A DNA stretch of 64,000 nt, taken from contig CP053418.1 of the NCBI GenBank assembly GCA_013127575.1, forward strand, positions 2,294,001-2,358,000. The letters are read 5' to 3'. Of the stretch, positions 1-64,000 are shown piece by piece. Made by a program: the position numbers and the translations under genes. Position 1 is the first letter of the stretch, and each line of letters starts with the position of its first letter. This DNA is from Ramlibacter terrae. GTDB lineage: Bacteria; Pseudomonadota; Gammaproteobacteria; Burkholderiales; Burkholderiaceae_C. Under the pieces are notes generated by a model, which was not told where the DNA came from, made no database searches, and worked only from the letters and a program-made list of their open reading frames with translations.

Positions 1-54
1 CGAACTTCCGAGCAGCTGGCGCAGCCGGCCGACACCGGCCGCAAGGCCGCCTGA
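1..54 (+). CDS. uppS: C-terminal tail of undecaprenyl diphosphate synthase (partial)
   Basis: Only the last 17 codons are present, reading [17 protein letters not shown] then TGA at 52-54. The RTSEQL stretch resembles the C-terminal end of UppS proteins, and cdsA starts 13 bases later, as in the conserved uppS-cdsA-dxr order. UppS makes the C55 isoprenyl carrier for cell-wall synthesis. The identification rests mainly on gene order. Confidence 0.7.
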
Positions 55-67
55 ACGAAGGCCTCGC

Positions 68-919
68 ATGCTCAAGCAGCGGATCATCACCGCCGTGATA
101 TTGCTGGCCATCCTGTTGCCGGCCCTGTTCTGGCGCACGCCCGAACCTTTCCTCGCCATCACGCTGCTGCTGATCGCGGCCGGCGGCTGGGAGTGGGGCC
201 GCCTCAACGGACTGGGGCAGGGCGCCGCGGTCGCCGCCGGGGCCGTGACGCTGGTGCTGAGTGCCGCGACTGGTGGCTGGGCTGGCCCGAGCGCCCTTCG
301 TCCGTGCTTTGGTCGGTGGTGGGCGCGGCCGGGTGCTGGCCGGCGCCTGGCTGATGCGCAGCGGCGTCGAGGGCTGGCCGCGCATCCCGCGCGCGGCGCG
401 CCTGGTCGTGGGGCTGCTCTCGCTGGTGCTGGCCTGGCTCGCCATGGCGCAGGCCCGCGTCGTCGGCATCAACTTCCTGCTCTCGGTGCTGGTGCTCGTG
501 TGGGTGGCCGACATCTTCGCGTACATCGCCGGGCGCACGCTGGGCGGCCGCTTCTTCGTGCGCAAGCTGGCGCCGGCGCTCAGCCCGAAGAAGAGCTGGG
601 AAGGCGCGCTGGGCGGCATGCTCGCCGTGGTCGTGCTGGCATTCGCACGGACCTTCGCCGACGCTGCCGCGCAGGCGCAGGTGCCCAGCCTCTATTCGCG
701 GCTGGCCTCGATGGGCTGGCTGGTGCTGGTCATCGCCGCCGTCTTCTGGCGGCCATGAGCGTCGTCGGCGACCTGGTGGAGTCGCTGGTCAAGCGCAGCG
801 CCGGCTTCAAGGATTCCAGCCAGTTGCTGCCCGGGCACGGCGGCGTGCTCGACCGCGTCGACGCGCTGCTGCCGACGCTGCCGCTGGCCATGATGCTCGC
901 CTCGCTCGCCCAACGATGA
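68..919 (+). CDS. cdsA: Phosphatidate cytidylyltransferase, three frame breaks
   Basis: CdsA converts phosphatidic acid and CTP to CDP-diacylglycerol, the precursor of all bacterial phospholipids, in the inner membrane. After joining frames the protein is about 284 residues with several hydrophobic segments. It ends with the family signature: KRSAGFKD, then PGHGG and DRVD (bases ~790-865). Breaks lie near 292 (CTGG for CCTGG), 332 (CCGGG for CCTGGG) and 746 (TTCTGG for TTCCTGG). Restoring one base at each gives one continuous frame. The stop TGA (917-919) overlaps the dxr start in ATGA, so the two are probably translationally coupled. A functional gene damaged by sequence errors is far more likely than a pseudogene. 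Confidence 0.93.
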
Positions 920-2102
920 AGCAGCGGGTCACCGTCCTCGGTTCCACCGGCTCGGTGGGCGCCAACACGCTCGACGTGATCGCCCGGCACCCCGGGAAAT
1001 TCGAGGTGTTCGCGCTCAGCGCATCGTCGCAGGTCGACGTGATGCTGCAGCAGTGCGCGCAGTTCCGTCCGGCGATCGCCGTGATGGCGCAGGAGGACGC
1101 GGCCCGCGCACTCGCGGCCCGCATGGAATCCAGTGGCCTGCCGACGCGCGTGCTTGCCGGTCCCGCCGCCATCGAGACCATCGCCGCCCATGAATCCACC
1201 GACGTCGTGATGGCGTCGATCGTCGGCGCGGCCGGCCTCGCGTCGTGCCTTGCCGCCGCGCGCGCAGGCAAGAAGCTGCTGCTGGCCAACAAGGAGGCGC
1301 TGGTGGTCGGCGGCGACCTGTTCCTGGCCGCCGTGCGCGAAGGCGGAGCCCGCCTGCTGCCGATCGACAGCGAGCATTCGGCCATCTTCCAGTCGCTGCC
1401 CGAAGACGCGTCCACGGGACGCGCGGGTCGAGAAGATCATCCTCACCGCTTCCGGCGGCCCGTTCCGCACGCGCTCGCCCGAGTCGCTGCGCGACGTCAC
1501 GCCGGAACAGGCCTGCGCCCATCCGAACTGGGTGATGGGCCGCAAGATCTCGGTCGATTCGGCGACCATGATGAACAAGGCGCTGGAGGTGATCGAGGCC
1601 CGCTACCTGTTCGGCTGGGAGCCGCAGCGGCTGGAGGTCGTGATCCATCCCCAGAGCGTCATCCACTCGATGGTGCAGTACCGCGACACCTCGGTGGTGG
1701 CGCAACTCGGCACGCCCGACATGCGCGTCCCCATCGCCTATGGCTGGCCTGGCCCGACCGCGTGGCATCCGGCGCGCAGGCGCTGGACTTCTCCGCGCTG
1801 GCCGACATGAGCTTCGAATCGCTGGACAGCCGCGGCCACCGCGAACGCTTTCCGGGACTGCAACTTGCATGGGACAGCCTGGCGGCGGCGCCCGGCACCA
1901 CGGCGGTGCTCAACGCCGCCAACGAGGTGGCCGTCGCCGCCTTCTGGACCGCCGCATCCGCTTCGACCAGATCCATGCGGTGAATCTTGCAACTTTGACG
2001 GCTGTGCTTCCCTCCAAGCCTGCATCGCTGCAAGATCTGCTGGCGCTGGATGCCGAGTCGCGGGCCGCCGCGGCGCAGGCCATGGCGCGGCTCGCGGCCT
2101 GA
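916..2102 (+). CDS. dxr: 1-deoxy-D-xylulose 5-phosphate reductoisomerase, three frame breaks
   Basis: Dxr catalyses the committed step of the MEP isoprenoid pathway, DXP to MEP with NADPH. The N-terminal nucleotide-binding motif is visible ([16 protein letters not shown]), as are ANKEALV, the metal and substrate region SEHSAIFQ, and [10 protein letters not shown]. The reconstructed length is about 396 residues, matching the E. coli enzyme (398). Breaks lie near 1414 (ACGGGAC for ACCTGGGAC, two bases lost), 1741 (GGCTGG for GGCCTGG) and 1944 (TTCTGG for TTCCTGG). The gene overlaps cdsA by 4 bases and precedes rseP by 12 bases. An essential enzyme broken three times at the same kind of pentamer points to sequencing error. 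Confidence 0.94.
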
Positions 2103-2114
2103 CCGGAGTTGCCA

Positions 2115-3488
2115 ATGCTCACCGTTGTTGCGTTCATCGTGGCCCTCGGGCTGCTGATTGCCATTCATGAATACGGCCACTATCGCGTGGCGGTGGCCTG
2201 CGGCGTGCGCGTGCTGCGCTTTTCCATCGGCTTCGGGCCGACCCTGTACCGCTGGAAGCCGAAGAAGCAGCACCCGGGGCAGGACACGGAGTTCGTGATC
2301 GCCGCCCTGCCGCTGGGCGGCTTCGTGCGGATGCTCGACGAGCGTGAAGGCCCCGTCGCGGCAAGCGAGCGTGACCGTGCGTTCAACACGCAGCCGGTGA
2401 AGAAGCGCGCGGCGATCGTCGCCGCCGGCCCCGCCGCCAACCTGCTGCTGGCCGTGCTCTTGTACGCGCTGGTCAACTGGATGGGCGTGCAGGAGCCGCA
2501 GCCGGTGCTGGGCAGCCCCGTGCCCGGTTCGATCGTCGCCGAGGCCGGCCTGCGCGGCGGCGAACGCGTCACCGCCGCCGCCTTCGATGGCAGCGAGCTG
2601 GAGCCGATCGAATCGTTCGAGGAACTGCGCTGGCTGCTCACGCGCGGCGCGCTCGACGGCCGCGACCTGCGCGTCGCGCTGGCGCCCGAAAGCCCCGGCG
2701 GCGGCCGCGCGAGGTGCTGCTGCCGCTGGCGCGGATCGACGCCCGCGAGGCCGACGCGCAGTTGATGCGCAAGGTCGGCGTGGTGGGCCCCGGAGCCCCG
2801 CGCGGCTCGGTGACGTCAAGGCGGGCGGCGCCGCGGAGCGCTCCGGCCTGCGCCGGGGCGACTGGTCCTGCGCGTGGACGGCAAGCCGGTGGGCGACGGC
2901 CAGCAGCTGCGCGACGTGATCCGGGGGCAGGTGAAGGACGGCAAGGCCGCCACCGCCACACGGGACATCGAGCGCGCCGGGCGCCGGCTCGCGCTGCAGG
3001 TCACGCCCGACGTGGTCAACGACGGCGGCGGCAGCTTCGGCCGCATCAACGCCTATGTGGGCGCGCCGCCGGCCATGCTGACGGTGCGGCACGGCCCGGT
3101 CGACGGCCTCTGGAAGGGCGTGGTTCGCACACGGGAAGTGTCCGAGCTCACGCTGCGCATGATGGGCCGCATGGTGATCGGCGAAGCCTCGCTGAAGAAC
3201 CTGAGCGGCCCGCTGACCATCGCCGACTACGCCGGCAAGTCGGCCAGCCTCGGGCTCACGCAGTACATCCTGTTCCCTGGCCCTGATCAGCGTGAGCTGG
3301 GCGTGCTGAACCTGCTGCCGCTGCCTGTCTTGGACGGTGGGCACCTGATGTATTATCTTTGGGAGGCCGTCACGGGCAGGAGCGTCACGGACGCCTGGAT
3401 GGAGCGCCTGCAACGCGGCGGCGTGGCGGTGCTGCTGGTGATGATGTCGATCGCGCTCTTCAACGACGTCACGCGCCTCTTTGGTTGA
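2115..3488 (+). CDS. rseP: RseP site-2 zinc metalloprotease, several frame breaks
   Basis: RseP is the inner-membrane intramembrane protease that cleaves anti-sigma-E RseA and remnant signal peptides. The zinc motif HEYGH is at residues 18-22 in the first transmembrane segment. PDZ-like regions follow, and the C-terminal NLLPLPVLDGGH motif is read near 3310-3345. The reconstructed length is about 458 residues. Breaks are near 2705, 2790 (CCGG for CCTGG), 2864 (GACTGG for GACCTGG), 3285 (extra C: CCCTGG) and 3296 (AGCTGG for AGCCTGG). ATG 2115 is chosen over the in-frame TTG at 2109 because it gives the usual hydrophobic start. It sits before bamA, as in most proteobacteria. Confidence 0.93.
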
Positions 3489-3540
3489 ATAGAACGAAGC
3501 CGCTTCCGACGCGCGTGCCGCCGGCACCACCCTGATTTCA

Positions 3541-5836
3541 ATGAAACACAACATCAAGCGCTTTCGCGTGCGTACCGTCGCGGCTGTGGCCGCCCCGGCA
3601 TTCGTGGCCAACGCGTGGGCGGTCGACCCGTTCACCGTGCGCGACATCCGGGTCGAAGGCCTGCAGCGGGTGGAGCCCGGCACAGTCTTCGCATCGCTCC
3701 CGTTCCGCGTGGGCGACCAGTACAACGACGAAAAGGGTTCCGCCGCCATCCGCGCGCTGTTCGCCCCGGGGCTGTTCAAGGACGTCCGGCTGGAGGTCAA
3801 CGGCGACGTGCTGATCGTGGCCGTCGAGGAGCGCCCCACCGTCGCCGACGTCGAATTCAGCGGCACCCGCGAGTTCGACGCCGACACGCTGAAGAAGGCG
3901 CTGCGCGACATCGGCCTGACCGAAGGCCGCCCGTACGACCAGGCGCTCGCCGACCGCGCGGAGCAGGAACTCAAGCGGCAGTACATCAACCGCAGCCTGT
4001 ACGGCGCGGAGGTCGTCACCACGGTGACGCCGATCGAGCGCAACCGCGTCAACCTCACCTTCACGGTGACGGAGGGCGAGCCCACGCGCATCAAGGAACT
4101 GAACATCGTCGGCAACAACGCGTTCAGCGACGGCACGCTGCGCGGCCTGTTCGACCTCGACACCGGCGGCTGGCTGTCCCTGGTACACCAAGTCCGACCG
4201 CTACGCGCGCACCAAGCTCAACGCCGACCTCGAGGCGCTGCGCTCCTACTACCTGCAGCGCGGCTTCCTCGAGTTCCGCATCGACTCGACGCAGGTCGCG
4301 ATCTCTCCGGACAAGCAGGAAATCAGCATCACCATCAACGTCACCGAAGGCGAACGCTACGTCGTCTCCGGCGTGCGGCTGGAAGGCGACTACCCGGGCA
4401 AGGAAGACGAGTTCAAGACGCTCGTGAAGATCCGCCCCGGCCAGCCGTACAACGCCGACGAGGTGACCGAGACCACCAAGGGCTTCACCGACTACTTCGG
4501 CAACTTCGGCTATGCGTTCGCGCAGGTGGAAGCGCGCCCGGAGATCGACCGCGCCAACAACCGCGTGTCGTTCGTGCTGGCCGCCACGCCGTCGCGCCGC
4601 GCGTACGTGCGCCGCATCAACATCGCCGGCAACAACCGCACCCGCGACGAAGTGCTGCGCCGCGAATTCCGCCAGTTCGAGTCGAGCTGGTACGACGCCG
4701 AGAAGATCAAGCTCTCGCGCGACCGCCTCGACCGCCGGGCTTCTTCAAGGACGTCAACGTCGAAACCGCCGACGTGCCCGGCGCGCCCGACCAGGTCGAC
4801 CTGACGGTCACCGTGACCGAGCGTCCCACCGGCAGCCTGCAGCTGGGCGCCGGCTTCTCCAGCGCCGAGCGGCTGGCGCTGTCGTTCTCGATCAAGCAGG
4901 AGAACCTGTTCGGCTCCGGTGAATACCTCGGCGTCGAGGTCAACACCAGCAAGTACAACCGCACGTTCGTCATCAACTCGGTCAACCCGTACTTCACGCC
5001 CGACGGCATCTCCCGCACGATCGACCTGTACCACCGCAGCTCGCGGCCGTACGAGGACCCGGGGCGGCAACTACCAGCTGATCACGTCGGGCCTCGGCCT
5101 GCGCTTCGGCATCCCGTTCAGCGAAGTCGACACGGTGTACTTCGGCGGCAGCGTCGAGCGCACCGAGATCCGCCCCGGCACCAACATCCCGGCCGCGTAC
5201 CTCGAGTACGCCGAGCGTTTCGGCTACACCAGCTCCGCCGTGCCGCTGTCCGTGGCGTGGTCGCGCGACGACCGCGACAGCACCATCGCCCCCACCAGCG
5301 GCGCCTACCGCCGCGTGGCCGGCGAGCTGGGCGTGATCGGCGACGCGCGCTACTTCCGCACCAACCTGCAGTACCAGCACTACCTGCCGCTGAACAAGCA
5401 GTACACCCCGGCTTTCAACGGCGAACTGGGCTGGGGCAAGGGCCTGAGCGGCCGCCCGTTCCCGGTGTTCAAGCACTTCTACTCGGGCGGCCTCGGCTCG
5501 GTCCGCGGCTTCGACCAGGGCACGCTGGGCCCGCGCGACATCACCGGTTCGTCGATCGGCGGCCCGCGCAAGATCACGCTGAACGCCGAGGTGATCGCGC
5601 CGTTCCCGGGCGCCGGCAACGACCGCACGCTGCGCGTGTTCGGCTTCGCCGACGTCGGCAACGTGTTCGGCGAAGACGAGCCGCTGAAGGTCGACGACCT
5701 GCGCGCCTCGGTAGGCGTGGGCCTCTCGTGGCTGTCGCCGATCGGGCCGCTGCGCATCGCCGCAGCCCAGCCGGTGCGCAAGCAGGCTGGCGATAGAATC
5801 CAGAGATTCCAATTCCAGATCGGAACCTCCTTTTGA
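3541..5836 (+). CDS. bamA: Outer membrane assembly factor BamA, three frame breaks
   Basis: BamA is the beta-barrel core of the BAM complex, inserting outer-membrane proteins. A signal peptide ends at ANAWA, followed by VDPFTVRDIRVEGLQRVEPG, the start of POTRA1. Five POTRA repeats occupy roughly the first 420 residues. A C-terminal barrel follows, with the VRGF loop motif (~5500) and the terminal aromatic sequence FQIGTSF. The reconstructed length is about 764 residues. Breaks lie near 4178 (CCCTGG for CCTGG), 4737 (CCGGG for CCTGGG) and 5068 (an insertion in a CCGGGG context). The stop TGA (5834-5836) shares its last A with the skp ATG. Confidence 0.95.
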
Positions 5837-6343
5837 TGAAGTACCTGTCCCGTCACTTGCTGGTGCTGCTGCTGGGCGCGCTCGCGCTCGGCGCGTCCGC
5901 GCAGGCGCAGGATTTCCGCGTGGGCTTCGTCAATACCGACCGCATCTTCCGCGAAGCCAATTCGGCCAAGGCGGCGCAAAGCAAGCTGGAGCAGGAATTC
6001 GCCCGGCGCGAGAAGGAACTGAACGACCTCGGCGCCGCGCTCAAGACGGCCTCGGAGAAGTTCGAGCGCGAAGCGCCGACGCTCGCCGAGTCGCAGCGCG
6101 GCCAGCGCCAGAAGGCGCTGATCGACCAGACCGCGAATTCCAGCGCAAGCGCCGCGAATTCGGGAAGACCTGAACGCCCGCAAGAACGAGGAACTGCAGC
6201 AGGTCCTCGACCGCGCCAACCGCGTGGTCAAGCAGGTGGCCGAGGCCGAGAAGTACGACCTGATCCTGCAGGAAGCCGTCTACATCAACCCCGGGCACGA
6301 CATCACCGACAAGGTGATCAAGGCGCTGAACGCCGTTCGCTGA
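5836..6343 (+). CDS. skp: Periplasmic OmpH/Skp chaperone, two frame breaks
   Basis: Skp is a soluble periplasmic trimeric chaperone that delivers unfolded outer-membrane proteins to BAM. A signal peptide ends at GASAQAQ, followed by [15 protein letters not shown], the conserved OmpH start. A long charged coiled-coil region ([15 protein letters not shown] onward) follows, then [17 protein letters not shown] near the C-terminus. Reconstruction gives 169 residues. Breaks are near 6126 (CCAGAC for CCAGGAC) and 6156 (CGGG where one base is missing). The start codon overlaps the bamA stop, and lpxD follows 7 bases later. A TTG three bases upstream could add one residue. Confidence 0.92.
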
Positions 6344-6350
6344 GGCTCCG

Positions 6351-7317
6351 GTGGGGCTGCAACTCGGCTCCATCGTTGCCTCGCTCGGCGGCGAGCTGCA
6401 CGGCGACGGCGCGCTGCGCATCGAGGGGCTGGCCCCGCTCGATGCCGCCGGGCCGCAGCACCTGAGCTTCCTCTCCAACCCCAAGTACCGGCAGCAGCTC
6501 GACGCTTCGCGCGCGGGCTGCGTCATCGTCGGCCCGGCCGTGCGCGACCAGGCGCTGGCGCGCGGCGCCTGCATCGTCGCCGACGATCCCTATCTCTACT
6601 TCGCCCGCGCCACCCAGCTGTGGAAGCGCGAGCACGCGCGCAGCGGGGGCCCGGCGATCCACCCCAGCGCTGTCGTGGATGCCGAGGCGTCGGTGGCGGG
6701 GGGGTGCGCATCGGGGCGCAATGCGTGGTCGAACGCGGCGCCCGCATCGGCGCCGGCACCGTGCTCAAGGCGCGCGTGTACGTCGGCGAAGACGTCGTGA
6801 TCGGCGAACGCTGCACCCTGCACCCGGGCGTGGTGATCGGCGCCGACGGCTTCGGTTTCGCGCCCAACCGGGGCGCGTGGGAAAAGATCGAGCAGCTCGG
6901 CGGGGTGCGCATCGGCAACGACGTCGACATCGGCGCCAACACCTGCATCGACCGCGGCGCGCTGGCCGACACCGTGATCGAGGACGGCGTGAAGCTCGAC
7001 AACCTGATCCGGTGGGCCACAACTGCCGCATCGGCAAGCACACGGCCATCGCGGGCTGCACCGGCATCGCGGGCAGCGCCAACATCGGCGCGCACTGCAC
7101 GATCGGCGGGGCTGCCATGATCCTGGGCCACCTGACGATCGCCGACCGCGTCAACATTTCGGCGGGCACGTTCGTTGCCCGCTCCATCCAGAAGCCGGGC
7201 CTGTACACCGGCATTTTCCCGGTGGACGAGAATGGCGCACGGGAGAAGAACGCCGCCACGCTGAAGCAGCTCTACACCTTGCGTGAACGCATCAAGGCGC
7301 TCGAAAAGAAATCATGA
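6351..7317 (+). CDS. lpxD: UDP-3-O-acyl-glucosamine N-acyltransferase, two frame breaks
   Basis: LpxD adds the second acyl chain in lipid A synthesis, using acyl-ACP. It starts at GTG 6351 ([15 protein letters not shown]), has the N-terminal uridine-binding domain ending at LSFLSNPKY, then hexapeptide repeats forming a left-handed beta helix. The catalytic His is in [10 protein letters not shown]. The reconstructed length is about 322 residues. Breaks are near 6703 (a run of seven G) and 7011 (ATCCGGTGG for ATCCAGGTGG). The stop overlaps the fabZ start (ATGA at 7314). The lpxD-fabZ-lpxA-lpxB order is the classical lipid A cluster. Confidence 0.94.
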
Positions 7318-7760
7318 CCAAGTTGGACATCCACCAGATCCTCAAGCTGCTGCCGCACCGCTATCCCATCCTGCTGGTGGACCGCGTGCTGGAGCTCGAC
7401 GAGGGCAAGCGCATCAAGTCGCTGAAGAACGTGACCATCAACGAGCCGTTCTTCACCGGCCACTTCCCGCACCGGCCGGTGATGCCGGGCGTGCTGATGC
7501 TGGAGGCGATGGCGCAGACGGCGGCCCTGCTGTCGTTCGCCACCGCCGGCGTGGTGCCCGACGACAAGACGGTCTACTACTTCGCCGGCATCGACGGCGC
7601 GCGCTTTAAGCGGCCGGTGGAACCGGGCGACCAGCTGGTGATGGAAGTCGAGCTGCTGCGCCACAAGGCCGGCATCTACAAGTTCAAGGGCGTGGCCCGC
7701 GTGGGCGAAGACATCGCCTGCGAGGCCGAGCTGATGTGCACCATGCGCACCATTGCGTGA
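7314..7760 (+). CDS. fabZ: 3-hydroxyacyl-ACP dehydratase FabZ
   Basis: FabZ dehydrates beta-hydroxyacyl-ACP in fatty-acid elongation and competes with LpxA/LpxD for substrate, which explains its place in this operon. The 148-residue frame is intact. [14 protein letters not shown] precedes the hot-dog active-site region [20 protein letters not shown], where the catalytic His and Glu lie. It overlaps lpxD by 4 bases and is separated from lpxA by 16 bases. I see no CCTGG or CCAGG in it, which fits its being undamaged. Confidence 0.97.
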
Positions 7761-7776
7761 AGCCGGCGGAGCGGGC

Positions 7777-8569
7777 GTGACGAACATCCATCCCACGGCC
7801 ATCGTCGACCCGAAGGCGGAGCTGGATTCCAGCGTGACCGTCGGCCCCTACACGCTGGTCGGGCCCCACGTGAAGATCGCCGCCGGCACGACAGTGGCGG
7901 GCCACGTGGTGATCGAGGGCCACACCACCATCGGCCGCGACAACCGGATCTTCCAGTTCGCCAACCTCGGCGCCGACAACCAGGACAAGAAGTACAAGGG
8001 CGAACCCTGCGAGCTGGTGATCGGTGACCGCAACGTCATCCGCGAGTTCACCGCCTTCCACGTCGGCACGGTGCAGGGCGGCGGCGTCACCCGCCCGGGC
8101 AACGACAACTGGATGATGGCGTACACCCACGGCGCACGATTGCGTCGTAGGCGACAACACCACCTTCGCCAACAATGCGCAGCTCGCCGGGCACGTGGAG
8201 GTGGGCGACTGGGTGATCCTGGGCGGCTTCACCATCGTGCACCAGTTCGTGCGCATCGGCGCGCACGGCATGACCGGCCTCGGCTCGGTGCTGCTGGCCG
8301 ACCAGCCGCCCTTCGTGATGAGCGAAGGCCAGCCGGCGCGCGCCCGCTCGATGAATTACGAGGGCCTGCGCCGGCGCAGCTTCTCGCCGGCGCGCGTCGC
8401 TGCCGTCAAGGCCATGCACAGGGCGCTGTACCGCGAAGGCGCCACGCTGGAGCAGGCCGTGCAGCGCATCGCGGCGCTGGCCGACGCCACGCCCGAAGCC
8501 GCCGCCGACGTGAAGCTGATGACGGACTTTCTGGCCAAGGCCACGCCGCAGCGCGGCATCCTGCGATGA
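7777..8569 (+). CDS. lpxA: UDP-N-acetylglucosamine acyltransferase, one frame break
   Basis: LpxA performs the first acylation of lipid A synthesis, transferring a 3-hydroxyacyl chain from ACP to UDP-GlcNAc. GTG 7777 gives [15 protein letters not shown], the normal N-terminus. Hexapeptide repeats run to about residue 190, and the catalytic His lies in the AHDCVVGDN region. The single break is near 8135: CCCACGGCG should be CCCACCTGGCG, a two-base loss. Restoring it gives 264 residues, the usual length. The stop overlaps the lpxB ATG (ATGA at 8566). Confidence 0.95.
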
Positions 8570-9702
8570 ATGCACCCCGCGTGGGGATGGTGGCGGGCGA
8601 GGCCTCCGGCGACCTGCTGGCCGGCCTGCTGCTGCAAGGCATGCGCAAGCGCTGGCCCGGCCTGCAGGCGCAGGGCATCGGCGGGCCGCAGATGGCGCGC
8701 CGGGGCTTCGAGGCCTGGTGGCCGCACGAGAAGCTGGCCGTCAGCGGCTATGCCGAGGTGCTCAGGCACTACCGCGAGATCGTCGGCATCCGCAACCAGC
8801 TGCGCGAGCGGCTGCTGGCCGATCCGCCGCAAGCCTTCATCGGCGTGGACGCGCCCGACTTCAACCTCGACCTCGCAGCGGCGCTGAAGGCGCGCGGCAT
8901 GAAGACCGTGCAGTTCGTGTGCCCCTCGGTCTGGGCCTGGCGCATGAAGCGTGTGGAAAAGCTCCAGCGCAGCTGCGACCACGTGCTGTGCCTGTTCCCC
9001 TTCGAGCCGGAACTGCTGGCGAAGCACGGCGTGGCCGCCACCTACGTCGGCCACCCGCTGGCCAGCGTGATCCCGGCCGACCCGGACCGGCAGGGCGCCC
9101 GCGCGTCGCTCGGGCTGCCGTTGCAGGGCGAGGTGATCGCCGTGATGCCGGGCAGCCGCGCCTCGGAAGTGGCGGCGATGGCGCCGCGCTTCCTGCACGC
9201 CGCCGCGTTGCTGCAGCGCCAGCGGCCCCGGGCCTGGTTCGTGGTGCCGGCCGTGCCGCAGCGCCGCGCCGCCATCGCCGCCGCCGTGCGCGCGTCGGGG
9301 CTGAAGCAGGTGGTGGTGGTCGAAGGGCAATCGCATGCGGCGCTCGCGGCCTGCGACGTGGCGCTGGTCACCAGCGGCACCGCCACGCTGGAAGCCGCCT
9401 TGTTCCAGCGGCCGATGGTGATCTCGTACCACGTGAACTGGCTCAGTTACCTGCTGATGAAACCGCGCCACCTGCAGCCCCGGGTGGGGCTGCCGAACAT
9501 CCTGCTCGGCGACTTCGTGGTGCCGGAGTTGCTGCAAGGCAACGCAAAGCCCCGCAAGCTGGCACTGGCCTTGTCGGATTGGCTCGATGCGCCTGACAGA
9601 ATGCGGGCTGTGCAGGAGAAATTCAGGGGCTTGCATGCCCAGCTCCAGCGCGACACCGCCACGCTTGCCGCCGATGCCATCGAAAAAGTCCTCCAGTCCT
9701 GA
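8566..9702 (+). CDS. lpxB: Lipid-A-disaccharide synthase
   Basis: LpxB (GT19 family) condenses UDP-diacylglucosamine with lipid X to form the lipid A disaccharide at the inner-membrane face. The 378-residue frame is unbroken: [15 protein letters not shown] at the N-terminus, then [18 protein letters not shown] and [12 protein letters not shown]. It contains intact CCTGG sites (for example in the WAWR codons), so not every such site in the window is damaged. Its last 29 bases overlap the rnhB start, giving tight coupling. Confidence 0.97.
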
Positions 9703-10364
9703 GCCGATCCGCACCCGGCCGGCCGCGCGCCGCACGGCGGTGCAAAAGCGGCTCGATTGGGATCCGCTCGGCCTCTTCGCCGGCGTGGACGAAGCCGGCC
9801 GCGGCCCGCTCGCCGGCCCCGTCGTCGCGGCGGCCGTGATCTGGACGACACGCGCCGTATCCGCGGCCGGCCGATTCCAAGGTGCTCACGGCGCTCGCGC
9901 GCGACCGCCTGTACGACACCATCCGCGAGAAGGCGCTGTGCTGCGCCGTCGGCGAGGCGAGCGTCGCCGAGATCGACACGCTGAACATCTTCCACGCCAC
10001 CATGCTCGCCATGCGCCGCGCCGTCGAAGGGCTGCGCCTGAAGCCGGTCAAGGTGCTGGTCGACGGCAACCGGCTGCCCAAGCTCGACGTGCTGTCCGAA
10101 GCCATCGTCGGCGGCGACGCCAAGGTCAAGTCGATCTCCGCAGCATCGATCATCGCCAAGGTGACGCGCGACCGCATGCTGCAGCAGCTGCACGAGGAGT
10201 TTCCGCAGTACGGCTTCGCCGCGCACAAGGGCTACAGCACGCCCGAGCACCTGCAAGCCCTGCGCACCCATGGGCCCTGCGTGCACCACCGCCGCTATTT
10301 CAGCCCGGTGGCCGCCACGTTCGCCACCGAAGAAGGCGCCACGGTCACCGTGCAGGTGGCGTGA
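9674..10364 (+). CDS. rnhB: Ribonuclease HII, two frame breaks
   Basis: RNase HII nicks RNA-DNA hybrids, including single ribonucleotides in [18 protein letters not shown] carries the catalytic Asp-Glu pair; further motifs are [13 protein letters not shown] and [10 protein letters not shown]. About 230 residues after repair, including a basic N-terminal extension of some 35 residues upstream of the usual start. Breaks are near 9841 (ATCTGG for ATCCTGG) and 9873 (GGCCGGCC for GGCCTGGCC). The start lies inside the end of lpxB, and the stop overlaps the next gene (GTGA at 10361). Confidence 0.94.
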
Positions 10365-11133
10365 CCTCCACCGGCCCCCAGCACATCGCATCGCGCGACA
10401 ACGCGCTGCTGAAGGACCTGCGCCGGCTGGCCCGGGACAACAACGCTTATCGAAAGCAGGGCCGGGTCTGGCTGGAGGGCGACCACCTGTGCCGCGCCGC
10501 GCTGCAGCGCCAGCGCACGCCGGCGCTCGCCGTGTTCCAGGCTTCCTATTGGGCGGAAACCTCCGCCCAGTGGCCCGACAGCATCGGCAAGGTCGTGGTG
10601 ATCGACGATCCGCTGTTCGACAGCATCAGCAGCCTGGAGTCGCCCGGCCGCATGGCCTTCGTGCTGCCGCTGCCGGAGACGGCGGCGGTGCAGGCGGGGG
10701 TCGCTACCGTGGTCCTCGACGGCTTGCAGGACGCGGGCAACGTGGGCTCCATCCTCCGCTGCGCCGGCGCCTTCGGCTTCCGCCAGGTGATCGCCATGAA
10801 GGGCACGGCGGCCCTGTGGGGCCCCAAGGTCCTGCGCGCGGGCATGGGCGCGCATTTCGGCCTGCACTGGTGGAGTCGGCCGAGTCCTCCGACACCGACG
10901 CGCTGCAATTGCCGCTGCTGGCGACCAGTTCGCACGAGGGTTCCATCCTGCACACGGCCGCGCTGCCCCGGCCCTGCGCACGGATCTTCGGCCACGAAGG
11001 GCAGGGCGTGGGCGCCGCGATGGCGGAAAGGGCGACGCAGTTCGTGCGGATCGTCCAGCCGGGCGGGGAGGAGTCCCTGAACGTCGCGGCTGCGGCCGCC
11101 ATCTGCCTGCACGCGAGCGCGGCGCGGGCGTAG
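10361..11133 (+). CDS. SpoU/TrmH-family RNA 2'-O-methyltransferase, one frame break
   Basis: This is a SPOUT-class RNA methyltransferase. The motifs are [21 protein letters not shown] (cofactor knot; the first 20 residues suffice to recognise it) and [13 protein letters not shown]. The N-terminal part ([12 protein letters not shown]) resembles a substrate-binding domain. The GTG start at 10361 overlaps the rnhB stop. The break is near 10869 (CACTGG for CACCTGG); repair gives 257 residues. The family methylates 2'-O-ribose of rRNA or tRNA, but the exact target cannot be told from sequence alone. It ends the operon, with repeats downstream. Confidence 0.9.
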
Positions 11134-11147
11134 AACCCTGCGTCCTT

Positions 11148-11215
11148 CCCGCGGAGGCGGGAATCCAGTGCTCCCGCACCCTTTACGCCCCGAATCCCCG
11201 CCTGCGCGGGCATGG
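11148..11215. repeat. Pair of GC-rich palindromes (intergenic repeat element)
   Basis: Just after the methyltransferase stop lies TCCCGCGGAGGCGGGA, a small hairpin, followed by AATCCAGTG. About 35 bases later is CCCCGCCTGCGCGGGC, a second hairpin. The CCCGC..GCGGG palindrome with an adjoining AATCC is, as I recall, a common dispersed intergenic repeat in Comamonadaceae-type genomes. It may act as a weak terminator for the upstream operon. Confidence 0.6.
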
Positions 11216-11237
11216 CGAGGGTTTTGCGACTGAAGGC

Positions 11238-11243
11238 TATAAT
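11238..11243 (+). promoter_or_regulatory. Probable -10 element of the carA promoter
   Basis: A perfect TATAAT lies 129 bases before the carA start, in the only gap of this cluster. I see no good -35 hexamer at 16-18 bases spacing, so activator dependence or another start is possible. The leader between it and carA holds no obvious ORF. Confidence 0.5.
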
Positions 11244-11371
11244 CAAGGGCTTTCCCACACACCCGCCGTACGCCTAGCGCCACCAGCCACTCCCCCGACA
11301 AAAGCAACATCGAGAGCCAGGCTTTCGGTCGCGTTCTGGGCGTACCCGTGCAATCAAAACCGGAGAACCCA

Positions 11372-12537
11372 GTGCTTTCGTCGCTTCAAGGCGCATTCCC
11401 GCCCGCCATCCTGGCGCTCGCAGACGGCACGGTCTTTATCGGCAACTCGATCGGGGCCGCAGGCTCCACCACCGGCGAGGTCGTGTTCAACACGGCGCTC
11501 ACCGGCTATCAGGAAATCCTGACCGACCCGAGCTACTGCCAGCAGATCGTCACGCTCACCTATCCGCACATCGGCAACTACGGCGTCAACGCCGAAGACG
11601 TCGAAGCCACCGGGGTGTACGCCGCCGGCCTGATCATCCGCGACCTGCCGCTGGTCGCCTCCAGCTTCCGCTCCGACATGTCGCTGCAGCAGTACCTGCA
11701 GCGCGAGAAGACGGTGGCCATCGCCAACATCGACACCCGCAAGCTCACCCGCATCCTGCGCAGCAAGGGCGCGCAGAACGGCTGCGTCCGGCCCTCGAAG
11801 CCGGCAAGGAAGTGACTCCGGAGCTGGTCGACCAGGCCGTCGCCGCGGCCCGCAAGGCGCCGAACATGAGCGGCCTCGACGGCCAAGGACGTCTCGATCA
11901 AGAAGTCCTACGACTGGGACCAGACCGAGTGGGAACTGGGTACCGGCTACGGCCAGCTCGAGAACGCGAAGTACCACGTGGTCGCCTTCGACTACGGCGT
12001 CAAGAAGAACATCCTGCGCATGCTCGCCGAGCGCGGCTGCAAGGTCACGGTGGTGCCGGCCCAGACGCCCGCCTCCGAAGTGAGGAAGCTCAACCCCGAC
12101 GGCGTGTTCCTCTCCAACGGCCCCGGCGACCCGGAGCCTTGCGACTACGCCATCGACGCCACGCGCGAGCTGATCGAAGACGGCTACCCCACCTTCGGCA
12201 TCTGCACGGGCCACCAGATCATGGCGCTGGCCTCCGGCGCGGACACGTACAAGATGAAGTTCGGCCACCACGGCGCGAACCACCCGGTGAAGGACCTCGA
12301 CACCGGCCGCGTCTCGATCACCAGCCAGAACCACGGCTTCGCGGTGGACGAGAAGACGCTGCCGGCGAACCTGCGCGCGACGCACATCTCGCTGTTCGAC
12401 GGCACCCTGCAGGGCCTGGCCCGCACCGACAAGCCCGCGTTCTGCTTCGGGGCCACCCGGAGGCATCGCCGGGCCCCCACGACATCGGCTACCTGTTCGA
12501 CCGCTTCACGGGCCTGATGGACGCGAAGAAGAAATGA
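11372..12537 (+). CDS. carA: Carbamoyl-phosphate synthase small (glutaminase) subunit, three frame breaks
   Basis: CarA hydrolyses glutamine and passes ammonia to CarB for carbamoyl phosphate (arginine and pyrimidine synthesis). The start is GTG 11372, with GGAG 7-10 bases upstream. An upstream in-frame GTG at 11348 is less likely. The N-terminal CPSase domain has [20 protein letters not shown]. The class-I amidotransferase has GICTGHQ (nucleophilic Cys), the GANHPVKD region and a C-terminal [11 protein letters not shown] once repaired. Breaks are near 11793 (CCGG for CCTGG), 11881 (CGG for CCTGG) and 12448 (CGGGG for CCAGGG). Reconstructed length is 389 residues. The stop overlaps the next gene in ATGA. 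Confidence 0.94.
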
Positions 12538-13168
12538 GCAAGGCGTCCCGTTTCTGGCGGCGCTTGCGCTCGCCTTCGCGCTGACCCCGGGCTGGACCCA
12601 GCCCCGGGAGGCCGAGGCGGCCGAGCTGTCGGCCCCGGTGATCACCGCGCTGCCCATCGGCGACCTGTTCCAGTCCTTCGTCGACAAGGACCCGCGATGG
12701 CCGCTGGGCGACAAGGCCTCGCGCGTCTCCGGGCAGACCTCGCCTGCCTGCGCCAGCGGCTGTCGGCGGCCGGCTTCAAGGCCAAGCGACTGCAGGATGC
12801 GCGGGACTACGCCCAGCGCTACCCGGACCGCGTGGCCGATTCGCTGCGCGTCCTGAAGGCCGGTGGTGCCGAGATGCTGGGGGCGTCCGTCCGGCCGGCG
12901 CGGACCAGGCCCGCACCGGCGCGCCGCGCGACATGGATGCCCCGGCCGCGCGGTTCACGCCGCTGCAGCTGGCGGCTTTCACCGAACTCGTCGGGGACGA
13001 GAAGCACACGGCCTTGCGCGAAATGCTCGGCGTGGACAACGCCGTTTCGCTGCGGCGCACGCCCGAGGACAACGAGGAGCGGGGCCGCAACAAGGGAATG
13101 CTGCTGGGCATGAAGCTGATGCTGGCGGCGATGGACCAGTGCAAGGTGCCCCGGCCGCGATCCAGTGA
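12534..13168 (+). CDS. Secreted protein of unknown function between carA and carB, four frame breaks
   Basis: I do not recognise a family. Repaired, it reads about 212 residues. MSKASRF leads into a hydrophobic Ala/Leu stretch that looks like a signal peptide ending near PGWTQ or AEAAE. A helical region with KRLQDARDYAQRYPDRVADS follows, then FTPLQLAAFTELVGDEKH, REMLGVDNAVSLRR and KGMLLGMKLMLAAMDQC. The start ATG overlaps the carA stop (ATGA), and carB follows after 15 bases, so it is co-expressed with the carbamoyl-phosphate synthase genes. Breaks are near 12554, 12729, 12891 and 13150, each at a presumed CCTGG. A role in the Car enzyme is unlikely if it is exported. Confidence 0.72.
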
Positions 13169-13183
13169 CGAACTGAAGAAATT

Positions 13184-16445
<3,262 letters not shown>

Positions 16446-16454
16446 GCCGCTGCT

Positions 16455-16511
16455 TATAATTCAGGCATCTGAACAGGGACCGCCGGCTTGAGGGCCGGCG
16501 GTTTCGCTTTT
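16455..16511 (+). promoter_or_regulatory. TATAAT box followed by an intrinsic-terminator-like hairpin in the greA leader
   Basis: TATAAT lies at 16455-16460, ten bases after the carB stop. Starting about 18 bases later is a perfect 9-bp stem (ACCGCCGGC at 16479-16487, loop TTGAGG, GCCGGCGGT at 16494-16502), followed by TTCGCTTTTG. The hairpin could terminate carB transcripts. Because it also lies between a likely promoter and greA, it could instead attenuate greA, as the leader of E. coli greA does (GraL RNAs). No clear -35 is seen. Confidence 0.55.
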
Positions 16512-16524
16512 GTGGAGTAGCAAC

Positions 16525-17001
16525 ATGGCCACCATCCCGATCACCAAGCGCGGCGCCGAAAAGCTCAAGGCCGAGCTGCACCGCCTGAAGACCGTCGACC
16601 GGCCTGGCGTGATCCAGGCCATCGCCGAAGCGCGCGCCCGGGGCGACCTGTCCGAGAACGCGGAGTACGACGCCGCCAAGGACCGCCGGGGCTTCATCGA
16701 GGGCCGCATCCAGGAGATCGACGGCAAGCTGGCCGCCGCCCAGATCATCGACCCGACGGCCGTGGACGCCGGCGGCAAGGTCGTGTTCGGCGCCACCGTC
16801 GAACTCGAGGAGGAGAAGAGCGGTGAGGTCGTCAAGTACCAGATCGTGGGCGAGGACGAAGCCGACCTGAAGCTGGGCCTGATCAACGTGTCGAGCCCGA
16901 TCGCGCGCGCACTGATCGGCAAGGAAGAGGGCGACACGGCGGTGGTCGAGGCGCCCGGCGGCACCAAGCGCTACGAGATCGTCGCCGTCAGCTACGTCTG
17001 A
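16525..17001 (+). CDS. greA: Transcription elongation factor GreA
   Basis: GreA rescues backtracked RNA polymerase by stimulating transcript cleavage through its secondary channel. The intact 158-residue frame has the N-terminal coiled coil with [18 protein letters not shown], which includes the acidic tip residues, and the C-terminal FKBP-like domain ([32 protein letters not shown]). A GGAG lies upstream of ATG 16525. It contains intact CCAGG and CCTGG sites. The DUF4149 gene starts 2 bases after its stop and is probably co-transcribed. Confidence 0.97.
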
Positions 17002-17003
17002 AC

Positions 17004-17435
17004 ATGGGCTGGAAGCCGCGCGTCCCGCTGCTGGCCGCCGCCTTCTGGTGGGGCAGCCCGGGCACGATCGGCTTCCCTGGTGGTGCCGCTGCTGTTCGCC
17101 AACGCTTCGTCCCCCGCCGTGGCCGGCAAGCTGGCCGCGCGGCTGTTCGAGGCGCAAACCTATGTGAGCCTGGCGTGCGGCATCGCCATCCGGCCTTCCG
17201 CGACCGCGACGACGCGCCCAGCATGGACTGGGCGCACGGCGCCATCATCTTCGTCATCGGGGGCATGCTGGTGGCGCTGCTGTCGCAGTTCGCCGTGGCG
17301 CCGCGCATCGAGGCGCGGGAGAACCTGAGGGTGTGGCACAGCGTGGGCACGCTGCTCTACGCGGCGCAGTGGCTGTGCGCCGGGGTCGTCCTCTGGAGAA
17401 CGACCCGCTGGCTCAGTCGGCCTGCCGCTTCTTGA
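17004..17435 (+). CDS. DUF4149 membrane protein, two frame breaks
   Basis: A small integral membrane protein of about 143 residues with four predicted hydrophobic segments: near GTIGFLVVPLLFA, YVSLACGIAIL, HGAIIFVIGGMLVALL and YAAQWLCAGVVLW. The pattern FWWGS..FLVVPLLF followed by a conserved middle and a short C-terminus suits the DUF4149 family, often found near greA or carB in betaproteobacteria. Its function is unknown. Breaks are near 17075 (CCCTGG for CCTGG) and 17191 (CCGG for CCTGG), with a likely in-frame error at 17057 (CCCGG for CCTGG). The tail overlaps the yhbY tail on the other strand. Confidence 0.75.
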   Translation: MGWKPRVPLLAAAFWWGSPGTIGFPGGAAAVRQRFVPRRGRQAGRAAVRGANLCEPGVRHRHPAFRDRDDAPSMDWAHGAIIFVIGGMLVALLSQFAVAPRIEARENLRVWHSVGTLLYAAQWLCAGVVLWRTTRWLSRPAAS

Positions 17436-17885
17436 CCGACGTCTGCTTCGGCTTGCCCTTTTGACGATGCCGCCGCTGGTGAGGCGCTGGTTGCCCAGCA
17501 CGCGCACCCGCTTGACCTCGGGGCGCTGGCCGCCGCGACTGCTGTTCTTCACGACCTTGAATTCGCGCGGGCCGGGCTTGCGGTCCTCGTCCTCGGCCTT
17601 CACCTTCTCGGGCTTGGGCCGCCACAGCACCAGCAGCTTGCCGATGTGCTGGATGGGGGCGGCGCCGAGCTCGTCGCACACCTGCAGGTACATCGCCTCG
17701 CGCGCTTCGCGGTCGTCGCCCTGCACACGGACCTTGATCAGGCCGTGGGCCTTGAGGGAGGCGTCGATTTCCTTCTTGACGGCGGGTGTCAGGCCGTCAT
17801 TGCCGATCATCACCACGGGGTCGAGGTGATGGGCTTCGGCCCGATGCGCTTTGCGCTCGGCCACACTCAGTTGAATCGCAGGCAT
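17413..17885 (-). CDS. yhbY: YhbY-type CRM-domain RNA-binding protein, one frame break
   Basis: YhbY proteins bind pre-50S ribosomal particles through a single CRM domain. Here residues 1-95 carry the domain, with [16 protein letters not shown] (the GxxG-like loop) and [15 protein letters not shown] basic tail follows, ending in [16 protein letters not shown] and taking the protein to about 157 residues, longer than the roughly 97 of E. coli YhbY. A break near 17460 is a lost A in an A5 run, not a CCWGG site. Without repair the frame runs wrongly through the DUF4149 gene. It is divergent from rlmE with a 32-base gap; the 3' end is convergent with DUF4149. Confidence 0.88.
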
Positions 17886-17917
17886 GGCCGTATTATCGGT
17901 CCCCGGACAAGGCACAC

Positions 17918-18578
17918 ATGAAAGTACGCACGCAGAGCAAGAAGGTCACCAAGTCGTGGCTGAACGACCACGTCAACGACCCGTACGTCAAGCTCGCGCA
18001 GAAAGAGGGTTACCGGGCCCGCGCCGCCTACAAGCTCAAGGAGATCGACGAGCAGCTCGGGCTGATCAAGCCGGGCCACGTGGTGGTCGACCTCGGGTCC
18101 GCCCCCGGCGCCTGGAGCCAGTACGCCCGTCGCAAGCTGTCGCCGGCCGGCGCCGCCGTCGGTGAGCTCAACGGCACCATCCGGCCATGGACATCCTGCC
18201 GATGGAGCCCATCGAAGGCGTGGTCTTCCTCCGGGGCGACTTCCGCGAGCCCGAGATTGCGGCGCAGCTCGACGCCCAGCTGGCCGGCCGCAAGGTCGAC
18301 ACCGTCATCTCCGACATGGCGCCCAACCTGTCGGGCATCGCCTCGGCCGACGCGGCGCGGATCGCCCACCTGGTCGAGCTGGCGGTCGAGTTCGCCGAGC
18401 AGCACCTCAAGCCGGAGGGGGCGCTGGTGTGCAAGGTGTTCCACGGCAGTGGCTACAGCCAGCTCGCCAAGCTGTTCAAGGAACGTTTCCGGGTCGTGAA
18501 GCCTCTCAAACCCAAGGCCTCCCGCAGCAACTCGTCCGAGACTTTCTGGTCGGCATCGGTCCCAAGATGCCCCGCTGA
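17918..18578 (+). CDS. rlmE: 23S rRNA (U2552) 2'-O-methyltransferase RlmE/FtsJ, two frame breaks
   Basis: RlmE methylates U2552 in the A-loop during 50S maturation. SAM-binding [13 protein letters not shown], the catalytic DMAPN and KVFHGSG motifs and the N-terminal [22 protein letters not shown] sequence (here TKSWLNDH) identify it. Breaks near 18181 (CCGG for CCTGG) and 18545 (TTCTGG for TTCCTGG) are repaired to 220 residues ending KMPR. ftsH follows on the same strand after 140 bases, the standard rlmE-ftsH arrangement. Confidence 0.95.
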
Positions 18579-18718
18579 CCGGGGGCGTTGTCCGGCAAGC
18601 GTCCGGCCCGCCTTCCTATGGAACACGTAGCAGAAATACATCGTTCCATGCCTTGAAACCCCTAGAATGGGCAGCAACTGGCTCAGTACATGGGCTACTA
18701 CCGTCCCGGAGACTCAGT

Positions 18719-20621
18719 TTGAACAATCAGTGGTTTTCCAAGATCGCCGTCTGGCTGGTGATCGCACTGGTGCTTTTCACCGTATTCAAGCAGTTCGATA
18801 CGCGTGGCGCGGCCGGTGCTTCGGTGATGGCGTATTCGGATTTCCTGCAGGAAGTCCGTAACAACCGCATCAAGAGCGCGGAGATCCGGAGGGCCGGGGC
18901 GGCACCCAGATCATCGCGACCACGCAGGACGACCGCAAGGTGCGCACCACCGCCACCTACCTCGACCGCGGGCTGGTCGGCGACCTGATCAACAACAACG
19001 TCAAGTTCGACGTCAAGCCCCGCGAGGAAGGCTCGCTGCTCATGACGCTGCTGGTGTCGTGGGGGCCGATGCTCCTGCTGATCGGCGTCTGGATCTACTT
19101 CATGCGGCAGATGCAGGGCGGCGGCAAGGGCGGCGCCTTCAGCTTCGGCAAGTCCAAGGCGCGCATGCTCGACGAGAGCAGCAACCAGGTCACCTTCGCC
19201 GACGTCGCGGGCTGCGACGAGGCCAAGGAAGAAGTCAAGGAGGTCGTCGACTTCCTGAAGGACCCGCAGAAGTTCCAGAAGCTCGGCGGCCGCATCCCGC
19301 GCGGCCTGCTGCTGGTCGGCCCCCGGGCACCGGCAAGACGCTGCTCGCCAAGGGCATCGCCGGCGAGGCCAAGGTGCCTTTCTTCTCGATCTCGGGTTCC
19401 GACTTCGTCGAGATGTTCGTCGGCGTGGGCGCGGCCCGCGTGCGCGACATGTTCGAGAACGCCAAGAAGAACGCCCCCTGCATCATCTTCATCGATGAAA
19501 TCGACGCGGTCGGCCGCCAGCGCGGCGCCGGCCTCGGCGGCGGCAACGACGAACGCGAGCAGACCTTGAACCAGATGCTGGTCGAGATGGACGGCTTCGA
19601 AACCAATCTCGGCGTCATCGTGGTGGCCGCCACCAACCGCCCCGACATCCTCGACGCCGCCCTGCTGCGCCCGGGCCGCTTCGACCGCCAGGTCTACGTC
19701 ACGCTGCCCGACATCCGCGGCCGCGAGCAGATCCTGAACGTCCACATGCGCAAGATCCCGATCGGCCGGGACGTCAACCCGTCGATCATCGCCCGCGGCA
19801 CCCCCGGCATGTCCGGCGCCGACCTCGCCAACCTGTGCAACGAAGCCGCCCTGATGGCCGCCCGCCGCAGCGCCCGCGTGGTCGAGATGCAGGACTTCGA
19901 GAAGGCCAAGGACAAGATCATCATGGGCCCGGAGCGCAAGTCCATGGTCATGCCCGAAGAGGAACGCCGCAACACGGCGTACCACGAGTCGGGCCACGCC
20001 ATCATCGGCAAGCTGCTGCCCAAGTGCGATCCGGTCCACAAAGTCACCATCATCCCGCGCGGCCGCGCGCTGGGCGTCACGATGAGCCTGCCGGCGCAGG
20101 ACCGCTACAGCTACGACCGCGAGTACATGCTGAACCAGATCAGCATGCTGTTCGGCGGCCGGATCGCCGAAGAAGTGTTCATGAACCAGATGACCACCGG
20201 CGCTTCCAACGACTTCGAGCGCGCCACCCACGGCCCGCGACATGGTCATGCGCTACGGCATGACGGACGCGCTGGGCCCGATGGTCTACGCCGAGAACGA
20301 AGGCGAAGTGTTCTGGGCCGCTCGGTCACCAAGACCACCAGCATCAGCGAACAGACCATGCAGAAGGTCGACGCCGAAGTCCGCCGCATCATCGACCAGC
20401 AGTACTCGCTGGCCCGCCGGCTGATCGAGGACAACAAGGACAAGATGCACCGGATGGCGCTGGCCCTGCTCGAGTGGGAGACCATCGACGCCGAGCAGAT
20501 CGACGACATCATGGCCGGCAAGGAACCGCGTCCGCCCAAGGACTTCACGCCGCGCACGCCGCCCTCGTCGGGCAGCGGCGGCACGACCGTCGCCCCGGAC
20601 CCGGCGCCCAACGCCGCGTAA
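18719..20621 (+). CDS. ftsH: ATP-dependent zinc metalloprotease FtsH, four frame breaks
   Basis: FtsH is the membrane-anchored AAA+ protease that controls LpxC, heat-shock sigma factor and misfolded membrane proteins. TTG 18719 starts [19 protein letters not shown] (first membrane segment); a second lies near [19 protein letters not shown]. Walker A is broken at 19323 (conserved GPPGTGKT needs one more base). Walker [14 protein letters not shown] and the zinc site HESGH are intact. Breaks are near 18887 (CCGG for CCAGG), 19323, 20230 (CGG for CCTGG) and 20311 (TTCTGG). Reconstructed length is about 635 residues. It is followed by a strong terminator. Confidence 0.96.
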
Positions 20622-20645
20622 AACTGCCGCGATGTACGCAGAAAG

Positions 20646-20666
20646 AGGCCTCCGGGCCTTTTTTTT
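20646..20666 (+). terminator. Rho-independent terminator after ftsH
   Basis: A short stem AGGCC/GGCCT with loop TCCG is followed directly by eight T. It lies 25 bases after the ftsH stop and about 27 bases before folP, so folP probably has its own promoter or depends on read-through. Confidence 0.8.
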
Positions 20667-20692
20667 GGGCCGTGCGGAGGACAATCGCCCCC

Positions 20693-21549
20693 ATGCAGTT
20701 CTGGCAGACGTCACGTTTTCGCATCGCGCTGGACCAGCCGCGCGTGATGGGCATCGTGAACGTCACGCCCGATTCCTTCTCCGACGGCGGCCGCCACTAC
20801 GCCAGCACGCGCAGCGCCATCCAGCATTGCGAGACGCTGGTGGACGAGGGCGCCGCCATCCTCGACATCGGCGGCGAATCCACCCGCCCCGGCATCGCGC
20901 CGGTGCCGCTGGAAGAAGAACGCAGCCGGGTCGTGCCGGTGGTGCGCGAGGCGCTGCGCCCGGGCGTGCCGGTCTCCGTCGACACCTACAAGCCCGAACT
21001 GATGCGCGAGGTGCTGGAGCTCGGCGCCGACATCGTCAACGACATCTGGGGCCTGCGCCAGCCGGGCGCGGAAGAGGCCGTGGCGGCGCATCCGGCCTGC
21101 GGCGTCTGCATCATGCACATGCACGGGGAGCCGCGCACCATGCAGCGCAGCCCGCTCGAGGGCGACCCGGTGCCGCCGGTGCTGGCCTTCCTGCGCGAAC
21201 GCTCGCAGGCGCTGCGCGCGCGGGGCGTGGCGGCGGACCGGATCGCCCGGGACCCGGGCATCGGCTTCGGCAAGACGGTAGCGCAGAATTTCGCCTTGCT
21301 CGGGCGGCAGCGGGAGCTGGCCGGCGACGGCTACGTGATGCTCGCGGGCTGGTCGCGCAAGTCGTCGCTCGGCACGGTTTCCGGCCTGCCGGTCAACGAG
21401 CGCGTGCCGGCCAGCGTGGCCGCGGCGCTGCTTGCGGTGGACCGCGGGGCGCACGTGGTGCGCGTGCACGACGTGCGGGAGACAGTGGCCGCCCTCAAGG
21501 TGTGGCAAGCAATGCAATCGGCCTGCGGGGAGCAGGCGGGGAGAACAAC

Positions 21550-21553
<4 letters not shown>
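20693..21553 (+). CDS. folP: Dihydropteroate synthase
   Basis: FolP condenses p-aminobenzoate with hydroxymethyl-dihydropterin diphosphate in folate synthesis and is the sulfonamide target. The 286-residue frame is intact. [15 protein letters not shown] is the family signature, with [21 protein letters not shown] and a C-terminal GWSRKSSLG also visible. The stop overlaps the glmM start (ATGA at 21550), the conserved folP-glmM pairing. A short RBS-like GGAGG lies near 20677. Confidence 0.97.
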
Positions 21554-22881
<1,328 letters not shown>

Positions 22882-22882
<1 letters not shown>

Positions 22883-23423
22883 TGCCCGCGAAGGTCCTCG
22901 CCGTCCACCGCAGCAGCAGCCACAGCTTCAGCAAGTTCGCCGAGGAGGCGATCGTGCTGGTGGAGGGCCTCGGCGTCGAGGGCGACGCCCACGCCGGCAC
23001 CACCGTCAAGCACCGCTCGCGCGTCGCGCGCAATCCGCAGGCGCCCAACTTGCGCCAGGTGCACCTGCTGCACGCGGAGCTGTTCGACGAACTGGTGGCG
23101 CGCGACTTCGCCGTCTTTCCCGGCGACATGGGGAGAACGTCACGACCGCTGGCGTCGACCTGCTGGCGCTGCCCGCCGGCACCCGCCTGCAGCTCGGCGC
23201 CACCGCGGTGGTGGAGGTGACCGGCCTGCGCAACCCTTGCGCGCAGATCGACCGTTTCCAGCCGGGGCTCACGGCCGCCGTGATCGACCGCGGTGCGAGC
23301 GGCGAGATCGTCCGCAAGGCGGGCGTGATGGGCGTGGTGCTCGCGGGCGGCGAGGTGCGGCCCGGCGACCCGATCGTGGTGCAACTGCCCGCCTTGCCGC
23401 ACGCGCCCCTGCAGCCTGTGTAG
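22882..23423 (+). CDS. MOSC-domain protein, one frame break
   Basis: MOSC domains occur in molybdenum-cofactor sulfurases and in YiiM/MARC-type reductases; they use a conserved Cys to handle sulfur or molybdopterin. Here the motif is GLRNPCAQIDRFQPGL. Upstream are GVEGDAHAG and NLRQVHLLHAELFDEL, typical of stand-alone MOSC proteins. About 180 residues after repair of a break near 23130, where GGGG probably should be GGGGG (a homopolymer error, not CCWGG). The ATG shares a base with the glmM stop, so it is likely the last gene of that operon. The substrate is unknown. Confidence 0.85.
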
Positions 23424-23508
23424 GTCGGTCCCCTAAGGTGCGTGGCATCGCGGCCACAAACGGCTGCCGAGGCTGTGCAGCAGCCGCTGCTGGGTCTACA
23501 TTGGACCC

Positions 23509-23973
23509 ATGCGCGCCGCTTTACATGTCCTCTGCCTGATGGCCGCCGCCCGGCCGCCGCTCCCGCCGCAGCACAGCGCATTGCGCCGGACTACACCCTG
23601 ACCACCCCGCAGCTGCCGTTCGACGGAGAAACCGCCGGCCGCACGCCGGTGGCCTCGCTCGGGCCGCTGCAACTGGGCGCCTCCGCCTCGGCGACCGGCA
23701 ACGGCCTGTCGCTCCGGGCCGGCCAGCAATGGTTCGCGCGCTTCGGCGTGGGCCGCAGCCTCGACACCGAGGCGATCAGCCTCGGGGGCGGCTACCGCTT
23801 CGCGGATGGCCAGGCGCTGTCGATGCACGTCACGCGGCAGCTCGGGCAGGAGAGGCTGGGCTGGCGGTGCGTTACGACTTCAGCCGCGCCGGCTGCGCCT
23901 CGGCTACGAGGCGCCCACGCGCAACTTCGGCGGCACCGACGCGCTGCGCTTCTCGGCCGGCATGCGCTTCTGA
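23509..23973 (+). CDS. Small putative outer-membrane beta-barrel protein, frame breaks
   Basis: Unknown family. Repaired, it gives about 155 residues: MRAALHVLCLMAAALAAAP is a clear signal peptide ending at AAAQ. Alternating hydrophobic/polar strands follow (LSLRAGQQWFARFGVGR, AISLGGGYRFADGQ, LRFSAGMRF). It ends in Phe, as outer-membrane barrels recognised by BamA do. Breaks are near 23551 (GCCCGGCC for GCCCTGGCC), 23866 (GGGCTGG for GGGCCTGG) and 23891. It stands alone, 85 bases after the MOSC gene. Its function cannot be assigned. Confidence 0.65.
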
Positions 23974-24033
23974 CCGGCGCCGGGCGCGTGATTCCATCAC
24001 GTGCCGGGCCGGATCGTGCCTGATTCGGCCAAC

Positions 24034-24050
24034 CTTCACCCGCCCTTCAC
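24034..24050 (+). promoter_or_regulatory. Possible weak PhoB box
   Basis: CTTCAC at 24034-24039 recurs at 24045-24050, an exact 11-base spacing like the direct repeats of PhoB boxes (consensus CTGTCAT twice, 11 apart). It precedes the 24091 gene by 40 bases. The match to the half-site is imperfect (CTTCAC against CTGTCA), so this is only suggestive. Confidence 0.3.
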
Positions 24051-24090
24051 ATTTCAGGCGAACACTGGGGTCTCACCTCAGGAAACGCCC

Positions 24091-24543
24091 GTGCTGCTTC
24101 GTTTCTCCGGCTGGCGCAATCGCTGGCAGTCCTCCGACTGGCCACCCTGCCGCCGGCAGGGGAGGGCGAGGACGCGGCGACGGCGGACTACCGGGTGCTG
24201 TTCGAAGGGTTGGCCCGGTGCTGGGGCGGTGCACGCCGCGCGGCGCCGAACGCCACTTCCCGGCGTCCCTGCAAGGCTTCCGCGGCCTGCGGCAGCAGTG
24301 GAAGCACCGCTGCCGTCCGGCGCTGCCGGCGCAGGTGCTCAGCGAGCTGTGCCATGAAATCGTCGGGAAGGCCGACCACGCGGTGGTCGAAGCGGCGGTC
24401 CGCTGCCTGCGGCGGCGGGCGCTGGAGTGTCCCGCGCCGGCCGCCGCCTCGCTCGAAGGCGAGTGCGACAGCACCGCCTTCATGCTCGAGGGATGGGAAG
24501 AGGCCGGGGGCTGTACGCCCCGCCGGCCCCGGGGCCGCGTTAG
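24091..24543 (+). CDS. Hypothetical cytoplasmic protein, frame breaks
   Basis: No family recognised. Starting at GTG 24091 (AGGA about 10 bases upstream) and repairing breaks near 24111 (GGCTGG for GGCCTGG), 24214 (GCCCGG for GCCCTGG) and 24531 (a G-run), the frame gives about 151 residues. It reads LAQSLAVLRLATLPPAGEGE, then FPASLQGFRGLRQQWKHRC, LSELCHEIVGKADHAVVEAA and CDSTAFMLEGWEEAGG. It is Cys- and Arg-rich without signal peptide or membrane segment. The stop TAG overlaps the phoX stop on the other strand. Codon usage and the recoverable single frame support a real gene. Confidence 0.55.
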
Positions 24544-26784
24544 CCGAGCACGGCCTCGCCGTTGGCCGCCACCAGCCCGCCGTTGTCGCGGGTGATCACG
24601 ATCGTGGCCGAGCGCGGCCGCGCGTTGTTGCCGCCCGCGCCATAGCCCGCGTTGCCGGGCCAGTGGCTGGTGTACTTCGTCGGGTCCGCCACGTCGGCCT
24701 GTGCGATCGACTCGCCCGGATGCTGGATGTTGACGAAGATCGTCCGGCCGTCCGGCGTCTCGGTGATGCCGGTGATCTCGCAATCCACCGGGCCCACCGG
24801 GAAGCGCTTGAGCGTGGACGACGTCGGGGCGGCGCCCACGCGGGTGCGGACCTCGAGCTTGCTGCCGTCGCCCTTGGTGTATTCCAGCGTCTGCTCTTCG
24901 CCGTCGCCCCACGGCCCGGGTTGCCCACCAGCATCATGCAGTTGGTGACGTCGGTGTACGCGCCGTCGTCGGTCTGGATGAACACCAGCCCTGTCTTGCG
25001 GCTGAAGAACAGGCCATCGGGCGAGGAGAAGTCGTTGTCCTTCGTCAGCGACGACAGGTTGACCTTGCCCTCGTCCGCGCCCGCTTCGGCGCCGAACAGG
25101 TAGATGTCCCGGTGAAGCCGGTGGCGGTGCTCTCGTCGCGCGATTCCTTCATGCGCACGATGTGGCCATTGACGTTGCCCGGCGCGGCGGCGGTGGGCGC
25201 GTCGGTGTACGAGCGCGGGTTGGCGGCGTCCACCTGCATCTGCGAGCCGGTCGGCTCCACCTTGCGGTTGCTGTTGTTGGTGAGCGTGTAGTAGATCTCG
25301 CCGGTGACGGGGTGCACCGCGCACCACTCGGGGCGGTCCATCTTCGTCGCGCCGACGGCATCGGCCGCCAGCCGCGCGTTCACCAGCACGTCGGCCTGGT
25401 CCGCGAAGTCGTACGTCGCGTAGCCGGCGATCGCGGCGTTGGCGATGTTCAGTTCGATCCGGTGCCGGTGCCGTCGGCGGCGAACTTCGCCACGTACAGC
25501 TTGCCGTTGTCCGGTACTTGTCGCCGGTGGTGATGCGGTTGGCGGGCGAGGCGTCGGCACGGTCCCAGTTGGCGGCGGACACGAACTTGTAGACGTACTC
25601 GCCGCGCGAGTCGTCGCCCATGTAGACGGCGAGCGGCTTGCCGTGCACCGGCACGCCGAAGGCCGCGCTCTCGTGCGCGAAGCGGCCAGAGCCGGTGCGC
25701 TTGCGCAGTTCCTGCGTGCGGTCGTAGGCGTCCGCTTCGACGATCCAGCCGAAGGTGTTCAGCTCGTTGCGGTAGTCGTCGGCGGCGGTGGCGGCGCCCT
25801 GGCTGAGGTCCCAGCGGGCGAAGCGGTCATCGGCGCCGGCGGTCTCCCAGCCGTGGCGGCTGGCGGCGCCCTGCGCGCGGCCGTAGCGGTTCAGGGACAC
25901 CACGCTCTTGGCGGTGTCGCCGCCGCGGGCGGCGTTGTCCGTGGCCGAACGCGTGAAGTAGCCGGCGAAGTTTTCCTCGCCCGAGAGGAAGGTGCCCCAA
26001 GGCGTGGTGCCGGTACCGCAGTTGTTGATGGTGCCGCGGGCGCCGGTGCCGTCCTCGGAGAACTTCGTGACCATCAGCGCGTTGCCGCGCGCCGGCCCCG
26101 CCAGGCGCAGGGGGTGTTCGGCGTGACGCGCCGGTTGTACGTCGAGTCCTTGACGTAGCGGAACTTGCCGTCCTGCTTGCGCACTTCCACGAACGACAGG
26201 CCGTGGGCCGGGATTTCCTTGTCGGCTTCGGCGACCGGGCGCGGATTCGGCGTGGTGCCGTTCGCATGCAGGAACTGGTCGACCAGCGCTTCGTGGTTCA
26301 TCGCGAGGATGCCGCGCGAGGAGCCGCCGGCGTCGGCCGAGGTGCCCGCGTCGTTCAGGCCGAAGTACTCCATGCCGTCGTGCTGGTCGCCGGCGCGCGT
26401 TTCGTAGCCGGTGTCGGTGCCGTCGTTGCGGAAGGCGGGCGTGTCGGCCGCGATCGGGTCGCCGGTGGCGTAGAGCACGGTCGCGGTGTAGCCGGTCGGC
26501 ACGACCACGCGGTCGGCGCGGCTCTTGGCCACGGCGTTGAAGCCGAGCGTGATCGGCTCCGGGCCGGCATCGGACCCGCCGCCGCCGCCGCAGCCGGTCA
26601 GGGGCAGGGTGCCCAGCACCGCGGCGCCGGCGCCGCCGATGCCGACGCGCAGCATGCTGCGGCGGGACAGGCGCGCTTCCAGCACGTCCATCAGGGACGC
26701 ATTGCCGCTGGTGTTGCAGTTCTCCTCGCCACCGGCGGCCAGTGCCGCCAGCTCCATCTTCGTTGTGGTGTTCATTGCCTTCAT
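24540..26784 (-). CDS. phoX: PhoX-type (DUF839) secreted alkaline phosphatase, several frame breaks
   Basis: PhoX enzymes are calcium/iron-dependent phosphatases exported by Tat. The N-terminus has SRRSMLRVGIGGAG followed by a hydrophobic stretch and GCGGGGG, a twin-arginine signal with a possible lipobox. Family regions include HDGMEYFGLN, GILAMNHEALVD, NNCGTGTTPWGTFLSGEENF, ESAAFGVPVHGKPLAVYMGDD and, near the end, PDGLFFSRKTGLVFIQTDD. The full length is about 750 residues after repair of breaks including ~24920, 25110, 25460, 25515 and 26105. ATG at 26784 or 26775 are both possible. A PhoB-box-like repeat lies upstream, and pst/pho/ppk genes are nearby, all consistent with phosphate starvation control. 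Confidence 0.88.
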
Positions 26785-26853
26785 GCCTTTCGGGTTGTGG
26801 GTCGAGACAGCCCGGGACGATAGGCAGCGGGCGTGACGACGCCATGGCAGGTT

Positions 26854-26872
26854 CATGACGGTTGCGTGAACG
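26854..26872 (-). promoter_or_regulatory. Candidate PhoB box upstream of phoX
   Basis: On the minus strand GTTCAC and CGTCAT are spaced 11 bases apart (sequence GTTCACGCAACCGTCAT), close to the PhoB direct repeat, about 70-80 bases before the phoX start. A further perfect half-site CTGTCAT occurs on the plus strand at 26876-26882. Confidence 0.5.
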
Positions 26873-26942
26873 ATTCTGTCATCGCTCCGACACGAACGCG
26901 GGCCAGCATAGCCCCGTCATCCACAGACCCAGGAGGTCGCAA

Positions 26943-27068
26943 ATGAGCTTCTTCTCTGCAATCCAGGCCATCTTGTGCGTAGCCGGTGTGCTGGTGGGCG
27001 GCGTCGCCGCCCCGGTCGTGCGCAGCGCGCTCGAGGATTGCGCGGCGGACGCCGAGGGCCACGCCTGA
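26943..27068 (+). CDS. 41-residue single-span membrane protein
   Basis: An ATG with a perfect AGGAGG (26931-26936, 6 bases spacing) begins MSFFSAIQAILCVAGVLVGG, a hydrophobic helix, followed by an acidic C-terminus ending EDCAADAEGHA. The stop is 3 bases before the ppk start. The strong ribosome site and close spacing to ppk argue that it is translated. No homologue is known to me; it may be a leader or a small membrane partner of Ppk. Confidence 0.6.
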   Translation: MSFFSAIQAILCVAGVLVGGVAAPVVRSALEDCAADAEGHA

Positions 27069-27071
27069 AGC

Positions 27072-29159
27072 ATGTGCAATACCGCGCCCCTGGTGGTGCC
27101 CTTCCTCGACCGCGACCACAGCATCCTCGCCTTCAACGAACGCGTGCTGGACTGGGCCTTCCGGGCCGCGGTGCCGCTGCTGGAGCGGCTGCGTTTCCTG
27201 ACCATCGTCTCGTCCAACCTCGATGAATTCTTCGAGGTGCGCGGTCGAACACCTGAGCGCGGCCCGGGCCGGCGAGCGCAAGGGGCCGTTCACCGTCCGC
27301 AGCTACGAAGACATCTCCGCGGCCGCGCACAAGCTGGTGGCGCGCCAGTACGCGCTCTACAACGACGACCTGATGCCGGCCTTCGCCAAGGCGGGGATCG
27401 AGATCGTCTCGCACGGCGCGCGCAGCGCGGCGCAGCGCAAGTGGGTGCAGGAGTACTTCGAGCGCGAAGTGCGCCCGCTGCTGATCCCGGTCGGGCTCGA
27501 TCCCGCGCACCCTTTCCCTCAGGTGGCGAACAAGTCGCTCAACTTCATCGTGCGGCTCTCGGGCAAGGACGCCTTCGGCCGCGAGAACGAGATCGCCATC
27601 GTCAAGGTGCCGCGCGTGCTGCCGCGGCTGATCCCGATGCCGGCGCGCCTGTGCGGCAAGCGCCGGCTGTTCGTGTCGCTCTCCAGCGTGATCCGCGCGC
27701 ACCTCGACGCGATGTTCCCCGGCCGCGAAGTCGGCGAGTTCTCGCAGTTCCGCGTCACCCGCCATTCCGACTGGCGGTGGGCGAGGAAGACGTGCGCAAC
27801 CTGCGCACCGCGCTGCGCCTCGGCCTGCAGAGCCGGCACTATGGGCAGGCGGTGCGGCTGGAGGTGTCGGCTGGCTGCTCGGAGTACCTCTCCACCTTCC
27901 TGCTGCGGCAGTTCGCGCTGCCCGAGGCCGCGCTGTACCACGTGCACGGGCCGGTGAACCTCGCGCGGCTGCAGCAGATCATCGACCTGGTCGACGCGCC
28001 GAAGCTGCTGTTCCCGGCGTCCGCGCCGAGCTACCCGAAGCAACTGGTGCCGGGCCGCCCGGTGTTCGAGCAGCTCAAGCGCGGCGACGTGCTGATCCAC
28101 CAGCCGTTCGAGAGCTTCGACGGCGTGCTGCAGTTCCTGCGCGAGGCCGTGAACGATCCGCAGGTGCTGGCCATCAAGCAGACCATCTACCGCACCGGCG
28201 CCGACTCCGAGATGATGACCCTGCTGAAGCAGGCCGTCGGCCGCGGCAAGGAGGTCACCGTGGTGGTGGAACTCAAGGCGCGCTTCGACGAGGAGGCCAA
28301 CATCAACTGGGCCGAGGAGCTGGAGGCCATCGGCGCGCAGGTGGTGTACGGCGTGGTCGGCCTCAAGACGCACGCCAAGATGCTGCTGGTGACGCGGCGC
28401 GAAGGCAAGGCGCTGGTCCGCTACGCGCATCTCTCCACCGGCAACTACAACCCGCGCACCGCGCGCCTCTACACGGACATCAGCCACCTCACCTGCGACC
28501 CGCTGCTCACCGCCGACGTCGAGCAGGTGTTCATCCAGCTCGCGAGCCAGAGCCGGCTGCCGCGGCTGAACCACGTGCTGCTGGCCCCGTTCCACCTGCA
28601 GCGGCGGCTCATCGAGCTGATCGACCTGGCGGGCGCGGCGGCCGCGGCCGGCAAGGAAGGGCGCGTCGTCCTCAAGATGAACGCGCTGACCGACGAACCG
28701 CTGATGCAGGCGCTGGTGCGGGCGGGGCAGAAGGGCGCGCGCATCGACCTGATCGTGCGTGGCGCCTGCATGCTGCCCGCGCGGGTGCCTGGCCTCTCCG
28801 AGAACATCCGCGTGCGCTCGGTGATCGGGCGGCTGCTGGAACACTCGCGCGTGTTCTACATCTGCGCCGGCGAGGAGGAGCACGTGTACCTCTCCAGCGC
28901 CGACTGGATGAACCGCAACATGCTGCGCCGCATCGAGCTGGCGTGGCCGATCAACGATCCGCAGCTGCGCCAGCGCGTGATCGACGAGTGCCTGGTGGCC
29001 TACCTGCACGACAACCGCGACGCACGGGACCTGCAGCCCGATGGCAGCTACCGGCGGGCGAAGGATGCCGAGGAGCCGGGCGGCCATGGCGCGCAAGCCG
29101 CGCTGATGCGCCGCTACGCAGCCGCGCCGGGCGAAGTGGAGGTGCGGGCATGGACCTGA
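27072..29159 (+). CDS. ppk: Polyphosphate kinase 1, two frame breaks
   Basis: Ppk1 reversibly polymerises ATP gamma-phosphate into polyphosphate at the inner membrane. LRFLTIVSSNLDEFFEVR is the N-terminal family motif. The phosphorylated His and its partner lie in GLKTHAKMLLVTRRE and RYAHLSTGNYNPRTARLYTD, and the PLD-like second half continues to VAYLHDNRDARDLQPDG. Breaks are near 27261 (CGCGGTC for CGCCTGGTC) and 27773 (GACTGG for GACCTGG). Repair gives 696 residues, the usual size. The end overlaps sixA by 10 bases, and ppx lies close by on the opposite strand. Confidence 0.95.
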   Translation: MCNTAPLVVPFLDRDHSILAFNERVLDWAFRAAVPLLERLRFLTIVSSNLDEFFEVRGRTPERGPGRRAQGAVHRPQLRRHLRGRAQAGGAPVRALQRRPDAGLRQGGDRDRLARRAQRGAAQVGAGVLRARSAPAADPGRARSRAPFPSGGEQVAQLHRAALGQGRLRPRERDRHRQGAARAAAADPDAGAPVRQAPAVRVALQRDPRAPRRDVPRPRSRRVLAVPRHPPFRLAVGEEDVRNLRTALRLGLQSRHYGQAVRLEVSAGCSEYLSTFLLRQFALPEAALYHVHGPVNLARLQQIIDLVDAPKLLFPASAPSYPKQLVPGRPVFEQLKRGDVLIHQPFESFDGVLQFLREAVNDPQVLAIKQTIYRTGADSEMMTLLKQAVGRGKEVTVVVELKARFDEEANINWAEELEAIGAQVVYGVVGLKTHAKMLLVTRREGKALVRYAHLSTGNYNPRTARLYTDISHLTCDPLLTADVEQVFIQLASQSRLPRLNHVLLAPFHLQRRLIELIDLAGAAAAAGKEGRVVLKMNALTDEPLMQALVRAGQKGARIDLIVRGACMLPARVPGLSENIRVRSVIGRLLEHSRVFYICAGEEEHVYLSSADWMNRNMLRRIELAWPINDPQLRQRVIDECLVAYLHDNRDARDLQPDGSYRRAKDAEEPGGHGAQAALMRRYAAAPGEVEVRAWT

Positions 29160-29611
29160 TCCTGTGGCGGCATGCGGAAGCCGAAGACGAGCGTGACGGG
29201 CTCGACGACCTGGAGCGCGCATTGACCGGGCGCGGCGAGAAGCAGCGGCCCGCATGGCCGCGTGGCTGGACCAGCGCCTGCCCGAAGGCGCGCGCATCCT
29301 CTCCAGCCCCGCGCTGCGCTGCCAGCAGACCGCGATGTGGCTGGGGCGCAGCTTCAGCCCGCGCGATACGCTGCAGCCCGGCGCCACGCCGGCGGACGTG
29401 CTGGCGGCGGCAGGCTGGCCCGGCGCGCGCGAGCCGGTGGTGATCGTCGGCCACCAGCCGGTGCTCGGCGAGGCGGCCGCGCAGATGCTGCGCATCCGGG
29501 GCGGGCAGTGCGCCATCCGCAAGGGGCGCGGTGTGGTGGCTGCGCGCGCGCGAGCGCGACGGCCTGGCGCAGGTGCTGCTGTGGGCGGTGCAGTCGCCCG
29601 AGATGCTCTAG
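29150..29611 (+). CDS. sixA: Phosphohistidine phosphatase SixA, frame breaks
   Basis: SixA is a histidine-phosphatase-fold enzyme that removes phosphate from phospho-His domains. DLILWRHAEAEDE holds the catalytic RH pair, SSPALRCQQTA the second phosphate-binding Arg, and VIVGHQPVLGE the second His. About 153 residues after repair of breaks near 29250 and 29523. Neither is a clear CCTGG case; the second looks like an extra G. It overlaps the ppk end, so the pair is translated together. The stop is 4 bases from the stop of the convergent regulator gene. Confidence 0.88.
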
Positions 29612-29615
29612 GCGA

Positions 29616-29990
29616 TCAGGCTTTCGGCGGCCGGCCGGTCTTGACGGCCGGCACGCCGTCGAGCTGCGCCGGGAAGGCGGCGTCGCGCATCGCGGCCAGC
29701 GCCATCACGCCGGCGCGCAGCAGCTCGCTCTTCTTGGCCGGCTGGCCGAGCCGGGCGGCGCGCTGCTTCAGTTCGTCGAGCACCGCGTATTCCGCCTTGG
29801 GGATCGTGAAGCTGTCGCGCACCAGCTTCGGCTTCTTTTCCTTCTCGCCGCGCGGCGCCTTCGCCTCCACGGCCGGGGCCGCGGACTTCTTCTTCGCCTT
29901 GGGCGCCTTCGGGGCCGGCACGGGCGCGGCCGCCTTCTTCGCCGCGGGGGCGGGCTTGCGGGCCCGGGTGCTGGTGGTCGTGGTGGCCAT
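29616..29990 (-). CDS. Ribbon-helix-helix-like DNA-binding protein with a Lys/Ala/Pro-rich N-terminal tail
   Basis: 124 residues in an intact frame. Residues 1-55 are a histone-H1-like, Ala/Lys/Pro-rich tail (PAAKKAAAPVPAPKAPKAKK). Residues ~58-105 read DSFTIPKAEYAVLDELKQRA, then KKSELLRAGVMALAAM. This matches the beta-strand and two-helix pattern of ribbon-helix-helix regulators. The start codon lies 16 bases downstream of four tandem 9-bp repeats, which could be its own operator, since such proteins bind tandem half-sites cooperatively. It could also be a nucleoid-type protein. It follows ppx on the same strand and is convergent with sixA. Confidence 0.7.
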   Translation of the reverse strand: MATTTTSTRARKPAPAAKKAAAPVPAPKAPKAKKKSAAPAVEAKAPRGEKEKKPKLVRDSFTIPKAEYAVLDELKQRAARLGQPAKKSELLRAGVMALAAMRDAAFPAQLDGVPAVKTGRPPKA

Positions 29991-30005
29991 GGATCCTCGC
30001 TCCTC

Positions 30006-30041
30006 GTTGTAAACGGTATAAACAGTATAAACCGTATATAC
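30006..30041 (-). repeat. Four tandem 9-bp repeats, putative operator
   Basis: On the minus strand the units are GTATATACG, GTTTATACT, GTTTATACC and GTTTACAAC, directly adjacent and ending 15 bases before the regulator start. GTATATAC is itself palindromic. This is the most AT-rich spot in the region. It begins 2 bases after the ppx stop, so it is not needed for coding. Confidence 0.75.
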
Positions 30042-30043
30042 CT

Positions 30044-31536
30044 TTAATCCGCAACCACCAGCCGCAGGCTCCGGCCCGTGCGCACCCCAGGCGGAGGTTT
30101 CCTCCAGCAGCAGGTGCGCCGATTGCGGGTACGTGCGCGCCCGGGCGGCCGGCAACGTCAGCGTGGCGCCGGTCGCGTCGGTGCGCAGCTGCACTCCCCG
30201 CAGCTCCGGGTCGCGGCGCGCGTGGCACAAGACCACCGCGAGGCGCAGGGCCAGCAGCTGCTGCACCAGCAGTTCGTCGTCGAGCGCGTCCTCCAGCTTG
30301 CGCAGCTTGCCGCGTTGGCCGAGCACCAGCAGTCCGAGCCGGTGCAGCTCCTGCTGCGCGAAGCCGGGCGCATCGACGTGTTCGAGGATGTAGGCGCCAT
30401 GCTTGTGCGAGTCGCTGTGCGACACGAGGCTGCCGATCTCGTGCAGCTGTGCCGCCCAGGCGAGTTCGCGCTCGAGGCGGTCGGCTTCCGGCACGGCCGC
30501 GCCGGCGTGCAGCTTGCGCAGCAGGTCGCGGGCGACGCGGCCGACGCGGGCCGCCTGCGCCGCGTCGGTGGCGAACTTCGCCGCCAGCCGGCCGACGGTG
30601 GCCGCGCGCACATCGGTGTTGGCCTGTTCCCGATCGAGCAGGTCGTACAGCACGCCATGGCGCAGGGCCCCGGCCGCGACCTGCATCGAGGCGATGCCGA
30701 AGAGGTCGAACACCGCGCGCAGCACGCTGAGCCCGCCACCGATCACCGGGCGGCGGTCGTCCTTGAGGCCGGCGAGCCGCACGCGGTCGGCGCTCCGTGC
30801 CTGCAGCAGTTCCTCGCGCAGCCAGTCGAGCCCGGCGACGGTCACCACGCCCGCGGGCAGGCCGGCCGCGGCCAGCACTTCGCCGACGGCGCCGATGGTG
30901 CCTGACGCCCCATAAACCACTTCCCAGCTGCCTGCGGGGTAGGTGGCCAGCGCTTCTTCCAGCACGGCCTCGGCCGCGATCTCGGCGCGGCGGAAAGCAT
31001 CTTCGGTGAACTGCCCCTCCGCGAAGTACTTCATCGACCACGCGACGCTGCCGACCCGGTAGCTCTCCATCGCGGTGGCGTCGAACTGCGTGCCGAGGAT
31101 CAGCTCGGTGGACCGCCCGCCGATGTCGACCACCAGCCGGCGCTCGTCGGACTGCGGCAGGTGGTGGGCCACGCCCCGGTAGATCAGGCGCGCTTCCTCG
31201 CGGCCGGAGACCACTTCGATGGGAAAACCGAGCAGCTCCTGCGCACGGGCCAGAAGACGTCGCGGTTGCGCGCTTCGCGCAGCGTCTGCGTGGCGACGGC
31301 GCGCACTGGTGCGGCTGGAAGCCGGCGAGGCGTTCGGCGAAGCGCGCCAGGCAGGCCCAGCCGCGCTCCATCGCTTCGTCACCGAGGTTGCGGGCGCCAT
31401 CGAGGCCATTGCCCCGGCGCACGGTCTCCTTCAAGTATTCGACCCGCTGGACCTGGCCGTGTTCGAGGCGGCCGATCTCCAGCCGGAAACTGTTGGAGCC
31501 GAGGTCGATCGCCGCGAGCAGGGTGCCGTCTTGCAT
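30044..31536 (-). CDS. ppx: Exopolyphosphatase/pppGpp phosphohydrolase, frame breaks
   Basis: Ppx releases phosphate from polyphosphate ends and often hydrolyses pppGpp. The actin-like ATPase fold shows in AAIDLGSNSFRLEIG, LVVDIGGRSTELILG and GASGTIGAVGEVL. The C-terminal HD-type region has AAQLHEIGSLVSHSDSHKHG. Breaks are near 31305 (CCAG for CCAGG), 31250 (CTGG on the coding strand) and 30084. The last is an extra base in CCTGGGG that makes the frame run through the repeats into the next gene. After repair the protein ends RSLRLVVAD at TAA 30044-30046, about 497 residues. Confidence 0.93.
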
Positions 31537-31545
31537 GGAAGGAGG

Positions 31546-32684
31546 TTAGCCGACGACGCGGCCTTCGGGGGTGAGCATGGATTGCGTGACGAAGGTGGCG
31601 CTGCGCCCCGGCCGTCGAAGCTCACGCGGTAGCCGCCGACGTCGGCGTCCAGCCGGCGCTGGAACGCCGCGAGCGCCGTGGCGCGCGTGACCGGTCCGTC
31701 GACCGAGGCCAGCACGTCGTGGGTGTAGTTCGCCGCGACGAAGCCCGCCAGGCTCAGCGCGACGGGCGCCTCGTCGAACAGCCGCGCCAGCACGTCGCGG
31801 TAGCGCCGCACGATCGGCAGGGCCGCGCTCACCATGGGCACCACCACGGGTCGCGATGATCGGCGTGAACCGGCCGGCGCCCATCTGCTGCACGGTCTGC
31901 AGGTTGACGTCGGCCAGCGCGATCACGTAGCGTTGCCGTGCCTGGCGGTCCGGCCCTGCGTGAACTGCACCAGTTCCGGCGTGCCGCCGACGAACAGCAG
32001 CACGGCGGGCGAGCTGGCGTTGAGCTGCTGCCCCGGGCGCGCGAGGTCGCCTCTGGCCGTCCGGTGGCCAGCCGCATCCCCACCGCCTTGGTGGTGCGCG
32101 CGAGATCCTCGCGGTACAGGCCGGCTTCGCGCTCGGAGGCGAACACGGCGCCGAGATCCTGCACGCCGCTGACGGTGAGCGACTTCAGCGCATGCACGAT
32201 CTGCTCGCGCCGGGCCGCGAAGATCGGGAAGGTGCGCTCGTCCGCCGGCGTGGCGGCGTTCTGCAGCCACGGGGCGGCGTGGGCGATGGCGGCGCCTTCT
32301 GGCGCAGCAGGGTGGCGAGATGGCCCGCCACCGGGTCGCTCGCCGTTCCGGAGAGGACGACGCAGGCGGGGTTGTCGCGCAGCCCTTGCCAGGCCTGCCG
32401 GACCGACTCCGCGCTGCCGTCCACTTCCACCACCGGTGCTGCACCGGCCGGCCGCGCAGGCCGCCGCGCTTGTTGATGTCCTGCCAGGCCGCCCGCGCGC
32501 CGATGACGAAGTCCTTGGCCACGTCCTGCTCGACGGCGGAAACGTCGCACAGCTGGGCCACGACCAGCGGCTTCTGCGTGGCAGGCGCCTTTTGCGCCAC
32601 TGCCGGCCACGCCACGGCGGCGGCGGCGGCGGCCAGCAGGCGGCGGCGCGCGGGAGAGGAGGGGGAGCGATCGTTGTTCTTCAT
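31546..32684 (-). CDS. Type-I periplasmic substrate-binding protein (ABC/LivJ-like), frame breaks
   Basis: A secreted protein with signal peptide (basic RRRLLAAAAAAVAWPAVAQ). A two-lobed type-I binding fold follows: PLVVAQLCDVSAVEQDVA, DFVIGARAAWQDINKRGGL (typical of branched-chain amino-acid binding proteins), PAVLLFVGGTPELVQF and FTPIIAT. About 380 residues after repair of breaks near 32433 (CCGG for CCAGG), 32298, 32060, 31845 and 31603. No permease or ATPase is adjacent. It is divergent from pstS across a region with PhoB-box repeats oriented towards it, suggesting induction by phosphate starvation. The ligand is unknown. Confidence 0.78.
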
Positions 32685-32708
32685 GGGCGGCCGAGCTTAG
32701 GCAGCCCC

Positions 32709-32741
32709 GTGACGGGTTCGTGACGGTTTGGTGACGGCGAC
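32709..32741 (-). promoter_or_regulatory. Triple 11-bp PhoB-box-like repeat facing the binding-protein gene
   Basis: GTGACGG occurs at 32709, 32720 and 32731, exactly 11 bases apart. On the minus strand this is CCGTCAC three times, matching the PhoB half-site pattern. The array ends about 25 bases upstream of the start of the minus-strand binding-protein gene. Confidence 0.7.
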
Positions 32742-32756
32742 CGGGAGAAGGAATTC

Positions 32757-32775
32757 CGTGTCACGGAGCTGTCAC
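32757..32775 (+). promoter_or_regulatory. PhoB box of pstS
   Basis: TGTCAC at 32759-32764 recurs at 32770-32775, spaced 11 bases, with a GGAGC spacer between. It faces pstS, whose ATG is 56 bases downstream, a normal distance for a PhoB-activated promoter. Confidence 0.75.
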
Positions 32776-32830
32776 ACACCCCCTAAAGTCCAGCTCATCG
32801 AGTTTTCCCCCAACCGCGAGAGGAGCCCCC

Positions 32831-33862
32831 ATGAACACGACTTTCCGCATTGCCACCCTCGGTTTCTTGGCCCGGCCTTCACCGGCTGGCCGCCGCCCAG
32901 ACGTCACCGGCGCCGGCGCCAGCTTCCCGGCCCCCTGTACGCCAAGTGGGCGTCCGACTACAACAAGGCAACCGGCGCCCGCATCAACTACCAGTCGGTC
33001 GGCTCCGGCGCCGGCATCCGCCAGATCGAAGCCAAGACGGTCGACTTCGGCGCTTCCGACGCGCCCCTGAAGGACGAGGAACTCGCCGCCGGGGGCCTGG
33101 TGCAGTTCCCCACCGTGATCGGCGGCGTGATCCCGGTCGTCAACATCCGGGGCGTTCAGCCCGGCCAGCTGCGCCTGAACGGCAAGGTGCTGGGCGACAT
33201 CTACCGGGCAAGATCACCAAGTGGACCGACCCGGCCATCAAGGCGCTGAACCCGTCGCTGAACCTGCCCGACGCCGCCATCGCCCCGGTGCGCCGCGCCG
33301 ACGGTTCCGGCACCAGCTTCCTGTTCACCAACTACCTGTCGAAGGTGAACGACGAGTGGAAGACCAAGGTCGGTGAAGGCACCGCCGTCAACTGGCCCAC
33401 GGGCGCGGGCGGCAAGGGCAACGAGGGCGTCGCCGCCTTCGTGGGGCGCCTGCCCAACTCGATCGGCTACGTCGAGTACGCGTACGTGAAGCAGAACAAG
33501 ATGAACTACGCGATGATGCAGAACGCCGCCGGCCAGTTCGTCGCTCCCGACGACAGCGCCTTCAAGGCCGCCGCGGCCGGCGCCGAGTGGTCCAAGACCT
33601 TCTACCGGTGCTGACCAACCAGCCGGGCGCGCAGTCGTGGCCCATCACCGGCGCCACCTTCATCCTGATGCACAAGGCGCAGGACAAGCCGGCGCAGGCC
33701 GCCGCCACGCTCAAGTTCTTCGACTGGGCGTACAAGAACGGCGACAAGACCGCCGACGACCCGGACTACGTGCCGATGCCCGCCGCGGTGAAGGCGCAGA
33801 TCCAGAAGCTGTGGGCGTCCGACATCAAGGACGCTTCCGGCAAGAACGTCGCGCTGAACTGA
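32831..33862 (+). CDS. pstS: Phosphate-binding protein PstS, six frame breaks
   Basis: PstS is the periplasmic high-affinity phosphate receptor. The signal peptide ([14 protein letters not shown] onward) leads to [10 protein letters not shown] and [55 protein letters not shown] and ALLKFFDWA-like C-terminal sequence (here [13 protein letters not shown]) fit the family. Breaks are near 32873, 32888, 32900 (CCAG for CCAGG), 32936 (C run), 33209 and 33606, mostly CCGG for CCTGG. Repair gives 345 residues. It begins the pst-pho operon. Confidence 0.95.
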
Positions 33863-33944
33863 ACCCGGGCCGGCGAGCGTGTCCTCTACACTCCCGGCCC
33901 ATGAGGCCACCCTCGACCACCCGCTGCTGGCGGCGCGCCGGACG

Positions 33945-34906
33945 ATGAGCCCGCCGCCCGCCCGCAGCGCGCGACTGGGCGCCATCGTCGACCGCGTGTT
34001 CGGCTGGGCCGCGCGCGCCGCGGCGCTGCTCACGCTGGCCCTGCTGGCCGGCATCCTCGTGTCGCTGCTGGTGGGCGCCGGCCCGCCATCTCCAAGTACG
34101 GCCTCGACTTCCTCACCAGCACCACACGGGACCCCGTCACCAACGAGTACGGCGGCCTGGTGATGATCTACGGCACGCTCGCCACGTCGCTGATCGCGCT
34201 GCTGATCGCGGTGCCTGTGAGCTTCGGCATCGCCGTGTTCCTGACCGAGCTGTCCCCGGCCTGGCTGAAGCAGCCGCTCGGCACCGCCATCGAACTCCTC
34301 GCCGCCGTGCCTTCCATCGTCTACGGCATGTGGGGCCTGCTGGTGTTCGGGCCGATCCTCGCGCGCTTCGTGCAGCAGCCGCTGCAGGGCGCGTTCGGCG
34401 ACGTGCCGCTGCTCGGAACCCTGTTCTCCGGCCCGCCGGTGGGCATCGGCATCCTGGCCGCCGGGATCATCCGGCGATCATGATCATCCCGTTCATCGCC
34501 GCCGTCATGCGCGACGTGTTCGACGTGACGCCGCCGATGCTCAAGGAGTCGGCCTATGCGCTCGGCTCCACCACCACGGGAGGTGGTGTACCGCGTGGTG
34601 CTGCCGTACACCAAGAGCGGCGTCATCGGCGGCATCATGCTGGGACTCGGCCGCGCGCTGGGCGAGACGATGGCGGTCACCTTCGTGATCGGCAACTTCA
34701 ACCAGCTCGATTCGCTGAGCCTGTTCACCGCCGCCAACAGCATCACCTCGGCGCTGGCCAACGAGTTCGCCGAAGCGGCGGACGGCCTGCACCAGGCCGC
34801 GCTGATCTACCTCGGGCTGGTCCTGTTCTTCATCACCTTCGTGGTGCTGTCGCTGTCCAAGCTGCTGCTGATGCGGCTGCGCCGCAACGAAGGGACCCGG
34901 GCATGA
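33945..34906 (+). CDS. pstC: Phosphate ABC transporter permease PstC, frame breaks
   Basis: One of two membrane subunits of the Pst phosphate importer. Six membrane segments are recognisable, with [35 protein letters not shown] and the permease loop [24 protein letters not shown] sequence ([12 protein letters not shown]). Breaks are near 34082, 34478 and 34580 (insertion). An in-frame error near 34125 turns an expected Trp codon into Arg (ACACGG for ACCTGG). About 320 residues. ATG 33945 is chosen; an upstream in-frame GTG at 33879 is possible. The stop overlaps pstA (ATGA). Confidence 0.93.
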
Positions 34907-35783
34907 GCACCGCCGCCCGCCTGATCAAGGCCGCCGCGACCAACGAGGAGCGCGAGCGCAAGTACCACGCGCGCAAGCGCGGCAACGCGGTCGCGCTCGC
35001 GCTGTCGCTCGCCGCGATGGCGTTCGGCGTGTTCTGGCTCGTGTGGATCCTCTGGGAGACCATCCGCCTCGGCTTCGCCGGCCTCACCGGGCCACGCTGA
35101 GCCAGATGACGCCGCCGCCGAACGAGGCCGGCGGCCTGCTCAACGCCATCTGGGGATCGTTCCTGATGGTGATGCTCGCCACCTGCGTCGGCACGCCCAT
35201 CGGCATCATGGCCGGCATCTACCGGCCGAGTACGACCCCAAGGGCTGGCTGGGCAACACCACGCGCTTCGTCAACGACATCCTGCTGTCGGCGCCTTCCA
35301 TCGTGATCGGCCTGTTCGTCTATGCCGTGGTGGTTTCGCGCTTCAAGCAGTTCTCGGGGCTGGCCGGCGCCATCTCGCTGGCGCTGATCGTGATCCCGGT
35401 CGTGATCCGCACCACCGAGAACATGCTCCTGCTGGTGCCGCCGGCGCTGCGCGAGGCGGCCTACGCGCTGGGCGCGCCGAAGTGGAAGGTGATCGGCTCC
35501 ATCACGCTGCGCGCGGCGCGGGCAGGCGTCGTCACCGGCGTGCTGCTGGCGCTGGCGCGCATCGCGGGCGAGACGGCGCCGCTGCTGTTCACGGCGCTGA
35601 ACAACCAGTTCTTCACCACCAACATGGGCGAGCCGATGGCGAGCCTGCCGGTGACCATCTTCAAGTTCGCCATGAGCCCCTACGAAAACTGGCAACAGCT
35701 CGCCCGGGCCGGCGTCTTCATCATCACCCGGCCGTCCTCGGCCTGAACATCTGGCGCGCGTGCTGACACGCAACCGGGCCTGA
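34903..35783 (+). CDS. pstA: Phosphate ABC transporter permease PstA, four frame breaks
   Basis: Second membrane subunit of the Pst importer. Visible are a basic N-terminus, [56 protein letters not shown] and the loop [24 protein letters not shown], which contacts PstB. Breaks near 35091, 35224, 35730 (all CCGG for CCTGG) and 35751 (ATCTGG for ATCCTGG). Repair gives 294 residues ending ARVLTRNRA at TGA 35781-35783, two bases before pstB. Confidence 0.93.
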
Positions 35784-35785
35784 CC

Positions 35786-36561
35786 ATGAGCACCATGACC
35801 GTCTCCGCCCCCGCCAAGCTGGCGGTGCGCAACCTGAACTTCTACTACGGGAAGTTCCACGCCCTGAAAGGCATCAACCTCGACATCCCCGAGAAGAAGG
35901 TCACCGCCTTCATCGGGCCGTCGGGCTGCGGCAAGTCGACGCTGCTGCGGACCTTCAACCGCATGTACGAGCTGTACCCCGACCAGCGCGCCGAAGGCGA
36001 GATCGTCCTCGACGGCGAGAACCTGCTGACGTCGAAGAAGGACGTGGCGCTGATCCGCGCCAAGGTCGGCATGGTGTTCCAGAAGCCGACGCCGTTCCCG
36101 ATGTCGATCTACGACAACATCGCGTTCGGCGTGCGGCTGTTCGAGTCGCTCGGCGAGGCCGACATGGACGACCGCGTCGAATGGGCGCTGCGCCGCGCGG
36201 CCCTGTGGAACGAGGTGAAGGACAAGCTGCAGCAAAGCGGCGCCGGGCCTCTCCGGCGGCCAGCAGCAGCGCCTGTGCATCGCGCGCGGCATCGCCATCC
36301 AGCCCGAAGTGCTGCTGCTCGACGAGCCTTGCTCCGCGCTCGACCCGATCTCCACCGGCAAGATCGAGGAGCTGATCGGCGAGCTGAAGAACGACCACAC
36401 GGTGGTGATCGTCACGCACAACATGCAGCAGGCCGCGCGCGTGTCCGACTACACCGCGTACATGTACCGGGCGACTGGTGGAAGTCGGCGAGACCGAGCA
36501 GATCTTCTTCAAGCCGCGCCGCCAGGAGACCGAGGACTACATCACCGGCCGCTTCGGCTGA
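35786..36561 (+). CDS. pstB: Phosphate ABC transporter ATPase PstB, frame breaks
   Basis: Cytoplasmic ATPase of the Pst importer. Walker [19 protein letters not shown], the Q-loop [17 protein letters not shown], the [16 protein letters not shown] signature (restored at the break), Walker [13 protein letters not shown] and the His switch [10 protein letters not shown] are all visible. Breaks lie near 36246 (insertion), 36468 (TACCGGG for TACCTGGG) and 36475 (GACTGG for GACCTGG). About 258 residues. phoU follows after 10 bases. Confidence 0.95.
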
Positions 36562-36571
36562 AGGAAACGAG

Positions 36572-37276
36572 ATGGCCGACAAGCACCTCTCCACCCAGTT
36601 CGACAGCGACCTGAACGCGCTCTCCTCGCGCGTGATGGAGCTCGGCGGGCTGGTCGAATCCCAGATCCGGCAGGCCGTCTACGCGCTCGCCCACTTCAAC
36701 GAGGAAGCCGCGGCGCAGGTGATCGCCACCGAGGCGCGCGTCAACGCGATGGAAGTCGAGATCGACCGCGACCTGTCGTCGGTGATCGCGCGGCGCCAGC
36801 CGACCGCGCGCGACCTGCGCCTGCTGATGGCGATCTCCAAAACCACCGCCAACCTCGAGCGCGTGGGCGACGAGGCCGAGCGCATCGCCCGCATGGTGCG
36901 CTCCATCATCGGCAAGAGCGGCCACGGCCGCACGCTGCCGGCCACCGAGCTGAGCGTGGCGAGCGAACTGGCCTCGGGCCAGCTGCGCAAGGCGCTCGAC
37001 GCCTTCGCCCGCCTCGACACGACGGCCGCCGTCGCCATCCTGAAAGGCGACGACCTGCTGGACCAGGAGTTCGACGGTTTCGTGCGCAAGCTCATCACCT
37101 ACATGATGGAAGATCCGCGCGCGATCTCGCCCAGCCTCGACCTGCTGTTCGTCGCCAAGGCCATCGAGCGCATCGGCGACCATGCCAAGAACATCGCCGA
37201 GTTCATCATCTACGTCGTCAAGGGCGCCGACGTGCGCCACAGCTCGATGGAAAACATCGAATCCGCGATCCGCTAG
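36572..37276 (+). CDS. phoU: Phosphate signalling regulator PhoU
   Basis: PhoU couples Pst transporter status to PhoR, keeping the regulon off when phosphate is ample. The 234-residue frame is intact, with the two related three-helix bundles marked by [17 protein letters not shown] and [24 protein letters not shown] motifs (here [20 protein letters not shown]), which bind metals in this family. An intact CCAGG lies in the DQEF codons. It sits between pstB and phoB, as usual. Confidence 0.97.
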
Positions 37277-37283
37277 CCTTTCC

Positions 37284-37986
37284 ATGAAGAACCAGCCCCG
37301 CATCCTGATCGTCGAAGACGAACCCGCCATCGCCGAACTCGTCGCCGTGAACCTGCGCCACAACGGCCTCTCGCCGGTGTGGGCCGAGGACGGCGAATCG
37401 GCGCAGCGCGAGATCGACGCGGTGCTGCCCGACGCGATCCTGCTCGACTGGATGCTCCCCGGCCAGAGCGGCTGGTGCTGGCGCGCCGCTGGCGCGCCGA
37501 TGCCCGCACCAAGTCGATCCCGATCCTGATGCTCACCGCGCGCGGCGACGAACCCGACAAGGTCTCGGGCCTCGATGCCGGTGCCGACGACTACATCACC
37601 AAGCCGTTCTCCACGCAGGAGCTGCTGGCCCGCATCCGCGCCGTGCTGCGCCGGCGCGCGCCCGAGAAGGCGGAAGAGAGCGTGACCGTCGCCGGGCTCA
37701 CGCTCGACGCCGCGCAGCACCGGGTGAGCTTCGGGGCCGGCCGCTGAAGGTCGGCCCGACCGAGTTCAAGCTGCTGAACTACCTCATGACGCACCCGGAG
37801 CGCGTCCACAGCCGCCAGCAACTGCTGGACAAGGTGTGGGGCGACCACGTGTTCATCGAGGAGCGCACGGTCGACGTGCACGTCAAGCGGCTGCGCGAGT
37901 CGCTCGGCGCCGCCGGCGTGCTGGTGGAGACGGTGCGCGGCGCGGGCTACCGCATCACGGGCCAGCCGGCCGCCAGCGCCGCCTGA
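37284..37986 (+). CDS. phoB: Phosphate regulon response regulator PhoB, two frame breaks
   Basis: PhoB is the OmpR-family activator of phosphate-starvation genes. The receiver has [19 protein letters not shown], the phospho-acceptor in [21 protein letters not shown] (switch Thr) and DYITKPFS (Lys). The winged-helix domain has [20 protein letters not shown] and [16 protein letters not shown]. Breaks are near 37472 (GGCTGG for GGCCTGG) and 37740 (GGCCGG, one base short). About 234 residues. It presumably binds the 11-bp repeats noted upstream of pstS and phoX. Confidence 0.95.
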
Positions 37987-37999
37987 TGCGGGCACGTCC

Positions 38000-39352
38000 A
38001 TGACGGCGCGCCTGCTGTCGTTCCCTGGCCTGTCTTGCGGCCGGCGGCGTGGTCGGCTGGTGGGCCGGCCACGGGCAGGGCGTGGCGCTCGGCGCGCTTG
38101 CCGGCGCCGTGGCCTGGTTCGCCGTGGAGTCGCTGCGCGCCCTGCGCGTGCTGCGCTGGCTGCGGCATGGCGACTTCGCCCGGCTGCCCGGCGTCGGTGG
38201 CGCCTGGCGGGACGCGGCCGACCGCATGCGCCGCGCCGTGGGCTTGCGCGAGAAGCGCGCGGCGGAAGCCGAACGCCAGCTCGACGACTTCCGCTCCGCC
38301 ATCCGCGGCTCGCCCAACGGCGTGGTGCTGCTCGATGCGCAGGGCCGCATCGAATGGTGCAACGACACGGCGGCGGCGCAGCTCGGGCTCGACCCGCAGC
38401 GCGACCTCCTGCAGCACTGGGCAACCCTGGTGCGCGACCCCGACTTCACCGCGTTCTACGGCAGCCGCGACTACGACCGCGATGTCGTGGTGAGCAGCCC
38501 GGCCAGTCCCGCGGGCCGGCCGCTGCGTCTCGCCTTGCGCCTGCATCCGTACGGCGAGGGCCGGCTGCTGCTGCTCTCGCGCGACGTGACGGCGATGGAG
38601 CAGGCCGACACCATGCGGCGCGACTTCGTGGCCAACGTCTCGCACGAGATCCGCACGCCCCTGACGGTGCTGGCCGGCTTCGTCGAAACGATGCAGAGCC
38701 GGACCTGCCGGCGGCCGAACGCACGCGCTACCTGCAGATGATGGCGCAGCAGGCGCACCGCATGCAGATGCTGGTGAACGACCTGCTGACGCTGTCGCGG
38801 CTGGAGGGCAGCCCGCTGCCCGGCACCGGCGACTGGCTGCCGGCGGAGCACCTGCTGGCGCAGGCGCGCGAAGACGGCGAGCAGCTGGCCGCGAGCCTCG
38901 GCAAGAAGCTCGCGCTGCGCGTCCTGCCCGCGCCGGATGCGGCCATCGCGGGCGCGCCGGTGGAGCTGCAAAGCGCGCTGTCCAACCCGGTCGGCAACGC
39001 GGTGCGCTACACGCCCGCGGGCGGCAGCATCGAGGTGGATGCGCGGCTGCTGCCGGCGGGGCGGCTCGCTTTCGACGTGCGCGATACCGGGCCGGGCATC
39101 GCCGCCGAACACATCCCGCGCCTGACGGAGCGGTTCTACCGCGTCGACCGCAGCCGCTCGCGCGAAACCGGCGGCACCGGCCTCGGGCTGGCGATCGTCA
39201 AGCACGTGGTGCAGCGCCACGGCGGCGAACTGCGCATCGAAAGCGCGCCGGGCGCGGGCTCGACCTTCGCCATCGAGCTGCCGGCCAGCCGCGTGCGCGT
39301 CACGCCGGCCGGTACGCCCGCACGGCCCGCCACAGAATCAGCGGCAGGATGA
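38000..39352 (+). CDS. phoR: Phosphate regulon sensor kinase PhoR, two frame breaks
   Basis: PhoR is the membrane histidine kinase partner of PhoB. There is a hydrophobic N-terminal region, a PAS-like domain (IRGSPNGVVLLDAQGRIEWCN), the phospho-His box FVANVSHEIRTPLTVLAGF, then ATPase motifs NAVRYTP, VRDTGPGIA and GTGLGLAIVKH. Breaks are near 38026 (CCCTGG for CCTGG) and 38702 (GAGCCGG for GAGCCTGG). AACCCGGTC at 38984-38992 probably should be AACCTGGTC (SNLVGNAV), an in-frame error. About 450 residues. The 3' end overlaps the convergent MATE gene by 53 bases. Confidence 0.94.
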   Translation: MTARLLSFPGLSCGRRRGRLVGRPRAGRGARRACRRRGLVRRGVAARPARAALAAAWRLRPAARRRWRLAGRGRPHAPRRGLAREARGGSRTPARRLPLRHPRLAQRRGAARCAGPHRMVQRHGGGAARARPAARPPAALGNPGARPRLHRVLRQPRLRPRCRGEQPGQSRGPAAASRLAPASVRRGPAAAALARRDGDGAGRHHAARLRGQRLARDPHAPDGAGRLRRNDAEPDLPAAERTRYLQMMAQQAHRMQMLVNDLLTLSRLEGSPLPGTGDWLPAEHLLAQAREDGEQLAASLGKKLALRVLPAPDAAIAGAPVELQSALSNPVGNAVRYTPAGGSIEVDARLLPAGRLAFDVRDTGPGIAAEHIPRLTERFYRVDRSRSRETGGTGLGLAIVKHVVQRHGGELRIESAPGAGSTFAIELPASRVRVTPAGTPARPATESAAG

Positions 39353-40642
39353 TGGCGAGCAGGCCCAGCGCGAAGCTGCTGGCCAGCCAGAAGGCCGCCG
39401 GCGTGTTCTGCGCCGGCCGGGGACCGAGTCCGCGGTAGGCGAGCAGGTAGCCGCCGACCACGCCCACGCCCCACAGCAGCACGCAGTACGCCACCAGCGG
39501 CGCGACGGCGACGCGGTAGCAGCGCAGCACGAACACGCACAGCGCCTGCGTCGCGTCGCCCGGTGGTAGACCGCTACCCATCCGAGCAGGCCGGCGGCGA
39601 CGGCGGCGACTGGCGGTCCGACGAATACATCGCCGCCAGTCCGTCGCGCGCCACCAGCATCGTCGCGGCCAGCAGCAGCGCGGCGCCGAGCGCCATGCGG
39701 AAGCCGGTGCGGATGGCCGCGCGGGCCTTCTTCTCGTCGCCGGCGCCGAGCCAGTAGCTCACGCGCGCACTCGTGGCGATGGCGAGCGACAGCGGCGTCA
39801 TGTACAGCACTGCGGCAAGGTTCGATGCCACCGGTGGGCGGCCGCGGCGAGCGTGCCTTGCCGCGCGATGAACAGCGACATCAGCGTGAACGAGGTGACC
39901 TCCACCATGATCGCGAGGCCGGCCGGGATGCCGAGCCGCGCGAACTGGCCGATGGCGTGCCAGTCGGGCCGCTCGATCGGGCGCCAGATCGCGTACGGCT
40001 GGTACAGCGCGTCGGTGCGCACCAGCCACAGCGCCAGCCCGACGAACAGGTAGTTGACGGCCACCGTGGCCCGGGCGCAGCCGACCGCGCCCATGGGCGC
40101 CACGCCGAGGCCGCCGAACACGAACCAGATGGTCAGCGGCACCTTCACCGCCAGCGACGCGAGCTGCAGCCACGTGACAAGCTGCGGCTTGCCCGAGCTC
40201 TGGTTGAGCGTGCTGTACATGCGGAACAGCAGCGCCGGCGGCAGCGCGAGCGCCAGCACGCCGAGGTACTGCCGCACGTCCGCCTGCAGCGCCTCGGGCA
40301 CTTCCGTCGATTGCAGCAGCGCCCCGGGAAACAGCAGGCCGACCACGCCCGCCACCGCGGCAAGCACGGCGAGGTACAGCGCCTGCCGGACCGAGCGCCC
40401 GAGTTCGGGCCTGCGGCCCGCGCCGTGCAGTTCGGCCCGGTGGGCAGCAGTGCCTGCAGCACGCCCATCAGCGCGACGAACACGGTGATGTAGACCGCCG
40501 CGCCGACCGACAGCGCGGCCAAGGCCTCCTGCGAGAAGCGGCCTGCCACGATGGTGTCGGTGACGCCGAAGGCCATCGTGGCGAGTTGCCCCGCGAGGAC
40601 GGTTCCGGCGTGCCGCGCGATGATGCCGCGCTCGGTGCTCAC
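39300..40642 (-). CDS. MATE-family multidrug efflux transporter (NorM-like), four frame breaks
   Basis: MATE proteins export cationic drugs in exchange for Na+ or H+. GTG 40642 starts STERGIIARHAGTVLAGQLATMAFGVTDTIVAGRF, of which LAGQLATMAFGVTDTI is typical. Twelve hydrophobic segments can be traced, with PLSLAIATSARVSYWLGAG in the second half as the family marker. Breaks are near 40438, 39834 (CCGG for CCAGG), 39624 (CCAG for CCAGG) and 39556. About 448 residues. The start overlaps the upstream glycosyltransferase stop (GTGA), so the two are coupled, perhaps functionally. Confidence 0.88.
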
Positions 40643-42319
40643 TCGTTCTTCCGGTACAGCAGCAGGTTGTCGCGGGCGTCGGTCGGCCGGCGCAGCGACG
40701 CGGCGAGCGACCACTGGCGCTTCTCCAGCAGCAGCGGCATCGAAGCTTCCAGGTCCTGCGTGGCCGCCAGCCGGGGGCAGGCATGGGGCAGGCTCGCCCG
40801 GCGCACGTCCAGACCGCCGTGGAAGCGCAGCGCCGCGATCTGCGCGCGCGTGAGGCCGACCACCTCGACGCAGCCGGGCTTGTCCATCTGCAGCACCGTG
40901 GTGCGCACCACGGGCGCGTAGCTGCGCGCGTAGTCCAGTACCGGCAGCCACAGCGTCATCACCAGCAGCCAGCCCAGCGCGGCGCCGCCGGCGGGCAGCA
41001 CCAGGCTTTTCCAGATCGCGTCGCGGTTGCGCTTGGTGCGCCAGCGCACCAGCCACAGCCACGCCGCCGTGGCCGCCACCGCGACGGCGAACGCGAACAG
41101 CGAGAACGAGGGCACGTAGCCGGCGGCGAGTTTCGCGACGTTGGCGGCGGGCTTGGCCGGCACGCCGGTCTGCATCGAAATCCAGATCACCCAGATCACC
41201 AGCGCGCATCCGCTGAAGAACAGCAGCGTGAACCAGTCGATCAGCGCCAGCACGCTGCGGCGAAAGGTCGGCAACGCGAAAGCCGCCAGCGTGGCGAGTG
41301 CCGGCAGGCCCAGCAGCAGGGCGCGGTCGGGGTTGGGCGCCGGGACGGTCGTGGTGAGCGAGACCGCGGCGAACCACAGCGGCAGGGCGACGTGGCGCTG
41401 CCGCAGCTGGCGCCGCCAGCGCCACACGGTCCAGGCCGCCAGTGGCCATGCCGGCCACGTGAACCACGCGACCAGCCGGCCGACCGACTTCCAGTTGCGT
41501 CCGGGCCCCGCCACGGGTTCCAGCCGCCAGTGCCGGTGTCGAAAGCGGCGGCGACCGCCGCCGCGGCCACGGCGATCAGCACGATCAGGATGGCACCGCG
41601 CGCGCCGCGGCGCTCGGTCGCGGCGTCGGCCGGCAGGTCGCGGAAGTGGATCCACGCGCCGCCGAAAGCGAACAGCACGCCCATCGCGGGCGCGCCGCTC
41701 AGCGCCGGCCGACCAGGCCCACGGCGAGGCTGATCACCGGCGCCACCAGCCGGTACGGCAAGGCGGCGATGCCATGGAAGGCGAGGGCGGTGAACCCCAG
41801 CTGCGCCAGCGAGGGCGTGGTCTCGTGCGACAGCTGCGCCAGGCCGAAGCAGGCGACGAGCGCGAGCAGCCCGGCGTCGGCCAGTGCGCGCGCGTAGTCG
41901 GTGGGCAGGGCTTCGCCGCCGAAGGCGAAGGGCACCGGCTGCGCGTGCGGCGTGCGGGCGAGGTAATAGACGCCGTACCGGTGGCCACCAGCGTGAGCAC
42001 GAGCAGGCCGATGAAGGGCAGGCGCGCGGCGAAGTCGGGGGCGATCCGGAGGGCGCCAGCTGCATGGCCCACGCGCCCAGCCAGTAGGGCAGCAGCGCGT
42101 CGAACTCCGGCGGGTGGCCCACGAGGAAGGGTTCGAGCCAGCCGGTGCGGCCCCGGGCCAGTTCGAGCATGAAGCCGAACGCCGTGATGTCCGCGTTCTT
42201 CCGGGCTCGCGCGCCACGAAGCCGGGCAGCACGTACGCGGCGCAGAACAGCAGCAGCGCCAGCCGCGGCAGGCGCCGCACGGCGCTCTGGGTGACGATGG
42301 CGGGAGTGGTCTGGTTCAC
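40639..42319 (-). CDS. ArnT-like membrane glycosyltransferase (PMT/GT39-83 family), five frame breaks
   Basis: A polytopic enzyme of the family that transfers sugars from polyprenyl phosphates, including ArnT, which decorates lipid A. The N-terminus from GTG 42319 reads LALLLFCAAYVLPGF and then, once repaired, the acidic REPWKNADI loop. This matches the catalytic first periplasmic loop of the family. Many membrane segments and a soluble C-terminal domain (RAQIAALRFHGGLDVRRA) follow. Breaks are near 42200, 42047, 41980, 41701 (CCGG for CCTGG) and 41527 (CACTGG for CACCTGG). About 561 residues. The sugar and acceptor are unknown. Confidence 0.82.
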
Positions 42320-42346
42320 GCGGGCGAGTTTGTCACAGGCAACAAA

Positions 42347-42368
42347 AAGGCAGCTCGCGAGCTGCCTT
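42347..42368 (-). terminator. Rho-independent terminator after rpmE
   Basis: AAGGCAGCTCG/CGAGCTGCCTT is a perfect 22-base palindrome followed on the minus strand by TTTGTTGCC. It lies 19 bases past the rpmE stop and 28 bases before the glycosyltransferase start, so it separates the two transcripts. Confidence 0.85.
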
Positions 42369-42387
42369 CTTCGGGAGACGTCGGATC

Positions 42388-42650
42388 TCAGGACTTCGCG
42401 GCGCCGGGCTTGCCGAACTTCTTGAAGAACTTGTCCACGCGGCCGCCCATGTCGTTCACCGACTTCTGGGTGCCCGTGTAGAACGGGTGCGACTCGCTGG
42501 AGGTGTCCAGCTTGTACAGCGGCAGTTCGCGGCCGTCTTCCAGCGTGATCTTGTCGCGGGCGGCGACGCACGAACGCGTGACGAACTGGAAACCGTTCGA
42601 CAGGTCTGGAAGACCACGTCGCGGTAGTTGGGGTGAATGCCTTCTTTCAT
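42388..42650 (-). CDS. rpmE2: 50S ribosomal protein L31 type B, one frame break
   Basis: L31 bridges the large and small ribosomal subunits. [14 protein letters not shown] is the type-B N-terminus and lacks the zinc-binding Cys set of type [17 protein letters not shown] and [20 protein letters not shown] follow. A break near 42608 (CCAGAC for CCAGGAC) is repaired to 87 residues ending KPGAAKS. It has its own terminator downstream and an inverted-repeat element upstream, between it and rho. Confidence 0.94.
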
Positions 42651-42755
42651 GATCTTCCTTGGGTCGGCCCGGCAGCCGCGCCGGGACATCTGGCGTACTT
42701 TCCGGAAAAGCCTGCGATTATAGCGCGAGGCTGAAGGGGCCCGGGGGCCAGAAGT

Positions 42756-42864
42756 CTTTGAACGCAGAGGGCGCGGAGGGTTCGCAGAAGACGCAGAAGC
42801 AATTCCAGAGCAGACCTGTCTTTTCTGCGATTTCTGCGCGTTCTCTGCGCCCTCTGCGTTCAAG
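42756..42864. repeat. Long imperfect inverted repeat built from CGCAGA units
   Basis: The left arm (42756-42799) starts CTTTGAACGCAGAGGGCGCG; the right arm (42820-42864) is its near reverse complement and ends CTCTGCGTTCAAG. Both arms are themselves made of CGCAGA/TCTGCG units. The element could form a hairpin of over 40 pairs. It lies between rho and rpmE, both on the minus strand, so it may process or terminate rho mRNA. Confidence 0.75.
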
Positions 42865-42892
42865 GGATCCGCTCCCGAATCCGCTCCCGCCT

Positions 42893-44162
42893 TCAGCCGC
42901 CCCGACGCATCATGTCGAAGAACTCGACGTTGGTCTTGGTGGCCTTCATCGACTTGAGCACCATTTCCATCGCCTCGATCTCGTCCATGTTGTACATGAA
43001 CTGGCGCAGGATGCGGGTCTTCTGCAGGATCTCGGGGGCCAGCAGCAGTTCCTCGCGGCGCGTGCCGGAGCGGTTGAGCTGGATCGAGGGGAACACGCGC
43101 TTTTCGTACAGGCGGCGGTCGAGGTGCAGTTCGCAGTTGCCGGTGCCCTTGAACTCCTCGAAGATCACTTCGTCCATGCGCGAGCCGGTGTCGACCAGCG
43201 CCGTGGCGATGATGGTCAGCGAACCGCCTTCTTCGACATTGCGGGCCGCGCCAGGAAGCGCTTCGGGCGCTGCAGCGCATTGGAGTCGACGCCGCCGGTG
43301 AGCACCTTGCCCGACGAGGGCACGACGTTGTTGTAGGCGCGGGCCAGGCGGGTGATCGAGTCGAGCAGGATCACCACGTCCTTCTTCAGTTCGACCAGGC
43401 GCTTGGCGCGCTCGATCACCATTTCGGCCACGTGCACATGGCGGGCGGCCGGCTCGTCGAAGGTCGAAGCGATCACTTCGGCCTTGACCGAGCGCTGCAT
43501 GTCGGTCACTTCTTCCGGGCGCTCGTCGACCAGCAGGACCATCATGTGGACGTCCGGGTGGTTGGCGGCGATGGCGTGCGCGATGTGCTGCATCATCACC
43601 GTCTTGCCGCTCTTGGGCGGCGCGACGATCAGCGCGCGCTGGCCGCGGCCGATGGGGGCGATGATGTCGATGACGCGGCCCGTGATGTTCTCTTCGCTCT
43701 TGGCGCCGGCGCCGTCACGTTCGAGGCGCATCTGTTCCCGGGGAACAGCGGCGTCAGGTTCTCGAACATGATCTTGTGCTTGTTGTCCTCGGGCAGCCCG
43801 CCGTTGACCTTGTCGAGCTTGGTCAGCGCGAAGTAGCGCTCGCCGTCCTTGGGCGTGCGCACCTCGCCTTCGATCATGTCGCCGGTGTGCAGGTTGAAGC
43901 GGCGCACCTGCGACGGCGAGATGTAGATGTCGTCGGTGCTGGCGGTGTAGCTCGTGTCGGGGCTGCGCAGGAAACCGAAGCCGTCGGGCAGGATTTCCAG
44001 CACGCCGTCGGCGAACACCTGTTCGCCGGCGCGGGCGCGCTTCTTGATGATCGCGAACATCAGCTCCTGCTTGCGCATCCGGCCTACGTTCTCGATTTCG
44101 AGCTCTTCGGCTTGCTTGGAGACTTCGGAGACGTGCAACGCCTTGAGTTCGTTCAGGTGCAT
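42893..44162 (-). CDS. rho: Transcription termination factor Rho, two frame breaks
   Basis: Rho is the hexameric RNA helicase that ends transcription. The N-terminal RNA-binding domain has [20 protein letters not shown] and [16 protein letters not shown]. The ATPase has [20 protein letters not shown] (Walker A), [13 protein letters not shown] and [16 protein letters not shown] (Walker B), and the C-terminus ends FDMMRRGG. Breaks are near 43739 (CCCGGG, one base short) and 43251 (CCTGGCG for CCTGGGCG). About 423 residues. trxA lies upstream on the same strand, a common pairing. Confidence 0.96.
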
Positions 44163-44280
44163 GGAATTGTCCCGGGCGCGGGAGTTCTTGGGAATCTAGG
44201 GGAGGTTGGTGCGGGGCGAGAGCTGCCCCGGCGAACCGGAAATTCGAACTGGCCGCTTGCGTAGGCGGATCAGCGATTGG

Positions 44281-44335
44281 GCGGATTATGCAGCAAAACA
44301 ATCCGCGTGGGGAACCGGGCGCCGCGGGCGCCCGG
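44281..44335 (-). terminator. Two hairpins between trxA and rho
   Basis: Downstream of trxA, CCGGGCGC (44315-44322) pairs with GCGCCCGG (44328-44335). Next, GCGGATT (44281-44287) pairs with AATCCGC (44300-44306) around a loop containing a TTTT on the minus strand. Either could terminate trxA. The remaining 118 bases before rho hold no ORF and may be the rho leader. Confidence 0.5.
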
Positions 44336-44340
44336 GGACT

Positions 44341-44673
44341 TCAGGCCAGCTGCTGGTCGATGAAGGCGGTGAGCTGCGCCTTGCTCATGGCGCCCACCTT
44401 GGTGGCGGCGAGCTGGCCGCCCTTGAACAGCATCAGGGTGGGAATGCCGCGGATGCCGAATTTGGCGGGAATGTCACGGTTCTCGTCGACATTCATCTTG
44501 GCGATCTGCAGCTTGTCCTTGTACGACTGGGATACTTCGTCGAGGATGGGCGCGATCATCTTGCACGGGCCGCACCATTCCGCCCAGTAGTCCACCAGCA
44601 CCGGCTTGTCGGCCTGCAGGACGTCGGATTCGAACGATGCGTCGGAGATGTGCTTGATCAGGTCGCTGGCCAT
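44341..44673 (-). CDS. trxA: Thioredoxin 1
   Basis: TrxA is the general cytoplasmic disulfide reductase. The 110-residue frame is intact, with [20 protein letters not shown] carrying the WCGPC active site, cis-Pro in [14 protein letters not shown], and a C-terminal helix. The start [14 protein letters not shown] fits the family; longer upstream reading frames lack homology. It precedes rho and is divergent from the sensor kinase gene 171 bases away, a gap in which I see no clear promoter. Confidence 0.97.
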
Positions 44674-44844
44674 GGGGTTCCTCGAAAGCGCGGTGGTGAT
44701 GCCGTTACAGTCTGGGCATTGTGACAGAAACCAAGAGCCTTCGCCGGGGCCCGGCCGGACTCCGCACGCTATGAATGCGATAGCAACAAGCCATCGCTGC
44801 GCGCGGCTCAGCGGCAGCACCCAGTCCCCGCGGCGGCCCGCCGC

Positions 44845-47082
44845 ATGATGCGTCCGGCGCGCCCGCGCGGGCTCACCCTCGGCGCCTACCGGCCGTCGCC
44901 TTTTCGGCCCTGTCGATCCTCCTGACCGTCGTGCTGACAGTGGTCGTGGAGCGCACCGCGTCGCGCGGGATCGCCAGCAGCATCGGCCAGAACCTCGCCG
45001 AACTCGCGAGCCAGACCGCGAGCCGCCTCGACCGCGGCATGTTCGAGCGGTACCGCGAAGTGCAGCTCATGGCGCAGCGGCTGCAGCGCCTGCCGCCCGA
45101 CGACGTGCAGGCCGAACTCGACGCCGCCAAGGCCAGCTACCGGTACTACGCCTGGCTCGCCGGCGGATGCCAAGGGCACCGTGCAGGCGGCGAGCGGCGG
45201 CCTGCTCACGGGGCAGGACGTGTCGGGGCGCCCGTGGTTCTCGCAGGCGCTCGCCGGCGTGCACCGGGGGACGTGCACGAGGCGGTGCTGCTGTCCAAGC
45301 TGCTCGGTGGCGAGCCGGGCCCGAACCCCAGCGCTTCTACGACGTGGCGTTCAGCATTGCCGACGGACGCGTGCTGGGCGCGCACGTCTCCGGGAATGGG
45401 CGAAGGATGTGCGCCGCACCGTCTTCAGCGCCGACCGCCGCAGCGAGAGCATCGAGCCGCTGATCGTCTCGTCCGACGGCCGCGTGCTGCTGGGTCCGCC
45501 GGGCACCGAAGGCCTCAAGCTCGCCCTCACGAGCTTCGAGCGCGCCCACTCGGGCGAGGATGGCTTCGTCACCGAGCGCTGGCCCGACGGCGAGGAGTAC
45601 CGGTCGGCTACGGCTCGACGACGGGCTTCCAGTCGTCGCCCGGCCTCGGCTGGAAGGTGCTGGTGCGCCAGCCGGTGGCGATGGCCTACGAACCCCTGCG
45701 CACGCTGCAGTGGCGCGTGTTCTGGGGCGGGCTCGCGCTGGCGATCGTGTTCTCGGTGCTGGGCTGGATGGCGGCCCGCGCGATCTCGCGGCCGCTGCTG
45801 CAACTGGCCGGCGCCGCGCGGCGGCTGGAGCAGGGCCACGAGACGCAGGTGGAAACCTCCAGCGCCTACCGCGAGGTGGAGGTGCTGGGGACGGCGCTCA
45901 ACTCGCTGCTGGGGAACCTGCAGCAGAAGACGGGCGAGCTGCACGCGCTGAACACCGAGCTGGAGCAGCGCGTCGAGCTGCGCACGGCGGAACTGAGCGA
46001 CGCCTTCCGCCGTGTGCAGGCCAACGAGCAGCGCATCCAGACCATCCTGGAGGCGGCGCAGGACCCGTTCATCAGCATGGACCTGCAGGGCAGGATCATC
46101 GACTGGAACACGCAGGCCGAGGTGGTGTTCGGCTGGGGCCGCGAGGAGGTGCTGGGGCGCCGCGCCAGCGAGGTGCTGTTGCCGAAGCGGTATGCCGACG
46201 CGCTCGAAGGCGTGCTGGAGGCCTACCTGCGCACCGGCGACGCCGCCATCCTGCACCAGGCCATCGAACGCATCATGATCGACCGCCAGGGGCCGCGAGA
46301 TCCCGGTGGAAGTGAAGGTCGGCCTGGTGAGCACCGGCAACGACCGCTTCTTCAGCGCCTTCATCCACGACATCTCGCAGCGCAAGGAAGTCGAGCGCAT
46401 GAAGGACGAGTTCGTCTCGACCGTCTCGCACGAACTGCGCACGCCGCTGACCGCGATCTACGGCTCGCTCAGCTTGCTGAGCTCGGGCATGGCGGGCGAA
46501 CTGCCCGACGACGTGAAGCAACTGCTGGCGATCTCGCACGAAAGCACCGAGCGGCTGATCCGGCTGATCAACGACCTCCTCGACCTCGACAAGATCGCCT
46601 CGGGCAAGCTGGAATACCGCATGCAGGAGCAGCCGTTGCGGCCGCTGCTGGAACACGCCGTGCGCGACACGCAAGCGTACGCCGAGGGGCTGCGGGTGCA
46701 GTTCCGGATGGTCGGCGACGAGCAGGGGCGCGTGAACGCCGATGCCGACCGCATCGTGCAGGTCTGCGTCAACCTGCTGTCGAACGCGGCGAAGTTCTCG
46801 CCCAAGGGCGCCGACGTCGAGGTGGGCATTGCGCACCCGGAACCCGGGTGGGTGCGCGTTTGGGTGGCCGACCGCGGTCCGGGCGTGCCGCCCGAGTTCC
46901 GGGAGCGCATGTTCCAGCGCTTCGCCCGGGCCGACGCCTCGGACCGGCGGGCGCGCGGCGGGACGGGGCTGGGCCTGTCGATCTGCCGCAGCATCGTCGA
47001 GGCGCACGGCGGCCGCATGGGCTTCACGACCGAGCCGGACGTGCGGACGGAGTTCTACTTCGAGCTGCCCGAATCGGAATGA
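44845..47082 (+). CDS. Membrane sensor histidine kinase (Cache-HAMP-PAS-HisKA-HATPase), several frame breaks
   Basis: About 747 residues after repair. There is an N-terminal membrane segment ([13 protein letters not shown]), then a periplasmic sensor of about 250 residues, probably dCache-like, with [14 protein letters not shown] second membrane segment ([20 protein letters not shown]) leads into HAMP, a coiled coil and a PAS domain ([20 protein letters not shown]). The kinase core has [32 protein letters not shown] and GTGLGLSI. Breaks are near 44888, 45166, 45267, 45330 (C run), 45390, 45604 and 46298. No receiver is fused; a single-receiver gene lies tail to tail two bases away. The signal is unknown. 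Confidence 0.88.
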
Positions 47083-47083
47083 T

Positions 47084-47467
47084 TCAGGGCAGCGGTGCGT
47101 GGCTGCGCACGCGCGCCAGCAGGTCTTCGGGCTGGAACGGCTTGACGATGTAGTCGGTGGCGCCGGCGTCCAGCGCCCGGCTGACGTCGTGCTCCTGCGC
47201 CTTGGCGGTGAGCATCAGCACCGGCACCGACGCCCACGCGGGCTGCTTGCGCAGCAGCGCGACCAGCTGCAGCCCGTCGACATGGGGAAGCATCACGTCG
47301 AGCAGCACCACCGCGGGGGCTCGCGTTGCTCGATGTAGGCCTGGGCGGCGCGGCCGTCGTTGACCAGTTCCACGGTAGCCGACCCGCTGCAGCATGAACT
47401 GCAGGAGGCGGCCGATGTGCTCGTCGTCTTCGACGACCAGGGCGGAGGGCGGGTTGCGGTGCTGCTC
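47084..47467 (-). CDS. Single-domain response regulator, one or more frame breaks, start uncertain
   Basis: A CheY-like receiver of roughly 125 residues: ALVVEDDEHIGRLLQFMLQR (acidic pocket), VVLLDVMLPHVDGLQLV (phospho-Asp), PVLMLTAKAQEHDV and DYIVKPFQPEDLLARVRSH (Lys). Breaks lie near 47320 and 47385. No good ATG is visible; the frame may start near the stop of the upstream outer-membrane gene (TTCTGAGC). There is no output domain. It is convergent with the kinase gene and is its likely partner. Confidence 0.72.
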   Translation of the reverse strand, partial: EQHRNPPSALVVEDDEHIGRLLQFMLQRVGYRGTGQRRPRRPGLHRATRAPAVVLLDVMLPHVDGLQLVALLRKQPAWASVPVLMLTAKAQEHDVSRALDAGATDYIVKPFQPEDLLARVRSHAPLP

Positions 47468-48029
47468 AGAAGGCGGTCCGGTAATAAACCATGGGGCGGC
47501 CGTCCTTGCGCTTCACGGAGATCTTGGCGCCGCTTTCCAGCTGCATGCCGATGAAGCCCCGTTCCACGCTGAACCCGGCCTTGCGGGATTTGGTGAGTGT
47601 CATCTCGACGCGCGCGCCGTACACCGGCTCGCGCATCTGGACCAGAGTGTAGGCGTCCTCGTCGTGCTGCATCCGCTTCCACGCTGTCACGTCGATCTGG
47701 TTCTGGCCTTCCGGCGCGTGGCGCCACGTGACGCCGAGGTCCACGCTCGGACGGATCGCCGCATAGCCCGAAGGCAGCATGGTGGTGCGCGGCGCGAAGC
47801 CGCTCATGCCCACGGCCACGCCGAGGCCCGTTCCCTTGCCGGGCAGCACCGACACATCGACGCGCGGGGCCCGGAAGCCGGAATCCCTGGCTTTCCAGCC
47901 GCGGCAGGCTGCTCGCATTGACTTCGACGTGCAGGGGCGGCGTGCCCTGCGCCCACGCGGGGCAGAGCGCCAGCCACCCGGGGCGGCTGCTGCGGCGGCC
48001 CAACCGGTGCGTGCGACAGTCTTCTCCAT
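47466..48029 (-). CDS. Putative small outer-membrane protein, frame breaks
   Basis: Unknown family. MEKTVARTGWAAAAAA begins a signal peptide; after repair it continues through ALCPAWAQG. The mature part has alternating strands: VDVSVLPGKGTGLGVAVGMS, SVDLGVTWRHAPEGQNQIDV and RVEMTLTKSRKAGFSV. It ends GRPMVYYRTAF with terminal Phe, typical of outer-membrane barrels. Breaks are near 47983 (GGCTGG for GGCCTGG) and 47895 (extra G after CCAGG), with an in-frame error near 47990. About 187 residues. It is directly upstream of the receiver gene on the same strand, so the two may be co-transcribed. Confidence 0.62.
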   Translation of the reverse strand: MEKTVARTGWAAAAAAPGGWRSAPRGRRARRPCTSKSMRAACRGWKARDSGFRAPRVDVSVLPGKGTGLGVAVGMSGFAPRTTMLPSGYAAIRPSVDLGVTWRHAPEGQNQIDVTAWKRMQHDEDAYTLVQMREPVYGARVEMTLTKSRKAGFSVERGFIGMQLESGAKISVKRKDGRPMVYYRTAF

Positions 48030-48172
48030 GGCTCACCTCCCAGTGATGGGACTGAACTCTAGGTCTGCCGCTGGCGAAGGTTTGTGGGAGGCTGTAACCG
48101 GATTTTGTCAGCCGGCGCCCGTCAAGGACGGGGGTGGCGGCTGGCATGCGCGCCGGGAACGCGGAAGAAGTT

Positions 48173-48266
48173 GACGAGCCTTACCCCCGGCACTGGCTCC
48201 ACAGTTAGGGCTGCTTGGTTCCCCACCTGACCCGGTTGGCCGCTTCACCATGCGGGGAGGCCCGTC
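48173..48266 (-). ncRNA. ffs: Signal recognition particle RNA (4.5S, bacterial small type)
   Basis: On the minus strand the conserved apical domain reads GGTCAGGTGGGGAACCAAG followed by CAGCC, the universal SRP RNA tetraloop and symmetric-loop region. The ends pair: GACGGGCCT at the 5' side with AGGCTCGTC at the 3' side. This gives a hairpin of about 94 bases, the size of 4.5S RNA. A TACAAT box at 48274-48279 (minus strand) sits 7 bases before the 5' end. SRP RNA binds Ffh and targets membrane proteins. It is divergent from dnaX. Confidence 0.9.
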
Positions 48267-48273
48267 GGGGTCT

Positions 48274-48279
48274 ATTGTA
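48274..48279 (-). promoter_or_regulatory. -10 element of the SRP RNA gene
   Basis: TACAAT on the minus strand lies 7 bases upstream of the predicted RNA 5' end at 48266. The -35 region is GC-rich and not clearly conserved. Confidence 0.6.
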
Positions 48280-48341
48280 GGCGACCCGGCGGCCGGTCGC
48301 ACGCGGAAGGGCATGGTCGAGCCCACTTTAGAATCGCCGCA

Positions 48342-50122
48342 ATGTCCTACCTCGTGCTCGCCCGCAAATACCGGCCCAAGACCTTCGGCCAGATGGTCGG
48401 GCAGGAGCACGTGGTGCAGGCGCTGTCGAACGCGCTGGAGCAGCAGCGGCTGCACCATGCCTACCTGTTCACGGGCACGCGGGGCGTCGGCAAGACGACG
48501 GTGTCGCGCATCTGGCCAAGTCGCTGAACTGCCGGGGCCCGGACGGGCAGGGCGGCATCACGGCGGCGCCGTGCGGCGTGTGCCAGGCCTGCACCGACAT
48601 CGACAGCGGCCGCTTCGTCGACTACACCGAGCTGGACGCCGCGTCAAACCGCGGCGTCGACGAGGTGCAGTCGCTGCTGGAGCAGGCGGTCTACAAGCCG
48701 GTGCAGGGGCGTTTCAAGGTCTTCATGATCGACGAGGTGCACATGCTCACCGGGCACGCGTTCAACGCGATGCTCAAGACGCTCGAGGAGCCGCCCGAGT
48801 ACCTCAAGTTCGTGCTGGCCACCACCGATCCGCAGAAGGTGCCGGTGACGGTGCTTTCGCGCTGCCTGCAGTTCAACCTGCGGCCGATGGCGCCGGAGAC
48901 GGTGCAGGAGCACCGGCGACCGTGCTGGAAGCCGAAGCGGTCGCGGCCGACCCGCAGGCGCTGCGCCTGCTGTCGCGGGCGGCCCGCGGTTCGATGCGGG
49001 ACGCCTTGTCGCTGACCGACCAGGCCATCGCCTTCGGCGCCGGCGAGCTGCGCGAGGCGGCGGTGCGGCAGATGCTGGGCAGCGTCGACCGCAGCCATGT
49101 GTTCCGGCTGGTCGAGGCGCTGGCGCAGTCCGATGGCAAGACGGTCGTCGAGATCTCCGAGGCGCTGCGCCTGCACGGCCTGAGCGCCGCCGCCGCGCTG
49201 GAGGAGATGAGCATGGTGCTGCAGCGCATGGCGGTGCTGCAGGCGGTGCCGGACGCCGCGGAAGCGTCCGACGACGAGGCCGCCACCATTGCGCGTCTCG
49301 CGGGCCTGATGCCGGCCGACGAGACGCAACTGCTGTACAGCATCTGCCTGCATGGCCGCGCCGAGCTCGGCCCGGCGCCCGACGAATATGCGGCGCTGAC
49401 GATGGTGCTGCTGCGGCTGCTGGCGTTCAAGCCTTCGGGATCGCAGGAAAAAAAAACTCTGAATGATGGCGCCGGCGCATCGGCCGGCAGGCTGGCGGCA
49501 AGCGAAGCGCAGCCCAGCGCACCGCCGCCGCCCGCGCCATCCGCGCCGCCGCCGACGGTTCAACCCCGCCCCACCGCGCCCCCGGCCAGGTCCTCCCCGT
49601 CGTCGAGCCGCGCCAGCCACCGCCGCGCGCGAGCAGGCCAACGGCGACACCGACGTCGTCGGCGTCCCGGTCCGCGTGCAGCGCGAGCCCCTGCGCGAAG
49701 CGCCGACCGGCGTGCCGTCCGTCACGCCCACCCCCGAGGGCGACTTCTGGCAGGCGACCGTGCAGCAACTGGTCGAGCGCGAAGCCGTCACGGCGCTCGT
49801 GCGCGAACTTGCGCTGCAGTCGCAGCTGGTCGGCCGCGACGAAGGCCACTGGATGCTGCGGGTGGAGCGAGAGTCGCTCAACCAGCCGGCGAGCCGCGAG
49901 CGGCTGCGCGGCGCGCTGGAAGCGGCGGGCCACGCGGTGCAGATTTCGGTCGAAGTCGGTCCCGTCAGCGACAGCCCCGCCCGCCGCAACGCGCAGGCGG
50001 CCGCGCTGCGGCAGCAGGCCGCCGAGCAGATCATCCTGAACGATCCGTTCGTGCAGCAGATGCAGCGTGACTTTGGGGCGAAAATCGTCCCCGGCAGCAT
50101 CAAACCCGTCGAGAAACACTGA
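48342..50122 (+). CDS. dnaX: DNA polymerase III tau/gamma subunit, three frame breaks
   Basis: DnaX forms the clamp loader and, as tau, links polymerase cores and helicase. [19 protein letters not shown] is the N-terminus, [11 protein letters not shown] the Walker A, a four-Cys zinc module follows (CRG..CGVCQAC), and [11 protein letters not shown] is Walker B. Domain III ends near residue 368. An A9 run (49448-49456) and an Ala/Pro linker follow, then the tau C-terminal domain ([20 protein letters not shown]). Breaks are near 48512 (ATCTGG), 48913 (CACCGG for CACCTGG) and ~49590. Reconstructed tau is about 593 residues. Slippage at A9 would yield a gamma of about 374 residues. Confidence 0.94.
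49448..49466 (+). promoter_or_regulatory. A9 slippery run with stop codons in both other frames (probable gamma-producing site)
   Basis: Nine A occur in a region otherwise about 70 percent GC. In the zero frame the codons are GAA AAA AAA ACT CTG and translation continues as tau. Shifting one way gives CTC TGA (stop 49460-49462); shifting the other way gives GAA TGA (stop 49464-49466). The position, directly after domain III, is where gamma ends in other bacteria. Confidence 0.6.
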
Positions 50123-50135
50123 GAGAAGGATTCGC

Positions 50136-50459
50136 ATGTTCAACAAGGGACAGCTGGCCGGCCTGATGAAGCAGGCCCGGGCCATGCAGGACAACCTGAA
50201 GAAGGCGCAGGAAGAGCTCGCCCTGATCGAGGTCAGCGGCGAAGCCGGCGCCGGCCTGGTCAAGGTGACGATGACCTGCAAGCACGACGTCAAGCGCGTC
50301 ACGATCGACCCGAGCCTGCTGGGCGAGGACAAGGACATGCTGGAAGACCTCGTCGCCGCGGCTTTCAATGCCGCCGTGCGCAAGGCGGAGGAAACCAGCA
50401 ACGAGAAGATGGCCAAGCTCAGTGCCGGGCTCCCGCCCGGCATGAAGCTGCCCTTCTGA
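50136..50459 (+). CDS. ebfC: YbaB/EbfC nucleoid-associated protein
   Basis: A small dimeric DNA-binding protein of the YbaB/EbfC family. The 107-residue frame is intact: [20 protein letters not shown], a helical segment, the beta-sheet [17 protein letters not shown] and the C-terminal [10 protein letters not shown]. An AGAAGGA sits just upstream of the ATG. The dnaX-ebfC-recR order is widely conserved and often co-transcribed, linking it loosely to replication and repair. Confidence 0.96.
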
Positions 50460-50465
50460 TCGCGC

Positions 50466-51058
50466 TTGGCAGAACCTTCCCTCCAGGCGCTCGTCGATGC
50501 GCTGCGGCGCCTGCCCGGCGTGGGCGTGAAGTCGGCGCAGCGCATGGCTTTCCACATGCTGCAGCACGACCGCGAGGGCGCGCACGTGCTCTCGCGCGCG
50601 CTCGAGCAGGCCGCGAGCCACGTGCGCCACTGCAGCGAATGCCACACGTTCACCGAAGACGAGGTGTGCGCCACCTGCCGCAGCCTGCAGCGGGACCGCG
50701 CCAAGCTGTGCGTCGTCGAGACGCCGGCGGACCAGGCCGCCATCGAGCGCACGCAGGCGTTCCGGGGCTGTACTTCGTGCTGATGGGCAAGCTCAGCCCG
50801 CTCGACGGCATCGGCCCCAAGGAAATCGGGCTGTCCAAGCTGTTCGACCGCGCCACGGCCGGTGAGGTGCAGGAGGTGATCCCGGCCACCAACTTCACGG
50901 CCGAAGGCGAAGCCACCGCGCACGTGATCGCCGAAGCGCTCAAGCAGCGCGGGCTGAAGGTGACGCGGCTCGCGCGCGGCGTGCCCGCGGGCAGCGAGCT
51001 CGAATATGTGGATCTGGGGACCATCGCGCATGCGCTGGTGGACAGGAGGACGAAATGA
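50466..51058 (+). CDS. recR: Recombination mediator RecR, one frame break
   Basis: RecR with RecO/RecF loads RecA at gaps. The TTG start at 50466 gives [20 protein letters not shown], where a helix-hairpin-helix follows. The zinc finger is [16 protein letters not shown], and the Toprim domain contains [15 protein letters not shown] and [17 protein letters not shown] break near 50764 (TTCCGGGG for one base more, TTCCTGGGG or a G run) is repaired to 197 residues. The stop overlaps the MAPEG start (ATGA). Confidence 0.95.
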
Positions 51059-51478
51059 CGTTGCCGATGACGTTCGGTTTCACGCTGGCTTACTGGTGCG
51101 TGCTCATCGCCGCGCTGCTGCCGATCGGGTGCGCGGGGCTCGCCAAGTGGCACGGCTTCGGCAAGCCGCGGCGCGAAGGCGGCTTCGACAACGAGAACCC
51201 GCGCGCGTGGCTCGCGCGGCAGGAGGGCTGGCAGGCGCGCGCGAACGCCGCGCAGGCCAACACCTTCGAGGCGCTGCCGTTCTTCATCGGCGCCGTGATC
51301 ATCGCGCACCAGCTCGGCGCCACCCAGGCGCGGCTCGACATCCCCGGCGCTGGTCTGGATCACGCTGCGCGTGATCTACGTGGCCATGTACGTCGCCGGC
51401 CTCGGCACCGCGCGCTCGGTGATCTGGCTGCTGGCGCTGCTGGTCAACATCGCGATCCTGTTCAGCGGCTACCGCTAG
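51055..51478 (+). CDS. MAPEG-family membrane protein, one frame break
   Basis: A small four-helix membrane protein of the MAPEG group (glutathione/eicosanoid-related in eukaryotes, mostly uncharacterised in bacteria). Visible are [20 protein letters not shown], the conserved [20 protein letters not shown] with its NxxE-like region, [14 protein letters not shown] and a C-terminal [14 protein letters not shown]. An AGGAGG lies 8 bases upstream of ATG 51055. A break near 51347 (CCCCGG for CCTGG) is repaired to 140 residues. It is coupled to recR by overlap only; no functional link is evident. Confidence 0.82.
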
Positions 51479-51589
51479 GCAACAGCCCTCACGCCGTTAC
51501 GTGAAAACCCGCACGGGCTAGTCCCGATGCGGTCCGCGGGGGCGCGCACTAACCTGCGGAGAAGCAGAAGAATTTCAAAGAGGCTCCGC

Positions 51590-52627
51590 ATGTCCAACCT
51601 GTCACTCAACCGCCGGCGCTTCGGGGTGCTGGCCGCGGCCGCCGTCGCGGCCCCCGCGTTGCGCGCGCAAGCCAGGCCCGAAAAGAACAAGGTCTCCATC
51701 GCGGTCGGCGGCAAGGCGTCGTTCTACTACCTGCCGCTCACCATCGCCGAGCAGCTCGGGTACTTCAAGGCCGAAGGCCTCGACGTCGAGATCTCCGACT
51801 TCGCGGGCGGTTCGCGCGCGCTCCGTGCCGTCGTCGGCGGTTCGGCCGACGTCGTGAGCGGCGCGTACGAGCACACCATCAACCTCCAGAGCAAGAACCA
51901 GCTGTTCCAGGCTTTCGTGCTGCAGGGCCGCGCGCCCGCCATCGCGATGGGCGTGTCCACCAAGGCGATGCCCGGCTACAAGAACGTGGGCGACCTGCGG
52001 GGCAAGAAGATCGGCGTCACCGCGCCCGGCTCGTCCACCAACATGGTGGCCAACCTCGTGCTGTCGCGCGCCGGGCTGAAGGCTTCCGACGTGAGCTTCA
52101 TCGGCGTGGGCACGTCCGCCGGTGCGCTGACGGCGCTGCGCTCGGGCCAGATCGACGCGATGAGCAACATCGATCCGGTGATGACGATGCTGGAGCAGAA
52201 AGGCGACGTGCGCATCATCAGCGACACGCGCACGCTCAAGGGCACGCAGGAAGTGTTCGGCGGCCCGATGCCGGCGGGCTGCCTGTACGCGCCGATGGAC
52301 TTCGTGCAGAAGAACCCGAACACCTGCCAGGCGCTGACCAACGCCATCGTGCACGGCCTCAAGTGGCTGCAGACCGCCGGCCCGAGCGACATCATCAAGA
52401 CCGTGCCCGAGACCTACCTGCTCGGCGACCGCGCGCTGTACCTCGCCTCGTTCAACAAGGTGCGCGAGGCGATCGCGCTCGACGGCATGCTGCCCGACGA
52501 CGGCGCCCGCACCGCGCTGAAGGCGCTGGCCAGCTTCGACACGTCCATCAAGGGCGACAAGATCGACCTGGGCCGCACCTACACCAACGAGTTCGCGCGG
52601 CGCGCGAAGGAGCGGTACAAGGCGTGA
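51590..52627 (+). CDS. NitT/TauT-type ABC transporter substrate-binding protein
   Basis: A periplasmic receptor of the NMT1/SsuA-TauA family. The twin-arginine-like signal NRRRFGVLAAAAVAAPALRA precedes VSIAVGGKASFYYLPLTIAE, which is typical of the family, then GLDVEISDFAGGSRALRAVV. GKKIGVTAPGSSTNMVANLV and LRSGQIDAMSNIDPV mark the ligand cleft. The 345-residue frame is intact. The stop overlaps the ATPase start (GTGA at 52624). The ligand (sulfonate, nitrate, bicarbonate, pyrimidine or other) cannot be inferred, as no catabolic gene is adjacent. Confidence 0.9.
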   Translation: MSNLSLNRRRFGVLAAAAVAAPALRAQARPEKNKVSIAVGGKASFYYLPLTIAEQLGYFKAEGLDVEISDFAGGSRALRAVVGGSADVVSGAYEHTINLQSKNQLFQAFVLQGRAPAIAMGVSTKAMPGYKNVGDLRGKKIGVTAPGSSTNMVANLVLSRAGLKASDVSFIGVGTSAGALTALRSGQIDAMSNIDPVMTMLEQKGDVRIISDTRTLKGTQEVFGGPMPAGCLYAPMDFVQKNPNTCQALTNAIVHGLKWLQTAGPSDIIKTVPETYLLGDRALYLASFNKVREAIALDGMLPDDGARTALKALASFDTSIKGDKIDLGRTYTNEFARRAKERYKA

Positions 52628-53451
52628 GCCCCGCCGTGCAGCCGCACGCGCTGGAGCTCAACGCCATCGAAGTCACCTTCCGCTCGCGCGAGGAGCGGGA
52701 CCGGAGCTACACCGCCGTCGCCGCGACCACGCTGCAAGTGGCCGCCGGCGAGTTCGTGTCGGTGGTCGGGCCCACCGGCTGCGGCAAGTCGACGCTGCTG
52801 AACGTCGCGGCCGGCCTGCTGCCCGCCACGTCGGGCGAAGTGCGCGTCTTCGGCGAACGCCTGCAGGGCATCAACCGCCGCGCCGGCTACATGTTCCAGT
52901 CGGACGCGCTGATGCCCTGGCGCAGCGCCATCGCCAACGTGATGGTCGGCCTGCAGTACTGCGGCCTCCCGGACGCCGAGGCACGCGCGCAGGCGCAGGG
53001 CTGGCTGGAGCGCGTGGGCCTCGGCGGCTTCGGCGACCGCTACCCGCACCAGCTTTCCGGCGGCATGCGCAAGCGGACGGCGCTCGCCCAGACGCTCGCG
53101 CTCGATCCCGACATCATCCTGATGGACGAACCGTTCAGCGCGCTCGACATCCAGACGCGCCAGCTGATGGAGAACGAGGTGCTGGACCTGTGGGCCGCAC
53201 GGCGCAAGGCGGTGCTCTTCATCACGCACGACCTCGACGAAGCGATCGCGATGAGCGACCGGGTGGTGGTGCTCTCGGCCGGCCCGGGCACGCACCCGAT
53301 CGGCGAGTTCGCCATCGACCTGCCGCGCCCGCGCGACGTCGCCGAGGTGCGCAGCCAGCCGCGCTTCGTCGAACTGCACACGCAGATCTGGGCCGTACTG
53401 CGCGACGAAGTGCTCAAGGGCTACGCGCAGCAGCTGAAGAGGGCGGCGTGA
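52624..53451 (+). CDS. NitT/TauT-type ABC transporter ATPase
   Basis: Cytoplasmic ATPase of the importer, 275 residues in an intact frame. Walker A is [19 protein letters not shown], followed by the Q-loop YMFQSDALMPWR. The signature is LSGGMRKRTALAQTLA, Walker B is IILMDEPFSALD and the switch is LFITHDLDEAIA. It starts with GTG overlapping the binding-protein stop; its stop TGA overlaps the permease ATG (TGATG). The tight packing shows a single operon. Confidence 0.94.
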   Translation: MSPAVQPHALELNAIEVTFRSREERDRSYTAVAATTLQVAAGEFVSVVGPTGCGKSTLLNVAAGLLPATSGEVRVFGERLQGINRRAGYMFQSDALMPWRSAIANVMVGLQYCGLPDAEARAQAQGWLERVGLGGFGDRYPHQLSGGMRKRTALAQTLALDPDIILMDEPFSALDIQTRQLMENEVLDLWAARRKAVLFITHDLDEAIAMSDRVVVLSAGPGTHPIGEFAIDLPRPRDVAEVRSQPRFVELHTQIWAVLRDEVLKGYAQQLKRAA

Positions 53452-54279
53452 TGCTGCGCCCGAACGAGAACAACCTGCGCGCATGGCAAGCCGCCGTGCT
53501 GGTGGTCGTACTGCTGGCCTGGCACCTGTTCTCGCGCAACGAGCAGACGGCCTTCTTCATCGGCGAGCCGGTCAAGGTGATGGGCCGCATCTGGTCGTGG
53601 TTCCTGCCGTTCGGCATGGAGCCCAACCTGCTGTTCCCCGAGGGCCTGCCCGGCCGCGCCGACATCTACCAGCACTGGGCGTGACGCTGCTCGAGACGGT
53701 GCTGGCGTTCGGCATCGGCACGCTGCTGGGGCTGGGCTTCGGCCTCTGGCTGGCGCTGGCGCCGACCGCCAGCGCGATCTTCGACCCCTACGTGAAGGCG
53801 CTCAACTCGATGCCGCGCGTGATCCTCGCGCCGATCTTCGCCATGTGGTTCGGCACGGGCATCTGGAGCAAGGTGGCGCTCGCCGTCACGCTGGTGTTCT
53901 TCATCGTGTTCTTCAATGTCTACCGGGGCGTCCGCGAGGTGAGTCCCACCGTGCTGGCCAACGCGCGCATGCTCGGCGCCAGCCAGAAGCAGCTGCTGCG
54001 CACGGTGTACCTGCCGAGCGCGACGAGCTGGGTGTTCTCCAGCCTGCACACGTCGGTCGGCCTCGCCTTCGTCGGCGCCGTGGTGGGCGAGTACCTCGGT
54101 TCGGCACGCGGCGTCGGCTACCTGATCCTGCAGGCCGAAGGCACCTTCGACGTCAACACCGTCTTCGCCGGCATCGTGGTGCTGACCGCGTTCGCCCCGC
54201 CCTGGATGCGCTGGTGGGCCGCATCGAACGCCACCTGATGAAGTGGCAGCCGCGGCAGGGCGACACCGAGAAGCTCTGA
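53451..54279 (+). CDS. NitT/TauT-type ABC transporter permease, two frame breaks
   Basis: Membrane subunit of the importer, about 276 residues after repair. Segments include AWQAAVLVVVLLAWHLFS, TLLETVLAFGIGTLLGLGFG and NSMPRVILAPIFAMWFGTG. The coupling loop is in NARMLGASQKQLLRTVYLPS. Breaks are near 53676 (CACTGG for CACCTGG) and 54195 (GCCCCGCC for GCCCTGGCC). A GC-rich palindromic terminator follows the stop, shared with the convergent repeat-protein gene. Confidence 0.9.
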
Positions 54280-54285
54280 CGCAGA

Positions 54286-54306
54286 AAGGGCCCCGCGGGG
54301 CCCCTT
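54286..54306. terminator. Convergent palindromic terminator
   Basis: GGGCCCCGCGGGGCCC at 54288-54303 is a perfect 16-base palindrome flanked by AAA on one side and CTTCTTC on the other. It lies between the permease stop and the stop of the opposing gene and can serve both strands. Confidence 0.65.
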
Positions 54307-54324
54307 CTTCATGGCGCGTGCCGG

Positions 54325-54783
54325 TCAGGCGCGGCCGCGCAGGTCCGGGAAGCGGTCCCGTGCGTTGGCGACGCCGTCGCCATCGCGGTCCCGGTCGTGG
54401 CGGTTCTGGATGCCGTCGCGGTCCGGGTCGCCCATCGGGCCCCTGTTGTTGCGTGCCACGTTGCGCACGTTCGGGTTCGGGTCGCGGCTGTTCACGATGC
54501 CGTCGCCGTCGCGGTCCGCGTCGTGCTGGTTCCGGATCCCGTCGCGGTCGATGTCGCCGAACGGCCCGAACGGGTTGGCTTGCGCCACGTTGCGGACGTT
54601 CGGGTTCGGGTCGCGCTGGTTCGGGATGCCGTCGCCGTCGCGGTCGCGGTCATGCATGTTCAGGATGCCGTCGCGGTCGATGTCGCCGCGCGGGTGGAAG
54701 CCGGCCCCGGGCACGGGCCGCCGCGCCGAACAGCATCAGCGACGCCCGAGGAGGGCGCTTGCGAGGAGGGTCTTGCGTTGCAT
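54325..54783 (-). CDS. Secreted thrombospondin-type-3 (calcium-binding) repeat protein, frame breaks
   Basis: MQRKTLLASALLGASLMLFG (after repair near 54743) is a signal peptide. The mature part is almost entirely repeats of the type DIDRDGILNMHDRDRDGDG and DPNPNVRNVA. These Asp-rich DxDxDG loops bind calcium in thrombospondin type-3 repeats. About 153 residues. Breaks occur in the signal region only (54743, 54724). It lies 12 bases downstream of a second gene with the same repeats on the same strand, apparently a duplicate. Confidence 0.7.
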
Positions 54784-54795
54784 GGTCAGGCCTCC

Positions 54796-55314
54796 TTAGC
54801 TGCGGTTGCGGTTGTCCGGGAACTGGTCGCGGTGGTTCGGCACGCCGTCGCCGTCGCGGTCGCGGTCGTTGCGGTTGGAGACGCCGTCGCGGTCGATGTC
54901 GCCGTTGGGGCCCCGGCCGCCGCGGCGGTTGTCGGCGTAGCCGTCGCCGTTGCGGTCGCGGTCGTAGCGGTTGGCGATGCCGTCGCCGTCACGGTCGCCG
55001 TTCGGGCCGCGGCGCTCCCACGTGTTGCCCACCAGCACCCACTGGCCGTTGCCGCGCTGCACCCAGCGGGGCTCGCGGTAGTCGTAGCCGTTGCGCGCGG
55101 TCAGCCAATGGCCTTGCACCCACACGTGCTGGTTGCCACGCCACTCGTAGTGGCCGGGCGCCCAGACATACCCCCGGCGCGGGGCGGGCACCACTTCGTA
55201 CTGGGGCGCTGGCGGCGCGACCGAGACGATGGCGGTGTACTGCGCGTTGGCGGCGGCGCCGAACCCGAGCAGCGAGGCAGCGATGATGCCGCCGAGAATG
55301 GTCTTGTTGTTCAT
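54796..55314 (-). CDS. YXWGXW-like secreted protein with C-terminal thrombospondin-type-3 repeats
   Basis: 172 residues in an intact frame. MNNKTILGGIIAASLLGFG is the signal peptide, cleaved after ANA. Residues ~30-95 carry the aromatic pattern GYVWAPGHYEWRGNQHVWVQ, a WxPGxW-type surface motif common in Burkholderiales exported proteins. Residues ~100-172 are calcium-loop repeats (DRDGDGIANRYDRDRNGDG). The combination suggests a surface or periplasmic calcium-stabilised protein; its function is unknown. AGGGA lies upstream of the ATG. Confidence 0.78.
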   Translation of the reverse strand: MNNKTILGGIIAASLLGFGAAANAQYTAIVSVAPPAPQYEVVPAPRRGYVWAPGHYEWRGNQHVWVQGHWLTARNGYDYREPRWVQRGNGQWVLVGNTWERRGPNGDRDGDGIANRYDRDRNGDGYADNRRGGRGPNGDIDRDGVSNRNDRDRDGDGVPNHRDQFPDNRNRS

Positions 55315-55482
55315 GTCGCATCCCTTTCGAAGTTGGAATGGACACACTGTGGCCGTGCGCGGCCGTGGCGCGCATCGGACCGTGGCCGTTAAGTTCGTCG
55401 GAGTCGTCCTATGCCAGGACGCGGTGCTTACAACTGGACGCCCCAGCTATACAAAGGGCGTGAAGAACTTCGCAGTCGAAGC

Positions 55483-56995
55483 TCAGCGTCGCTTCTTCTG
55501 CACGATGACGGGCTTGCGCACCGGCGCCTTCGTGGCGGCACGCACCGGCGCGGTGGCGCGCACCGGCGAAGCCGCGCGCGGGGCCGCGGCACGCAGCGGC
55601 AGGTGCAGCACGACCTGCTGGCCCGCCTTGAATACCGCCGATGCGGCGATGTCGTTCCAGTCGGCCACCTGCGACGCGCTCAGGTTGTAGCGGCGCGCGA
55701 TGCTCGCCACCGACTCGCCGCGTCGCGCCTTCACCACCGTGCGGCGAGTCACGACCTCCGGGGCCAGGCTGAGTTGCGCGTTGTCGGCCACGTGGCCGGC
55801 CACGTCCTGGCCGCCGCTGTTGCCGCGCGGCACGATCAGCACGGAGCCCGCCTTGATGATCATCCGCGGCGGGATGCTGTTGACGGCGCGCAGGTCGCCT
55901 TCGGACATGCCGGTGCGGCGCGCCGCTTCGGGCACGCTCATGGTGGCCGGCGCGCTCCGGCGGTCCAGCTGGCGAACTTGCCGGCGCTGTACTCGGCGAA
56001 GTTGCGCTTGAAGACCGTGGCGTTGTCCCGGGGCAGCAGGATCTGCGGCGTGCCGGCCGCCAGGATGACCGGGCGGTTGTGCTGAGGATTCAGCGCCTTG
56101 AAGTCCTCGATCTTCACGTCGGCCAGCTTGGCGGCCAGTTCGACGTCCATGTCGCGTTCGAGCGTGACCGACTGGAAGTACGGGTGGTTCTCGATCAGCG
56201 GCAGTTCGGCGCGGAACTGCTCCGGGTTGGCCACGATGTTCTTGACGGCCTGCAGCTTGGGCACGTAGTTGCGCGTCTCGTCCGGCATGTTCAGCTCGGT
56301 GTACGAGGTGCCGAGGCCGGCGCGCTGGTTGGCCTTGATGGCGCGGCCCACGCTGCCTTCGCCCCAGTTGTACGCGGCCAGCGCCGGTGCCAGTCGCCGA
56401 ACATGCCGTGCAGCTTCTGCAGGTAGTCGAGCGCGGCGCGCGTGGAGGCCAGCACGTCGCGGCGGTCGTCGCGGAAGACGTTCTGCTTCAGGTCGAAGTC
56501 GCGGCCGGTGGCCGGCATGAACTGCCACATGCCCCGCGCGCGCGCTGGAGACCGCCTGCGGGTTGAAGGCGCTCTCGATGAAGGGCAGCAGCGCCAGTTC
56601 GGTCGGCATGTTGCGGCGTTCGAGTTCCTCGACGACGTGGAACAGGTACTTGCGCGAGCGGTCCGTCATCCGCTGGATGTAGTCGGGCCGGCTGGCGTAC
56701 CACTGCTCCTGCTTGCGCACCAGGTCCTGGTCGAGGTCGGGCATCGCGAAGCCGCGGCGGATGCGGTGCCACAGGTCGGGCGGCGCCTCGAGGCCGGCCA
56801 CCGCGCGCGAGCTGATCTCGCTGTTCTGGAGCGCGCTCAGGGGGCCGCCGGGAACGACGGCGGGCAGGCGGGGGGCGGGGGTGACGGAGTTCTCGGCCGA
56901 GGCGGCAGGGCTGCCGCCGGCGGGGGCCCCGGGTCGTCGCGCAGCCGGCAAGCGCGAAGGCGGCGACCGGGGGGGAGGAGGTGGTACTGCTTCAT
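55483..56995 (-). CDS. mltD: Membrane-bound lytic murein transglycosylase D, several frame breaks
   Basis: MltD cleaves peptidoglycan glycan strands, forming 1,6-anhydro ends. After repair [19 protein letters not shown] is a lipoprotein signal. The catalytic region has LLPFIESAFNPQAVSSA (Glu) and ALAAYNWGEGSVGRAI. Two LysM-like modules follow: one around DFKALNPQHNRPVILAAG, the other around VVKARRGESVASIARRYN. Breaks are near 56980 (CCGG for CCTGG), 56545, 56393 (CACCGG) and 55957 (GCCGG). About 505 residues. The start overlaps the gloB stop (ATGA), matching the conserved gloB-mltD pair. Confidence 0.93.
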
Positions 56996-57764
56996 CTGAA
57001 TTCGTTCTTCCATTGGCGCAGGCTCGCGAAGACCGCGACCGCATCGTTCTCGTCGGCGCCGTCGTGCGCATGCGCGGCATGCGCCACCGCCGGGACCCGG
57101 GCGCGCAGGAAGGGGTTGATCCGTGTCTCCTGCGCGATGCTGGAGGGCAGGGTGGGTTCGCCCCGCGCCCGCAGCGCCACGCATTGTTGCCGGTAATCGG
57201 CCAGATCGGTGTTGCGCGGCTCCACCGCGATTGCAAAGTTCAGGTTCGACAGCGTGTATTCGTGCGTGCAGCACACCCGCGTGGCTGCCGGCAACGCAGC
57301 CAGTTTGTCGAGCGAGTCCAGCATCTGCGCCGGCGTGCCCTCGAACAGGCGGCCGCAGCCGCCGGAGAAAAGCGTGTCGCCGCAGAATACCAGCGGCGTG
57401 CCGGCGACGTCGGCGCAGTAATAGGCGATGTGGCCCGCCGTGTGCCCCGGCACGTCGAACACTTCGAAGCGCAGGCCCAGGACCGTGATGGCGTCGCCTT
57501 CGGACAGGCGCGTGAGGGGCTCGGGAATCTTCTCGTAGGCCGGCCCCCAGACCACGGCGCCGGTGGCTTCGCGCACCGCGTCCACGCCGCCGGTGTGATC
57601 CTGGTGGTGGTGGGTGACTAGAATCGCTTCGAGTTGCAGGCCGGTGCGTTCCGGTACGCCAGCACGGGCTGTGCGTCCCCGGGGTCGACGACGAGGGCCC
57701 GCTGTCCATCGTGCAGCAGCCAGAGGTAGTTGTCCTGGAAGGCGGGCAGCGGAATCAACTTCAT
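56992..57764 (-). CDS. gloB: Hydroxyacylglutathione hydrolase (glyoxalase II), one frame break
   Basis: GloB hydrolyses S-lactoylglutathione in methylglyoxal detoxification. [20 protein letters not shown] is the standard start; [12 protein letters not shown] is the binuclear metal site, and [29 protein letters not shown] and [14 protein letters not shown] supply the other ligands. A break near 57652 (TACCGGAA for TACCTGGAA) is repaired to 257 residues. Its ATG shares the CATG at 57762-57765 with the divergent methyltransferase start. It overlaps mltD downstream. Confidence 0.95.
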
Positions 57765-58539
57765 GAGCGACCAGATTATAGGAATGCAGCAGTGGTTTGA
57801 AACACCGCCCGGCCGGTATCTGCTGGCGTGGGAGCGGGCCGAGTTCGACCGCGCGGTGGGCGACATCTTCGGCTACCACGCGCTGCAACTGGGGCTGCCG
57901 GAGCTCGATACGCTGGCCGCCAACCGCATGCCGCACAAGTGGCTGGCGCTGAGCGAGCCGCAATCCGTCGATGCCGCGGTGAAGCCCGCGCTGGTCACCA
58001 GCTTCGGCGCGCTGCCCTTCGAGGAGAACAGCCTCGACCTCGTGGTACTGCCGCATTCGCTGGAGCTGAACCTCGATCCGCACGCCACGCTGCGCGAGGT
58101 CGAGCGGGTGCTGGTGCCCGAAGGCAAGGTGGTGGTCTGCTGCCTGAACCCGGCCAGCCTCTGGGGCCTGCGCCAGAAGCGCGCCCACCTGTACCGGCGC
58201 CTCGGCTTCGGCGAGCTGTACCTGCCCGATGCCGGCGACTTCATCGGCTACCGCCGGCTGCGCGACTGGCTGCGGCTGCTGAGCTTCGAGGTCGAGAGCA
58301 GCAGCTTCGGCTGCTGGCGCCCGGCCATGTCCAGCGAGAAATGGCTGGAACGCTATGACTGGATGGACGGCGTCGGCCGGCGCTGGTGGCCGTTTCTCGG
58401 CGCCGTCTATTTCATCGTGGCCGTCAAGCGGGTGCGGGGCGTGAAGCTGCTCGCACCCAAGTGGAAGCCGGCGAAGGCGCGGGCCACCGCGCCGGTGCCG
58501 CTGGCGAACCGCAGCCACCGCAATTCGAAAGAGCAATGA
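57763..58539 (+). CDS. Class I SAM-dependent methyltransferase
   Basis: 258 residues in an intact frame. [19 protein letters not shown] is characteristic of the methyltransferase found beside gloB and rnhA in many proteobacteria. [20 protein letters not shown] and [20 protein letters not shown] fit Methyltransf_11. The classical Gly-rich SAM loop is degenerate. ATG 57763 overlaps the divergent gloB start; ATG 57784 (preceded by TAGGA) is an alternative. The stop overlaps the rnhA ATG (ATGA). The substrate is unknown. Confidence 0.88.
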
Positions 58540-59008
58540 ACCAGATCGAGATCTACACCGACGGCGCCTGCAAGGGCAACCCGGGGCCGGGCGGATGGGG
58601 GCGCTGCTGCGCTCCGGCCCCACGCAGAAGGAAATCTACGGGGGTGAACTGGGCACCACCAACAACCGCATGGAGCTGATGGCGGTGATCCAGGCGCTGG
58701 AGGCGCTCAAGCGCCCGTGCGCCGTCACGCTGTACCTCGACAGCCAGTACGTGCTGAAAGGCATCACCGAGTGGCTGCCCGGGTGGAAGGCGAAGGGGTG
58801 GAAGACGGCGAGCAAGCAGCCGGTGAAGAACGTGGAGCTCTGGCAGCGGCTCGACGACCTGGTGGCCCATGGCGGCCACAAGATCGACTGGCGCTGGGTG
58901 CGCGGCCACAACGGCGATGCCGGCAACGAGCGCGCCGACGCGCTGGCCAATCTGGGGGTGGCGCAGGCCCTGTCCGGGAGCGCGCCCAAGGCGCCGCCGG
59001 CAATGTAA
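58536..59008 (+). CDS. rnhA: Ribonuclease HI, one frame break
   Basis: RNase HI degrades RNA in RNA-DNA hybrids. The DEDD residues lie in [39 protein letters not shown] and [17 protein letters not shown]. One break near 58600 is a shortened G run (TGGGGG for TGGGGGG), not CCWGG. Repair gives 157 residues. It is coupled to the upstream methyltransferase. The 153 bases after its stop show no ORF or clear promoter before the RND adaptor. Confidence 0.95.
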
Positions 59009-59161
59009 AGACGCCACAACGCTGGCACTTATCGTGCATGCGGGGCTCTGCCATCTGGGCGGGGGCTATGCCCGGCCGCATACCTGCTGTTACATTGGCA
59101 GTTTGGCCCCGGGGCGCGGTCCCGGTGGCGCCTGCACGCACTCTTCGACGGATCAGTATTC

Positions 59162-60428
59162 ATGGCATTGAAGGCAATCCATACCGCGGTCGCCGTCGTC
59201 GGCATCGCCGTGGCGTCCGGCGCCGCCTGGTGGTTCCAGCACAAGCCGGCCCCGGCCAGCGCGCAGGCCGCCCAGCCGGCTGCCGGTGGAAACGCACCGG
59301 CGGGTGGCCCCGCCGGCCCTCGCGGCCGCCGGCGGTCGAAGTGGCACGGGTCGAAGTGGCCACGCTCACCGACGATGGCCAGGCGGTCGGCAGCCTGCGT
59401 TCGCGCCAGAGCGTGGTGCTGCGCCCCGAGGTGTCGGGCCGCGTCACCCAGATCAACTTCCGTGACGCCCAGCGCGTGCGCCGTGGCCAGCTCCTCGTGC
59501 AGCTCGACGACCAGCTGCCGATGGCGCAGGTGAAGCAGGCCGAGGCCGAGGTCTCCATCGCGCGCGCCAACCACAAGCGCAACCGGGGAACTGGTGGAAG
59601 AGAAGTTCATCGCCCAGCGCGCCGTGGACGAAAGCGCCGCCAACCTGCAGGTCGCCGAAGCCAAGCTGTCGCTGGCGCGCGCCACGCTGGCCCGCCTGAA
59701 GATCGTCGCGCCGTTCGACGGCATCGCGGGCATCCGCAACGTGAGCGTCGGCGATTACCTCAAGGACGGCGCCGACATCGTGAACATCGAAGACCTCGAT
59801 GCGGTGTTCGTCGACTTCCGCATGCCCGAGCGCTTCCAGACCAAGCTGCGTCCCGGCCAGAACGCGATGGTCGACCTCGACGCCCTGCCGGGCCAGCGCT
59901 GGTCCGCCGTCATCCCGGCCATCGACCCGCTGGTCGACGCCAATGGCCGCTCGGTCGGCGTGCGCGGCTGCATCGACAACCGCCAGCTGCAGCTGCGCCC
60001 GGGCATGTTCGCGCGCATCACCCCGGTGTTCGGCGTGCGCGAAAGCGCGCGCGTGGTGCCCGAGGAAGCCATCGTCCCGCAGGGCGGCCGCCAGTACGTG
60101 TACAAGCTGGTGGACGGCCCCGACCAGACACTCGCATCGCCCAGCGCGTCGAGATCAAGGTCGGCATCCGCCAGCCCGGCAAGGTGGAGATCACCCGGGG
60201 CCTGCAGCCCGGCGACCTCGTCGTCACGGCCGGCCAGCAGCGCATCCAGCGTGACGGCATGCCGGTGCGCGTGCTCGACGTGCCGCGCGGCGCGCAGCAG
60301 CCCGGCACCGCCGGGGCCGGCGCCGGTCCGGCGCGCCGGTCGCCGCCGCGGCCCAGCTCGTGCCCGCCGCGCCCGGCAATCCCTGCGCCGCCCTCGCCAC
60401 GGTGCAGCCGCGCCCGCGCGCCGGCTGA
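59162..60428 (+). CDS. RND efflux periplasmic adaptor (membrane fusion protein), frame breaks
   Basis: About 422 residues after repair. The N-terminal anchor is HTAVAVVGIAVASGAAWWF, then a Gly/Pro/Ala-rich linker. The barrel-sandwich motif follows: QSVVLRPEVSGRVTQINFRD and RRGQLLVQLDDQLP. A coiled-coil hairpin comes next (VKQAEAEVSIARANHKRN), then LARLKIVAPFDGIAGIRNVS. Breaks are near 59324 (CGCCGG for CGCCTGG), 59588 (extra G), 60130 and 60332 (GTCCGG for GTCCTGG). It precedes the RND pump by 16 bases. No outer-membrane channel gene is present in the window. Confidence 0.92.
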
Positions 60429-60444
60429 CGCCGGGGAGACCTCC

Positions 60445-63400
60445 ATGCAGTTGCCCGAGATTTCCATCCGGCGGCCGGTGTTCGCCACCGTGCTGTCGCT
60501 GCTGGTCGTGCTGGTCGGTGCGGTCAGCTTCGACCGGCTCTCCGTGCGCGAGTACCCGAAGATCGACGAGCCGGTGGTGACCGTCACCACCCGCTACCCC
60601 GGCGCCTCCGCCGAGGTGATCGAGTCGCAGATCTCCAAGCCGCTCGAAGACTCCATCGCCGGCATCGACGCGGTCGACGTGATCACCTCGATCAGCCGCG
60701 CCGAGCAGAGCCAGATCTCGGTGCGCTTCCGCCTCGAGAAGGATCCGGACGCCGCCGCCGCCGAAGTGCGCGACCGCACGGCGCGCGTGCGCAACCGGCT
60801 GCCGCAGGAAATCGACGAGCCGGTGATCGCCAAGGTGGAGGCCGATGCCTTCCCGGTGATCTTCCTGACGTTCTCCAGCGACACCATGACGCGGCTGCAG
60901 ATCAACGACATGGTGAGCCGCATCGCCAAGCCGCGCCTGCAGACCGTGACGGGCGTGGCCGACGTGCGCATCTACGGCGAGCGCAAGTACGCCATGCGCG
61001 TCTGGCTCGACGCGCAGAAGCTCGCCGGCTTCAAGCTGACCTCGCAGGACGTCGAGGACGCGATCCGCCGCAGCAACCTCGAGCTGCCGGGCGGCCGCAT
61101 CGAGTCGCAGCAGCGCGAGTTCAGCGTCACGTCGCAGACCGACCTGATCCGGCCGGCGCAGTTCGCCGACATCACGGTCAAGAACGTCAACGGCTTCCCC
61201 GTGAAGATCCGCGACGTGGCGCGGGTGGAAGAGGGCGCCGCCGACGAGCGCAGCGCGGTGCGCCTGAACGGCCGCGACGCGATCTCCGCCGGCGTGATCC
61301 GCCAGGCCACGGCCAACCCGCTGGAGCTGTCGCGCGGCGTGCGCGAGATGATCCCCAAGCTCAAGCAGGACCTGCCGGGCGACGTGGTGATCGACATCGC
61401 CAACGACAACTCGGTCTTCATCGACCGCTCGATCAAGAACGTGTACCAGACCATCATCGAGGCGGTGGTGCTGGTGGCGCTGGTGATCTTCTTCTTCCTG
61501 CGCACCTTCCGCGCGTCGATCATCCCGATCGTGACGATCCCGGTCAGCCTGGTGGGCACCTTCGCGCTGATGGCGCTGGCCGGCTTCTCGATCAACACGC
61601 TGACGCTGCTGGCGCTGGTGCTGGCGATCGGCCTCGTCGTGGACGACGCCATCGTGATGCTGGAGAACATCTTCCGGCACATCGAAGAAGGGCTGGACCC
61701 GTTCTCGGCGTCGATCAAGGGGGCGCGCGAGATCGGCTTCGCGGTCATCACGATGACGGCCACGCTGGTGGCGGTGTACGCGCCGCTCGCCTTCACGCCG
61801 GGCCGCACCGGGCGGCTGTTCATCGAATTCGCGCTGGCGCTGGCCGGCGCCGTGGTGGTGTCGGGCTTCGTGGCGCTGACGCTCACGCCGATGATGTGTT
61901 CCAAGCTGCTGCGGCACAACCCGAAGCCCAACTGGTTCGACCGGAAGATGGAGCGCGGCCTGACGCGCGTGTCGGACGGCTATGCCAGCCTGCTGCGCTG
62001 GATCATCACCACCGGCTACCACCCGAAGGCGGGCGAGCGCGGCGCCGGCGTCCTGGCGCGGCGCGTGTTCGTCCGGCGCGGTGGATCGTCATCGGCGGCA
62101 TGCTGCTCAGCGCGATCGCGATTTCGCTCGTCTACCCGAGCATGCGGTCGGAGCTGTCGCCGATCGAGGATCGCGGCGTGATCTCGTCCAACATCACGGC
62201 GCCCGACGGCGCCACGCTGGACTACACCAACCGCTACGCCCGCGAACTGGAGCGCCGGGCGGCCAGTACAAGGAATTCGACCGGATCTTCGCCAACGTGG
62301 GCAACCCGTCGGTGTCGCAGGGCAACGTGACCTACCGCACCGTCGACTGGGAAGACCGCAAGCGCAGCACCATCGAACTGGCGCGCGAGCTCGGCCCCAA
62401 GATGGCCGCGCTGCCGGGCGTCAACGCCTTCCCGATCACGCCGCCTTCGCTGGGCGGGGCTTCCGCGACCGGCCGGTGAACTTCGTGATCCAGACGTCCG
62501 ACAGCTACCAGGCGCTCAACCAGGTCGTGCGGCAGATGCTCGACGAGATCGCCAAGCAGCCGGGCATCCTGCAGCCCGACGTCGACCTGCGGCTGAACAA
62601 GCCGGAACTGCGCCTCGACATCGACCGCGCCAAGGCGGCCGACATGGGCGTGCCGGTGGACGCCGTCGCCAAGGCGGTCGAGACGATGCTGGGCGGGCGC
62701 AACGTCACCCGCTACAAGCGCGACGCCGAGCAGTACGACGTGATCGTGCAGATCCAGTCGTCGGGCCGCACCACGCCCGAGGACATCGACGGCATCTACG
62801 TGCGCGGCCGCAACGACACCGTCATCCCGCTGTCGGCGCTGGTCAAGATCAGCGAGAACGTCAGCCCGCGCGAGCTGAACCACTTCGGCCAGCGGCGCTC
62901 CGCCACGATCTCGGCCAACCTCTCGCCCGACTACTCGCTGGGCGAGGCGCTGACGTTCATGAACCAGGCCGCGGGGCGGGTTCTCAAGCCCGGCTACACG
63001 ACCGACCTGAACGGTACCTCGCGCGAGTTCCGCAACTCGCAGGGCGCGCTGGCCATCGTGTTCGTGCTGTCGCTGGTGTTCATCTTCCTGGTGCTGGCCG
63101 CGCAGTTCGAGAGCTTCCTCGACCCGCTGGTGATCATGCTGGCCGTGCCGCTGTCGATGATCGGCGCGCTGCTGGCGCTCAAGTGGTCGGGCGGCTCGCT
63201 CAACGTGTACTCGCAGATCGGGCTGATCACGCTGGTGGGGCTGATCACCAAGCACGGCATCCTGATCGTGGAGTTCACCAACCAGCTGCGCGAACACGGG
63301 CTGGCCACGGTGGACGCGATCGTCAAGGCCGCCGGCCAGCGCCTGCGCCCGATCCTGATGACCACCGGCGCCATGGTGCTGGGCGCGCTGCCCCGGCGCT

Positions 63401-63599
63401 CGCCACCGGCGCCGGCGCCGAAAGCCGCCAGCAGATCGGCTGGGTGATCGTGGGCGGCATGTCGCTGGGCACGCTGCTGACCATCTTCGTGGTGCCCACC
63501 ATGTACTCGGTGTTCGCCCGCGCGAAGGTGCCGGGCGCCAACACGGCGACGGTGGTCGAGACGCCCGTGCACCACGAGCACGACACGGTGGCGAAGTAG
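60445..63599 (+). CDS. RND efflux pump (HAE1 family inner-membrane transporter), four frame breaks
   Basis: Proton-driven tripartite efflux pump, about 1052 residues after repair. IRRPVFATVLSLLVVLVGAV is the first helix. Two large periplasmic domains and 12 membrane segments follow. The proton-relay Asp pair is in GLVVDDAIVMLENIFRHIEE, and the matching Lys is in LVGLITKHGILIVEFTNQ. Breaks are near 62081 (GTCCGG), 62261 (CGCCGG), 62453 (CGGGG for CCAGGG) and 63391 (CCCCGG for CCCCTGG). The substrate is unknown; the pattern suits multidrug or solvent efflux. A terminator follows. Confidence 0.94.
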
Positions 63600-63623
63600 G
63601 GTTGCCTTGCGCCTGAAATGACG

Positions 63624-63660
63624 AATGCCCGCGGGCGCGAGCCGGCGGGCATTTTGCTTT
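63624..63660 (+). terminator. Rho-independent terminator after the RND pump
   Basis: AATGCCCGC (63624-63632) pairs with GCGGGCATT (63645-63653) around a 12-base loop, followed by TTGCTTT. It lies 24 bases after the pump stop. Confidence 0.8.
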
Positions 63661-63698
63661 GCGGAGTGCAGGCGGCGCGGGCCGCCGGCGTCAGCCGC

Positions 63699-64000
63699 TT
63701 ATTCGCACTCGGAGACCAGGACCTTGCAGGCCTTGTTGCCGCATTCGTTCATGGCCATCGTGTTGGCGACGTCCTGCGAGCGGCCATAGCCGACGCCGTA
63801 GTACTTCTTCGAGCCGGCGTAGGCGCCGCACTTGTCGAAGCGCACGACCACCTTGCAGTTCTTGTTGCCCGACTTGCGGCATTCCTTCATGGCTTCGCGG
63901 GCCGCTTCCTCGCGCGAGCTCGCGCCCGTCACCACACCGTAGCCGGGATCGGTTTCACCTTCTTCGTCGTCGACGGCGATGGCGCCGGCGGCCTGCACGC
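63699..64000 (-). CDS. DUF4189-like secreted Cys-rich protein (partial, runs off the window)
   Basis: The readable part has about 99 residues: YGVVTGASSREEAAREAMKE, CRKSGNKNCKVVVRFDKCGA, KKYYGVGYGRSQDVANTMAM and NECGNKACKVLVSECE before TAA at 63699-63701. Paired Cys residues and the repeated A..A...C pattern match DUF4189, a small exported domain. The leading QAAGAIAVDDEEGETD suggests that a signal peptide lies just outside the window. No frame break is seen. It is convergent with the RND pump. Confidence 0.75.
   Translation of the reverse strand, partial: VQAAGAIAVDDEEGETDPGYGVVTGASSREEAAREAMKECRKSGNKNCKVVVRFDKCGAYAGSKKYYGVGYGRSQDVANTMAMNECGNKACKVLVSECE

Follow-up and report, generated by a model that had tools for sequence, protein, structure and literature searches.

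The frame breaks that run through this 64,000-base stretch of the genome of Ramlibacter terrae, an environmental bacterium (the window, bases 2,294,001–2,358,000 of a 5,277,406-base single-contig genome), are very probably errors of the assembled sequence, linked to methylation and located mostly at CCWGG, and not mutations. An earlier note on this DNA had attributed them to CCWGG methylation disturbing base calling, and that reading is supported by the concentration of the breaks at CCWGG, by misreadings of the same pentamer in rRNA genes and by an intact Dcm-like methyltransferase gene elsewhere in the genome; from these we infer both the sequencing platform and the methylation itself.

Syntenic stretches of five Ramlibacter relatives (G007, G009, G011, G014 and G015) were aligned to the window, and we collected clusters of gaps whose length is not a multiple of three, which number 2.49–3.39 per kb between the window and the five relatives and 0.67–1.75 per kb among the relatives themselves. 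A break was accepted when supported by at least two relatives and by at least 60% of the relatives covering that place. This rule retained 107 of 280 clusters, all of them in the 57,000 bases that two or more relatives cover; it dropped 140 with support from a single relative where at least two cover, together with the remaining 33. The earlier observation of about one hundred frame breaks is confirmed. Most breaks have a net size of −1 (n = 83), followed by +1 (n = 11), −2 (n = 10), −4 (n = 2) and +2 (n = 1). Of 16 example coordinates given in the earlier note, 13 have a break of the size described there, backed by every covering relative (two to five). The break at position 746 is present but weak, with support from one of two relatives; the gaps at 38026 are inconsistent and show no clean gain; and no break lies within 12 bases of 39624.

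These breaks are concentrated inside CCAGG and CCTGG. When each pentamer of the relatives was scored by how often the window breaks there, CCWGG ranked first among 413 pentamer classes, at 150 of the relatives' 1465 occurrences (11.6-fold), whereas the same scoring gave no enrichment for CCSGG (4/1086, 0.4-fold), GCWGC (6/2257) or other GC-rich pentamers. By direct overlap, 59 of the 107 breaks fall at a CCWGG of a relative, compared with a mean of 7.3% and a maximum of 18.7% in 500 random-shift trials. Of the 119 intact window sites at which two or more relatives align, only 83 are matched by a CCWGG in any of these relatives; the overlap therefore has to be corrected upward for divergence, to about 77% of breaks (bootstrap 59–97%). 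The previous assignment of the ‘great majority’ of breaks to CCWGG was thus right about the focus and slightly strong in its wording. Of 151 CCWGG sites shared by three or more relatives, 36 are intact in the window, 25 show an indel and 90 carry substitutions, and in this alignment to relatives the indels at CCWGG (25/151) lie far above those at matched pentamers, as had been predicted (15/2608 at ten pooled control classes; Fisher p = 8e-23). The pool comprises ten of twelve control rows, leaving out CCGGN (1/300) and GATC (1/210). The GCWCG controls show one indel in this count and two in that of the W transitions described below, because ties among relatives were resolved differently, with no effect on the result. 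The damage is nevertheless partial, as the note also held: 130 CCWGG sites are intact in the window (2.03 per kb, versus 5.34–8.13 per kb in the five relatives), including three in each of the spans that the note calls lpxB and greA, neither of which carries an accepted break.

Frame breaks are only part of the damage. A frame-silent class, overlooked previously, is a transition at W that makes CCWGG appear as CCSGG (CCAGG as CCGGG, CCTGG as CCCGG), and it accounts for 17 of the 151 conserved sites but only 3 of 1551 control sites from seven motif classes. The other substituted sites comprise 1 W transversion, 56 other single substitutions and 16 multiple substitutions. Although silent with respect to frame, the W transition is often missense: 11 of the 17 hit the second base of a codon, four the first base, and two lie outside gene calls, these positions being approximate as our simple choice of open reading frames sometimes picked the wrong strand. 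When scaled by the 130 intact sites, the W transitions in the window come to about 61 and the CCWGG indels to about 90, and a second route to the indel number, from the break count, gives 93; by these estimates, roughly every second CCWGG site has probably been misread. Extrapolated to the whole 5.28 Mb, these figures give indels on the order of 7,000 and substitutions on the order of 5,000, as an estimate and not a count.

The same signature is found wherever we looked in this genome, regardless of gene function. From 13 further 20-kb stretches we tested two for breaks, at 1.5 and 3.5 Mb, and found 28 and 19, respectively, with 12 and 9 at CCWGG; this pentamer again ranked first, of 368 and 373 classes, with enrichments of 11.3-fold and 11.1-fold. 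Moreover, the ratio of observed to expected CCWGG is 0.36–0.60 in all 14 of the genome's own stretches, the window included, and 0.90–0.99 in the five relatives. Applying the same pipeline to the relatives gave 0.13–0.27 breaks per kb in G007, G009, G011 and G015, none of them at CCWGG, and 0.50 per kb in G014 (1746001-1820000), with 3 of 23 at CCWGG; in that run the window had 1.86 breaks per kb, 52 of 104 at CCWGG. As a side observation, G014 consists of 2 contigs, is 90% complete, lacks a match to the methyltransferase discussed below and has breaks that are not focused on CCWGG; it is perhaps another noisy long-read assembly.

Ribosomal RNA genes show the same misreading. Two rRNA operons lie in tandem near 4.63 Mb (4628453-4639166), 5.7 kb apart, and differ from each other in 5 aligned columns of 16S and 8 of 23S. 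Eleven CCWGG sites, six in 16S and five in 23S, are unanimous in seven relatives; the 22 copies of these sites in our genome include 8 intact, 11 with a W transition and 3 with an indel, so that 14 of 22 are altered. One 16S site has an additional change beside it in both copies, and one altered 16S site presumably falls in the universal 790-loop/806R primer region. In relatives, by comparison, none of nine 16S copies deviates at or beside these sites, and three of nine 23S copies do so by one substitution. At 4 of the 11 sites the two operons read differently, and unlike changes at one site in two operons are what misreading would be expected to produce and what real mutation hardly explains. 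Elsewhere in 16S the two copies carry 14 and 16 substitutions, versus 0–5 in relatives. At unanimous 23S columns, indels outside and inside CCWGG sites number 5 and 0 in copy A and 6 and 1 in copy B; eight of nine relatives' 23S copies have no indel outside CCWGG sites and the ninth has 3. Other read errors therefore exist in this assembly too.

Could such other errors account for the whole pattern? Generic long-read noise in a GC-rich genome, falling mainly at homopolymers and owing nothing to methylation, would fit the 23S indels just described, and G014 has more breaks than the four other relatives despite lacking the methyltransferase match. It would also fit some of the 48 breaks that have no CCWGG in a supporting relative, of which 11 (23%) coincide with a homopolymer of 4 or more, the background share being 9%. 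Over all 107 breaks, however, such homopolymers are at the background level (11/107, 9%), CCWGG is hit by 59, and other GC-rich pentamers, CCSGG among them, are not enriched. Generic noise would explain no more than a minority of the breaks; that it is their main cause is very unlikely, and we reject it as such.

The genes affected argue in the same direction for methylation-linked sequence errors. We named a gene only where NCBIfam named the relative's protein, and nine names rest on matches over the family cut-off. On the forward strand, three breaks each lie in rseP (2115..3488; TIGR00054), bamA (3541..5836; TIGR03303) and carA (11331..12537; TIGR01368), two each in lpxD (6351..7320; TIGR01853), carB (13184..16445; NF003671), glmM (21502..22882; TIGR01455) and the polyphosphate kinase 1 gene (27093..29159; TIGR03705), and four in ftsH (18719..20621; TIGR01241), and on the reverse strand two lie in rho (42893..44162; TIGR00767). 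A probable phosphatidate cytidylyltransferase gene (68..919, forward strand) has two more, its name being tentative because the relative's protein scores 139 bits against an NF008635 cut-off of 385. A second candidate for carB, the open reading frame at 58717-62181, was rejected, as carB is the gene at 13184-16445 and this frame lies partly across the region that aligns with an RND permease of a relative. Genes such as bamA, ftsH, rho and glmM can hardly be lost without killing the cell, so breaks in them count for an artefact, as does the low listed completeness of this 5.28-Mb single-contig genome, only 63.72%.

A genome-wide search for the CCWGG methyltransferase that the earlier note had predicted found an intact candidate outside the window. 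The locus, of the restriction-modification kind (C1:5699-8188), encodes an MvaI/BcnI-family nuclease on the forward strand and, on the reverse strand, Vsr and a Dcm-like C5 methyltransferase whose gene is open over 365 codons. All three genes are intact, the G+C content is 55.5% compared with about 69% in the window, and CCWGG is absent from the 2490 bases of the three genes. The note had left the enzyme as either Dcm-like or m4C-forming; m5C is favored, in that PF00145 (the C5 class) has one strong match in the genome, at 280.7 bits against a cut-off of 22, and PF01555 (the N4/N6 class) has none. The protein also scores 319.3 bits with TIGR00675 (cut-off 100.65), but 418.9 bits with NF007772, the family for Dcm proper, where the cut-off is 710, and we therefore call it Dcm-like only. 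Its best matches of solved structure, aligned over residues 13–347, are 3lx6 (E 2e-104) and 3me5 (E 4e-104), which we take to be Shigella Dcm, with the target-recognition region presumably inside the aligned stretch. Vsr scores above both of its cut-offs (TIGR00632, 145.9 versus 97.85 bits; PF03852, 108.3 versus 27 bits), and the nuclease reaches 129.5 bits with PF15515 (cut-off 25) but matches no PDB sequence at E up to 1.

These structural matches and the adjacent vsr gene resemble the Dcm or M.EcoRII type of methyltransferase with Vsr, whereas the length of 365 amino acids, the score under the NF007772 cut-off and the nuclease gene next to vsr do not; enterobacterial dcm is a solitary gene. 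MvaI recognizes CCWGG, and the cutting specificity of the nuclease encoded here could at best be guessed from the neighboring methyltransferase. The text of PMC4081073 that bears on these enzymes describes MvaI and EcoRII as neoschizomers and gives the BcnI site as CC|SGG. Among 59 genomes of the genus, 14 have matches to the methyltransferase, and close ones occur only in G016 and in G007, which has two genes (C1:3147843-3148865 and 2171246-2172331, 61% and 67% identity). At one locus in each of these two genomes, beside the first gene in the case of G007, Vsr adjoins the methyltransferase gene, and the 4 kb covered there contain nothing that matches the MvaI-like protein. G007, a single contig, nevertheless has few breaks, no CCWGG damage in its syntenic region and an observed-to-expected CCWGG ratio of 0.94. 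As it is undamaged despite two such genes, the gene alone is insufficient, and the sequencing method or the activity of the enzyme must matter.

We propose that the Dcm-like methyltransferase probably places 5-methylcytosine in CCWGG and that the assembly probably derives from a nanopore run on native DNA, assembled without short-read correction. The base caller would then misread CCWGG in so regular a way that roughly one site in two is wrong even in the consensus, usually losing one base, sometimes losing two or gaining one, or replacing W by its transition partner. Activity of the enzyme on CCWGG, the use of a nanopore platform and a disturbance of the signal by the methyl group are what we infer from the assembled sequence.

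Part of the locus could be enlisted for real mutation instead. A cell whose own MvaI-like nuclease cuts poorly methylated CCWGG might rejoin the ends with small losses or gains. A gene for a nuclease of the MvaI/BcnI family is present, and two Ku domains score over their family cut-off (C1:2807611-2808159 and 1322242-1322787), making bacterial end joining possible. MvaI cuts so as to leave a one-base overhang, and trimming of that overhang would fit the loss of W alone. Such scars would, however, have to be tolerated in genes like bamA, ftsH and rho and at conserved rRNA positions, altered differently between operons at 4 of 11 sites, and they leave the clean W transitions unexplained. Real mutation of this kind is highly improbable, more so than generic noise, and end-joining scars are rejected as the main cause, as is pseudogenization.

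Least probable, to the point of near-dismissal, is that the shortage of CCWGG reflects genuine avoidance of restriction and has nothing to do with the breaks, as avoidance can produce neither frame breaks nor rRNA changes and much of the shortage is explained by indels and W transitions, and we reject it as the main cause too. It may still contribute on the side. Adding estimated losses to intact sites (130 + 61 + 90 in 64 kb) gives an original density of about 4.4 per kb, still below the 5.34–8.13 of relatives, and CCWGG mismatches fall at codon position 3 in 51% of cases, within the 42–56% of six control motifs, so part of the shortage may be genuine avoidance.

Methylation-linked sequencing artefacts of the kind to which we attribute these breaks are already known. 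According to the relevant portion of Wick et al. 2019 (PMC6591954), Dcm motifs accounted for about 70% of the consensus errors in nanopore data under the then-default models, and its concentration of errors in CCAGG/CCTGG of native DNA is like the estimated 77% or so of frame breaks here. Unlike that report, our case concerns a Ramlibacter known from its assembly alone, with a probable nanopore platform, and includes a measured W-transition class, whereas the cited portion gives no breakdown of Dcm errors by type. According to the cited part of PMC11389150, methylation-linked nanopore typing errors are largely removed by whole-genome PCR; like ours, the errors it describes are systematic, particular to a strain and tied to motifs that recur in native bacterial DNA, whereas the damage here is much denser than in the R10.4.1 reads and core-genome typing it describes. 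DNA methylation is likewise among the sources of ONT error listed in the section of PMC11649196 consulted. A literature search for a nanopore genome report on Ramlibacter gave nothing of use among the matches listed.

There are several implications. First, it would be wrong to take the broken genes, the low completeness and many of the rRNA differences seen here for biology, and gene losses in such assemblies are not to be trusted. Second, we consider it likely that a finished assembly preserves, in its error scars, a kind of fossil methylome, which names CCWGG without the raw signal and suggests a specificity for this uncharacterized enzyme. If so, the combined signature of indels and W transitions could be mined across public long-read genomes to pair methyltransferases with their motifs. 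Finally, the W transition is the most important of these errors: it escapes gene callers, yet changes amino acids and rRNA signatures in apparently whole genes.
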